A DNA stretch of 64,000 bases from Branchiostoma floridae (lineage: Eukaryota > Chordata > Leptocardii > Amphioxiformes > Branchiostomatidae), in assembly GCF_000003815.2 (NCBI RefSeq), contig NC_049987.1, positions 21,648,187 to 21,712,186 of the forward strand, read 5' to 3'. A model generated the notes under the pieces. It was given only the letters and a program-made list of their open reading frames with translations. It had not been told where the DNA came from and did not search any database. Positions 1-64,000 of this stretch are shown one piece after another. Position 1 is the first letter of the stretch; each line of letters starts with the position of its first letter. Both the position numbers and the translations under genes were made by a program.

Positions 1-3000
1 TTGCCGCCGCTTTTGGCGCCATTTCTGAACTTTTCCTTCCTCACCGTGCAGTCTGGTACGTTACCAAGCTAACAGGGCGTTTTGGGCTGCTTTTATTTTC
101 TTCTCAGACTGTATATGCTGGCTTTGTAGCTCTGTTTGCTGATAGTCAACCCGGGAAAGCTCTGGCCCGGCATGTTGTGCCTTGCTCTAGCATATAACGT
201 TATATATTTTTTTTTTACCATATCAAATTCGAAGCGAATGTTGTCTTTTCTTCAAAATTATGATTTAAGAAACGCAGATACCAGTCTGTACTTGGGCTAC
301 ATTATCTTCTTTTGCGTTAAAATCTCTGTACAGTTATTTGTTAAAGTGGACTGATTCGGCAGATTCTGTGGGAGGGGGGCAAAGCAAAGTCTAGTCCAAG
401 CCTTGTTCTTTGTTGAAATCCTTTTTAGGAAAAGCCCCATTTTGGTGACAACTTTCACTCATAGGCGTTAGAACATCGACGGTGAAATCAAAAACTTGTA
501 GACATGTTTATTTGTTTTCCAATAAGTCACCACAACAGGCCTTGCTGTTGTTGTATTATATGTTGTATTATACATATGGTACAAATCCTTCTGTTCCTTG
601 TCTGCAATGATCATATTGTGTTTTTGTTTGTTTGTGTAACTTTGGTTTCTTTCTCAAATTTGTTGGGGGCAGGTCGTGACATTCTTTGCATGTTTTTGTC
701 AGCCGTCTGTTGCATCCGGTGCAGGTGGGTTGTGACAAGTCTTTACTTTAATGAGAATCGTTACCCTCGTTATTTGGTTCTTTGTGTCACGGTGTGGGTT
801 ACAGCTGTGATGAATGCTGATCTTCTTGTTTACCTATCTACAGCGAGGTCAACATCGACAAAGCATCACAAATGAGCTTGTTATTCCGTTCATGCTCCTC
901 CCTACATATCCCGAACACGCACCGATTGTTCGATGTTGTCACACTGTGGCTTGCTGTCTTATGATCTGTAAATAGTTCTGCCGTCAATCTGTCAAGGCAG
1001 TGAATCAGAGTTTGACAGTCGAGCCCGCAGAGGGATTTGTACGACTAAGAGATGATCGCATTACATGTTCTGTACAAGCTTTTCAAGAAGGCACAACTAC
1101 ACATTCATGGCAAAAAATGTGGGCTAAATGGTCTGACAACTGATCTGCCTATGCTGTGAATAAGATTGGGCAGCTATAGACGGATTTGTAAGAGGGACAC
1201 ATAAAGCATGTTTTGTTAGAGCTTTTTGAAGTGTCTTGTCTAATAACGGCACATTTGTGACAAAGAACTTTAGGAACGACTTCTATTGTTTCATCTCCAT
1301 ACAGCTTTCCTTGTTAAGAGCACATACGAAAACCTGGCTATTTGAACTACTTGTGTTGGCAATCATGTCTGAACTTGAAGGTGTTCTAAGATTCTAAGGT
1401 CCTAGACTAGAAAATCTTAGTATCAAAGTGGTCCAGGAGAAAAGGTAGGTCAAAATTCTTCAGCACAAAGGATTGGAAAATGTTTCCTGTGGAACTTTTG
1501 AAATCTTGTGTCACGGAAGTGAGTCACTGGAAGGTGAAACTGTGTCACCTTTGTCTCCTTTCCTGGAGTTATTTTGGGAACAAGACCTTGCTATTGACCA
1601 CAACTTCCTCTGTAAACCTTTTGAAATGAATACCTGCAGAGGTGCAGGAATGTGAAGTTAAATGAGGTTAAGTAGTTCAGAACAAAACATCTTTCTCTGT
1701 GTCTGTGAATAGTTTCTTCTGTGAATTTTCAGTCTCCAGGTATAAAGGTAAGACTGGTAAGTCAAGAAAAGGTTTTGTCCTTGTAGGCTTTATGTACTAG
1801 GGTCAGGCCTGAATCAGGGCAAAGCATCAGGGCTTATAGCTTACATGTGCTTTGACTAACGTTGCTAGTTTACATGTAGCATATGCCTGTCTGTCAGCTT
1901 AACACATGTAGGTATGTAGGCATGTTGTATAGTTATAGTAGGCAAGTCATCAAGTGACTTGTCAGTTTGATTATGAAGAGGTTTTGCTCCATTTTGTCTA
2001 GACTCAAAGGTAAGATTTTCAAGTTATGAATTAGAATGACTTGATTCTGAGTTCGAAACACAACTACAGGAAACTTAGTAGTTTTGTTTTTTACCTGCTC
2101 TTCCTCGCTGGTTACTTGCACAGTTCACAATCACATGTCTGCCTGTTTGCTTGACCTTAGTGAGGTAAACATTCAACCCAATTGTGGCAGGGTCAAAGTC
2201 TTCAAAGACCTTGAGTTTACACGAGAAACATGACATATTTTCATGTCAAAGACTGTGGAGGCAATCTAAGTCATACAGTCTTGTGTGAAGTATTTAAGCT
2301 TTGACGATGTTAAACTGTATGACGACAATGTCAACAACTGTGAACTCCAAGTGTTAACCAAGAGTGATCAGCCTGCTCTGGAAAAATATCACATCAGGCT
2401 CAGGCTCAACTCAGTCATGTCAGCCACCCTCTGAGTCTGATCATTTATGAGTTTAAAGCTTCTGTTTGTTATACTATGTGGAAACCGTTGGTTGCCATGT
2501 TAACCTTTTACTTGTCATCAGCGTGACCTATTTGAAGACTTTCCGTCAGGAGGAACAGTTGATGCTAATGGATGTCCGCAGGCATCAAGTGTCCCATCCT
2601 TTGTGGGGGGTGGGGGCATCTTTCATCAGCCTGCCATCAACTAGCATTGATAGCCATAGATGGCATATCTGTATCTTATAACTTGGAAAAGTTACTGTAG
2701 GCCTAGTTTATGTGTAAATACTAATGCATATTGTCACCTCTGCAGAGAGGATCATTGTTTGCTACAACACAGCTCAATATTTGAATGGTTGAGATACCTC
2801 CTAGGTGTCATGGTATTTCATAAACTTACGGCATGGGATTTTAGGGCTTCCTAGTGGGAATACACTTGAGTTAGGATCATTGTAACCATGGTAATATGAT
2901 GGTATTATCATGTTTTTTAGCAATTATCATATTGCTGTCAACAGCATCCTGACATTGATGATCTAGTATAGCAACAACAAGGATTGATAACTGATTGTGC

Positions 3001-3021
3001 ATTTGTGACTTTCTGTTTCAG
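1..3021. other. Upstream region of the CEP85-type gene, no coding exon seen
   Basis: No open frame here looks like real coding sequence; the longest ones are T-rich, low-complexity chance frames. The first 60 bases are the most CpG-rich part and could belong to the promoter or a non-coding first exon, because the first coding exon downstream starts at a 3' splice site (TTTCAG ending at 3021) and so needs an upstream untranslated exon. I could not place that exon with confidence; a GTACGT donor near position 56 is one candidate. Confidence 0.4.
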
Positions 3022-3087
3022 GACTGGCTGTACTGAAGTGACCTTTGACACCCTGTGCTGACATTCGCCTGCCTTAGTTTTCCCAGC

Positions 3088-6000
3088 ATGCACAGTGGTA
3101 ACCATGGCAACCTACAGCAGACCAATGTGCCAGGTCGGAACAGTTTTTCTTTATGTTCATTTGACCTCTGACCTCTGTCAGCCATAATTTAATGCAATTA
3201 TCTGACTTTCCGTTTTTCATGTAGCCATATCAATGAAGTATTAGTAAAGTGAGACAGACATATGTAAGGTCTACATGTATGTCCATCAATAAATTCTCAA
3301 TTGTTATTGAAATGGACTTAAAAAATGAAAAGGGTTATGTTGCACACTTGAATTACGATTGATTTTTGTGTTGTGAATGTCATTTTTCTGCTGATATTTT
3401 CTCTAATGATATCAGATATTGAGTAATCAGTTATTATTTAATTTGTTTAAATTACCTACCTGTGGTGGTGTTTTGCCTTGGGTGGGGGTCCTCAACCATG
3501 GTGATGATAATGAATCTGCAGAATTCCAGAAAAAAAAAAGCTGTTAGTTTTTTCTGCTATGTGACATGTACTCTTTATTTACACCAGGGCTCGAAATTCA
3601 TTTTTGGGATTAGGTGCACTGGTGCACCCAGCTAAAAAAATTGGGTGCACCAAACATTTTTTGGGTGCACCACTTAAATTTAAGTAGAATGTCAGAAAAA
3701 CCTAAAAACAAAACATAGTTATATGCTATCAAACTCTTAAACAAGTACCATGACAGACATTTTTATTATCTTTCTAACCCTTAGATGTCAAGAATATGAT
3801 ACATCAGATGTATACTAGTACACTTTGATATCTTTACATACATAAACCCAAGGAAATATTTGGGTGCACCCTGTGCACCCACGGAAAATAATTGGGTGCA
3901 CAGATCCAATTTTGGGTGCACCTGGGTGCACATGCACCCAGTATTTCGAGCCCTGTACACAAACATCATATCCAAATCATTGTCTTGTTCCAGAGTACCA
4001 GACAGTCCACAATGACTTTGTAGAACTTCCCAGGTCGGGAACAAAAGGTGTGTGGATATTTTGGGTTGAATCTTAATCTTTGTGTTACCATTATTTAATT
4101 TCTGTTTGTCTGGCTGATTGGTCTGCTTATTGACCAATCAATCTGATCTTTCGAATCAGATTGATTGGTCAATAAAGGTTTGACATCCAAGTAATAAGGT
4201 ACATTGTCAGATAACAGTTACTCAAACAAACAACTAGATAGATTTTGTGGATGGTCAGACTTTTCAGATAGATCCACAATCTTATATCAGAAAAGTCTGA
4301 AGTCCACATTTGATTGATTGATTGATTCATGTCATGTGTTATGTATTGTTATCACTATTGATTGAAGTGTTATGTGTAACATTCTGTACATGTATTGTAC
4401 AAATGTATATCCAGTACAACCACCCTTCCGTAACACCCCAGCTGTATCTGTATCTTCCGAAAATAATTTCATCAGGTTGGTAGAACATAGAATATTGGAG
4501 ATGTCTTTTGCATAACTAGAATGCCTCTTACATGTACTTGCTGACGTTTTGATGTCCGTCAGACATCTTCCTCAGAGATTCTGACAGACATTGAAACATC
4601 AGCAGGTATGACTAAGAGGCATTCTGGTTGTGCAAAATAAATGTCCAATATCCTGTATCTGTATCTGTATCCCTAGATGCGGATGTTGACTGGGCGTCAC
4701 CATCAGTGTCTACCAAGCCTGGTAAGAGCCGCTCCAGACATCCGTCCAGCAGGGCCACCAGGCCAGCAGCAGAGGATGGTGGGTAGAAATATCATGAGAA
4801 TATACAATCCCACCCTCAACAGAAAAGGGGGGCTACGTATGGAACTTTCCGGCACTTGGGACATAGCACTCCCCCCCCCCCCCCCCCCCGCCAACAAAAC
4901 TTTTAGCTCCTGTAACTAAAACAACAGGAGCTAATTGACTCATTTGCATTAACTGTGTCTTAGCCTTGATATCCTTTGAAATCCAAATTGTCTTCAGCTT
5001 GACTTTGGCTTAGCTTTGTTTTCTTTGGAATCCAAATTGTCTTCAGTCTGAATTGTCTTACAACCTTTCCTATTGGACATCTGAAATTGTCTTCATTCAT
5101 AGTTAGAGTATAAAAGACCTGTTTCTTGCAGATCACTTCAGTGTCACTGACGAAGGAAAGTGGATTCTTTCCGAAACGTCTGACCGTTTCAAAACCATAT
5201 CCAGTTGCTTGAGTAACTATTTTTGGCGTATCTTATTACCTGGATGTCTAACCTACATCGACGTATGATATAAAGTAGTTGTAGTAGTTACCACCTCTAC
5301 ATCAGGACCACTGGCCAATGTGACCAGTTGTTGGTGGTCCCTCAGATCTTTCCTGTTGACACAAGGATTAAAAAAAATGGCCTATAGTGACCACCTGTCT
5401 ACATAGACTGGATTTTAATGGTTTTGTGAGTGGTTTTCTTGGTTACAGATAGTTATAACTTTTCCTGTAAAGGAGTATTGAATCTAAGATCAGAAAACAT
5501 GAAATACAGCAGATCCTTATCCCAGTTTTTTTTTACTTCTGGTAGAAACTAGAAAAAGGTGAAAGTTGGTTTTGAACTTTTTTAGTTTAATACAATTTTC
5601 TTCATGACCAAAAGTTATTCATCCAACTAAAAACATGAATCATGAAATCAAGACATATGTTTATCAGCAGCTGATATGGTATCACGGTCTTTTGGCTTCC
5701 AACAAGTAGTTCCAACCCATGACAACTGGACCGTTGTATTAGTGTTAACACATAGAGTGACTGGTAAGCCTGCAGAGAATGTAGCTTTTCATACTCCTGT
5801 GATGGTAGGGATAAAATTGGGATTAGACTTGTAAAACGACTGTAATTGTCACATCTCTTGTGCCAGGCACAAACAGTACTTGTAAATCTGTGGAGGGGTC
5901 TCTGATGTTTGTAAGGTACTGTATGTAGGATGGGACAATTCTGTTTCACCAGACTTTTGTAAATTGTTACTGCATGATTGTGTTATGTGTTGACCAGTTA

Positions 6001-9000
6001 CGTTGGATAGCTGTTCTGAAAAATGAGACTGAAGCTTTCCATGTATTTAAGTCAAGTTGAAGGTAAAATACTTACTGAAGCAGAATTTAGAGAACCTAAA
6101 GGTACATGTATTACCTGTAGTTTTTACTGGATGCACAGAATCAGTTTATATGTTATGGGAATATGCTTTACTTTTGTCCCTACTTAATTGTCTTGTTATG
6201 CATTTTGTAATAGTGCTGTTGACTTCAATCTTTAGAGTGGTGTAGAGCATTGGGTATTGGTTTGTCGGTTTGTAAATAGAATAGTGCAACAAGTCATCAT
6301 TTGTTATCTCTAATCTCATCTTTTAGGGAAATATTTTCATTTATTTGGAGCTTCCTTTGCATTTAACAATTCTGCAATCTAGTAGTAATAAATGCATGTA
6401 ATTTATAAAGTGATTTTCAAATTTGTTTGAAAAACCTCCTGGATACAAATGTAAGAGTAGTGTTTTTGTCCAAGTACATGCCTACCTGTGCAGTACTGTA
6501 GGTCATGACGTTTTCCATGTTTTTTGCCGAGAATGTGGGGGAGGGACTCAGTTTCCTGTCCTTGCTTTCTTTACCCCCTACTCTGTTTACTAACTAGATT
6601 CCCAGTCATTAAAAACTAGCCAAGCACTCCACTCCTACCATGGCACCCACAGAGTCTCAGACATGAAACAGGGTTGATAACACCCCATCTCTTTACTCCG
6701 GTTATTACATGCAAGTTTTTATTATCCTAGCTTTGATGATTGTTTTGAAAACGTGGCCATAGGGGAGGGACAGATGTGTTGGTGCTCTTGGCCATCTTGT
6801 TTACTGTAAACAGACACGACAAGTACTGAAAACCCTGGCGGTCAGTTTGGCTGGCTTTCGCCGTAGTCATAGAGCTTTGCAGTATCATCGCTGACCCCGT
6901 GAATTGACAGACTGTATCTTGTGCGGCTACCCTGACACGCTGAGGGCTCGGGTTACAACTTCTGGGCTCCTTATTGAAGTGTTCTCCCTCTCTCCTTTGT
7001 TACACGTGAGTCGTATGGAAAATGTACGTGGCCTAATTGGCGGAGATCGGTTTCCGAAAGGCGAGGCAAATGCGGAGTTGTTTACAGGGGTCCAGTTGTG
7101 TTGCGACTGTTTTGTAAGCTTGTGGCTTTTAGGTTATAAAATGTTTTCTTGATGTGGGAAAACAGGCGTGAAGCGCGGGTAAATAGGGAGCTCTGCAGTG
7201 GGCAGGCAAGTGGAACGGGTTTGGGGCTTTTGTTGCTGAAGTGTTTGGGCAGCGCAGGACCGTGGTGAAGGGGACAGGCTGTAGGGTAAGTGTTCAGTAG
7301 TGACAAGGCCACAAAGTTTTGTACTATGAAATATTAACTATTGGCATTACACTTAGATTTGAATATGGAACTTTACGGGTAGATACTTTGGGTGAGTGTT
7401 TATGGCCACACAGTTTTATACTGTGGAAAAATTAATTATTGACATTACAGTTATCACTTAGAATATGGAACGTTACTGGTAGATCTAGGTATTGCCATAA
7501 CTAGATGTTGAAATAGCATTAACTTTATAATGTATAGAAAAGCATGGGCAATATACAACATTGGGGAACTGTCTGATAATATAATAACATCGGATGAAAG
7601 TTTTGTACTATGAAATATTAACTGTTGGCATTACACTTATTACCTACAATATAGAACGGTTCAATGTTAGTGATAGATCCAGATATACTAGATCTTAAAA
7701 TAGCAATAAAGAACACTATAATGTAGAGACAAGCATGAGCTTTTGCATACAACATTGGGAAACTTTCTTCACCTGATAAAAGTTAACGTACATGTACATG
7801 TGTGTCAAAATATCACAAGTATAATGCACGATGTTTGTGCTGTACTTGTTCACTGACATCAGTTTAGAAGGTGCCTTTCTCTCTAAATTTGTTTCAATAT
7901 TTGAACTACTACAGCCCATGTATGCCTGCCCATGCAGTGAAGGATAGACCTTTAAGTATTGAGTCCTGTCCAGGTTTGTTTTAACAACATGAAAACTGGG
8001 ACAGCAGCTTGAGTTTCTAAAGAGGGAGGACTAAGCTGGTATTCATGGTCAGTGAAGGGGAGAGGAGGATTAGTGAATGGGGTAATATGGTCGTTATGGT
8101 TATTTAAGGAACGCCTGTGCAAAAAAGAACTGTATTTTAATAGTGTATACGATTTGGTAGGCTCAGCTCAACGCAACAGTAAATGTACTAGTATATATTG
8201 TTCCTTATATGACTTTTTTGTAGTCTACTTAAACCTTTCCTTGTAAACATTTTGTTTCCCAGTTTTCTATGTACACAGGGTATCTTCATGCTTACCTCAA
8301 GATTGTTTACTTAATTTCAGTAAAGATGATACAGCTACATGGGTGGTAACAGAGCTTGTCAAATGGACAGTATACAGGGAATTGAGTCTTTCTGTCAAAG
8401 CAGAGGTCCAGGTCCAGCTAGTAGTTATTGTTTTCTGCATTTTTAACAGGCTTTCTACATGTTTTGTGTTGTTCTCTTCTTGTCTGTTTGGCTTGTGTAC
8501 ATAAAGAGCACGAGACAAAATAAAAAGCCTGACAAAAATGCCTAAAACACGTAACTTAAAAAAAACGAGTCTGAGCATAACCTCTGCTCAGACTCAGAGA
8601 GTAACAGTCATGCACTGCTGTATGAACCTTTCACGTTGATGTGTCTTTAGAAGACTTAAGTAACAAGAAAGAAAAGTTCTGTTGCTTGTTACAGTATCAC
8701 TGGTTGGAAATCCCTACCAAGCTATCATAGTGTTAGTGTTACTGCACCAATTATGTCATTGAGGAGTATTGTCAAAGCAACTTCAGTGTTTAAAAGATCT
8801 ATGGCCATGACTGCATTCTAACTGCCAGTGGAGGTTTTTTGCATCCAATGTTTAGATAGAGCCATTAAGAGACAAGGGGTTTTAAACAAGTTTCTGGTAA
8901 AAATTCCATTATGAATTGTTGCTTAAATGGGAAAACGTATATTATGATATATGACTGTTATGGCCAAGCCCTGTTTTTATGACACAGTAAATCATTGTCT

Positions 9001-12000
9001 TAGACAATACTTGCTAAACAGTTTGTGAGTAGTAGGTACAGATATCGTTTTATGGGTTATAAGGGCATTTAGTTTGATAGCAAACATGCCCATCAATGTT
9101 TAGCTAACTTAACAACACTTGTAAGTTGTACGTCGATGAAGGTTAGACATCCAGGTAATAAGACTGGATATGATTTGGAAACGGTCAGACGTTTCAAATG
9201 GCATCCGCCAGTTTTCATCAGTGACACTGAAGTGATCTGGAAGAAACATACTCTAACTATGAATGAAGACAATTTTAGATGTCCAATTATAGGAAACATT
9301 GTATGTAAGACAATTTTAGACTGAAGACAATTTAGATTCCAATAGAAAATAAAAGGTAAGCTAAAGTCAAGCTGAAGACAATGGGAAACAAAGCTTATGC
9401 ACAGTTAATGCAAATGAGTCAATTAGCTCCTGTTGTTTTGATTACAGGAGCTAAATGTAAGTTGTAGTTTTTCTTATTTTAAACGCACAGTCATAAACTG
9501 TGAATTTTTTCATTTATTGAAACAAGTATGATATATAGTCTTAACGGCCAAACTGTTCATAACAACAACTCAAAGCACAGCTATTCACCAAACCAAGTCA
9601 TTAGGCACGATCGGCTAAACTTTATGTGATTGTCGCAAATGTTGTTGTAAGGGTTATAAATGTCATGTTGTTTGATGTCAAATAACCCAATCGCTGTCCA
9701 CCTCATTTTATGGTAGTCGTAAATTCAGAGACTAGCTCTACCGGTTATTTCTACCAGTTTTTAACTCTTAAAGTCTTACTGTGTTAGAAACTGTAGGCTT
9801 ATGGTAGTAACAAAAGTTAAGAAACTTTGTAAGGAAAATCTTAACTGCATGTAAATGTAGTTTTTAGTGACATTTTGGTTGTTTTTTTATCAGAATTTAT
9901 GTGGGCTAACAAACAGGTGATCAAATTTTGAAAAAGATGAAAGTTCTTGTATTTTTGCAACATCTGAAGATCATTTTACAACAGTCACAAAACTAGGGCA
10001 TTTGTTTCATGTAAAAGAAAGGTTTTGATACATTGTAATTCTGTGTCATTTTACGAGCGAAGTCCGTAAGATGTTCAGTTGCCTTTGTGAAAGTTTTTTG
10101 TCAGTTATTAAGTCAGCTTTGTTGTTTTGACCTTTCATTTGGTTGGGATAAACTTGGAGGAAAATGTCTTCACAATATTTTTGCTTCACTTCACCTTGCA
10201 CAAAAGTGACAACAGATGTAACAGAGTATCACAGCGCACATACCATGTAACAGGCCCGTGTCATGCTCGGTGACGGCTTTGTTTACATGTTGGGGAGAAC
10301 CTTTCAGTGTCAAACACCATTAACCCCATTGTTTCTGCTGGCCAAACACGATCACACAAGACGCCGTTCAAATAAGCACCACTTTATGACGCTTTTGTGG
10401 ACAACGCCTTTCATAAGAGGGACTCCATGAAAGAACCGTTAGATACCAGGTGGAATTGGCGTGTGCCGGGCGAGTTGTCTGCTTGTTTTACGGTACCTTC
10501 GGTCTCACAGGTTCTGAACTTCGACAGAGAATTTGTCTGTTGGGAGGATTTTTCGGACAGAGGAATTTGGCATTTGCGGGACGAGTATAACTGCTTTATT
10601 TTACAGTGAATCTGGTCTGGCAGTTTCTAGACTTCGACTTCAACAGACAATTTGTCTTGTTGGGAGGATTTCTTGGACAGAGGAAGTTGCAGAAATGTCC
10701 GGAGGAGGTTTATCGAATACCGCCCGCATGTGTGACGTGATCCAGTCACGCCTGATGTTCCCCCTGAGGTACCTCACCCCCAGTAGGAGGAAGCTGAGTG
10801 AACTGGATAAGCATGTGGATAGCGGGGAAAGGCAAACCAGCGGGGTGTCACCTCCGAAATTTGCCAAGATGGAGGGACAGGAAGGTATTGTGCATGCAGA
10901 ATTCTCTGGTTGGGAACTTTCAAACTCGCAATCTCTGTAACAGTTACCAGTAGTATGATACGATTTTTGATACTGGATATCAATGTAGGTATAAAAAATA
11001 GACGGAAGATGGGCTTGGACTAAAATCGTTAATCACTTAAGAGTTTATTGGAGTATAACTACATTTATTTATTGTTTCCATTTTATATAAATACATTTCT
11101 TAAGTCAACTTTTGTATGTAAGCAATTTACTGGTAGTGCTTTTTGCTGATGCTTGACAGGTTTTGTGCCAATAAAATAAGTATAGCATAATTTTTGAAGT
11201 CTGTTACAGTAAGTAGATTGTAAAAGTATGTGGGTTTATGGTTTGAGGCTAGTAATAACATGGACCATTTTACTTTCCTAGGCTGAAGTCTGTCTGTTGG
11301 CTCTTGTGTTTTAGTACCGATACCTGTATGTTTGCCCTGGAGGCTAGGGTTTACCAATGGTTGTTAGTTTGTTAAGAAGGTAACTCAAAAAGTTATGAAT
11401 AGATATATGTTTTCTTGGTAATACTTAGGGCTTGGCAAGCTAAGAATTGCATCAGGCCCACTCTTATTCTTACAGTTACTGTAGGATTCGAGTGGATATC
11501 AGGGGTTTTGTATGGAGTTTATTGCAATATGCAATTGGACCTTCTTTCTCTCTGCTCTCTGCTTTGGTTTACATGACTTGTATACGTGCCAGAAAAGTGT
11601 ATGTACAGTAGTTTACTGTATCACACACTCAGATGGTGCAAGAAGTGACTTCATTTCAATTTTTACCTGCTATCTGTGCAACTGCAAGTGGGAAGCTAAA
11701 TTTGTGACAAATACAGTGTTTATCATTATAAAAGATTGCAGCTTTGAAAACCATAGCAAAATGAGGATGTTATGTATATATTGTTATTAATAATGTTGTT
11801 TTTCTGTTTTTCCCCAGTCCCATCCAGCATTCCTACTGCACATGTGACCCCAACGACCCCTGCGGAATCCAAGCTTCACAAACGGACCAACCATGTTGTC
11901 TCCCCTGAACCCGACCTGGCAAAGCGCCACGGGAAGGTCGTAGCGGACGCTCCCGAGAACAAGAAACATTCCAAGGAGGACGGGAAGAGGGTGATCGATT

Positions 12001-15000
12001 TCGACGAGACCTGCAAGGATTTCAGGATGCCCAACTTGGAGCACACCATGAACATGACGAGCCACTTCACCGTCCTTCCTGCCGAACAAACCTTCAACAA
12101 GTCCCGGTTTGAACAGCCGCCGGCTCTCACCAACCACCTGTCAACCGGCAACACCCCCAACCAATCAAAACACTCCAGCTATGCAAATCAGGCTGTTGGT
12201 TACCATAGCAACCATCAGCAACCAATGCCTGCCGCCTTCTCTCAACAGCAAAGACTCTACGACCCGAGTAGTTACTCCTTCCCAAGTGCAAATACCTCGG
12301 CCAGGACCAGCTACCTCAGCCTACCCAATGCCTTAGGGGGTGATCGCAGCCCTCCCAATCCAGAAGCTGCTTCAGCATACATTCCCACCGGCGCCCCCTA
12401 TCATTCTAGTAGTAACCTGCAGGTGCCTTATCTGTACGTGCAGCCGGGCGGGTTGCAGTTGTCACCGGAAAGCAATATTTCCCCTGTGCACCCAGCCAGT
12501 GGTTTCTCCCAGCATGGGCTTGCACAGGAGAACATGGCAGGTGTTCCGGGGTTCAAGGTCAGTTCAACCAAGGTCATTGCCTTTGCCTAGTAGAGAATTA
12601 TCTAAGCCTAAATGTATATTTTTACTGAGGAAAGACACTATGTGAGGATAACTTATGATTAATATGAAGTTGTGAACAATTTGCAGGATATGGCAATTAC
12701 AAAAAAAAGTACTGGCGCAAACATATATATTTCTATGCAAAAAAAAGATCACTTTAAAGCATCTCATGTAACTGGACCAATATCTACCCACATCTACCCA
12801 TGGAAAAATCAATTATGAAAAAAATCAAAATGGCCTGATCAGGCAAGTATGGTAGGAGTCCGTAGGACATATGCTTGCCGATCAATACTTTCACGTTTAC
12901 TTGCCCAGGCGATCCTGCCAATGGACTTGTCTAACCCTGCATGAAAAACTAGAGGTCTGATTTCAAGGATTTGGTAACTTAATAATCAAACAGAGTACGG
13001 AGGGCTTTAAAAGTTTTATGGCACGTATTACCAATTGCTGACGTCAGGCATTCGCAAGATCACTCGTCTGTAACTCTCACAAGTTTACATTCTAAAGTGA
13101 TTGGTCATCAGTATTGACCCTGAAGAAGGCGATAGTGGTCGTTGAAAATTTGATCCGTGTATACATGTACTTGTGTTGGAAGAAAGTTAAGCATTGTATT
13201 GTAACTTTCTTTATGTCATACCTGGGCTGCAATTGAGTTTGATATGGGTGTTCTAGACAGGGTGATAATTTTCCGCACAGGCTTCTTAGTTGTATCACAC
13301 AGGCTTCCATTAATTAAAAAGAACACACTCCACACCCACTGTTGCTATTTATGAAATGAAAGGTGCAAGCAAGCAGAGTTCTTCTCGAATTGACGATTCA
13401 GTGTTTTTGGACATACATGTAGGTATGACTTGACTTGACTTGACTTGAATAACATACAACATGGTGTATTCTCATTTATGTTTTTAGGCGTCTGACCTGA
13501 CCCAGTGGCAGCAGGTGCAGCAGCTGCAGCTGAACCAGCACCTGGAGCACCTGGAACAGCAGAAACGGGAGCTGCTACAGCAGCAGCAGGTGAGCAGGGG
13601 GCATGTAAGGTCACCAGTGCAGAGGTGTGCTGACCAATGTTGACCTGCACATGTAGACTCACCATACTCCAATGGAGTGGCTGTCCATCATATGGAAAGA
13701 ATGAGGGATACTGAATAATCTGTGTACTTAAATGTATAGTTGATATTAAGGATCACCTAGAGCAGCAGAAAAGTGAGCTGCTACAACAGCAGCAGGTGAG
13801 CAGGGGTCAAGTTAGTTCACCAGATTGAGGCAATGTTCCCACCATGAGCTGTATTGCTATACAATCACTATTAGATAGGCTGAGAGACTGCATGGGACCC
13901 TTCTGGGCAGTCATGCTGCGGAGATGCTTCAATGGATCGCTTGAGGGCGCTCCTCCCATCAAGCATTGTGTGATTGTAGCCAGGCAGATGACAAGTCAAT
14001 GCGCAGTGCAGTGATACGTTGACATCAGGGCTCCAGCCAGCGTCCGTTTTTCCGTCAATTGACGGAAATTTGCTAGCCTGGAATCCAGCCGTATTGTGCT
14101 TGGGTCGCTCCCCTGAGGTACGCTTCCTGCCAAGACGACTGGCCTTCGTTACCATTCGAACGATCGGCGTGCGAATATGCGCAAAGATTTTATGCAAGAT
14201 TTCTGATTGGCTGAATTATGGATGGTTCAAGCGCTCGTTCGAACAAGCGTCCCAGTATCATCAACATGGCCACCGCGTCAGACGTTCATAATACCTGAAC
14301 TACCCAGCAAATTACCCTGAATTTCTTCACTAAAACGAGCAAACAAAGACCTTAGAGGCTTTTCTCAACGGAAAGGATGTTTGAATAGCACTCTTGCCAA
14401 CCGAGTATGGCAAGAGTTTGATTTATCAGATTGTTCCAATAGTCTCGAAGAAGATGGGTCGTTGATGATAATAGAACGCCTGTTCGAACGAGCGCTTGAA
14501 CCAGCCAAACAGAAATCTCGCATAAAATCTCTGCGAATATTCAAATGCCGATCGTTCGAATGGTAACGAAGGCCAGACGTATTGGCAGGAAGCGTACATT
14601 TGGGGAGCGACCAAAGCACAATACGGCTGGATTCCAGGCTAGAAATTTGCTGCGTCTGACGGAAAAATTTTAAAACCAATCCGTCAACCTTGACAGACAA
14701 AAATACTTGGTGGAAGCTACAGGCGGCCGTCCACGGCCGTAAAAGCCACAACTGTTTGTTTTGCTATTGTTATGATTGTTGACAATGTGTGTCGGCGGCC
14801 TTTTGCATACGACAATCTCATTAAAACCCGTTTTTCAAGGTCTCAGTTCAGTCCTTCTGATTAATTTTTGCGGTTTTCGCGGTTGACTGATGAAATACCT
14901 GATGAAAGACATTTTTTCAGGCTACATTGCCAGCTTTTTTTAAAAGCATTTCTTGTTTCACAGAGTAGGGGCATCTTAGTGCACTAAAGCCCAGTGGTAA

Positions 15001-18000
15001 TCAATGCAGCCATGAGGATTGTAGGGAGTCTTGGTGAGCAATTATCAGTTGAGGTAACCAGAGGGCTGCTGACCATTGTTGATATGGAAAGGACAAGGGA
15101 TACTCAATAATCTTTCAACTGTGTACTTAGACGTGTAGTTGATTTTACGGATGACGTCCTATGAAGGCCCCAAATAGTAAAATAAAGACTATTCTTCCTG
15201 TAGTGTGTGGGCTTGAAAAAACAAACAGCCTAGGGCGAATTACATGTAGATGCCATCCTTCTGCGTTAGAATTAGGTCACATTTCATCATACGACTGTTT
15301 TCCAGGTCTACTCTAGTCAGACATCTCCCCAGTACCCTCCATCAGCCAGCAACGGTTTGAACAACGACCCCGGAAGGTGGGACGCTCTGGTCAAGATCAA
15401 GGATGCTATCCTCAAGGAGAAGGACAACATCATCTACAAGTAGGTATCACTCAGCTGTTTTAATGGGGTATCACATGCATGTTCTCTATTGGGGAATCTA
15501 GATTCAAGCTGTCCAATTTTGTGGAAAGTTTATAAATTTCAATCAAAGTTCAAAGTTTTATGTAAATATCTATGGATTAGACTTGAATGTGCATCTATAA
15601 GATCTGTTTTAAGTATACAAGAGTATTGTTCCAATAATTATTTGGCAGATTAAGAAATACACTGTTTTCATGCAGTTGTAGCTGTCTTTCACTAGGTGTC
15701 CCCACTGACTTTTCTTGTGCCTAGAAGTGTGCAGTACTAGATTCTGTCAACAGAGGGCGCTTTGTGTTAGGTGCTTGAGCATGTTAAGAAAGGACACCTG
15801 CTGGACAATGAGCTTACAGCAGTCAGGAGCACTTTGCATTAAGCCAAACAAGTTTGTGCCAAACAAATCGCGACTTTGACTTCTTTTTACTTATTCTAAA
15901 GTTGTCAACGTATAGAATTGGACCCAACTTTTCTACTGCACAACATGATACTTTCTGAAAGAATGATTATACCACGGTGAATTCAGACAGAATTTTGAGC
16001 TTGGATGTTACAAGAGCAGTTATTCATATGCATAAAAGTGACAAGTACCTTCCAACAACTGGGTATTCATTCTACATTGTAACTTCCTCAATACTAATTG
16101 AAACCTGCCCCTTCAACTCCAGCCAATCAAGTCATGAACATTCAAACAGTGTACAGTCTACAAGTGTACAGTTATGACACTCTGGCAACCAACTGTCTAA
16201 AGCAAACAGCAAATCCTTACCTTTTCTCCTTGTTCAAAACAATTTGCACCAAGCGAATTATGACTATGACCTTCTTTTTATTTATCAACAGATATGAAAG
16301 TTGTCAAATTATAGAATTGGACCCAACTTTTCAACTGTTACACTTGTCTAAATGAATCCTACCAAGGTCTTACAAAGCAGCAACATTCGAACAGCCCCGT
16401 TCAATCTTACAGTTGTGACACCCAACCAGCCGTCTAAACTCTAAACCAAACAGCAAGATCCTTACCTATTCCCCTTGAACAAGCACAAATTTTGACTGTT
16501 TATGTTTTAATGTCAGTATGTCACTATTAAAAAAAGTTAAACCCTTCACGCGCCTGATGGCACATAGGGCGGTGCCCATCTCTGTTTTTTTAGCCCTCGG
16601 CCACACAACGCAATCACTACAGCAGGGGGCTGGTCCGCTGGTAGTGATGTGTGTTTAACTTCCATACTCTTCCTTATTTTAAGTGCTGAGTGCTAAGTAG
16701 AGAAAGCAGCATGTACCATTTTCAAAGTCTTTGGTATGACCCGGGGGTCGAATTCACGACCTACCGGATGCAAGGCGAACACTCTACCCACTCGGCCATT
16801 GCACCGGTTATACACCAGTTATATGTCACTATGCCTTAAGTATATTCTTTTAATGTTTTCTTTCCCAGCCATATACAAAGTAATTTGAAGAATTACCCTT
16901 TGGTCCTTGTTATTTGCCATCTGGCTTTTTGTCTTAACATAATATATCTTTTCTGTCCAAAACGTCCAGATTAACTTGTTTGTGGGGCTCTGCTTGTGTA
17001 AACTGTGTTTGTTCCATTATTAGATCACCAACGACAGGGCTAAAGCGTTCCACTGACATTATGTCACTGCAGGTATATTTTTAGTTTCTTGTCCAGCACA
17101 CCTCAGTCAAACATTGTTCTTAAGACTTGTGATACATACAATGCCTCTATTATAGCTGTTTACATTGTGTGACTGTGGCCCACAAAAGACTTCATACTTT
17201 TCTAGACAAGCAAATTTGCTCAATCATTTCTGTCATTTTGGAGCCAGGCTACGTGTATTTAGCTTAATCCGGTAGCTGACGTACCGTGATGACTTTGTTG
17301 TTATGTTGGTTTTGTGTGACTGTGATGGGGGGTGACTGCACGTTTGTCTCAGGAAAAATGAGTCAGAAGCTGGTCTTTTTTTTTTTTTTACAGAAATTTG
17401 CCATTTTATACTGTCAAAAATAAGTGATTTGGACAATTTCTTGTTGGGTTTGCGTTATTGCAAAGCTGTTTGGTCTCCTTAGAATCTCCCAAAAACACAC
17501 AACACGAAAAATGTCATTATTGAGAATTTTCAGTATTTTAAATATGTACACTGTACACTGTACACTTTACATTACCCTCTTATAATATTGAGAAAATAAT
17601 TCTGTCCTTGTTAAATATACATGATAATAACAAAACGTTTCTTGCATTTAGAAAACAACATAATATAAGGCCCAGGTCTCCCCTTTTTTACAAACAAAGG
17701 ATGCTATTAAGAAATGCTCACTGTGTTTGCCACAACCCAGGTATTAGCAAAGTTCAATGTAAATATACAATCCCATACAAAATGTAAAGATTTATGACAT
17801 TTTAAGATGAAAGGGAATGATATAATTCAGTTTGAAAGCCGAGCATCATTGTTACTTAGCATTGTGTGGTTAAAAATGAATGCAGTCTAATCAATCATCC
17901 GTTCTCCCCTGATAAGCCAGTGCATGATTAGGTCTCTACAATAGTTTGAAAATGTCAGAGACGGAAATTAATGGCAGGCCTGAAGTGGTGTTTAATAGCT

Positions 18001-21000
18001 TTGCAGCTCCGAACGTGACCAAACAATGGGGACGTTCGGCCCCCCGGTCGGAGCGCCAATGTCGGAACGTGGAACACCTTTCAAACGTTTGACAGAAGTT
18101 TACAGCTGTTGTGTTATTCTTTTGTTTTGGTCCTAGACTGAGTTATGGTAGCTGTTTGTTAAGATAAGGCTGCCTGGTTATGTTTACTTTGTGTGACTGT
18201 GATAATAGAAAATTGCAAGTCTGAGTTTGAGGATTGGAAGTGACCGGAAAAAAAGTAGGCCATGCTGGTTTAGAAGGTGCATTGTTATAATTTGAAAAGA
18301 AGTTTACTTACAAATTGACTTCATCTTTAAAAGCACTTGATTAAATCTAGATTCAGAGCATACTATCATGGCCCACCTGTTCATGTATTCAATGTAATAA
18401 ATATTATCATTAATTCAGTGTCATAAAAGGAATGAGATATCATTAAGATAAGAATAAATAAGAATTGTCTTTTAAATTATAGTTGTTAAAGCTGTCATGT
18501 GTATGTACAGACTGTGAACTGGTTTTCACAATTCAACTTTAAATTTTTGCCTTTTATAAACATATCATATTAACGTACAAAAATATAAGTGTGAGAGTCC
18601 TTGTTTGATTTTTAATTATCTTGATCAGAATGCAGGTAAATCAAATAAAAACCCAACAAAAAAAATCACCTGGGAAACATAACCTCATTGTTAAAGGCAA
18701 CAATAAGGTATTGTTTTCCTTGGGTGGTCGGTGTTTGTCAGTTTGTTTCCACTTATCCACAAAAAGTTAATTACATCTGCCTAGCTATGCTGCTGCCCCT
18801 TTTCAAAGTGCCAGGAAGTTTTTATGCCTGTACGGATCTCCTTGGCAAATATCTAACCTAAACTTCAGAGAGAATTGTATTGCTGAATCATACTTAGGTC
18901 TGGACAAAAAGAAATGGGTGTGATTGTTTGTACAGTTATCGCACATTCACAATAGCATAGCTACTTTATAGTCTTGTGTGTTGTAGTTGGAATGTGCTGA
19001 TAGTATCAAAATTTCACCATGGCTTTTTTACAATGACAGAAAACAGAGAGAAGTATGTGACCTTTGCTTTACAGACCTACGTGTGTGTTTTGGACTCTCT
19101 GAATTGCCGAAAGCGTTCTACTTTCCAGTGTTGGTAACTGTAGAGTTTGACAGCGCGTCATAAGTTCCCAGCAGTATTTTTCAAAATTATTTTTGCATCT
19201 TTCTATAAGATATTATGACTACCAATTTTCTATGTATTTACAAAAACACCTCTCTGCTTCTCAATCTTAACCCTCTGTAGCCAACACAATTTTTTTCTAA
19301 AATCAAAAAACGAAAGGCTGCCTAGGAAGGAATATGGCTTGTACAGAAACAAACATGTTCTTTCAAATGTTAGGTGAACTTTCAATCCAGGTATGTCCAT
19401 TATATATCAATCATATCAATCAATCAATTTAAAAGATTGTGTACTTAAGATTTGGAAAATGATGTTCCAAATTTGAAATGACCAATGTCTGTTGTGTTAT
19501 TGGTCTTCTTGTGAAGTCTTGTACATGTAGTTGGAGGTTTCTTTATAATTACATTAGTTTTTTTATGTATTCAACTGTATTTTCCTGTTCTCTTTGGCAG
19601 CCCGTCTGCTGTCTACATCTTTGAAATGTATTTCAAGTTTTGAGAGCAAGAAGCCTTAATATCGACAACCACAATGAAAAAATTAGAATTTGGACATACA
19701 ATGCCAGTAACAGTCTAGCAACCACAGAAAATGAAATTAAGTTTTCGTGGTTGGCAAAAAAAAATCCTTCGATATGATTATGTATTCAAAAAAGTCATTC
19801 AAACTTTACAGTTATCAGGTTACCATGACGCCCTTTACTTCTCCCCAGCCGTTTGCGAACCTGTCGCCGCGCCCTGCCTCGTTAAGTGCGTTTACCCAGC
19901 ATCCCCAGCAACCCTGCCCCCGTCCAAACAGCCGCATTTATAATCATCATGATCATGTTCGAGCGCGGGGACGGCTCTGATCGTGACCAGAGTTGTTGTG
20001 AAAAATCAGATTAGTAGTCCAGGGTCAAGAATGTGTTTGATTTTCTATAAGTAAGGTAAACATGATGTTAGTGCCTCGGCATTTACTATGATTTAGCGAT
20101 GAGCGAATGTTTCTACTTATGGTCACCTCCTGTTGAAATGAAGAAAAAAAGCCTCTCAGGTCCTGACAAATTTGGCAAGCTAAACATTTTCAAAATTTCC
20201 AGAGCGCAATATTAGTTGGTCTTCATTGCAGCCTGTTACTGTAGGATTTTCTTCACTAAAATCTGTGTCATCTTTTTGTTATGACTGCCCAAGAAGAGGG
20301 GGTGATAAAATGAGGATAGGTGACCACTATAGAAAGGATCTTTAATTCTTATGCTTGTGTCAATGTGAAAATTATCTAAGGGATGTCACAGACAACTAAA
20401 AAGTGGTCATGATGGCCATCTGTACTGTAGAGGTGGTCACTTGTACATGTATGTACAGGTTTCACTGATACATTTCCAAACAAACTCTGCCAGCAGTTGA
20501 AGGCTTCGCTATTTTCAAAAGCATCATTGTCAGTTTTAATCAATTTTTCTCCAATGCTCTTTGCCCACACAAAAGCTATTGGCATGGTGAATGAAGGGAC
20601 AAGGACACTGACCTAAGAGAAAACTTTACACAAGGGTTCAGTGTGTCAGGACACATTGTTTGCACCAATTCTCCCTCACAATAGAACTTCCCTCCCCAAG
20701 ATTGTCCACAAACACTCGGAGTAAATGAATTTATATTTCATCAGGGGAGAGCTCTTCCGGTAAAGATACTGTAACTGATGAATTGTGTTCAAAAGAATGG
20801 TCTACATTTGCCTCGGTAGCGATGTAGGCTGAGGGTTTTTGTTGATTATGGACATTAAACACCTGATTACACTAATTACAGTGATAAGTTAGGACCACGT
20901 CAGAGCTATGCTTGATAAGGACACAATTTAGGTGGAATTTTGCCGTCAGTGCCAGTTTGGATATTTGATCAGGAGGAAGTTGGGTTGTCATTTGTCTCTG

Positions 21001-24000
21001 TGGAGAAATGTTAATCTCCTTTCATACCTGCACAGGTGTATAATCAAATCACCCATTCAGGGACATCAATTAATTTGCCAGGTAGGGGGTGGGAGGGTTT
21101 TTGTGCGGCTCGTCCCGAGGGAACTAACCTTTACCGCACGGTTTTGTTTGGAAACGCTGCGGTCCAGAAGCACTGACTGTATCCCAGACCCCAGCTAAGC
21201 TATCAATAACTAAACTATTACAAGCCTGGGTATCGGCTGAAGTAATCCTTCAGAAAACACACCAAGCAAGAAAAGTTCAACAGACTACAAGAGCGGGTCT
21301 GAAACAGGTGGCTTACAAGTTGCGCGGGTCAAATTCTCCAACTGGGTTTTCGAATCAGAGAGTTGGTTAGGATTAGGTAAGCCACATCATGAAGGGGGTG
21401 TGGACAACATGTTAGACCATGGGTTGAAAGGGAGAATGTTTAGACAAGAGTGTACCAAACGTTTTGCTACAGGATTGCGTTACCCTTCTGAAATTTACAT
21501 AACAAAAATTGCACAGGCTTGGGTTTCTGTTATACTTTCCTATGATAACATTTGGTTATGTAATGGACAAAATTGCTCATGACTTAAAACAAAGTTAAAG
21601 ATGAAGAAACTTTGAATGAAATCTTCCTCCTTTTTAGCAAGGAATTGTTCTTTCAGAAAGTTAAATCCAGACTTGTCTATGCTTTGTAATTTCAGCTTTC
21701 ATGTACATACACATCACAGGCATACAGACCTTTTTTGCATTACATAATACAATATGATACACAAGGTAGAATGGATGAAAAAAATCTCTTACCTGCCCCA
21801 CCTCGTCTTGACTTCCTCTTAATAAGTCTTAAGTGGTCCACCAGGAATACCTCGTTACCAATCCGTCCTCGTTAATATTCAATAGCGATTTTTTCGACTA
21901 ATTATGTGCGGCTATCAAACCCTGGCATCTCCTTTGTCTAGGCTGACAGGTATCAGCTCATAAATCGGCCATCAGTAAATAAACTGAGGGAGGGGGCCCC
22001 CATCTTATCTCTGCAGATTCTTCTGTGTTGTAGCACTCTGTTGACTCGCATAGCTCCACTCAAGTGGCCTTTAAACCCGCGTTTGCCGGTGACCAATGGA
22101 AGAGTTTCCGCGATAGGCCCCGGAGGTGTGCGCGCGCGGACAATCCGAGACGGCAGTTGACATGCGGGCTGCATTGTATCGTTTTTGTTGTCGCACGGTA
22201 AAGCAAACACCCGTGCGCTTTTGCAAGCGACACCCGACACTGGGACAAGGGGAGAGATTTGAAACCTGATCTGAGTTGACTGGCTGGAGGCACGTTGGTA
22301 TAGATTCAGACACTAGGACAGCAACAGTGAACACACTTTCTCTGGAGCTCTGTCATGAAGAGGACTTAAACTGCTTCTTAAGGCCCTGTTCTTGACATAA
22401 AATGACTGCAAAGTGTCTCAGAGAAACAAGTTTACGTTGATAGAGAGTTCAAACTACCAATAGGACGGAAGGAAAGTGGGAAAATTTGACTTCAAGAATA
22501 TGATGGCCACGGGAGAAGGAGAAGTGTCGTCGTAAATTTTCTTCTGAACGGTGGAAATTGCTGAGAAGAAGAAAGGAGTGGGAGACAGTTTGAAGGAAAA
22601 GGGAGACTGTTTGAAGGAGTGGGAGACTGTTTGAAGGAGAGGGAGACTGTTTGAAGGAGAGTTATTTTCAGCAGGAACTGTGCAGGACAGAGTGGAGCAA
22701 TGTCTAAGCTGAGTGTGGAAGTCCTGAAGCACACGTTCAGAATGAACGACCTTCTGATCCAGAATGACTTTGAATATTTCAGGCAGAAGCAGCAGCTGGC
22801 GCAGTTCCAGCGGCAGTCCCGCGAGCAGGACATCCGTCTGCGCACCACGCTCCGACGGACGCCTGGCGAGGAGGATGTCTTCAACCTCAAACTACAGGTC
22901 AGTTTGTACTGTCTTTTTGCAGGAAGAAAATTTAACTTTATTGACTTAAGAAATTAGGTTAGAATATAGACTTTAGAAATTAGAAAGCAGGGAAAGGAGG
23001 GCATTAATTGCTTGTGTAAAATGTAGTTTTAAAAGTACAGCCAAAACTGCCCAAGAAGTCAATATATAAGAACAGGTGGTCACTGTAGACTGGATCTTAA
23101 TGCTTGTGTCAATGGGGGAAATTATCTAAGGGACCATCACAGCTTTTGTCTGTATTAAAACCTGTAACTAGAAGATCAAAAATCCTAGTCCCGATTCGGT
23201 CTTGAAAATGTTAATCTCTCTTTACTTTGATCAAATTCTTAGCATGCATGTACTCGTCTTGCAATGTCATCAGAATAAAGGGACTGTCCAACCCAACTAC
23301 GTGCCCTTTGTTATAGTATTGGCTGTCCCTTCATGGAGGCTGATGAGTTTTGTTTTCATGCGTAAATCAAATTTATCTGGAAACTGACGAGATGTCCAAA
23401 CAAACACACTCTGTAAGTATGAGTTGTCAGGGTGGAACGTGCGGACGACTCTCGCCTTTTCAAGGTTCCACGGTGTGTTTGCTGTGGAAGGAAATGAAAG
23501 GGATTTGTTAGGGAATGACTGTTTTATGGAGTGGACTGTAGACATGGAACAATTCCCCTTGTTGCCTTTCTACAAATATGGTACTGTGTATTGAAGTGAT
23601 TTATTGTGCAGCTCTAAGTAGTGAATTTTTTTCTTCTGTAAGCATTCAACTAAAGTTTGCTTTGTATAGCATTATTAGCAATATTCCAATTTATTTAGTG
23701 ATTTGGGGCTTTTTCCCGTTATGATTTTTTTATACTACCTACAGTTACCAAAGAAAGTTAAGGAAAACTATAATATTCATGGCTACCTTGTCCCCCTAAC
23801 GACCTGGAGGACTCAAGGGACTAGATAGGTAGGTAGTTATATTCAAGACCTTAATTTCTTTTATGGTAACAGAGCTTGTAATTGTAAGGAAGAAAATCTT
23901 AATTAAGATTTTGGAGGCAAAGTCCGTTAGACTTTGAAAAGCAGAGCACAAAACCTCCGGAATGGTAAATAAGACTCACTGTTTTGTTCCAGTACAGATC

Positions 24001-27000
24001 TTGTTTTATAAACAGAGATAAAGATATGGTGACAAAAGCTTAACAGTCTTTGTAGGGAAACTCATACCAAGACATGTCCACACCTTTCTCAACATATATA
24101 TGGTTTAACATTTGTCTTTTATCATCATGAGAACTTGAGATAAAGTTAACTCTCTAAGAGTCTAATCAAATTACAGTCTTAATAAAAAAAAAAAGGAACA
24201 AGATCATGACTAAGAGTTACTGTAACAGTTAAAGCTGGAAAATACAACAGTAACTGAAAAGTCAGGCATGTCTTAGGGGTCCTAGTTTCTTGTTAGTGTG
24301 GAAACGTTCACACAGTCTAAAGGTTACAATGGGCACAAATAGTGCATTACTGCCAGACATGTATCATATGCAATATAATGCTGAAAATCGTTTCATCAGG
24401 TTGGTAAAATACATGTATAGGATATAGGAGAATTCTTTTTACACAACCAGCAGGCACATGTACTTACATTGCTTACGCATAGCGGTGAGAAGCAGAACTC
24501 CATTAGAAGCTCTGACGAAGGTGTCTGGGAGACATCGAAACGTAAGCAATGTACCTGCTGGTTGTGTAAAAAGAATTCTTTTGAAGTTTTATATCCTGCA
24601 ATATAATGACTGCAAACACAAAATGTAGCAAATGTTTCAAGATCTACAGTATAAATACACAATAATTGGTAATAACAAAGTTATGCTGGATATATGTTGA
24701 TGGCTGTTTGATATATTCTATCAGAACACCTGTACTGATCTTGTTTTTCTGTTTTTCAAGAAACAAGAAATTTTGTTGTTACTGCCTAATACAGTTTTGC
24801 TACTGTGTTAGTGCAAAGTTTATACAAACTTGGCCGTCTGAGCTGAGACGTTGATACCCAAGTTTGCTTACAGCAAAACTCAATTACGGTCGCCAGAAGA
24901 GACAGAAGCTGTTTGTAGGAATGGCAGCAATGTTTGTATCACGGTAATCATAGAGGTTTAAATACTTACATGACTTAAGTCGGGGGTTAAACGCAACCCT
25001 CGGGGGTAAGACTGTCTCCAACGTTCCTCGTGACATGTATCTTGCTTTTTTTGTTCTTGGAGTAAAGTGAGAAGGAAAATTGCCGCTCGTGGATTAAGAT
25101 TAGGATCAATTAAGCCTGTAATTAAGCCAGTCGTTAAGCTCAGCAGCGTTGCAAAGTGACAGGTGTAATCTGCAGTAATGGATTGGTTTTCTGCCCTAGG
25201 ACTGTAAACATTCCAATTTAAACACATAGAAGGGTAGTTAGGTTCTATATTTTCTGTCATCAGATGGAGTTAGGGCTTGATCTCTGACAAGTTCAGTAAC
25301 ATTAAAGAGCAGTAGTTGAAAAGTGCTACAATAACAATAGCTTCAAAAGTAGTCCTATTGTGGAGTCAGAATTGAATAGTTAGAAGACTTGAAACTCAGC
25401 TGTTATGTTAAAATTTGATAGGGAAGTAGGTATTAACTTACAAACTACCATTTACAGTAGTTTCGTCAACTTTGGAAAGCAAAGTGCATAATCCCATTCC
25501 TACTGATAGCTGCCGCCATTGATACACATTTGTATTGTACAAAGGTGCCCTCAGCAAAGAGTGGGTTAAGGAGATATTTTTTTAGTTTAATTTTGATAAA
25601 ATTGAAGAAAAATTGAAGCAATTAAACGGGCTGAACAGCAAAATATTTGATTTTTTTACAGTGACTTGGTATTTCCTTATTAGTGCTTAATCAGTAGCAG
25701 CTATCAGGACCGATCACACACCTGTACACGTACCTGTTCCACAGGATTCACACCTGTACAGGTAAACATCAGGTGAGAATCTCACCTGGATGGAAATTGT
25801 GAAGGGTACTTGTGAGTTGTTAGGACTAATTTCCCTGGGAGCAATCACAATTGTTAGGTGCTAAATCAGACATTGTTTACAATTATTATGACTTTTAGTA
25901 AAGTTGTACAAGTGCAGGAATTTACAACTGAATACTTATCTTGTGCAAGAATCACAACTTATTTTTATTGGGTGTTACAGACACTTTCATTTGAATTTTA
26001 CAGTGTTTATATTGAGATTTAAATCATAATGGTAAGTCATAAAAATAATGCTGTCTATTAGAATTGAGGAAGCCTTTTCAAAGGGAAAGTTTTAGACATC
26101 CTAATTTGCATTTTACTACCTTGTATTGCCCATTCATTTACATCAATAAATCTATACTATTAGCTAAAAGAGGTGTGAAGTTACAAAAGAATTGTCTTTC
26201 ATTGGGACTAAAGTTGTATTGTCCATGAAGTATCATGTGAGCCATATTTGCATTTACAACATTGCTTCTATTGTCGTGATGATCAACTCATTCAAAATTA
26301 CCCCATTGAATTTCTCTGCTATAATGTTGCTACAGTGTCATTAGAATGTTTGAGTCTGACTTTATTCTGATCCACAAGTATGTTGGCAATGTAATCTGTG
26401 TGTATATGTTTGTGTGTGTGTGTGTGTGCGTTTTTGTGTTTGTGTGATTGTGTGTGTGTGTGTGTGTCTGTATGTGTGTGTCTGTGTGTGTAATTGTGTT
26501 GTTGTATGAGAGAGAGTTTATGAATGAGATGTGCTGATGTCTTTCCCATGTCTGGCACACAGAACAGCAGGTTCCTTGCTGTTCCTGTAGCAAGATTCTG
26601 GAGGTACACAGCCTATAACAGGTGTAGTACCGGGTAATTGTCCTCATGTTGACTTGACCTGATATGTAGTCTCTCTTATGATCTCAGAGAGACAAGGACA
26701 AAAACATTGGCACATAGAATTGAAGCACCATGGAGATTCTAACCAAGTCACATGTACAATGTGTTGACTTGCCCTCATACTGCCTCCAGTTTGTAACTTC
26801 AGTGAAAACAAAGGATAAAAACAATCATGACTCAGACTTTTTTTTCGTGTGCAAAGTATGTTTCCTCTTGTTTTCCACGCAAACAATGATTATAACACAT
26901 CGCAATGTATCCTTGAAGATATAACTTAATGATAATAGTTTGTTTATACCTGTTGGAGTATAATTTCTCCATTTTCTATGTTCAGAGTTGAGATGTTCAA

Positions 27001-28593
27001 CTTGTTTGCTTGCCAACACAATGTGTTTGTACGACCGGCTATTCAACTCACCTGTGTTTGTAAACCTGGGTATTCAGCCCAACCCCAAACACTTCACAAC
27101 TCAATGAATTAAGTGTTATTTACTGCAGTGCCACTCACTGGTGTTAATATTGTGTGTTGGGAGGTGACTTTGTGTTTGGGACCCTGTCATTCAGCCAGAT
27201 TTTGTATTCCCAAGAAAGGGGGCTGATCTGGTACAGGGCTCGAAATACTTTTTTCTGCATACCTACATTGTAACATCGAAAATTACCTGCACCAGACAAA
27301 TTTTACCTGCACCACTCTGAATGTAGGAAGTATGGATCATACTAAATTTGTTCAAGAACCATTGCTACTTTTTCTTATACTTTAAAGTTAACAGTCAATG
27401 CAGCTAATGACAACCCATACACACGTACATCATAGGACATTTATGTATAAAACCCAGTACATGGACCAGTGAGATTTAGTGTGCACAGGTAGACACCAGA
27501 AATACCTGTACAGCTCCAAATTTACCTGCACTAACCTGCATATGCAGGTGGTATTTCAAGCCCTGCTTTGTGTTTGGGATCCCTGTCAACTGCCACTGCC
27601 TTTGTGTTTAACAACAAATTCAGCCAGATTTAGTATTCTCAATAAAAGGGACTGTTCTGGTATCTGGTTCAAACAAACTTTAGAGCCAAAAATCACATCT
27701 TTTCTACAAGAATATGTTTGAGAATCGTCTGGAAGAGTTGTCTGTTCCATAAGGGTATGAGTGCAGATTTTTTTCTGTAAAGATTTGGGATCCCTGTCAA
27801 CTGCCACTGCCTTTGTGTTTAACAACAACTTCAGCCAGGTTTTGTATTCGCCTGAAAGGGATACTAAGACTGATCTGGCATCTCGTTCAAATAAAGTCTA
27901 AATTGGAGCTCAACATGTTATCTTTTCTGCAGGAATATGTTTGAGAATTGTCTTGAAGACATGTAGAGTTGTCTGTTCATTCAGGGATTTTTTTTCTGTA
28001 AAGATTTGGATAAGTTGGTATTGCAAAGATGTTGACCTCTGACCTCCTTATTGTGACAGGGTTTGCCGCTAATCTAGTAAAGGTTTGGCAGAATGTGATT
28101 GTTTTGAAAGAGGCTTAAGAGTTGGAAAGTGAGACCAGAGGAGAATTGTAACCCAGGATGAGCCCTAAAAGCCTGTTATCATCGTTCAGCCCAATTTGTT
28201 TCTCTAATGGTGAGGTTTAATCTTGTTATGATGCTGACGCCCCCTGCTGCGACGCCAGGTGTTTTCAGATGAACTGTGCTAGATGACCGTTAGGACAAAT
28301 TTTTAAAAACGACATTTGAGACATGCATGTCCATCCATCCCAGGATAGAAATTTGTTTTAAAAGTTGACAAAAATTTCACTCTGTCTTGCCAAAATCTGA
28401 AATAGATAAAAATGTATTTTTGTAAAAATGACAGTTGAAACAACAAAAACTAAAACTAACAAATTTGCTTCTAAAATGCATGGAATAGATCTAGCATTCA
28501 GGGGTTGGCATTTCGAAAATTCCACAGGCATGCCAGCCTTCACACTCCAGCCAAACACCACACTACCAACCCAAACCCCCAATGGCACCACCG

Positions 28594-28630
<37 letters not shown>

Positions 28631-28739
28631 ACACACACTGACACACACACACACACACACTCTCTCACACACACACACACACACACAGACACACACAGAC
28701 ACACACAAACACACAGACACAGACACACGCAAACACACA

Positions 28740-28781
<42 letters not shown>

Positions 28782-31700
28782 AACACACACACAAACAGAC
28801 ACACACGCACACACACACAGACAATAAAACTGGTCAGAGGGCTATGTGGTATCTTTTTGTTTCAGTAACTGTCTAGTGTAGTAAGTAATCTTTCAGCATA
28901 TAAGAAGGCCTTCACCCCTGTATGGCAGTCAAATGAACAAACAGAAGATAACATCAGGACTGTTCCATAGCAACACTTGCTGTTGATGATAAGCAGGAGA
29001 ACTTCCTGGCTACCGTTATATTATATTGGTGAAATGTTTTAACTGTCGGGCTGGTATCTGGATGTAAGCAGACTGGTGGGGGGAGTGGTTCTGTAGCCAG
29101 GAAACTTAGGATGGACCTTTAGGGCAGACTTTGCTGCTGCTGAAACTTTTAATCTGTATTACAACTCTTTTGGTATTATTATCGATCCTGCTTTACTTGT
29201 AAGTCTAAACCATATTACATATTATACATGGTTAATCTTAATCCTTAATTATTAATACTAGAGCGAAATATACACCTTAACTAATAAGTATATGTGTATG
29301 TTATGTTGACATTAACTTGTTATAGGTGATAGATCTTAAGTCTTATTAAGGCCTTTTTATTAAGAATGTTTGTAATAGATTAACCTGGATACCAGACCCA
29401 GTCTGAACTATATATCTATCGCACATGATAAATATATTTGAGATCTGGTATCCAGGCTAGTAAGAGATATGCAATTCAGCCGCCGGTATCTACAAAATAA
29501 CTCTATTCTATTGACCTCAGCTGTTGTAAAGTGTTAAGGACACAAGTAACAAGATGTGTGTGTGCAGTCCTGTGTCCTTGGGATGTCTAGATGATTCTGG
29601 AATCCAAATTTATGACATGCCATATAAGTTGGACCTGCAGTGCTATATAGAAACTGTGAATTGAAAGGATAAGAACATTAGTTACAGTTGCACTCTTCCT
29701 CAGCTGATGTAAGATACTGTAAATGCAGAAATGTTTGCGGTGGATTAATGTTTGCGGTTTTCGCGGTGACCACTTCACCGCAAATTTAAAACCACCGCGA
29801 AAATTTTTCTATTATGATATTAGATTGCAGTCTATGGTGTTATCGCAAACTTAAATCCACCGCGAAAAGTCATTTTTCCCGCTACCGCAAAATTAAATCC
29901 CCGCGAACTTAAATACATTAATTTACAGTAATCAATCTTAGGTACTGATTCTTAAGTTTTATCTTGGAAGCTCATCTGTATGAAAAAGGCGACAGTGGTT
30001 GTTGAAGATTTTATCCGTGTTCGTGTTGGAAAAAAAAGTTTTAACTTTAGCATTGTACTATGATTCTTAAGTTTGTCTTTTTTGCTCCCTCAGGAATTTG
30101 AGTATGAGAACGCCTCCTTAAAGGCACAGCTGGCAGAAGCCACAGCTGCAAAAGATGCTGAAATCGGAGAGCTCAACAAGAAACTGGGGTAAGTGTTCAT
30201 AGTGGATTAACTATTCTAATGGGAAACAATTAGATGTCGTGCAATAAAGTTCATTAGTTTGTTTGTTCGTTCGTTTGTTCTTTCAGTCATTCAGGCATTC
30301 TTTTCGCCTGTCCCCAGGGAGACTGAGTATGAGATGCAGCAGCTGCAGGAGGCTGTCAAACACTCCTCACAGGAGGACAGGCAGGAGGTCACCAAGCTGC
30401 AGAGCAAGGTAGGTATTGCAGCCTCCTTAGTACTCAGTATTAGTAGTAGTAGGCACCCTTCCATCTTCACAGATGATGGTAGCACTCTAGCTGCATGAAG
30501 TTATGGCAGCTGACATCGTCTTTTGTGGCTTTGTTGGCTGATCCTGGCATGACAATCGCGGCCGCAGTTAGGACATATGAAGACCGGGGGGTTCCTCTTT
30601 GCGTTTTTGTGTCCTCCTTTAGATCCTTGAAGTTGAAGAGATTCAAGACACACTCTGTGGCAGTCCACAGCTCTTTAGTGTCCTCCTCTCTGTCCTCTAC
30701 ACACACACACACATCACTCCCAAACAGTATGGCTTTCCTAGATAATCTCATCAGACTGGTAGAATATAGAGATGATGCTATACTGAGCATAGTTTGTACC
30801 CAGACATTCATACTTCTTTAGATAGGATGAGCATTTTTTTTATTGGAATAGCATACTGAATGAGAATTCTAACTGACTAGAAACTATTTGACTCAACTGC
30901 CCGCCCCCCAAAAAAGGCTTGGAGTTGGCAGGTTTTTCCAGGGTAGGTCAAGAAACAGGAAACACAACATTTTTGTCCTAGGGCTTTCGAAAGTAATTTC
31001 AGCAGGTTGGTAGAATATAGGATAAGGGAGATTTGGGAGATAGCTGCAAGAAGCAGAACTCCAGTTAGAAGCTCTGAGGAAGATGTCTGATAGGCATCAA
31101 AGCGTCAGTAGGTGAGATTAACTGTTTGTGTAAAAAAAAGTCTCCTGTATCTTAAGGTATGGCTTTGTTTCTTTGTCTACCATCTTATTGTCAGAAAGGA
31201 CCTGGGTTCAGATTTAAATCCTTGTATATCCTTAAAGGATTCCCCATTGAAAATTGGGCAGCCCTCCTATTTCTTTCAATCAGATAACAAGTAATGTTAT
31301 TCCTGTTGCAGAGATGACAAGCGTGGGAAAAGATGAAAAAAGCATGTTGAATACGATATCAGATTTCTTCCACACAAACAAAGATTTTTCTTACCTGCAA
31401 AGGTTTAAGTAGTTCTACTACCATCCTCAGGACAACTACAGTCAAATCTGTCTATAGCGGCCACTCAAGGGACTGGTCAAAATTGGCCACTATAGAGAGG
31501 TGGCCACTATAGAGAATATGCTAATTAATTGACCACAAGCAATATGTTACACATGGTTTTAGTACCCACTGATCTTTATTCACATAATACAGTACTGTAC
31601 ATGTACTGCAATGATTTTACACTATATGTATTAAGAAAACAAAAGCTATAAAAAGTTTTAAATGTTCTACAGTTGATATTGTCTGAAGAGACCGGTATCG

Positions 31701-34700
31701 TCATATTTCTTTGATCTTTCGTCTTGTATCCTTTGATACTTCGCCGTCCGTGTGTTCCCTCCCGCGTTCACACGTCAGGTTCGCCCATTATGCTAATGTG
31801 GTACTCACAAGAAAAGTCTCGTCATTTTAGACTTATCTCTTAATAAATGTAAGAATAAAATCCACCATAGTCTGAAGTTCATATCATTTTGTCTTTGTAA
31901 CAATTCATTTAGAAAGTTTTTGTGATAAAAATTAACCTAAGCGATAGTGTATTAGAACGTAACTTTAACGCAATTTACCTCTGTAATATTGGTGTCGTCT
32001 ATTGACCTTATATGACCTCGCTTGTCGGCGGGTATGGGTAGCGCCAGTTTACGAAGTTTTGTTTTGAAAATAAATCAAAGAGGTTTTAAATCCGGCGTAG
32101 GGTGACGATACGGCAGCTGTATATGGCCGAACGCGTGCCGAAACATAGATCAGCGGTCCGCGTGGCCGTAATCGGCAGTGTTTTTGTACCTGCGGGACCG
32201 GAAATCGTGTGGCCGTGGCCGCGTTGGACAGGTGGCCGCTAAGCCTATTTCTTAATCATTACGAATCCAAGGGACCGACAAAAAGTGGCCACTATGGGCA
32301 GGTGGCCGTTATGCAAAGGTGGCCGCTAATACAGGTTTGACTGTATTACTTGATCTAATCTAACATCAACTCTCATAATTCCACCGGATGCTGTAATACA
32401 AACATATGAAATTTAAGTGATCTAAAGAGATGTACCAACACAGCATCAGAGGTATATACACTTCCGATATCGTGATGTTCAAGACAATCTTGAGAAGGCC
32501 TTTATATCTTATAACATTTTTTATGTGGCAGTATTATGGCACCCGGTTGAATATTGAGAGTTGATAAAACATGTACTTCTCATAATACATTGCTAATTGT
32601 TTCAAGTATGTACTCTTCCATCTCACTGTTCCTCTCTTGTATTGACTTCCTCAGGTTAGATGTTAATTTAGGGAAATGTTGACCCAACCATGTCTTCTCC
32701 TTCTCCCTTAGCTGAAGGATCGAGACAAGATGGTGGGAGACCTGAAGAAGAAGACGAAGCACGCAATGGAGAAATATGAGAAGTATAAGAAGCGTGTGGA
32801 GAGTCTGGAGAGATATCTGGGAGACCTTCCCACTCAGGAGGAGGCCAAGAAGAGGGCTGACCAAATATCCTTTTGTTCTTGGGTGTTACTGGCAAATTGT
32901 TATAATGTCAGAATTTAAACTTTTAACTTCTATATAGGGGCAGGATTGAGAACTGGTATATTGATTTATAAGATTCCCCTGTAAAAGTGCAAAAAGGAAT
33001 GGAAAATAAAAGATAGTTTCCTTGTGGTTAACTCACTCAGCTTCCATATTATTTGACCAGGCACTGTATATTGTGCACATCCTCCCTGTTACTACATGTG
33101 ATAGAATAGCTTCCTTTGAGTTGAGACTGGATTTTCTAATAACAGATTTACATGTACCATCAATCTATCAATCAATCCATGTACAATCCTTAACCCCCCT
33201 CCCCACCTCCAGACCAGTAAAGAAGAGGTGTCCCAGCTGAGAGAAAGGGTCGTTGACCTAGAGGACAAACTCAGCCTGACCAGGAAGGATAACAAACTCA
33301 AGGTAGGAGAAAACTCAATGTTCATCATACTAGAGTAGGCTTTGAAACAGAATCCACAAAGCGTTTTATTTTCACATCAGAGGATGTCATCCATAAAACA
33401 ATTTTCTGTCAGCTTACAAGATACGATATAAGGCTAGGGTAACCTATATCCAGTGTTTTTAGAAACAGGATATTGGAATGTCAAGTCAACCAATGGTATT
33501 TTCAAGATATTGCAGTTTGAAAATAGTCTGTAGACTTGATATCCTTATGCAAAGGATGTTGGTTACCCCGTGGATAAAGGTGAACTTGTGTTACATGACT
33601 GTATTTATGAAGTCCATATGGAGCGCCAAAGAACTAAATTGGGATGCCCATTTTGTCCCTGATGAGGTCTTTTTTCTGTATTGAAAACAATTTCTCCTTC
33701 CCTTCCCAGGATGCCACAGTGGACAGCCTGGAGCAGAAGGAACAGGAGCTAGTTTCCATGGTTACCAGGTAGGTTCAGAGGTCATGGAAAATATTCTGCC
33801 ATAATGCAGCATATATCTACATAAACTGTTCCTTCTATCTTTCTTGCTTGCTGTCTTGCATTCTTTCTTCCTGTCATCTCAGAAACATGTACAAACATGT
33901 CTGACATTTATTTCCACCCTGCTGCAGCCTGCAGAAGGAGTTAGGGAGATGGAGGGATCGAGGGAAGCAGGAGGAGAGAGATGCAGCCAGCCAGGAGGAC
34001 GTGGAGGAACTGAAGTTTGAGAACGACAGACTGAGAGAAGACTGCGACAGGGCCAAAAAGGTATGTCTGGTCACAGTGTATCACAAGGAAATTCTGGTAT
34101 TGAAGATTAAGTAGATTTCCAGCCATGGCAGGAAATTATCCCCATCTTGTACTGATGAAGAATTCTAAAGAATTTATTTCTCGATTCTAGAAGAGAATTA
34201 AAATCTTTGCATCAAAAACTATTAGAGTTATCCTGGTTTGGAGTTTTACAGGTTTGATTGTGTATCCAGTTTTTGCCCAGGGCAGTAAAGACAAAATTGA
34301 AGGCTATGTGAGTAAGGTTCTGTGTAAGAGAACAGTTAAGTCAGGATTCCTTGTCTGACAGTTTGTTTATAAGTCCCTGCATCTTCAGTTGTTAGAAAGT
34401 TTACTCAAAATACAATTAAGGTTCTGTTTGGGATGAAGGTGCTTATCTGACAGTTCCTTATCCCCTCTACCTTAAACTGTTAGAAAGTAAACATAATTCA
34501 AAGATGAAGTCTCTACAGTTAAGGTTCTTATTAGAAGGAAGGTTGTGTCCTTGTCTTATGGTCTTATTCCTGGTACCCCCAGCTTCTAGAAAGTAAACAC
34601 AAGAAGATGAAGTCTACAGTTAAGGTTCTGTTTGGAATGAAGGCCCTTGTTTGACATTTCCTCATCCCCTCTACATTTTGTACCTCCAGCTCCTAGAAAG

Positions 34701-37323
34701 TAAACTCAAGAAGATGAAGCCTCTACATGCACTGTACGCACAATTTGTGTCCTAGTCTGATGTTCTTATCCCCTCTACCCTCAGCTCCTAGAAAGTAAAC
34801 ACAAGAAGATGAAGTCCCTGCAGTCCCAGCACCAGTCGGAGCTGGAGAGACTAGAGGAGCGGATCTCTCAGGAGGAGGGCGTGGTCACGGCGCTCAGGGA
34901 GGAGATACGCGGCAAGGACGAGGCCACGCGGAAACTCAGGGACTCCATGAAAGAGGTACGGTACTGATGCTATTAAGAGACACGGCAGTCACCCTGGTAG
35001 CAAGTTACAGCCTGTTGAAAAATGTCATGGGCCCTTTTTAAGAAACACTTGTACAAAAAGAAAAAAAAATCTGTGGTCCAGTGTCCTGCTGCAAAACAGG
35101 ATAATTTTGCTGCCAATCTCGTACAAACATCCAATAATCAACTTTGTGTCGTACTTTCCAGTAGCAGACTTTATTTAAATCTGTTTTCTGGTTTATGTAT
35201 TAGAAATAGGACTTGTTAAAGGAGACACTTTCTTATGTTGCCCTGTTCCTGTCTGTTCGTAGTTCTATTTTCTAGTTGGCATCTCAGATCACAGGTAAAG
35301 TTGCCCTGTCCATGTCTGTTTGTCATGCTATTTTCCTGCTATTGATGTCTGTTTGTCATACTATTTTCCAGGCAGCCTCTCAGGACTAAGGCTTTTAGTG
35401 TCTTCCTGTTCATGTCTGTTCATCATACTTTTCCCCCTCTTGTTTATGTCTGTTTGTTGTGCTATTTTCCTCTTGTTCATGTCTGGTTCTTGTGCTATTT
35501 TCCAACTAGCGTCTCAGAATCAGGACCTGTTGGAACATACGCTAGAGTCGTCCTATTCATGTCTGTCTGTCTGTCGTACTATTTTCGTCCTGTTTATGTC
35601 TGTGTGTCGTACCATTTCCCAGCTAGCGTCTCAGAACCAGGACCTGTTTGAGTTGTCCTGTTCATGTCTGTTTGTGGTACTATTTTCCTCCTGTTCATAT
35701 CTGCTTATCGTACCATTTCCCAGCTTGCATCTCAGAACCAGGATCTGTTGGAACAGATGCTAGAGTCGTCCTATTCATGTCTGTTTGTCGTACTATTTTC
35801 GTCCTGTTTATGTCTGTGTGTCGTACCATTTCCCAGCTAGCGTCTCAGAACCAGGACCTGTTTGAGTTGTCCTGTTCATGTCTGTTTGTGGTACTATTTT
35901 CCTCCTGTTCATATCTGCTTATCGTACCATTTCCCAGCTTGCATCTCAGAACCAGGATCTGTTGGAACAGATGCTAGAGTCGTCCTATTCATGTCTGTTT
36001 GTCGTACTATTTTCGTCCTGTTTATGTCTGTGTGTCGTACCATTTCCCAGCTAGCGTCTCAGAACCAGGACCTGTTAAAGTCATCCTGTTCATGTCTGGT
36101 TGTGATACTATTTTCCCCATATTCATATCTGCATATCGTACCATTTCCCAGTTGGCATCTCAGAACCAGGACTTGTTGGAGCAGACGCTGACCCTGCAGG
36201 AGCAGCTACAGGAGCTCCAGCGCCTGAACTCTGCCGAGAACACCAAGCTGTCTCAGCGGCTGTACCGGGAGCTGGGCGTGTGTCAGTCGGAGCTGCAGGC
36301 CCTGGTGCAGGTTCTCATGCAGCGCGCAGAGGGAAAGGAGCCCAACATGTCCATACTGCTGGGGCTGAAAGGTGGGGAGACTTTCTATATCTATAGATGT
36401 GTGATGTGTTAGTCTGGGGGATCGGTGTGTGTCAGTCGGAGCTGCAGGCGCTAGTGCAGGTTCTCATGCAGCGCGCTGAGGGGAAGGAACCCAACATGTC
36501 CATACTGCTGGGGCTGAAAGGTGGGGAGACTTTCTATATCTATCCAAGGACATTATCACGTCCTTGATCTATCAATGTGTGATGTGCTAGTCAGGGGGGT
36601 CAGCAGGGACCCAACATGTCCATACTGCTGGGGCTCAAAGGTGGGGAGGCTTTCTATATAATGTGTTGTGTTAGTCATTGGGTTTGTCAGGAACCCAACA
36701 TGTCCATACTACTGGGGCTGAAAGGTGGGGAAACAGTTAACATCTACGTGTATAATGATACTGTACATGTGTATGTGTATGTAGCAATATGATGGAAATG
36801 TGCTAGTGGTTTTGATTCCTATCCTACTGAGGCTAAAAGTTTTGGGAAACCTCTAAAAATAGGTGCTTATGTAGCAATGATACAGTAATTGATATGTAGT
36901 GATATGAGGTAGGATGGTTTGGCAGGAACCCAACAAGTTATTTTACTTAGCCAGAAAGTGCACCATGGAAAACAGAATTTATCTGAAGGAACCATTGGCT
37001 TTAGCATGGTGAGTTTTTCAATGAACAACAATTGTGATAAATCCTTAAATATAGGACAAACAGGTTGGAAGGACTGTAACCTGTCTCTGTCAATGTAAAC
37101 ATGAGAAACAATGAGTGTTTAAAGTTTTTTGTAATGCCTTTCCTTGTCCTGTTCCTCAGAACCCTCAACCCCACCTGACGATGAGCAGCAGGGGCAGAAC
37201 GGGCACAACCTGAAGACGAAGCTGGCACAGATCCGAGAACTGAGGAAGGAGGTGGATCATCTCCGCTCACTCATCTCCAACAAGTACGCCGAGGACATGG
37301 GCGACAACTGCATCATGCAGTAA
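3088..37323 (+). CDS. CEP85: Centrosomal protein CEP85/CEP85L-type, 17 coding exons, complete
   Basis: Exons: 3088-3133, 3994-4047, 4677-4778, 11818-12557, 13488-13589, 15306-15439, 22783-22897, 30094-30188, 30318-30408, 32712-32864, 33207-33302, 33710-33768, 33928-34060, 34785-34955, 36152-36371, 37160-37323 (16 listed; a 5' untranslated exon is implied by the acceptor at 3021, and the alternative exon at 10695 makes 17). All phases join in frame, giving 2475 nt and 824 residues; vertebrate CEP85 and CEP85L are about 760-805. Residues 1-67 include VDWASPSVS, which aligns with the conserved W-P-S block of vertebrate CEP85. Residues 68-314 are low complexity and start with the family signature IPTAHV. 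Residues 315-348 are Gln-rich. Residues about 350-750 are coiled coil, with family blocks [46 protein letters not shown] and [12 protein letters not shown]. The last residues are [12 protein letters not shown], nearly identical to the vertebrate C-terminus. Known role in vertebrates: a centrosomal and satellite protein that restrains NEK2 and, through STIL, supports PLK4 activation. The single amphioxus gene is inferred to be ancestral to both vertebrate paralogues. Confidence 0.9.
3585..3955. mobile_element. Non-autonomous TIR element with CAGGGCTCGAAAT ends
   Basis: It begins CAGGGCTCGAAAT and ends ATTTCGAGCCCTG, perfect 13-base inverted termini, 371 bases long, with repeated GGGTGCACC words inside. 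TACAC flanks both sides directly. Such ends are typical of hAT-like short elements, but hAT makes 8-base duplications, so the superfamily is uncertain. It sits in the first coding intron of the CEP85-type gene, 38 bases before an exon. Confidence 0.75.
4123..4178. repeat. Near-perfect hairpin with 21-base arms
   Basis: TTATTGACCAATCAATCTGAT and its exact reverse complement are separated by about 7 bases. Each arm carries CCAAT/ATTGG. It sits in an intron of the CEP85-type gene. Confidence 0.8.
4465..4660. repeat. Foldback repeat of the CTGAGGA-hairpin family
   Basis: ATTGGAGATGTC..AGAATGCCTCTTA on the left and TAAGAGGCATTCTGG..TCCAATATCC on the right are inverted arms around a core holding, on the minus strand at 4543-4575, CTGAGGAAGATGTCTGACGGAC ending in CGTC. 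It ends 17 bases before an exon. Confidence 0.65.
4873..4890. repeat. Poly-C run
   Basis: About 18 consecutive C in an intron of the CEP85-type gene. Confidence 0.95.
4901..5264 (+). mobile_element. Dispersed repeat, copy 1 (TAGCTCCTGT hairpin to CATCGACGT end)
   Basis: Starts with a short hairpin (TAGCTCCTGT..ACAGGAGCTA), then ATTTGCATTAAC, several AATTGTCTTCAG words, a CACTGACGAAGG..CCGAAACGTCTG core at 5147-5180, and ends in TACCTGGATGTCTAACC. The same order is found in reverse at 9131-9454, which defines the element at about 360 bases. Class unknown; the core resembles sequences found in Penelope-like elements, which is inference. Confidence 0.65.
5265..9130. other. Intron of the CEP85-type gene, largely featureless
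   Basis: No exon found between 4778 and 10695. A diverged tandem repeat lies at about 7300-7790. The 6780-7280 stretch is somewhat GC-richer, with no credible coding exon. GTGGTCACTATAG-like remnants occur at 5290-5420. Confidence 0.4.
7300..7790. repeat. Diverged tandem repeat, about three units
   Basis: Words such as GTTTTGTACTATGAAATATT, TTGGCATTACACTTA and ATACAACATTGGG recur at about 7315, 7410 and 7600 in the same order, with units of roughly 100-200 bases. Confidence 0.55.
9131..9454 (-). mobile_element. Dispersed repeat, copy 2, inverted
   Basis: Reverse-strand copy of the 4901-5264 repeat, with the same hairpin end, AATTGTCTTCAG words and CATCGACGT end. The core at 9188-9221 reads CTGATGA, a TGGC/GCCA hairpin, then GAAACGTC on the minus strand. 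Confidence 0.65.
10525..10694. repeat. Tandem duplication just upstream of the alternative first exon
   Basis: ACTTCGACAGAGAATTTGTC with GTTGGGAGGATTTTTCGGAC, at about 10517-10568, is repeated with small changes at about 10627-10685 (period near 110). The second copy ends 10 bases before the ATG at 10695. Confidence 0.7.
10695..10884 (+). CDS. CEP85: Alternative first coding exon of the CEP85-type gene
   Basis: The ATG at 10695 opens a frame of 63 codons ([14 protein letters not shown]...) ending at a GAAG|GTATTG donor. It ends in phase 1, as does exon 4677-4778, so either can splice to the exon at 11818 and continue into IPTAHV. Using it would give an 820-residue protein with a different N-terminus. 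The codons look coding (GC-rich third positions), unlike the AT-rich flanks. Inclusion as an internal exon is also possible, since TTGCAG just before it gives a phase-1-compatible acceptor, but there is no pyrimidine tract. I recognise no domain in these 63 residues. An alternative promoter upstream is inferred, not seen. Confidence 0.55.
13540..13800 (+). repeat. Duplicated exon 3' edge with splice donor (CEP85, 13488-13589 exon)
   Basis: The end of the exon (CACCTGGAACAGCAGAAACG..CAGCAG|GTGAGCAGGGG) is repeated at 13754-13800 with its own GTGAGC donor and similar intron sequence after it. Part of the intron unit (ATATGGAAAG..GGGATACT..TGTGTACTTA) occurs again at 15085-15145. Confidence 0.75.
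14074..14641. mobile_element. 568-base foldback MITE with exact 9-base target duplication
   Basis: Starts TAGCCTGGAATCCAGCC and ends GGCTGGATTCCAGGCTA. The inverted arms extend about 180 bases inward (14074-14255 against 14470-14641), with matching words such as GAACGATCGGC and TTCGAACGAGCG. GAAATTTGC at 14065-14073 is repeated exactly at 14642-14650. A 9-base duplication fits Mutator-like elements, which is inference; there is no transposase frame. It was inserted inside another repeat (TCCGTCAATTGACGGA flanks). Confidence 0.8.
15845..16500. repeat. Two diverged tandem units of about 390 bases
   Basis: ATAGAATTGGACCCAACTTT occurs at about 15912 and 16310, and AACAGCAAATCCTTACC at about 16205 and 16450, in the same order. 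The units lie in an intron of the CEP85-type gene. Confidence 0.65.
16543..16811 (-). mobile_element. tRNA-derived SINE
   Basis: On the minus strand the head reads TGCAATGGCCGAGTGGGTAG (A-box-like), GTTCGCCTTGCATCCGGTAG, then GTCGTGAATTCGACCCCCGG (B-box-like), a tRNA-related RNA polymerase III promoter layout. The body (TGGTACATGCTGC, GCACTCAGCACTT, TGGGCACCGCCCTATG) and a tail near 16543 follow. The family is not named with confidence; the central part should be compared with deuterostome SINE core domains. Confidence 0.75.
16990..22060. other. Large intron of the CEP85-type gene, no gene found
   Basis: AT-rich, with no frame that joins the flanking exons by phase and no recognisable domain. 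Weak GTGGTCACTATAG-type repeat remnants occur at about 20290-20450. A GC-richer patch lies near 18000-18080. Confidence 0.4.
22060..22340 (+). promoter_or_regulatory. CpG-rich patch, possible internal promoter
   Basis: A locally CpG-rich stretch (GGTGTGCGCGCGCGGAC, GAGACGGCAG) in an otherwise AT-rich intron, 360-640 bases upstream of an ATG in frame with a coding exon. No TATA box is obvious. The promoter role is inferred only from composition and position. Confidence 0.25.
22565..22670 (+). repeat. Minisatellite, 24-base unit, about four copies
   Basis: GGGAGACTGTTTGAAGGAG recurs with period about 24 immediately upstream of the ATG at 22700. Confidence 0.85.
22700..22897 (+). CDS. CEP85: Possible internal start of a short CEP85 isoform
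   Basis: An ATG at 22700 lies 84 bases upstream of, and in frame with, the internal exon 22783-22897. Reading through the acceptor gives 28 extra residues ([13 protein letters not shown]...) before KQKQQ-type coiled-coil sequence. A CpG-rich stretch at about 22060-22340 and a 24-base minisatellite at 22565-22670 precede it. This would make an N-terminally truncated, coiled-coil-only product. The alternative is that the open frame is intronic chance; the canonical splice at ATTTCAG (22782) is clearly supported by phase and homology, so the internal start is an extra, not a replacement. Confidence 0.3.
24385..24600. repeat. Foldback repeat of the CTGACGA-hairpin family
   Basis: AGAATTCTTTTTACACAACC..CATTGCTTACG and its reverse complement (CGTAAGCAATG..AAAAAGAATTCT) flank a core at 24512-24543: CTGACGAAGGTGTCTGGGAG then ACATCGAAACGT. 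Arms of about 45 bases; the ends carry CAGGTTGGTA and TATATCCTG as in sibling copies. Confidence 0.75.
26404..26495. repeat. TG microsatellite, imperfect
   Basis: Alternating TG interrupted by TTTTG, ATTG and CTGTA, in an intron of the CEP85-type gene. Confidence 0.9.
27165..28015. repeat. Three-unit tandem repeat of about 220 bases, first unit split by a transposon
   Basis: TTTGTGTTTGGGA, ATTCAGCCAGATTTTGTATT and AAGGGG..CTGATCTGG recur at about 27170, 27570-27660 and 27785-27880. The units continue into TTTTCTACAGGAATATGTTTG-like words. The element at 27234-27565 lies between unit pieces. Confidence 0.7.
27234..27565. mobile_element. Second CAGGGCTCGAAAT-type TIR element
   Basis: Starts CAGGGCTCGAAATAC and ends GTATTTCAAGCCCTG, 332 bases. 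The interior has repeated TACCTGCAC words instead of the GGGTGCACC words of the 3585 copy, so termini are shared but interiors differ. It interrupts the first unit of a tandem repeat (27165-28015). Confidence 0.7.
28597..28822. repeat. CA microsatellite, about 225 bases
   Basis: Nearly continuous (CA)n with CT, GA and AA interruptions. All long frames across it are artefacts. Confidence 0.97.
29383..29460. repeat. Short foldback with CCTGGATACCAGA ends
   Basis: CCTGGATACCAGA at the left and TCTGGTATCCAGG at the right enclose about 50 AT-rich bases. Confidence 0.65.
29717..29928. mobile_element. 212-base Tc1/mariner-like MITE with TA duplication
   Basis: Starts CTGTAAATG and ends ATTTACAG, with TA on both sides (29715-29716, 29929-29930). 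The interior is built of GTTTGCGGT and ACCGCGAAA words in inverted arrangement. The TA duplication and the terminus suggest Tc1/mariner mobilisation (inference). It lies 160 bases upstream of an exon. Confidence 0.75.
30990..31155. repeat. Foldback-family repeat, CTGAGGA core, one arm degraded
   Basis: TTTCAGCAGGTTGGTAGAAT starts it and TCTCCTGTATCTT ends it. The core at 31074-31106 reads CTGAGGAAGATGTCTGATAG then GCATCAAAGCGTC. Confidence 0.6.
31439..32343. mobile_element. 905-base TA-flanked TIR element with GTGGCCACTATAG subrepeats
   Basis: Starts CAGTCAAATCTGTC and ends ACAGGTTTGACTG, with TA flanking both ends. Near both ends GTGGCCACTATAG-like words repeat. No transposase frame is present, so it is non-autonomous. 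Shorter remnants with GGTGGTCACT words occur at about 5290, 20310 and 23070. Confidence 0.75.
32865..33206 (+). other. U12-type AT-AC intron in the CEP85-type gene
   Basis: The exon ending GCTGACCAA is followed by ATATCCTTTT, the consensus 5' splice site of minor-class AT-AC introns. The intron ends in CCCCAC, and TCCTTAAC at 33187-33194 matches the U12 branch-site consensus with the branch A about 13 bases from the 3' end. Splicing there joins phase 0 to phase 0 and gives [16 protein letters not shown], which aligns with the vertebrate family; no usable GT donor is present at that position. Confidence 0.85.
34340..34800 (+). repeat. Array of exon 5' edge copies before the CEP85 exon at 34785
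   Basis: The real acceptor and exon start, CCCTCAG|CTCCTAGAAAGTAA, is preceded by four diverging copies of TTAGAAAGTAAAC plus AAGATGAAGTC at about 34388, 34480, 34583 and 34690, with a period near 100 and each followed by AGTTAAGGTTCTG-type sequence. The copies at 34583 and 34690 keep the AG acceptor. Confidence 0.85.
35270..36190 (+). repeat. Higher-order array of acceptor plus exon-start units before the CEP85 exon at 36152
   Basis: Units contain ACCATTTCCCAG followed by CTAGCGTCTCAGAACCAGGA, copies of the real exon start at 36152. AG dinucleotides fall at 35621, 35722, 35835, 35936, 36049 and 36150, alternating 101 and 113 bases, which is a 214-base two-part repeat. Older, more diverged units extend back to 35274. 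Confidence 0.92.
36372..36940 (+). repeat. Array of exon 3' edge plus donor copies after the CEP85 exon ending 36371
   Basis: AACCCAACATGTCCATACTG..GGGGCTGAAAG|GTGGGG is repeated with its donor at 36520, 36640 and 36724 (real donor 36371), with degraded copies near 36830 and 36930. The first copy also repeats about 90 bases of coding sequence. Confidence 0.9.
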
Positions 37324-39113
37324 CCTGCCCACCCCTGCTGCAAAAGTAGTATCTCCCGATTTCTCCCCTCGCAACAGTGTTAATATGTTTGGAATGGTCC
37401 ACCTCCAGGACAGAGAGGGGCTCAACTTTGAGGGGAAAAATTAAATCACTGTCATGTTGTATAACTTTCCTATTTATGGTAACCAGAAATTTGTAATGTA
37501 CTTGTTTATCTTTCGCACATATCATTTTGGTCAACACTGTGATTCGAAGAGTCCCTGAAGATCTTGTGTTGAAACCACCCTAGGCCTCTGTCAGATTAGA
37601 TTTACTTGTACTTAGATATCATGCAGGTAGAATTTGCACACTAAAGGTTTCTTTGTCGTCAGTTTACAATGTATTATCATGAGAAGATGCACTGATAAGT
37701 AGGTACGTTACTATTCTAAATGGCAGCTATTAGGAATGTTGAGTTCAATGTACAATTGTACAATGTTAATATGTGTAAATGTGTACAATGTAATGTTTAA
37801 TATACATTTGTACTACTTGTTAAGACAGCATTTTGGCACCAAATTATACTTATCACATTCATTATTTATTAGTCAGTAGGTTAATGATTTAATGTTAATT
37901 TTGGCAGGACCATACAAGAGTAATTTGTAAGTTTTGCTAGGGAATTAAATGAGGACAGAAATACCATCATTCTCATAAGATTGTTCGCACAGATTATAGG
38001 GGTTTTCTTTTGCATCACCTGCTGATGTTTTGATGCCTGTCAGACATCGTCCTCAGAGCTTCTGACTGGACTGCTGCTTCGCACTGCTGTATATGCAGCC
38101 TATGCCTATATAGGTGGGGCAGTCCTCCAGTCAGAAGCTCTGAGGAAGACATCTTCCAGGCATCCCAACATAAGCAGATGAGAGATTTTACTAGTTGTGC
38201 AAAAGAAAGCTCCAATAGCATAGTATGTTCTACCAATTTTTGGAAGCAATAGCCTCATGTTTGTAACTATTTTGTACATCAAATCAACAGATTAACCTCT
38301 ACCCAAACAATAGCTGTTAAGCCCTGTTCTAACTAAGGGGGCCTACATGGGTAAAATCTGTGTTGATTCCAGCCTGGTAAAGGTTAGATGTCCATTGATT
38401 GAAATTTTTTCATGGGTAGATAAATGATTCTAAAGACATTGCTATTTTATTTGTAAGAGAAAACATGCTGATACAAACTCAAAAGATGTGATAGTTAAGA
38501 GACAAAAGATCAGAATGTGAAGTTACAGGTTCATTCTGCGTTTATTCAGAGCAGACAGACCTTTGTATTCTTGACTACATGTATGACAAAGTCTCCAGGA
38601 TTAGGTCCATAAACGTCAATAGAATCAGCAATGGCAGGCCAGTAAAAATCATGTGGATTTCTGAGGGAATTGTTCCGTGTCTGTCAAAAATTTAACTCAG
38701 GCCACTGCATCAGTTAGTTAGACAATAACATGGCTGGACCACTAATAACTGATTAAGCACTCATTGCTTGCACCTCTTTCCATAGTTTTTCTTGTTAGAA
38801 TTTCCACTGTGATGTTGATATATGTAAAGACTTGTGCTGGCTATTATACAGCTTTCTTCAAGAACCACTTTTGTAAATATCAGGTGAAAAATCACTTTCT
38901 TGTAACTAAACTATCTCTAAATGCACATGCTGCTATTTCCACCTCTACTGCACAGTAACTGTCAATAGTTAGAGCATTAAAGAATGGTGAAAAGTTGATC
39001 GACAATTGAAGAAATGTACATGTCTCTAGTCATTGTTATCTGTAATATTTTGTGTTTTTTCAGCCACTTTGATGCTGAATGTGAACTTGTGATTCAATGT
39101 TAATTTATTGCTC
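37324..39113 (+). other. Long 3' UTR of the CEP85-type gene
   Basis: No open frame of interest. It is AT-rich with several ATTTA-like stretches and contains one foldback repeat at about 37990-38235. The extent rests on the stop codon and the AATAAA at 39114. Confidence 0.45.
37990..38235. repeat. Foldback repeat in the CEP85 3' UTR
   Basis: TTTTCTTTTGCATCACCTGC and the right arm (GCAGATGAGAG..TTGTGCAAAAGAAAG) enclose CTCAGAGCTTCTGACTGGA and its inverted counterpart. The minus-strand core at 38023-38056 reads CTGAGGACGATGTCTGACAG then GCATCAAAACATC. Confidence 0.7.
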
Positions 39114-39119
39114 AATAAA
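39114..39119 (+). terminator. Polyadenylation signal of the CEP85-type gene
   Basis: AATAAA at the end of a 1.8-kb stretch without coding signal after the stop at 37323. It is followed about 20 bases later by T-rich sequence with TTGTGG. It is a good candidate for the 3' end of the transcript; the 3' UTR would be 37324 to about 39140. Confidence 0.55.
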
Positions 39120-39139
39120 AGACTTTCATTCAGTGTCTT

Positions 39140-41340
39140 GCTTTTCTTTGTGGAAACCATAGATAGTTTTTTGTCTAAACATTGTTACACAACACATTCA
39201 GTTTTGTTTTCATTAACATTTTAGATGTTACTATATGCAGTTGTACATGTGAAAGTCGCTACACTTTTACAACGAGTCCTAGTAAACACTCAGTATTTTA
39301 TACTGTTGATTCGCTCAGATTGATATTTTTCTGGAGAACTTCACTCCTAAAATGAACAAACTCAAGCAGACATGCGCAAAATATTTGTACTTATTTGTTA
39401 CACAGTCTATCCATGACATCTAGCAGATTACAGTGGTAGTGCAGAAGAGTCCATTGGCAATTTACATTGGCTATGGAAGATTGCCATCTAGCGCGGCTTC
39501 GGTAGATATTTCTCGTATGACCAAAACACAGTAACTGTACTGCTGCCTTATTAGAGACATGGAAATAGCATTGATTTGCTATAGGACAGTACATGCCAAG
39601 TTGTCAGGCATTTTGGGGGTGTGAATTTGCCCACTCTGTGCGCTAACAGTAGTTTTATTATGTTAAGCTCCAGTGCTAAGTAATGCACTTTTTATATACT
39701 TAAAGTTAAACATACCTTTAAACATGAGCCTTCCTCTTGTAACCTCCAACTATTTTTTTCCAGCTTATTTATATCAATTGTTTCAATGCGTTGTGTGCGT
39801 CAGTACTGTATGTTAGCAGTAAATGCCATAAATATAAAATTGACTTTATCACTAGTTAAAACCTTACAGGAAAGTAAACAAAGTGCAGATTCTATATTCC
39901 AGATAATCAGTTCCAAGTATCCATACTGTGTTGTCCTTTGACTTGGCACACCTAGAATAAGACTTGTAGTTTATTTGGACTCTCAATTTCAGTCAGTGAC
40001 CATAAAACATGTAATGTATCCAGCACTAAGGCCTCCGTTCACTTGACGGCGACCGCACAACGACCAAAATTGGATTTGTGTTAATCTTAGTTTCATTATT
40101 GGAATTTGACGTAAGATGTAAACGTATTAAAAGATTTAAGCGACAACAAAACACACAAAACGTAAAAAGCGTGGTTTTTTTAAAAAACACTGGCGACGTG
40201 AGAATTAGTAAGAAGGGAATGGCGGAACGGTTTGGACTTATTCGTTGAAGTAGGTATTGAAAGGTCTTAACTGAAGCTGGTAGTTGGACTAGTTACAGCA
40301 CAACTGAGGTTAAAAGTGATGTAGTCTAAATTTGCTAGTTATCATTAGAAATCATGGCTGAAAGTGGAAGTAATCATCACGATATTTTAACTGCGATGAA
40401 AAATGTCTGTACTTTGTTCTATGTACGTCATGCAAGTTGCAATGTGAGGTCAAATTACACGCTGTGCAACTCCTGCTACGGGCGAGCTGCATGGCCGAAA
40501 GAGGGTACCAGTCGTCATTACGTACATAAACTACAAGTAAATCCGCCACTGTTGAATCATATACACTGTTGAAACACCTACAAATGAAACATGTCACAAC
40601 AGAGTCTATGTCCTCGTTATTGGCTGGAGCGCACAAAAAATGTTTGTCTCATCTAATTGTTTCATTGAATATGCAAATAATACTGTAATTTGCTACCATA
40701 ATCTATTTTGTATGGTGGTCCTCTTAACCAAAAATGCATTTATCGTATGTGTAGATGTCCAAGTTTCGCAAAATTCCATAGTTACATCCTATTATAAATC
40801 AGGCAAATAACTTGCACAGTTACATACTTGGTGCATCGTCGTGTACATCAATAACTAACTTACACATGTGAATTAGATAATCCCCACCATTAACCACTAT
40901 GGAATTATGGCATTGTCACATTGATTATGCAAATTAGACTCTTATTTTTATATTTAGCATACGTTAATGCTGCACCTGCCATGAATTATCTATTTTACGT
41001 GCATAAAAACCCTATTATGGAAAACACTAGAAACACATGTGTCCTCATCAATTATGTAAATTAAGTCATCATTAACATAAAAAGCATGCCATATCTGTCG
41101 TACAGCTCTGTCTAAACTACATGTTGTACCTGTATACTAGATATGAAGGAAAGTCGTCTTTTCTTTGTTTAGCTATCCTCTGAAATAGCACACAGTTTTT
41201 CCTGCAAGTTCTACGGCTGTCTGCGTGCTCCAAAATCACTCCGATTCCCTACGAGTTCATACGGAGGCGGTCCTTACCACTTACGGATCCCAAAATATTG
41301 CATACGTTTTGGCACGTAGACAGCACGTATTTGCACGTAC
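39140..41340. other. Intergenic stretch, no supported gene
   Basis: AT-rich. A 72-codon frame at 40354-40572 starting MAESGSNHHD has a good ATG context but no recognisable domain or splice partner. GGCCTCCGTTCAC near 40030 and CACGTATTTGCACGTACGG near 41325 look like ends of DNA transposons. Confidence 0.35.
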
Positions 41341-41341
41341 G

Positions 41342-42000
41342 GCGGGTTGTGCCCTTAGCTTTACGTCACAAGCCACCAAGCATATCCAGGTCAAAAGATA
41401 ATACAAAAACGGAATTACTACGGAGATGGTACTCAGGCTACCAGAAACGACGGAGATGACGGTGCATCATTCCAAAACGCCCGGGTCGGCGTGAATTTGG
41501 CACAGTCTTCAATGCCAATAGCGTCGTTTGGTTCACCGCGGGCCCAGTTAGAATACCCGGACGACTTCAGGAGTTGGCCATCCTCATAAACCCAAAAAAC
41601 ATCTCTGTTGATAGCTAACCCAAGCTTAGCCCAGGTGAGGCTGATAGTTAACCCAAGCCAGCTGGATCCGCGATGGTGGTTGGTGACGAACCGGTTGGTG
41701 GCACGGTCTTTCGGCATGGCTAACAGCCCACCGTCTTCGGCACACCTTTGTCTAGCGCCTTCGTACGTCTTCGGTTCAGCAAAGAACTTGTAGCAAGCTC
41801 CTCGGAGGCGAACGTTGCCCGATATTGGACACACTATAGAAAGATATAATTTTTAAATGAACTCAGGCTACCAGAAACGACGGAGATGATTCGATTTGAA
41901 AATTTGACAGGAGAAAGAAGAAACATTACGAAGACAATATATATGTCACCATACTACGTATGGCTGAAATATAAAAAGCGGGTTGTGCCCTTAGCTTTAC
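41342..42000. repeat. Nested direct repeats A-B-[lectin exon]-B-A
   Basis: A 23-base repeat starting GCGGGTTGTGCCCTTA is at 41342-41364 and 41978-42000. A 29-base repeat starting ACTCAGGCTACCAGAAACG is at 41431-41459 and 41861-41889. All copies are exact and in the same orientation, arranged around the lectin exon. Confidence 0.85.
41433..41833 (-). CDS. C-type lectin domain exon, truncated at its C-terminal end
   Basis: A 133-codon exon with acceptor AG at 41834-41835, entered in phase 1. It reads CPISGN..GACYKFF..KTYEGARQRC..GGLLAMP..WLGL..GEPND..EDCAKF..FWNDA, a long-form C-type lectin domain. GEPND is an EPN-type calcium and mannose-type sugar motif, and WND is the second calcium-binding motif. 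A normal domain ends with two more cysteines after WND. Here the frame runs into SPSFLVA and a TGA, supplied by a transposon-like terminus (see findings), so disulfides C1-C4 and C2-C3 cannot form. It could be a truncated gene, or the donor GTAGCC at about 41440 could splice to a missing last exon. The signal-peptide exons at 48.8-49.2 kb on the same strand are phase-compatible and may be its 5' end. Confidence 0.75.
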
Positions 42001-42497
42001 ACAACTAACATCCTATATGTATTATACATGCTAAAATTATGACGATCCAGTTGAATTATACACACTTGATGTTATTGTGTGCCTCACCAGTGGGATCATC
42101 AGTTGATCACCACCCGTCATTGGGAATTTCAGCCCATTAAGATCAATATTCCCTCGGGGTGGGGGGCAGCAGTGCTTGGTACACCACCTCCCACTAGTGG
42201 TGAGTTACAGAATGGCTATGTCTCAGCCTTTTTTGACCTGGATGTACTTGTTCCAGATCCATGCAGAACCCGTTTCAGTTAGGTCTGAGCCGAACACTAT
42301 GCATACTTACTCCATACGATATCACTCTACTAACTATCCCTTTACCCCCTTCCCCGACCGTTACCTCTGCTTTGAGATAATTATGCCTATGGCACAGCAA
42401 TTTTGATCTGGTTCTGCACTGTACCGTATTGCAAGTTAGTGAGAGAAAAAATAGCACCACAGTTTTCATACACAATGCTCGTACTAACATGCTGTAA

Positions 42498-42632
42498 NNN
42501 NNNNNNNNNNNNNNNNNNNNNNNNNNNNNNNNNNNNNNNNNNNNNNNNNNNNNNNNNNNNNNNNNNNNNNNNNNNNNNNNNNNNNNNNNNNNNNNNNNNN
42601 NNNNNNNNNNNNNNNNNNNNNNNNNNNNNNNN
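42498..42632. other. Assembly gap, 135 N
   Basis: Run of N. Confidence 0.99.
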
Positions 42633-42806
42633 TTTATATAGACTCGTATATGTATGTATACATGTTAGCTGCATACTGTGAGTATTACCTTCCTATCGTT
42701 TAGAAGACAGGAGATAAAAGATATCTTAGGAAATACGGCATGTCCTCCTTTATCCAAATTAGGTCAATCCATTGGGGGTAAAGTTTAGCTGTTGATAAGT
42801 ACCTGC

Positions 42807-43035
42807 TGTAACATGTGTAGCTTATCAGCACCAGTAACTGTTTAACATGTTAGACTAACATGCATGCGTATATGACGTAGCAAGAGACGCCCAAGAGAGA
42901 CCCTGCACAGATAAGACGTCTGTGCAGAGACCTTAAGAATAAACAGCTTGAAAGTGCATACTGGCCTGGTGTCATCCTGATGAATTCCTACCTAGAGGTA
43001 GAAGGACGGTCCGAGAACAGATAGGACGTGTCACA
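42807..43035. mobile_element. Solo LTR, 229 bases, 5-base target duplication
   Basis: Starts TGTAACATG and ends GTGTCACA, with CCTGC immediately on both sides (42802-42806, 43036-43040). It contains AAGAATAAACAGC, an internal polyadenylation-like signal, at about 42941. The TG..CA ends plus a 5-base duplication indicate a solo LTR; the small size would suit Copia-type elements (inference). Confidence 0.7.
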
Positions 43036-43040
43036 CCTGC

Positions 43041-46000
43041 CTTATAATTTCGGAATTCCTATATTTCACCGTTATGGATTCTCCCCACAAAATGTATCGT
43101 TTTCTAATTAATTATGCAAGTTATTCAGAGTAATTGCTACTTCGTCGTACTCATCTCTAAGCAACCCACACGAGGGTCCAGAAATTCTTAAGTTCTGTTC
43201 ATTTGTTATTGACTTTAATAAATCATGTGAAAATGTGTTCAAACATGACAGAAAAAGAAGAGGAATACACCCTCAAAGATAATATATTTCCTGTCGGGAA
43301 ATATGAGATATGATTGACACTCCACCATGCACCACTACACAACCTCAACCTCCAATAACGTACACCTCGGGCACGTTAAAGAACCTACAACATGTACACT
43401 TTCTCGACGTGAATGAACCTGTTATTCTGTCCGGATATGCAGCTTGTACTCTTCAGTTCAAACGTTGGGTGTAACGCCGCCATTAGGCGGTTTGCTGGGT
43501 AAGCAACATAAACAAACAACCTCTTCGCCCGGAAACCGGCCAGCAAGATCGGTGCAGACAAGCCATTCTGTACCGTTAGCCCCCACCGGTCAGAAGGACG
43601 CAGTGAATTCGAAAAGCTAAATATAGAGCTACAAGACTTTGCTGAGGCCAAAGCAACAACATGATTAGGGTGTTGGGAGGAGGTCAGGAAAGACACAGAA
43701 ATGCGGGATAATGGATACAACATCTTGCCATTCAAGATAGTACCGAGTCACCTCAGTCTGTGTCGTGTCGTAGGAGAGTCTACCCAAACCCGGCAGGGTT
43801 CCCGTACACTGGGCCACGAGTGGGTTTGAACTTGGAGGACGAACGCGTGGAGAAGGACACAGTTTTCTAGCCTATGATGAAATTGACAAGGCATGGTACC
43901 TCAACAAAACAAGTCTTTTATTTCTGTATTCAAGAGGTGCCACAAATGATCTTGAGTGTGTGTGTGTGTGGGGGGGGGGGGGTCCTTTAGTTTTCTTCCA
44001 AATCAAGCAAAAATTGATGAGCCCACTGATATCATCCATAGACCTCGTGTGCCCTAATCTTCCTTGGCGGGTCAGCATCACTCCCAGCACAGTAGAGGTA
44101 TGCGTAGTACCGGGGTATGCATTTGCAGTTCCAGCTTTAATACCAGGCTGAACAACAGTAGGTGAAGTGAATTTGTAACTCAAACTTTTTTATGATAAGT
44201 TATCATTAGTGATAAACATAATGGAGTTACAGTATCAGAACGTAGTTATTGTTTTGAAGTTAAAGATCGATCAGTTGTGTGAAAAATAACAGTGCCCTGC
44301 ACATGGTCGTAGTTTGTCGTGTCAGTTTGACTTGTCCTGTCCGCCCAGCAACTATAAATCCATGCCTGGAGCCAAATCTGGCACGTGCGAAAACACCATT
44401 TGTACCATCGCCTGTTTTGCAAGCACGGCTGTTTGTTTATCTGGAACAGACCCGAAAACACATTTCTACCATCGCCTGTTTTGCAAGCCCGGCTGTTTGT
44501 TGATCTGGGACAGACCTCGGGCCTGTGACCTAGAAACCTTTCAAAGGTCAGTGACTCAATGCTTTCCCAAGGGACCTTATGGCCAGTTTTTGGAGAAGAC
44601 CGAACAGGTTCAAACTGGTTTGATCCCCCCGACCTATGGCTTCTCCATCAGGGGAGAAGTTTTAAAACATTTGACCAATAGGACAAAACTGCCCCCCTCC
44701 TGTCAATCTTCCGACACTGGGAGGGTCCGGGTATACACTCCGGTCCTTGTCTGTTGACGAGACAGAAGGAGCGGGGCGTCCGAGGGTTTGAGGTCATCTC
44801 AGCTGTAACTTTTCTGGACGCTACGACTGTAGTTTGGAGTCTGTTTCCGCTGCAGATACAAGGACATGCATCACTTCTGACAAGGTATGTTGGTTTTTCT
44901 CCGATTGAATGGCCTGTTCCTTGCATTTGGTGCAGCGGAAAGTTATATCATTGAAAGAATGTAGTTTTTGATACTAGTATTCCCTCTCCGGTTAGATCGG
45001 TCGGCATTCATTGTGTAGTGTCATTGTCAGATTGTTCTGTGGCCGATACCGTGTATATCTCTCCTAGAATCACCAAGGTCTAGACTTCCAGTTGATGCCT
45101 TTGTACATGTACTTGTGTCTGGATTGGTGAATAAGTTCTTCGGTGATGCGATTTCAACCCTTACTTAGCTCTAGGCTTCTGTGTGACGAAGCTTCAAGTG
45201 TACGGAGAGGTACTGCGATACCGCTCCTTTTCTTGGCCCTCTAGATCTAGCCAAAATCTGTTTATATTTCATAAATACGAGTTTATCTCCCGCAAGTCAG
45301 GTTTACCGTAGTGAAAATGCGGTGCTATTAAACCCCGTCAGATTTTCGAGCTTCGTCAAATTCTACCGCTAGCAAGAGAGAAAGAAAGTCAAACCGTTGT
45401 AGCACTTAAGTTGAGTAGACTTACTGTAGATGCCATCTGTTTTTCTAGAAAGGTTTTGCTGGATTCGCGACTAATACGATTATAGAAAGCTGTGTTGATT
45501 ACGGATTTGATGGCCGTTCCGAAATGTAAATATGGAGGGGGAGAGGTTGGATCTTACAAAACTGGAAGTCAAGCAAAAGCAGGATTCAGCTTCTGGGGTC
45601 CCAGGGAGGGAGCGAGTCCGTAAACGACCCCGTATGCGCAGATGCCTTGGCGGACATGCATCACTCCTAGCACCGTAGAGGTGCCGGGGAGCCCTCGATG
45701 GAAAAGGGAATTTGATACTGAAACTTTTATGATAATTTTAAGATATCAAAAATACTATGCTAAAGTTGCATTGCATGTATCATAATGTAGTCTTTCTTTT
45801 GATATCATCAGTTAAGGTCATCGGCTTTGCTCTTGTAAGTTGTAGGTTCTAAATTTTAGTTATTTTATTTTGAGACTTTGTTTTGTTGTTTGATGTGTGA
45901 TCGATGTGATGGTAATGATTTGTTGTTGTCATTGAATCAGATATTTTGCAGCTCTTTTTTTTTCTTTGTACCGGTCTTGTTGTGATTTGATGTCAGTTTA

Positions 46001-46779
46001 GACGTGTATTTTTGTTCGTTTACACGGATTGTACATTCTTGTATGACGTGTTTATTTTTTTGTAAGCGTGTTGTGTCGGCGGTGTGGTTGTAAGAGGTTA
46101 CGTAGCAGTTCTCTATGTTACTGCGTTGCTTAGTCTCTTCAGCAGATATTCCGACGACCATGGTCCAATGTGTCAACAAGTGTTATAAATTGTACGCTTG
46201 GGTACACTACCACCCAACCGAGCGGTCCAGTTTTAATTTTGTTACCGACCCAACATGCATTAATTAGACTGAAATATCAATGATTGCTGAGATCCTTGAG
46301 TTGATCGTTGGCAGTTAATTGCGCTCGGAATTTGTGTTAAGTTAATGTTCCGCCGGGATTTTTTGGCCTTATCTATATGTAATATCCCCTCCTTTTCGAC
46401 AAGACTCATATGACTCAATGAATATTCCAGTAACGACCAGCTGTTTTTCATAAAAGGCAAACCAATTTGATTCTCGGTGAATGGCAGGAAATGGCTGCAA
46501 TGTATTTATGTCTATTCTATCTCTGTTCGCGCAGGTAGCATGGCCGCCCGCAGACTTCAGAAGGAATTCACTGCTGCATAAAGGTGAGGTAGACTAACAA
46601 TTTGTTACAGAGAAAGGGCCCACAGCCTATGGGTCAACGTAAAAGATCATGTCTTATAGTGGCAAGATATATGTCCAGAGACAATAGTGTATTTGTTGTT
46701 TTCTGTTGATCTGGGTGATATGCAATAATTGTCATTGTAAGCGTTTTTCTTGATGAATCGAAAACAGCATTCTATCAGT
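43041..46779. other. Region without a recognised gene
   Basis: Several moderately long frames (43385-43735 minus, 44314-44757 plus, 44648-44926 minus) overlap on both strands, have no recognisable domain and are not linked by convincing splice sites. A 70-base tandem repeat lies at 44390-44515. A TG/poly-G tract lies at 43955-43982. The words ATCACTCC.AGCAC.GTAGAGGT are shared between 44080 and 45660. Confidence 0.35.
44390..44515 (+). repeat. Tandem repeat, about 70-base unit, two copies
   Basis: TACCATCGCCTGTTTTGCAA, then GGCTGTTTGTTTATCTGG and ACAGACC, repeat with period near 69 and few differences. Confidence 0.8.
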
Positions 46780-47045
46780 CGAACAAAGTCTTCTTCGTTT
46801 CACAACCTTCTTTTAATTCTCCTGTAGACGTTTCGGTGACTGTCTGTCACCTTCATCAGTACAAAATGAACCATACTAACGTTATCGGTAATTACTATGT
46901 AGCTCATATCGCACTGATCGATAATGTTAGTATGGTTCATTTTGTACTGATGAAGGTGACAGTCACCGAAACGTCTACAGGAGAATTAAAAGAAGGTTGT
47001 GAAACGAAGAAGACTTTGTTCGATTGATCTATCAACCTGATGAAA
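46780..47045. repeat. Inverted pair of CTGATGA-hairpin-GAAACGTC units
   Basis: Arms of about 110 bases (AAGTCTTCTTCGTTTCACAA.. and TTGTGAAACGAAGAAGACTT) enclose a 40-base centre. Each arm holds the core: minus strand 46826-46859, plus strand 46947-46976. On the minus copy the hairpin is GGTGAC-AGACA-GTCACC. The arms also share AACCATACTAACGTTAT. Confidence 0.85.
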
Positions 47046-47948
47046 CTATTTACGGAGCATTCTATCAGCTGTTAAATTTCATTTTACATTGCGGTCCTTT
47101 GCATTTTGTAAACGTACTCTAAAATAAGACTCTGTTTATACAGAGGAAGGGTATACCTACACAGTACATTTTGTAACAGAGAATCCGTTCAAGGCATTGT
47201 TATGTTTATGTCCTTTTGTCTCTTTGTACCCGCAGGTCAACTTCTCCATGACTCTGGCCGCAAACAGAATTCACTGGACCCCGGTCACGGAAACGCTGGG
47301 GCGTGTGCAGATATCACCCAGGAAAACAAACAAAAAAGCAAGAAAAGAAAAGAAACCAATAGAGTAAAAAGTGGCCAGGTCACCCAAAAACACGTGATAC
47401 AAAACACACAAATAAAACATAAACCCCTCCAACAAAACAACACTTCTATCACACAGTAAGAATACGCAAAATAAAGGACAGCATCATGTAGTCAAAGAAG
47501 TCTGCCTGTCTTAAAAAGTCCAATGTACGGTGAGTTTTATCTTCGCGTACTTTCTTTATCATCGATGCGTCAGTCATAGTCTATAAAGTGACATCTGAAC
47601 AAACTGTATCAGCTACATGTCCAAGCTTATCATTCTTCACTGTAAGAAGTTATAAGTTACCAAATACATCAAGAAACATGTGACACGTTGGTCTTTAGTC
47701 TCCAGAAAGCTCATTTGAAATATCTTTTAAAAGCTGCAATGGTGTATAAAAACTGCCCAAAGAAGCAACTTACAGTTCCTCAATGTTACATGCAAACGCC
47801 CGTCCCGCAAGTTCTTGTCAAAAACGAATTCCCCTGGGAATGCGTGCGTGGAATATTTAGAATTCCTGGCAACTTAATCGCAGTACTATAAGAACGGCTC
47901 CGCCCCTGAGGCGTCGCCAAAAAGAATTCGTTTAGTTTTAGCGATCTG

Positions 47949-48733
47949 CACACACACATACACACNNNNNNNNNNNNNNNNNNNNNNNNNNNNNNNNNNN
48001 NNNNNNNNNNNNNNNNNNNNNNNNNNNNNNNNNNNNNNNNNNNNNNNNNNNNNNNNNNNNNNNNNNNNNNNNNNNNNNNNNNNNNNNNNNNNNNNNNNNN
48101 NNNNNNNNNNNNNNNNNNNNNNNNNNNNNNNNNNNNNNNNNNNNNNNNNNNNNNNNNNNNNNNNNNNNNNNNNNNNNNNNNNNNNNNNNNNNNNNNNNNN
48201 NNNNNNNNNNNNNNNNNNNNNNNNNNNNNNNNNNNNNNNNNNNNNNNNNNNNNNNNNNNNNNNNNNNNNNNNNNNNNNNNNNNNNNNNNNNNNNNNNNNN
48301 NNNNNNNNNNNNNNNNNNNNNNNNNNNNNNNNNNNNNNNNNNNNNNNNNNNNNNNNNNNNNNNNNNNNNNNNNNNNNNNNNNNNNNNNNNNNNNNNNNNN
48401 NNNNNNNNNNNNNNNNNNNNNNNNNNNNNNNNNNNNNNNNNNNNNNNNNNNNNNNNNNNNNNNNNNNNNNNNNNNNNNNNNNNNNNNNNNNNNNNNNNNN
48501 NNNNNNNNNNNNNNNNNNNNNNNNNNNNNNNNNNNNNNNNNNNNNNNNNNNNNNNNNNNNNNNNNNNNNNNNNNNNNNNNNNNNNNNNNNNNNNNNNNNN
48601 NNNNNNNNNNNNNNNNNNNNNNNNNNNNNNNNNNNNNNNNNNNNNNNNNNNNNNNNNNNNNNNNNNNNNNNNNNNNNNNNNNNNNNNNNNNNNNNNNNNN
48701 NNNNNNNNNNNNNNNNNNNNNNNNNNNNNNNNN
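47949..48733. other. CA repeat running into a 768-base assembly gap
   Basis: CACACACACATACACAC directly precedes the run of N from 47966 to 48733. The gap interrupts the gene whose 5' exons lie at 48801-49158. Confidence 0.95.
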
Positions 48734-48800
48734 TCCCAACATTTTGTATATTCAAATAATGTTGATTTAGTTATGAGCTGGGAATATGAAATATCCTCAC

Positions 48801-49158
48801 CTTTAGTGTCTTCAACCCCTCCAGGTCCTTTCTCAGAGTCTTCCTTCACGGCCAGGAGGGACCGCTGAGGAAACAAACTTTTGCTTAGATGGTTCTATGG
48901 TGCAGTAGACGGATCCTGTCTGGATATCATATTTCACAATTTAGCAGTTTGTTTTTATTTCTACGTTTTGAGGAGATAGGTGGGGTTTTCGGACCGGCGG
49001 CCTTGATCTATTTAAAATTTAATGTTGGAAACGAAAACATTCCACACGAAGTTTTGAATATTAGACATATAAAAGCTCACCTCGGGAGGCTCTGCTTCAG
49101 CTGACTGGAGCAGGATCAGCAGAACAACAACACCTGCAAACAACGTCATCGTTGCCAT
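48801..49158 (-). CDS. 5' exons of a secreted or membrane protein gene, cut by an assembly gap
   Basis: Exon 1 is 49158-49081 (26 codons): MATM, a hydrophobic core LFAGVVVLLILL, then QSAEAEPPE, a clear signal peptide with a likely cut after AEA. Its donor is GAG|GTGAGC. Exon 2 is 48864-48801, with acceptor CCTCAG and donor AAAG|GTGAGG, encoding a charged stretch SLLAVKEDSEKGPGG ending in phase 1. The 768-base gap follows. Phase 1 matches the C-type lectin domain exon at 41833, so a signal peptide, linker and lectin protein is plausible, but it needs bridging across 7 kb. No domain is recognisable in the visible 47 residues. Confidence 0.5.
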
Positions 49159-52114
49159 GGAAACACGTCCAGACGGCTGATAAAAACAATCAACATGTTA
49201 AGGTGATATACTCGTCTCGCGTGCTTCCTCTTCATCCTACAATTCTCTTTTCATATTATTATTACGTTTGCCAGCTACTTTCATTATCTGCCCCAGTTGT
49301 ACACATGCACATGTACAAAAAAAAGATGAGCTTTGGATGTCAGGGGCTCAGCGATAGAGCCAAAAACGCTTGCTTCATCATCTTGTCCAATGTTGCTGTT
49401 GCCCGGGGGCAAACTGTATGCACTAGCATGTGACATTCTGAAAACATCTAGATCTTGTCAACCTTCAACTTTTCTCATCCCCGCAGCAAGATGGGCATAT
49501 CAAGATCTTCGATTCTCGGTCGACGATATAGTCCTTTCTATCCAGTCCGCCTTTGAGAGCTCAATGTACAGTATCTTCTAGGTGTGAGGTTATTTTACAC
49601 TTGGTATGTCTTTGTAGGAATAACTAGATTTTGTTGCACTGAAGGTGTTCAGGGGTCAGGAAATAGCTCTATCGAAGTAAACAGGCGCGCGTGAGCAAGA
49701 CACCAAACTTTAACATCCATAGCAACCTTCCTTGAACTTGATATCTGCTTAGCAACCTTCCTTGTGGATATTTTTCATGTATACTTTTCTATGCCCTGGG
49801 ATTCTTCTAACATGAGTGAAGATGCCTGATATTTCGTGTCACATATTGCTGTCGTGTATGTATGTCTTTTTTTAAATTCTGACAAGAATTGTTTTTTTTT
49901 ATTCCTAGAGCACAGTTATTTTTGTTATGCGTATAAAACATGTGTAAGTCAGTTGATGGTGAACATCAACTTGAATGTCGAGGTCTTTTACATAAAATAT
50001 ATGTTATGGAGCTATGTTATGGAGTCTCCGAACTCTAGTTCAAATTATGATCTAACAGACTAACATTGTCTTGCTGATGAAAGTTGCCCTGCTAATGTCT
50101 TTTTGCTCACCAATCCCTACCGTATGATAAACATTGGTAAATGCCTTTTAGACATTGACCGAATGTTTGTCTACTAAGAACAGATCTGGTCACCAGATTT
50201 TCGATGAAGTCTGAAAATCTATATCTATCGATTTCGAGAAGATGTAGTATTGCTTCAGACTTAAGCACTTAAGGAAAGACACTTCGACATGCGGGGCCTA
50301 GGCAGAAGTCACAGAACAAAACCTGAAACCTGCAGCTGAAAGGAATTCGAACAGAAAGGTGTTTTGTAAAAATTATATTAAAAATTATATTTAGTATTCC
50401 AGGCGGAATATTCCACCCAGGTGTACAAAAAGGTACCTGATGATGACTTCGGTTGGGGAGGCAAACGGCGGTGGAAGGAGAGGGATGGGCTCCGCCTTCC
50501 AAAACCGTGCCCTATAGCTAGACACAATGGATATAACAACCCAATGTCCCTACAGCCTTTGATAAAGAGGCTACATTTCGTACCGTATCAAGCTTGTTGT
50601 TCTGTGTATGAGGCATTTTAGAAATAAATCATGGCGGGTGTCACATTGTGATTGTCCCAAAGCAAATGGAACAACTTTGCTTAGTCTAGTTTGTATGTCT
50701 GCCAAGCCGTCATAGTAAACTATACATCTAACACTAGTCGTCTACATGCTCACCTTCCACAGCACTGCGGACTCCATCGTTTCTCTCACAAAACCTACGT
50801 GCTCTAACAAAAACACAAAATCAGCCCCGCGATTTTTCCTGAACAGAAGCCGCCCCTCAGCTCATTCGGTGCCCGAAAACTACTGTGCGGGGGTGACTGT
50901 GACTGCGTGTCTGTAGTATTTTTCACGTCTTAAACTTCCTTGTTGTTTTGTTTTGAAAGGATTGGACCTACGGCTCTTGCATACCTGATTAACCTTGGCT
51001 GGAATACGATCTCCAGGTGTGATGAACCGAAACGCCCTCAGTTTTGTCGTTCTGAATAGTCACAGCGCGGTGCGTGTTGATCTTGAGTTTGGGCCAGAAA
51101 CTGTCACCCTACCCTGAACATGAAGCACAGGTATAGTGTTTCTTGTGACTCTATTGTATAGTGTGTACACTGTACATGCAAGTTGATTTTGATAAATTGA
51201 ACTGAACAGAAGCTCTCGAAGCACTGGTGGCATGAGTACCATCCTCCGTAGTGACCGCAGACTCAATCTTTTCGCTTGCTAACCACGGCTAAGCAAGCGA
51301 AAAATTGAGCGAGTGGTTACTACGGAAGATGGTACCCAGGCTAGAGCACTGAGCCCTTGCTTCGTAGAACCAGGAGCTCCAGAAACGTTACTATTTTGCC
51401 TTTTTACATCTGCTTGGAGATTAGTTTACATTGTTTTGCGAAGATTTTGTTGTTACACTCAATTTCTTTTGTAGAATTTATTCTTGAATAGTCCACCATT
51501 TCCCTGTTTGGCCCAGCTCAGCCACAGCTATCTAACTAAGCTATATTTCCGCACCATAAAGTACAAGTCAAATAAAAAATCAAGACCATAGCACATACAG
51601 GTCCAAAGATTAAAAAAACGGATTTTCTGCTGCAGTACCAAGGTCACATACCAGGGGGCCTAAAATTGACTTTGACCTTCGTCTTCCCAACACCTACCCA
51701 GTCATTGTTATCTATCCAGAGGCTCTTGAGCTATGCTAACTACAAAAGTCCGGAAACACCGTCAAACAGAAAGACACAACCAAAACTATATCTCCATTTT
51801 TCATGGAGATTACAAATCACCGCACAGGTCCTTACCTCTTCCACTTACATACTTACAATCACTTCTGCGGAACATATATATAATAGAACATACTAACACT
51901 CTTTGTCGAAATGTTTTGGTGATGAAAACGCATGTGAACGTCGCTACAAGATGAGAAGTCCACAGTAAGTAAATTTTATAGATGATATCCTCTGCAGATC
52001 GACTATAGCTAGCTCCAAATTTATTGTGAGAGTGCGACAAAAACAAAATGGCTAGATTTCCCTGGTAGACTGCTGGTATCACTTACCAAGTTGACAACTG
52101 CAGTCATATGGCTA
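49159..52114. other. Intergenic stretch between the signal-peptide gene and the P450
   Basis: No recognisable coding exon. A minus-strand ATG at 50777 begins an 8-codon frame ending in AAG|GTGAGC and could be a tiny first exon. Foldback repeat at 51235-51345. Confidence 0.35.
51235..51345. repeat. Foldback MITE, GTACCATC ends
   Basis: AGTACCATCCTCCGTAGTGA..ACTCAATCTTTTCGCTTGCT is mirrored by AGCAAGCGAAAAATTGAG..TACGGAAGATGGTACCCAGG. The right end continues CCCAGGCTAG, the terminus also found at the ends of the P450 and lectin exons. Confidence 0.8.
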
Positions 52115-52302
52115 CCAAATTGGTGCTACTTTTACTATCGAGCTATGTTTAATCTTAGCTTCACTTCAAATGTAGCATTGATTGTATTTGTAGAAGTGAC
52201 ACTAGTGAGGTGTATGTAGCCATGCCCGTATTTGCAGTGAAACTAAATTTGAAGTGAAGCTAAAATCAAACATAGCTCGATAGTAAAAGTAGCACCAATT
52301 GG
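52115..52302. repeat. Foldback repeat with about 58-base arms
   Basis: CCAAATTGGTGCTACTTTTA..CTTCACTTCAAAT on the left and ATTTGAAGTGAAGC..TAAAAGTAGCACCAATTGG on the right, with about 70 bases between. Confidence 0.85.
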
Positions 52303-52758
52303 GGACTTTCTCATGTTCACCATTTCCGTAGCCTTAATGAAATCGCGCTCCTAGCGGCCGACCCTGCAGTTGCCGCCACCGGTCATTAACCCCAGCCAGC
52401 GAGAGATTGTGTAAACACAGGCTACCATTTCCGGAAGGGGGAAATTCTTTTTTTTCTTCAAAATTGATTACTAGTAAATGAAAGCACTGATGTCATCCAT
52501 AAAATTTACTTGCTGTGACCTTACATAACAAAATGACTACAATGCATCTGAAGAAAATTTCAACCACCAACACAGATTAATTTTCCTGGCAGAAACGTTA
52601 TCTACAGAACTTTCTCTCTAAAAACCCTTTGGTTGCCGTTGAAGGAAGTTTTGTCCCGGTATAAGAGAACCTATCCAACGTTGAAAATCGCTCCGGCGTT
52701 TATCATACAATACAATCGCTTCTTCTGCTGTTCCAGAAGCGAACATAGGAGCGAACTA

Positions 52759-54979
52759 CTACCCGGATGGTACTCGGGCTAGTCTGGGAACGGCGCGAAC
52801 TTGGAACGCGGCCGGCATGAGCGCCACTCCCAGGACCGCGTCCTCCACCGAGGGGAGGGGGGCACCGACCGGAACGTGCAGGCTGAGGGTGAAGTTCTGC
52901 AGCAGCGCCGCGAAGAACACAACAAGCTCCGTCCTGGCCAGCTGCTCGCCCAGGCAGGTACGGCGACCTGGAGAGATACCAAGAATACTAGTAATCAATG
53001 AATTCACAAGAAAGACAGACTTTACAGAAGCTCCCAATCAAAGTAAGCATGGTGATGCAGAACTTCGCAATGAGGAAAATCACAACATAAATACAATGTA
53101 AAGGAATAATGGAATTCATGAACGGAAGGAAGGAAAAGAATGAATGAATGAATATTAATGAATGAACGAATGAATGAACGAATGAATGAATGAAAAAAAA
53201 TGAAAAAAAATGAATGAATGAATGAATGAATGAATGAATGAATGAATGAATGAATGAATGAATGAATGAATGAATGAATGAATGAATGAATGAATGAATG
53301 AATGAATGAATGAACGAATGATCTCGTACCGATACCGAAAGGCCTCCATGCGGGCGGAGTCGTCACCCTCCCCTCCCTGTCCAGGAAGCGGGTGAAGTCG
53401 AACGTGTCGGGTTCTGTCCACTGCAGCGGGTCCCTGTGGACAGCCCAGCAGTTCATCAGCGTCCAGGTGCCCTCGGGTAGGCGGTACCCCCGCAGCGTGA
53501 CGTCACACGCGGTGGCGCGAAAGTTGAGCGGAGAGGGCGTGGCCAGGCGGAGGATCTCCATCACGGTTGCCTCGGTAACGGGCAGGGCGCGGCGATGCGC
53601 GGCTGAGACGCTCTCTCCTCTCATCAGCACCCGGTCCAGCTCGGCTCGGACTGTCGTCTGCACGGTGGGGAACTTCGCAGCGTAGAACACGAGCCACATG
53701 AAGGCGGACAGGACGGTTTCCACACCGGCGATGAAGAGGTCAAAGACCGTCTGCATCATCTGATCATCCGTGAAGCTTCCCGGATCCTCCCCGTCGTCTT
53801 CCCGGCGCTGAATCTCCAACAGGAACACGTCCAGCAAACCGCGGATGTCGTTTGGGTCAAGCATTTGCCTGTGCTGGTGGACCTGGTTTGCAATGAAGCC
53901 ACGCATTTGTTTAAATCCAGATTCGAGGTCTTCGTTGCCGTCCTTGAACCCAAGAAAAGGAATTTTCCTGAGAAAAGGGAAAGCGTTAGAAAGTCCCAGG
54001 GAACCGAGGCTTGTCGAGATGATATTCATGGAAGAAACAAACTCTTTGTAAGCTACATCGTCGGGCTTAAAGCGCTGTCCAAACACAACAGAACAAGTGA
54101 CGTTAAAGATGGAGAGGGCAACGTCCGACTGGATGTTCGAAGGCTCGCCCCGATGACGTAGTAGTGACGTCACGAGAGTTCCGGCCTCCTGGTCGATGAT
54201 GGTTTCTTCGTTTGATGCCCCGTTTCGTAGCAGTCGCATGGCCCTTAGAACGAACTTTCGCTGTTCTCTCCAAGCTTCGCTGTACGGTGCAAATATTATT
54301 CCTATGGATGGAAAAAAAATCAGGTGATGAACAAAAAGTCACATCACATCACACATTTCTGAAAAAAAATCCGAGAAGCAAAATATAAATTTGATATGGC
54401 CTAATCACCTTTCCCATTGTCGCTGAACAGTTTGGCTAACGGCAGACTTGCTTTCCCGGCGAACTTGGGGCCCAGGTCCACGAAGGCTTCCTTGAAGGCC
54501 CGGTAGCTGTTCAGCACTACAACGTGTTCAGAACCAAACCGTACGGCAACGATGTCCCCATACCTGCAATAGTTGCACAACTGCTTCATTAACATACAGC
54601 ATTGTCCGACGCCCAACCAACTTACAAGGTAGTCCTATTCAGTGTCTAGTATTCTGACTTTGTTCTGTGTTGAGAAACTTCCGACGACAGCCAACTGGGG
54701 CCAAATGATGTATATTTTACCTTCATAGTGATATCAGTTTTATGTGAAGAAAGCTAAAGACACTGAGTGACGACACACTTACTCTTTACTCCAATTTGTC
54801 AGGTTGACGTGCGACCGCTGTCCTAACCATGGCAGGTGTCCGATAACCGGCCATGCGGGCGGCCCGGGAGGCCAGCTCTTCCGCCCTGACTGCCGAATGC
54901 ACAGCCACAGTAGTAACAACACCAGCAGTAGCAGGAACGGCAAGAGCTCTTCTCTAGGATAGACCAACAAAAACGCCAT
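52759..54979 (-). CDS. Cytochrome P450, CYP2 clan, complete four-exon gene
   Basis: Exons on the minus strand: 54979-54783, 54563-54409, 54301-53330, 52967-52759; 510 residues (an upstream in-frame ATG at 55018 would add 13). It is a heme-thiolate monooxygenase, N-terminally anchored in the ER. Visible motifs in order: hydrophobic anchor FLLLLVLLLLWL; proline hinge WPPGPPAWPVIG; helix C WREQRKF; I-helix oxygen motif AGVETV; ExxR as EILR; PERF-like PDTFDFTRF; and the heme loop FGIGRRTCLGE, whose codons are split across the last intron (FGIG | RRTC). The large 972-base third exon and the FGIG form resemble CYP2U/CYP2-clan enzymes; the substrate cannot be told. The last intron holds a (TTCA)n array 10 bases from the donor. 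The last codons after VRAVPR come from a transposon terminus. Confidence 0.92.
53142..53319. repeat. GAAT microsatellite in the last P450 intron
   Basis: A nearly pure (GAAT)n run, (ATTC)n on the gene strand, broken by GAAAAAAAAT. Reading it as protein (SFIHSFIH...) is an artefact of intron read-through. Confidence 0.97.
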
Positions 54980-55019
54980 AGATGGTATTGATGAAGTAAC
55001 GAAAGTAACTATCCACACC

Positions 55020-55194
55020 TAACACCAGATACCATGCACAGTCTTGGTCCCAACTATTATTTTGTGTAGTCTGTAGACCAGTTGGGTAGGCCCTGGCGAT
55101 GACAGGTATGTTCTCTGTGGAACCCATGGGGGCTTCTGAGTCCGAGCAAGGACCTCCTTGGTCCGAGTGATTGCGTGTCGGAGCCCCGGGTTAT
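55020..55194. other. P450 upstream region
   Basis: Short non-coding stretch between the P450 start and the LINE fragment; no TATA box recognised. Confidence 0.3.
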
Positions 55195-55925
55195 GAATGA
55201 ATGAATGAAGACCTTTAAATATATTGTACGTAGATATCCACTGGGTTCAGTACAGGTCACAACAAAAGATACATGAAATATATACAATGAATCTACAATC
55301 GTTTCTTTGTGATATTGAAACTGTAACAACAGATATGCTTTATAAGTAAAGGTTTGTCTAGATTCATAAGGAATATAAATTTGCCTATGTTACTTTAGTT
55401 GTATGAAGTGGGGAAACATGGGTTCTATTAGTCTGTAGAGTTCAGCTCTCTCTTTCTTGTACAAACTACATTCTACTACAAAATGATGTTCGTCTTCTAA
55501 CTTATCTGGATTGCAGTATCTACATATTCGTTGTTCTAGAGGAGTGCGGTTATGTCTTCCGGTTTCAATGTGTAATTTGTGGCAACTGACTCGTAGTTTT
55601 GTGACGGCCATGTCCTGTGCCGAATATTGTCAATATCCAGATATTGTTCTACACTATAGGTGGACTTGAACACTCTGTAAGACCTCAATTTGTTTTTAGC
55701 GGATCCACCTTTGTTGTCCTTGTGTAGCTCTCTTGGAAACGTTTGAAAATAAATGTCTTTGAGACGCTGACTGATAGAAATATGAAACTGGTCGAGGTCA
55801 GACGGCGTGGTGTTAGAACAATCCGCCCGCGCCGTGGCTATGTCAGTTTCATTGGTGTCATTGGTCAATTCCTTGGACAATCCGGCGATGTTTACTGGCC
55901 AGTAGTTGGGAAACGTCACGGGCTT
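55195..55925 (-). mobile_element. LINE 3' end fragment, frameshifted
   Basis: On the minus strand, two overlapping frames carry the end of a non-LTR retrotransposon polyprotein. The first has a charged stretch followed by NIRHR. The second has KLRVSCHKLHIETGR, then C-x2-C-x8-H-x4-C-type spacing (ICRYCN...HHFVVEC), the zinc-binding tail typical of LINE ORF2 proteins. A small indel near 55610 shifts the frame between them. The 3' end at about 55190-55210 is a short TTCA-type tail. No reverse transcriptase core is present, so it is a 5'-truncated dead copy. It lies between the P450 and NUS1. Confidence 0.7.
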
Positions 55926-56192
55926 GGTTGAAACGATTGATGATGATGATTGAAGAGTTGCGAAATTGGCGATGAATTTGGTCGTCCCGAGAGCACTTCA
56001 AGTGGTAACGTTATTAGTGCGCTGCCTTGCGACATATCTACAAACTGCAGTTACATTTCGTCCTCCAATCGACGGGCGACACGAAACCGAGGCTGCGCGT
56101 TGATTCCAACATGGCAGCTTCCTGATGCAACTTTCCTCCTCGGACCTTTCGCTACCTTCTCTCCCCTTCAGACTTCTCCTACACCTGGGACA

Positions 56193-59100
56193 ATGATCCT
56201 ACACCAAGTCTTGCTTTACCTCGTGCACACCCTCCTAGCGATCAGGACTTGGCTAGCGTCTCTGTACCATGGCTTGAAGAAGCCGCTCGCCTTCAAACAC
56301 CGGAAGAGGACCGTTCCTCGGATCAAGTCGGACTCGAAGGCGCTGAGCAGGCTGCCGATCCACGTGGGGTTGGTGGTGGTGGAAGAGGATTTCAGATACG
56401 GGGACCTGGCCAGTTTGGTGGTGTGGTGCGCGGCCATGGGCATCTCCTATATCAGTCTGTACGACAGCCAGGGTAAGCAGCTAGCGAGCGTTGTGGTTCC
56501 TATCGTGCGCGCCCCCCTCCCCCTTGTTCGATGTTACACGTATCGCATTCATGATTTGTTTGGAAGCGGCGTTATGCTCGTGCATAATTTCAACACGCAG
56601 ACTGGTAACAGTGTTTATGAATGAAGTTTTTATTTCATTCACACTCTAGGATCATAACGTATTCGTGTAGATCTCAGCACAGCGTTTATAGTACATGCAA
56701 ATGCTTACGTGGGCGTGCTTCTCGACTATCATATTGAACTTTGACCTGAATGCTCAACATGACTTGTTCAGCACTTTCTTGAAATAACTTTTGGCAGTTG
56801 CATCAGCTCAAAAGATTCTTCGTACCATCTTAAGGCCAAAGGACCGAGGCATTCTTAATGTTTAGCCACCAGATCAGACCACCTGTTTGCGTGCACTGCC
56901 TAAACGTTATAAGTTGTGAGTTAGGCCAGGCAGTAGTAAGCATGTTTACCGTTTTTTTAGAGCATAGCGCGATCTTTGGCCTGAACACGTGGCGCAGGCA
57001 TGATCACTAAGCTCAGGAAGCTCACTCAGTCACTGACCTTTAATAGTGGCAGTTGAACTCACCTTCAACTGGGAGGACTTTGGACTTGTAGGTCATACAC
57101 CATGCATGGCTCAGTTTCAAAACTTCAGATAGAAAAAAATAAAGAGTTGAAAAAAACAACACAACAACACTGGTCTGTACATTTTGAATCAAGATTTATC
57201 ATTTGAGCAGATCACCTTGCAGTGATAAGTAGCCCATAGGTTAGCAAGTGTCCCTGCTGTTTTATTAGTAGGACATATTGACATTATTAGAGGGAGGGGT
57301 TGCTATCCGCCTATCCCTGACCCTATTTCTTTGAACATGATGTGACTAAATGATTGATTGAATTTAAAGATATCATACTGCAGATTAAAAGACATTCATA
57401 TGCATTAGGACAACCCAGGCCCAATGACACACACACCACAATTGTCAAGTTAATTGACAGTATGTCCTAATTGTACAACAATATTATCGAATTAAGAGAT
57501 TGAAACAGACCAACCAGTATGAAGGTATAAACTATAATATAAACTATGATGTTTTCTTCCTCCTCAGGAATTCTCAAAAGAAACAACACAAGTCTTTGGC
57601 AGGAGATCATGAAACAACAGCAGGAACTTCTAGGGGAGGATAGTAACAAGTACAGTATAGAGCTGGTCACAGGAAACAGAACAACAACACAGCTAACAGG
57701 TAAGGAGGACAGCAACAAGTGCAGTATAGAGCTGGTCACAGGGAATAGAACAGCAACACAGGTAAGGGGGAAAACAGTAACAAGTACAGTATAGAGCTGG
57801 TGACGGGGAACAGAACAACAACACAGCTAACAGGTAAGGGGGAACTAACACTGCATTTTCTGATGCTACCTGAAATGTCTGACCGTTACCCAAAATATAT
57901 CAAATTGCTTGAGTAATTATTTGGCATATGCTTGTAGTTAAAGCTGTGCCTCTGTTCAATGAAAATGCTAAGTTGAGATTGAAGTCATGGCACAGAAGGA
58001 TTCGCATCCTCTGTTATAAAATATAATACACAAAATGACTAGCCTCCATGTACATGTACATGGCTGTCTGTTAGAAAAGGCCAGCAATCAGCGACCCAGT
58101 ACAAAAAGAAATGGCCAGCAAAAGTGCCAAAAAAGGCCATAGAGAGCCTGCTATGGAGGCTACAAAATGACAGTGAATTGAACTTGAAAAGGAACCCAAA
58201 CTGAAATCTTAAATTTCTTCCTAGATCTACTCTACTCTAGAAAGAATACTGGTACTGCTTGGAGATAATAATCTGATTAAATAAATCATCAAGTAATTTA
58301 CTTCTGTGAAGTTCTGTCATAGCATTATTTGTGCATAGTGTTCTTAGCCTCCCACTTTACAAATGTAACTCTGACATTTAAAAAATGTCTTTATTCCTTC
58401 AGGACAAAAATATAGCGTTGAGGTTCGTCTGTTGTCGTCAGAAGACGGGAGAACAGACTTGTTACAGGCGGCACAGCGGTGGTGTCAGGCCGTGGAGGCC
58501 AGACGGAAGAAAGTGGGCGACCTTGAACCCACAGCTCTGGAGGGGCTGCTACAAGGTCAGTACTCTGGTTATGTGAATAATTTTGCCAGCTTGGCAAATT
58601 GCTGTATGACAAAGTTCACGCTCACAAAGTTACAGTTGAACATCTGTTATTATTAGAACTAGTCATTATATCAATGACGAAGGTGGCATAGTCAACGAAA
58701 TGTTGGCTGTTGTAGCTTTCTGGTTGTGAATCAAGGACTTGTCAAAGAATACTGTTAGTACTTTAATCAAATGTAGAGATCTCTTCACTAAAGGTGATAT
58801 CTGCACCTGGGGCACCAGTGTGGTACTGTGGTGCTCGTTCACTGCTGCACTGTTGTTATTTTTGCAGATTTTTCATAGTTAAAATATTGTGTAATACATA
58901 AGAGTATGACTTCGAAGACATCAAAATATATTTTCTTTATCTCTGATATTCGTTGAGTATTCTTTTGAACCCCACAGTGCTGCACCAGTGCCCTTAGTGC
59001 AGTGAGACTGAAGATGTAACTAAACATTAGCCTTAGCTGTTGACCTACTCTTGAACCTCTCTGTATGTCCATTCTTGTTAGCCATCTCAAAACATCATCA

Positions 59101-60010
59101 TCAGTCCTCCTCCTTAGAAGTTGCAGCAAACAAAGGTTATTCTCCAGGTCTGCTTGAAGTACATGTCCTTCTAGATTAGTTTTGTTTCTATGAATATAAA
59201 CATCAGTTGGTAATATCTTATCCTTCAAATTGTCATGCCCTACCTTTCTCTCCCCACAGCTACAAAAGGCGCCCCCGATGTAGACCTGGTCCTGAAGTTT
59301 GGGACAGTCGACAGTTTACTGGGCTTCCTGCCATGGCAAATACGCCTCACAGAAATTCTGTAAGTGGACCAACTTTTTCTACATGACCACTCTTGTTGCT
59401 ATCCTTCAACTACTGTAGTACAAACGTTTCTAGTAATATGTACAGACTTTTTTCAAGTTCGTTGCATTTTAGTTTTGCAATTCTATGGATACATGTAATA
59501 GCTTTTCTGTCTGCATTCATAGTTTGAATAAAGAGACAAATCAGGCATTATTTGCCCAGATTACCATTCATATCTTCATTGTATTACAAATATAGCTCTT
59601 TCTGTTCCATAAGTGGTGTTATCTATTAAAGCCACAGCAATTTAATTTCTTGGATCTCGGATTTTTGAGATATATCTTTCACTGGAAGAATATGATGAAA
59701 AAAAAGCCTTGTGACTGGGTGCACTCAGTTTTATGGAGTGACTGAACTTCCCTCCCTTTGGCTTTTACAATGATCACATGCTGTTTCTTTACCTCAGTAA
59801 ACCAAGGAACTAAGATGACATGGCCTATTAACAATGAACAGTGAGGCTAGCACTTGATAATAGCCACAGGCTAGTTTGTCAATAAATAAAATAGTCTGAC
59901 ATGTTCTCCTTCCTTCCAGGTCACTGCCCACCCATCACAGCATAGACTACCAGACCTTTCTACTGGCCCTGCAATCCTTCGGGAACATAGAGCAACGCTT
60001 CGGCAAATAG
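56193..60010 (+). CDS. NUS1: NUS1 (Nogo-B receptor), dehydrodolichyl diphosphate synthase subunit, complete
   Basis: Exons 56193-56472, 57568-57699, 58403-58555, 59260-59359, 59920-60010; 251 residues (human about 293). In animals NUS1 pairs with DHDDS at the ER to form the cis-prenyltransferase that makes the dolichol precursor for protein glycosylation. It lacks the main catalytic residues itself but supplies a C-terminal RxG motif. Visible here: hydrophobic N-terminal segment (residues 1-20), [64 protein letters not shown] and the terminal EQRFGK, with RFG as the RxG motif at 248-250. The frame is open back to 55950, but the MILH start is chosen because family members start just before the hydrophobic segment. 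The 3' end of exon 2 with its donor is repeated three times (see findings). Polyadenylation signal at 60059. Confidence 0.95.
57642..57840 (+). repeat. Triplicated exon 3' edge plus donor in NUS1
   Basis: AGTAACAAGTACAGTATAGA..ACAACACAGCTAACAG|GTAAGG starts at 57642, 57711 and 57776 (periods 69 and 65). Each copy has a GTAAGG donor: ends at 57699, 57761 and 57833. Only the first is in the right phase for exon 3. Confidence 0.92.
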
Positions 60011-60058
60011 CCCAGAACCTCCGCAGAGATATGTGTATTTTTTGTAGTCAGAAATGCC

Positions 60059-60064
60059 AATAAA
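60059..60064 (+). terminator. Polyadenylation signal of NUS1
   Basis: AATAAA 49 bases after the NUS1 stop codon, followed by T/G-rich sequence within 30 bases. It implies a very short 3' UTR. Confidence 0.7.
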
Positions 60065-60127
60065 ATTGAAGCACTTTATGATCGTTGTTTAAGAATTACA
60101 GTAGTTAGTATTCTTGTTAAAAGTCTG

Positions 60128-60505
60128 AGTACGGTATACATGTATGTGCAAAAAGTTCATGTTTCTACCAAGTGATGTTCAGATAGAAGATGTACACCTC
60201 AAAAGGACTCGCCATATTTGAATTACTTAAGTAAAGAGAATTATGGATACTGGAAGGACAAAATGACATATCCATGTTTGCAAAATTTCCCCAAATGCAA
60301 ACAATCAAAACTAAGAGGTCATAAAAACTTTTACACCTAGCTGGGTATACATGTATGTGCACAAAGTTCATGTTTCTACCAAGTCATGTTACTTGTGAAG
60401 TAAAGAGAGATTGGGAGAATGACACATCCGTGTGTGAAAAACCTTTTCCAAATCCAAACAATCAAAGCTAAGGTCATAAAGATGCATTTTACACCCAGCT
60501 TAAAT
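60128..60505. repeat. Tandem duplication downstream of NUS1
   Basis: GTATACATGTATGTGCA.AAAGTTCATGTTTCTACC.. at 60134 is repeated from about 60345, with a unit near 215 bases; the second copy is shorter and diverged. Confidence 0.75.
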
Positions 60506-61259
60506 TTGACGGGCGTCATCTATTGAAGTGACAAGAATGGTGTTCCCAAATCAAAGAACTCCATAATGCTGCTGTATTTTGGTAGAGTAGAGCCGAGTTC
60601 ACGGGCCGCAAATGTCTGTTCAAGTCAAGCCAATTAGGAACTTCTCGTCATGTCGCCTGGCCTTTTTAGGGTGACTTTCACATGTAAGTTGTTGTTGAAA
60701 AACTATTCCCAACATGGCTTTAAACTCTGCCACTTAAAATGTTTCTGGTCAAATTAAAATCCACTCAGACAACTCCTTCATACTTAAAACTACGAATGTA
60801 GCTAGGTATTGTTCCTCAGTGTTACTTTGGATACAGCTTTCAGTTGAATACAGAATGTGCAGTGTTTTTTTTGTACCTTTTTTAATACCACTGTCTAGCT
60901 TGTGCAACAACATTGTGCACCAAAATTTGTAGGCTCCACATGTTCGTCAGGTAGTCATCATACAATCATTGTAAATTACAGAAAAATGAGTTATTAATCA
61001 TATTATTTACAGTATGTTAGAATTTCGAGTCATAAAAATAATTGTTTCATTTATGTATTTCAATATTCAAATTTATTATTAAATACCAATTGATTTTACA
61101 TGTACCAAATGTTAAGGGGCCATGCAATGTATGGTTATGTCACACAGTTGTGTAAACATAATCTCTGAATCTTCAAAACGCATTTATTAGCAAGTATGGT
61201 CAATGTATGGTCATGTCTTTGGGCATAGACAATACTAGTGACTGTCAAATTGATGCTCC

Positions 61260-61345
61260 TGGTTGGTCATGAATGGGCCAATCACAGTCCAGTATATTTA
61301 AGTTTGCACCCTGATTGGTTAGAAACAAGCCAATCACCTGCAGCT
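61260..61345 (+). promoter_or_regulatory. CCAAT-box cluster with a TATA-like element
   Basis: GTTGGTC, GGCCAATCAC, TATATTTAAG, TGATTGGTTA and GCCAATCACC fall within 85 bases, in both orientations. It could be a promoter for a gene beyond the gap at 62324; no coding exon is seen nearby. Confidence 0.25.
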
Positions 61346-61627
61346 GCCCCCTGTGTCATGGAAATCTTTAGAAGGACACATTTAGAATCTAATTGTTGAT
61401 GTTGCTATCATTTAAGGACATGATCCATGTTGGACTAAATGGGAATAAAAAGAAAGATATGCCACAAAGTTGTGTTTCGAAGCATTGTTTTACGTTTCTT
61501 TCACGTACTGTTGGAATATATATTAGGTAGAAAACCGAGTGTAAAGGTTCATGTTATACAGTTTCCTCCATAAGACTTTGTTTAGTATCTGTCAACTTTG
61601 ACAAGCACTTTTATCAAACCTTTCTGT

Positions 61628-61775
61628 AGCATGGGTACCATCTGATTTCTACTTTTTAAAAGCTGCTAGTGCAAGGAATCCAAGTAGAAATCAGCATCTT
61701 GTAGCCTGGTGCAGCATACTGTATTGTCTCGTTACAATTAAAATAAAGTAAAAAAAATCAGATGGTGCCCAGGCC
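61628..61775. repeat. Short TIR element with GGGTACCATCTGATTT ends
   Basis: TAGCATGGGTACCATCTGAT at the left and ATCAGATGGTGCCCAGGC at the right, with an internal inverted pair AGAAATCAG/CTGATTTCT. Confidence 0.7.
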
Positions 61776-62323
61776 AAGTTCTCTTCTTAGAAATAGAAGC
61801 TGAACATCTTGAAAAACATGTAGTTCAAAAGATTTACATTTTTGTACTTGTACAGGCCCAAATACACAGAGAAAACAGGTAGCCACCACTTCAGACAATT
61901 CTTACAGTTTATTGACAATATTACACAGTGGTATTTTCCTAATCACATCTGTAGTCATCGCAGTGCACGGAAACACTCATTTGCTAAAATGGGTTCCGAC
62001 CTTGCTATAGCAAAAGGCGGAGGAATTACTCTTACCGTAATTACACGAAACCAATTCAGTGGAAGTTGTCACAAATTTGCATAAACCACACTTTACTCAG
62101 TGGCAGATCTATGTGCAGAATTGTTCTCTCTGCCTGGATTTCATTGTTGCTAAGGAGACATGTTGCCTAGACAACACACAGTTTTTGCATAAAAAAGTTT
62201 AATTTTGTTATTAATGGGGTGAACGTTGAGTGAACACTTTGTTCTATGAGCTTCAAAAGTCATATGAACGTCTTATCTTATAACCTATGATACTCGAAAT
62301 TGATCAGAAGATTTTGTTCTAAG

Positions 62324-63185
62324 NNNNNNNNNNNNNNNNNNNNNNNNNNNNNNNNNNNNNNNNNNNNNNNNNNNNNNNNNNNNNNNNNNNNNNNNNNNNN
62401 NNNNNNNNNNNNNNNNNNNNNNNNNNNNNNNNNNNNNNNNNNNNNNNNNNNNNNNNNNNNNNNNNNNNNNNNNNNNNNNNNNNNNNNNNNNNNNNNNNNN
62501 NNNNNNNNNNNNNNNNNNNNNNNNNNNNNNNNNNNNNNNNNNNNNNNNNNNNNNNNNNNNNNNNNNNNNNNNNNNNNNNNNNNNNNNNNNNNNNNNNNNN
62601 NNNNNNNNNNNNNNNNNNNNNNNNNNNNNNNNNNNNNNNNNNNNNNNNNNNNNNNNNNNNNNNNNNNNNNNNNNNNNNNNNNNNNNNNNNNNNNNNNNNN
62701 NNNNNNNNNNNNNNNNNNNNNNNNNNNNNNNNNNNNNNNNNNNNNNNNNNNNNNNNNNNNNNNNNNNNNNNNNNNNNNNNNNNNNNNNNNNNNNNNNNNN
62801 NNNNNNNNNNNNNNNNNNNNNNNNNNNNNNNNNNNNNNNNNNNNNNNNNNNNNNNNNNNNNNNNNNNNNNNNNNNNNNNNNNNNNNNNNNNNNNNNNNNN
62901 NNNNNNNNNNNNNNNNNNNNNNNNNNNNNNNNNNNNNNNNNNNNNNNNNNNNNNNNNNNNNNNNNNNNNNNNNNNNNNNNNNNNNNNNNNNNNNNNNNNN
63001 NNNNNNNNNNNNNNNNNNNNNNNNNNNNNNNNNNNNNNNNNNNNNNNNNNNNNNNNNNNNNNNNNNNNNNNNNNNNNNNNNNNNNNNNNNNNNNNNNNNN
63101 NNNNNNNNNNNNNNNNNNNNNNNNNNNNNNNNNNNNNNNNNNNNNNNNNNNNNNNNNNNNNNNNNNNNNNNNNNNNNNNNNNNNN
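62324..63185. other. Assembly gap, 862 N
   Basis: Run of N. Frames that cross it are artefacts. Confidence 0.99.
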
Positions 63186-64000
63186 GAAAGTCTTACGCAG
63201 TCCTAGTGCTTCCGCCGTTTCGGCGACACAGATCTGAAAACAACAACAAGGACCATCAAGTTCTGTGTTCTCGAAGTTAACTACTGGATCAACGACAACA
63301 GAAAATGCAGAAAGACCGAGTTTAAAACATGCAAATGTGACACAAACTACATATACATGGACACGACGATTGCCACTCTGTAACTATGAAACAACATTGG
63401 CATGATATTAACGTTTCAGCTCTAGCGTATGCCCTTAGAAATCTTCAAAACTAGACAGAGTTCATCTTAGGCTGCAAGTTTGCGAGTGGTAAATATCCTA
63501 GGACACCACAAACTCTGCAGTCTGGCATATATAAACTCTGTCTACTGATGAGTTCTTCTGGTAGTAGCTTGGTCAAGCAGTAGCCTGCCTAGATCACATT
63601 ATAACAGAACAGTGATACGAGTGGGGAAAATGTTTAGCAAGTTTTTCTTGTCAGCGGTCAAAGATTTGTTTTTTTTTTTGCAAAAAGGTAACAAAATCTT
63701 GAAACTTCAGTCTAAAAATTCCTATCCTCGAGACCTTGTGAGATCTTTCTCTCCTTTCATCCTTTTTTGAAGAGGCCAACAAACAAAAAGGCTACACCAA
63801 GCTACTATCAGAGATATAACCAATAGGGTAGGGCACGTTTAAAAGCTGCTTTTCAAAAACGGTTGCAACCAAAGCTTGTCCCATTGTCACTTGGCTGACA
63901 GCACAGGTAGGAAGACAGGGCTGCCCCACTGGAAAATCAACTCACAGGACACATCGACAACAGGGCAAACCTGCCTGAGGTTTACACACCCTCTGCACAA
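63186..64000. other. Right end, no gene recognised
   Basis: No frame with recognisable domain or splice signals. TAGACAGAGTT.. near 63450 and AAACTCTGTCTA near 63530 form a weak inverted pair. Confidence 0.35.

Follow-up and report, generated by a model that had tools for sequence, protein, structure and literature searches.

Spare copies of exon ends in amphioxus introns look as if shaped by selection on the protein

Amphioxus genes are known to carry "mirages", minisatellite-like tandem units that lie across an exon boundary. The known cases are Adh3, the globins BflGb6 and BflGb9, PGBD5 and TnC. In the available parts of two papers the globin and PGBD5 cases are described under that name and Adh3 is cited (PMC3087553, PMC3902484), so that the amphioxus alcohol dehydrogenase precedent named in the original prediction does exist. 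The same parts indicate that these arrays are variable: BflGb6 has 6 units in one haplotype and 3 in the other, Adh3 shows somatic instability (PMC3087553), and PGBD5 has 2 and 7, 3 and 6 copies in two assembly versions (PMC3902484). They give unit lengths of 157 for BflGb9 and 150-160 for BflGb6, and globin RT-PCR together with Adh3 data suggest that regular splicing is undisturbed (PMC3087553).

We analyzed a 64-kb window of the Branchiostoma floridae genome and found five tandem arrays that each repeat an exon boundary. Four are in CEP85 (a donor at 13.6 kb, acceptors at 34.8 and 36.15 kb and a donor at 36.37 kb) and one is in NUS1 (57.7 kb). Arrays were detected with TRF, ungapped repeat families and self-BLAST; TRF by itself reveals just those at 35.4-36.2 and 57.6 kb. 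CEP85 was identified by the Pfam family CC4_CEP85 (E=2.3e-28) and NUS1 by PDB chain 9r0k_B (E=5.4e-65). The arrays and their exons are:

13488..13589, + strand, CEP85 exon with a repeated 3' end (donor); open frame, AG before, GTGAGC after
13544..13823, + strand, donor array of 2 copies, spacing 206; real edge 13544-13617, spare 13750-13823
34292..34824, + strand, acceptor array, 4 spare copies and the real edge (repeat families, self-BLAST)
34785..34955, + strand, CEP85 exon whose 5' end is repeated; its translation is part of the CC4_CEP85-matched protein
35234..36189, + strand, acceptor array, 8 spare copies and the real edge (TRF, repeat families)
36152..36371, + strand, CEP85 exon with both ends repeated
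36267..36746, + strand, donor array of exon 36152-36371, 3 spare copies (repeat families, self-BLAST)
57568..57699, + strand, NUS1 exon whose 3' end is repeated (NUS1 match)
57633..57843, + strand, donor array, 2 spare copies at spacings of 69 and 65 (TRF, repeat families)

In all five arrays the repeated unit contains the splice site; three of the arrays are at donors and two at acceptors. The predicted exon-boundary units at four places in CEP85 and one in NUS1, the involvement of both kinds of site and the spread over unrelated genes are thus all borne out. Spare exon ends, splice site included, sit in the neighbouring introns of several amphioxus exons. In the first CEP85 array a third, decayed copy lies at ~15035-15155, beyond an inserted element. 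The spare edges of the second are at 34389, 34478 (AG lost), 34583 and 34690, and those of the third at 35276, 35372, 35506 (AG lost), 35623, 35724, 35837, 35938 and 36051. The third array has units of 101/113, and its 214-nt repeats are double units, two of them 100% identical, a duplication that suggests recent turnover. The real donor of the fourth array follows 36371, spare donors follow 36520, 36640 and 36724, and a further decayed fragment is at 36926. In NUS1 the real donor follows 57699 and the spare donors follow 57761 and 57833.

These five arrays are new members of the mirage phenomenon. Like the published cases they have minisatellite-like units of tens of bases to ~160 across donors or acceptors, with AG or GT kept in many copies. 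Two genes of the window are thereby added to the known cases, as are two next to the window, and, unlike in those cases, one exon (36152-36371) is arrayed at both ends. With ordinary minisatellites they share imperfect head-to-tail copies and higher-order duplication (the 214-nt double unit), whereas each of their units includes a splice site as well as coding sequence, and a codon signature is kept in the exon part. As in the Rogers model of intron gain by AG/GT tandem duplication, outlined in the available part of PMC3087553, splice-signal DNA is duplicated within a gene; in contrast to that model, we saw no new intron here, and the copies enlarge existing ones.

The same 513-Mb genome also has arrays at globin exon edges, L026 with a spacing of 157 and L030 with spacings of 154/158. 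Because these lengths fit those of BflGb9 and BflGb6, respectively, arrays matching both published globin mirages are present in the same genome. Two more exon-edge arrays lie no more than 20 kb from the end of the window. We rejected paralogues as the source of the copies at CEP85 36152-36760 and NUS1 57568-57860, which match only themselves in their own genome, and of the copy of a TMEM192 exon, which matches only itself and that spare copy; all these match counts are lower bounds.

To characterize the spare copies we compared them with their real edges in nine arrays, with frames set by the longest open frame. Third codon positions hold 59 of the 82 distinct differences (P=1e-12 against one third), and the share is similar in the four arrays outside the window (28/41, P=5e-6). 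Only 29 of the 82 differences (0.35) are non-silent, a share lowered by the omission of copies below the alignment threshold (34389, 35276, 35372, 36926 and ~15035 among them). Across 36 arrays not at known edges, with below-threshold copies likewise dropped, the pooled best-frame share of third-position differences was 891/2328 (0.38). Mutation bias was rejected as the cause of the silent pattern, since the third-position share expected under neutrality stays at 0.33-0.34 when CpG and transition bias are included. Differences concentrated at third and silent positions imply that many spare copies have largely behaved as coding sequence in their evolution, and these copies look as if shaped by selection on protein, though none extends its exon in frame today. 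A literature search found no codon-position analysis of mirages in print, the Adh paper itself being outside its scope. Mirages as a phenomenon were already known; what is new here is the silent-site signature of the spare copies.

One objection is that the spare edges are dead and unconstrained, and that the silent bias arose by chance from a small, selected set of alignments. Changes are indeed few, at 6-13 per array, and the decayed distal copies that were left out are richer in non-silent changes. Furthermore, one of the nine arrays (L032, flank1) shows no bias, with 3/7 differences at third positions and 5/7 non-silent, and the spare pair 34690/34583 of the 34.8-kb array differs at 2/22 first and second positions and 1/10 third positions. 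Against this stand the P values above, the neutral expectation, and a lower alignment threshold, which still yields 34/48 third-position differences. Spare copies also differ from each other in the same manner, with differences at 34/385 first and second positions, 45/187 third positions and 94/620 intron positions; these pooled, non-independent pairs align 15 of 22 spare copies from seven arrays, and a frame-shifted stretch in the oldest BflGb6 copy inflates the first two positions. Taken together, we regard unconstrained copies as very unlikely.

Coding-type divergence could also mean that some transcripts use the spare edges, as functional alternative exon ends or as cassette exons, and that this use keeps them coding. 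In agreement with this idea, the splice dinucleotides of the spare edges are largely kept in the window, globin and flank arrays, with GT in 7/7 donors and AG in 15/18 acceptors (the latter count includes one flank1 acceptor placed by offset only), and two copies have in-phase lengths between AG and GT and are possible cassettes (13751-13795, 45 nt; 34583-34624, 42 nt; others were inspected by eye only). However, in the same arrays none of the 25 spare edges would lengthen its exon in frame without a stop, and the published globin and Adh3 splicing data point the other way (PMC3087553, in part). Use of these ends in transcripts is, in our judgment, improbable, to about the same degree as dead copies.

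Differences that are mostly silent are also what alleles would show, and an assembly that stitched two divergent haplotypes or collapsed repeats in tandem could mimic an array. Heterozygosity is 3.2-4.2% in the available part of PMC12862219, PGBD5 copy numbers vary between assembly versions as described above, the BflGb6 authors say that one haplotype looks aberrantly assembled in its draft-genome version (PMC3087553, in part), and an N-run of 100 lies at the BflGb9 array. However, third positions of the copies diverge by ~0.20 (51/251 in pooled pairs of the 15 of 22 spare copies, seven arrays), whereas the published pi_S is 0.0397 (PMC12862219, in part), lower by a factor of about five; allelic mixing was rejected as the source of the copy differences on this basis. 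The assembly gap list of the window places no N-runs inside its five arrays, in which as many as 8 spare copies are decayed to graded degrees. In the available parts of the papers, the PGBD5 array is reported as confirmed by Sanger and new Illumina data (PMC3902484), and the BflGb6 authors' own trace reconstruction likewise has tandem units (PMC3087553). An assembly artefact is the explanation to which we give the least credence.

We also asked whether arrays prefer exon edges. The window, which was chosen for its striking look, holds 11 arrays; random, unmasked sequence has 30 in 176 kb, so the array density of the window is ordinary for a genome rich in such arrays. With 8.5% of the window covered by its arrays, 3.6 of its 42 hand-annotated splice sites are expected inside them, and 5 were found (P=0.28). 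As the original prediction proposed, exon-edge arrays are dense here, with these 5 of 42 sites and the two arrays just beyond the window end. Placement nulls over the whole window expect 2.1-2.2 of the 11 arrays to carry a site versus 5 observed (P 0.045-0.058), the array list lacking the TRF minisatellites at 4952-5046, 22573-22661 and 44388-44516, none of which is at a listed site. Restricting placement to gene bodies gave P=0.088, and treating the cluster at 34.3-36.7 kb as a single event gave P=0.38. In a border test, which scores arrays abutting coding sequence, we obtained 5/11 versus ~1.1 expected in the window, 2/3 versus 0.54 in the flanks and 2/30 versus 1.7-1.9 in the random sequence; the expected values for window and random sequence come out a little low, as placements that fell on Ns were discarded and the rest not rescaled. 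Exon edges carry arrays at about the rate expected from array coverage; spatial enrichment in the window is borderline, not absent, and an excess there is possible.

These tests bear on a targeted origin, in which a process linked to splicing or transcription (R-loops, RNA-templated repair or recombination with spliced RNA) duplicates exon edges preferentially. The whole-window placements, the border tests in window and flanks, and the exon arrayed at both edges would fit such a process. Coverage alone, the two stricter placements and the random sample do not call for it, the selection of the window as striking counts against it, and the units stop within exons and introns rather than at the junction and include unspliced intron. 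We consider targeting distinctly unlikely and hold it unproven. The original prediction that ordinary minisatellites should not repeatedly pick exon edges was not supported, and its speculative RNA- or splicing-linked mechanism received no support from this analysis.

Instead, mirages probably arise by ordinary tandem duplication, with copies later exposed to protein selection. A minisatellite-like array would be created whose unit spans an exon boundary by chance. A gene would tolerate such an edge duplication, since the body of the exon keeps one intact edge and the additional copies turn into intron. Once formed, many copies seem to do more than decay: in their exon-derived parts, most differences from the real edge are silent, which suggests that they were exposed to protein selection for much of their history. 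Rearrangement of the array could move spare copies into coding position, with protein-breaking copies lost. This promotion is our leading guess, and the exchange it requires is something we infer. Single-lineage turnover simulations (edge-birth, random and conversion) gave non-silent shares of 0.58-0.69 versus the 0.35 observed. A population simulation with exchange between individuals gave 0.54-0.66, or 0.53-0.61 for the nearest copy, although these simulations are rough: the population runs accumulated 16-59 differences per copy, above the observed level, and two of their settings gave identical numbers. Germline turnover alone was thus rejected as the full cause of the silent bias, as all models gave too many non-silent changes. 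Exchange with the edge would need more, for example exchange in somatic cells at a high rate, or diverged alleles of great age. A bolder and rather doubtful reading is that the spare ends are coding sequence in waiting, promoted by rearrangement, perhaps mostly in body cells, so often that selection keeps them compatible with the protein. The population in which this selection would act exceeds a million, and the spare copies would be in introns and apparently untranslated there.

If mirages occur at about one tenth of splice sites, as the 5/42 of this one window would suggest, the right edge must be chosen among near-identical ones at many exons, and amphioxus would be a natural setting in which to test how splice sites are chosen, with a supply of sequence from which introns could be gained. 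If the codon signature in copies that do not extend their exon holds genome-wide, protein selection can reach DNA outside the coding frame. Were the spare ends truly coding sequence in waiting, introns would hold a codon-constrained reserve of exon ends.

An exon boundary is the repeated unit in five tandem arrays in the window, found with TRF, ungapped repeat families and self-BLAST. The original prediction of such repeats at five places in two genes, CEP85 and NUS1, thus holds for every array, and with three donor and two acceptor arrays both kinds of splice site are affected, as it had claimed. CEP85 was identified by Pfam CC4_CEP85 (E 2.3e-28), alongside a Prenyltransf match in the same Pfam profile search of the window genes, and NUS1 by a match to chain 9r0k_B (E 5.4e-65); exons were annotated manually on a single assembly. 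At an acceptor the exon body is attached to the last copy and at a donor to the first; all others, the spare copies, are therefore intronic.

Exon-edge arrays in the window, at globin loci and in the flanks
Exon 13488-13589 (13.5 array): CEP85 donor array, 2 copies, spacing 206
Exon 34785-34955 (34.8 array): CEP85 acceptor array, 4 spare copies
Exon 36152-36371 (36.15 array): CEP85 acceptor array, 8 spare copies, unit lengths 101 and 113
Exon 36152-36371, the same exon (36.37 array): CEP85 donor array, 3 spare copies
Exon 57568-57699 (57.7 array): NUS1 donor array, 2 spare copies
L026: donor array at a globin exon edge, spacing 157
L030: acceptor array at a globin exon edge, spacing 154/158
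L033 5822-6038, minus strand: TMEM192 exon-edge acceptor array, at most 20 kb from the window end
L032 7101-7500, minus strand: exon-edge acceptor array in a gene without a name, at most 20 kb from the window end

In the 36.15 array a 214-nt double unit is duplicated with 100% identity. The intron behind the 13.5 array holds a long inverted repeat (14073-14642), on direct reading probably a DNA transposon. In NUS1 the open frame continues past the first donor (57700-57761) to another 62 nt on, whose phase is incompatible with the next exon.

Such structures are named "mirages" in PMC3087553, which cites Adh3 as one and so bears out the amphioxus alcohol dehydrogenase precedent of the original prediction; it describes mirages in the globin genes BflGb6 (150-160 bp) and BflGb9 (157 bp), and PMC3902484 adds one in PGBD5 and cites TnC. 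A globin search of this genome found nine loci, two of which carry exon-edge arrays of the published unit lengths: the L026 array resembles the BflGb9 mirage (157), and the L030 array, with its 154/158 spacing, that of BflGb6. The L026 array, from 1922 onwards, meets a stretch of 100 Ns, which may hide further copies in this assembly.

The original prediction also implied that exon edges are preferred, and the tests do not clearly show this. Among 42 manually annotated splice sites in the window some are tentative and lean on sequence similarity, among them those of the putative exon 4677-4720. Splice sites lie in 5 of 11 arrays called by self-BLAST, against means of 2.1 under circular shift (P 0.058) and 2.2 under independent placement (P 0.045). 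Within gene bodies only, the count was 5/9 (mean 2.6, P 0.088), and with the 34.3-36.7 kb cluster taken as one event 3/7 (mean 2.2, P 0.38). By coverage, arrays occupy 8.5% of the unmasked window, predicting 3.6 of the 42 sites where 5 were found (P 0.28). A border test, which asks whether coding sequence exits an array on one side, was positive for 5/11 window arrays (expected ~1.1), missing the NUS1 array and including 10452-10689, which adjoins a frame without assignment. Of 20 random 10-kb stretches one consisted entirely of Ns; in the other 19 the test was positive for 2/30 arrays (expected 1.7-1.9), one in L006 and one in L007, and the L007 array begins ~30 nt into an intron and does not span the boundary. 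In the 30 kb beside the window 2/3 arrays were positive (expected 0.54), both of them exon-edge arrays, in L033 (TMEM192 by Pfam, E 5.3e-14) and in L032, whose gene matched no family in a Pfam search. Together, the coverage, placement and border tests indicate that exon edges are often struck, yet not clearly above general array abundance.

In the window, a GAAT/ATTC microsatellite of ~47 copies (53138-53321) starts ~10 nt beyond a manually annotated donor of a minus-strand P450 gene, and an identical 28-nt direct repeat lies directly before (one copy) and at the end (the other) of a minus-strand C-type lectin exon (41431-41458 and 41861-41888). The CEP85 intron 32865-33206 resembles a U12-type AT-AC intron in its motifs: the donor reads ATATCCTTTT, a branch site TCCTTAAC lies at 33187, and the intron probably ends in AC.

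Real edges, joined to the exon body, were aligned automatically with their spare copies in all nine arrays, in the longest open frame and excluding decayed copies below the alignment threshold. The 82 distinct differences fell 16/7/59 at codon positions 1/2/3 (P 1e-12 against one third). Third positions took 31/41 differences in the window, where the idea was formed, and 28/41 (P 5e-6) in the outside arrays, which are independent of its formation; 29/82 differences were non-silent overall and 14/41 outside. In the TMEM192 array the bias is extreme, all 9 differences across 78 aligned bases being silent, and in the first spare copy of the 36.37 array 6/6 differences over 97 bases are silent; the L032 array has no bias (5/7 non-silent). 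The contrast recurs between spare copies, whose pooled, non-independent pairs differ at 34/385 first and second positions, 45/187 third positions and 94/620 intron sites. Six pairs among four of the eight spare copies of the 36.15 array each show 0/18 differences at positions 1 and 2 and 0-13/60 in their intron parts; the one spare pair compared in the 34.8 array shows no such contrast. Away from known edges, 36 arrays show little three-base periodicity (pooled best-frame share 891/2328). In L030 (1273-1600) the real edge and nearest copy differ at 4/31 third positions and 0/61 others and are identical over 75/75 intron bases, silent exon sites being more diverged than the adjoining intron.

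Simulated unconstrained copies beside a constrained edge gave 54-69% non-silent differences, and direct counting predicts ~0.54-0.63. The observed share is 35% (P 2.7e-4 against 0.55, 2.4e-6 against 0.61), and thus many spare copies have been under protein selection for much of their separate history. They are not exon extensions today, since 0/25 spare edges extend the exon in frame without a stop; two copies could each form an in-phase cassette exon. Recent alleles were rejected as a source, third-position divergence being ~0.20 (51/251 pooled) against the pi_S of 0.0397 reported in PMC12862219. No second genomic copy was found at the DNA level for the three exons checkable in their own genome, and germline exchange alone, when simulated, did not reproduce the silent pattern.

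The somatic and haplotype instability described for mirages in PMC3087553 suggests that array rearrangement may move spare copies up into coding position. At the effective population size of ~1.7 million given in PMC12862219, weak selection through such promoted copies could still act. The silent-site pattern of the spare copies is a property newly seen in these arrays.
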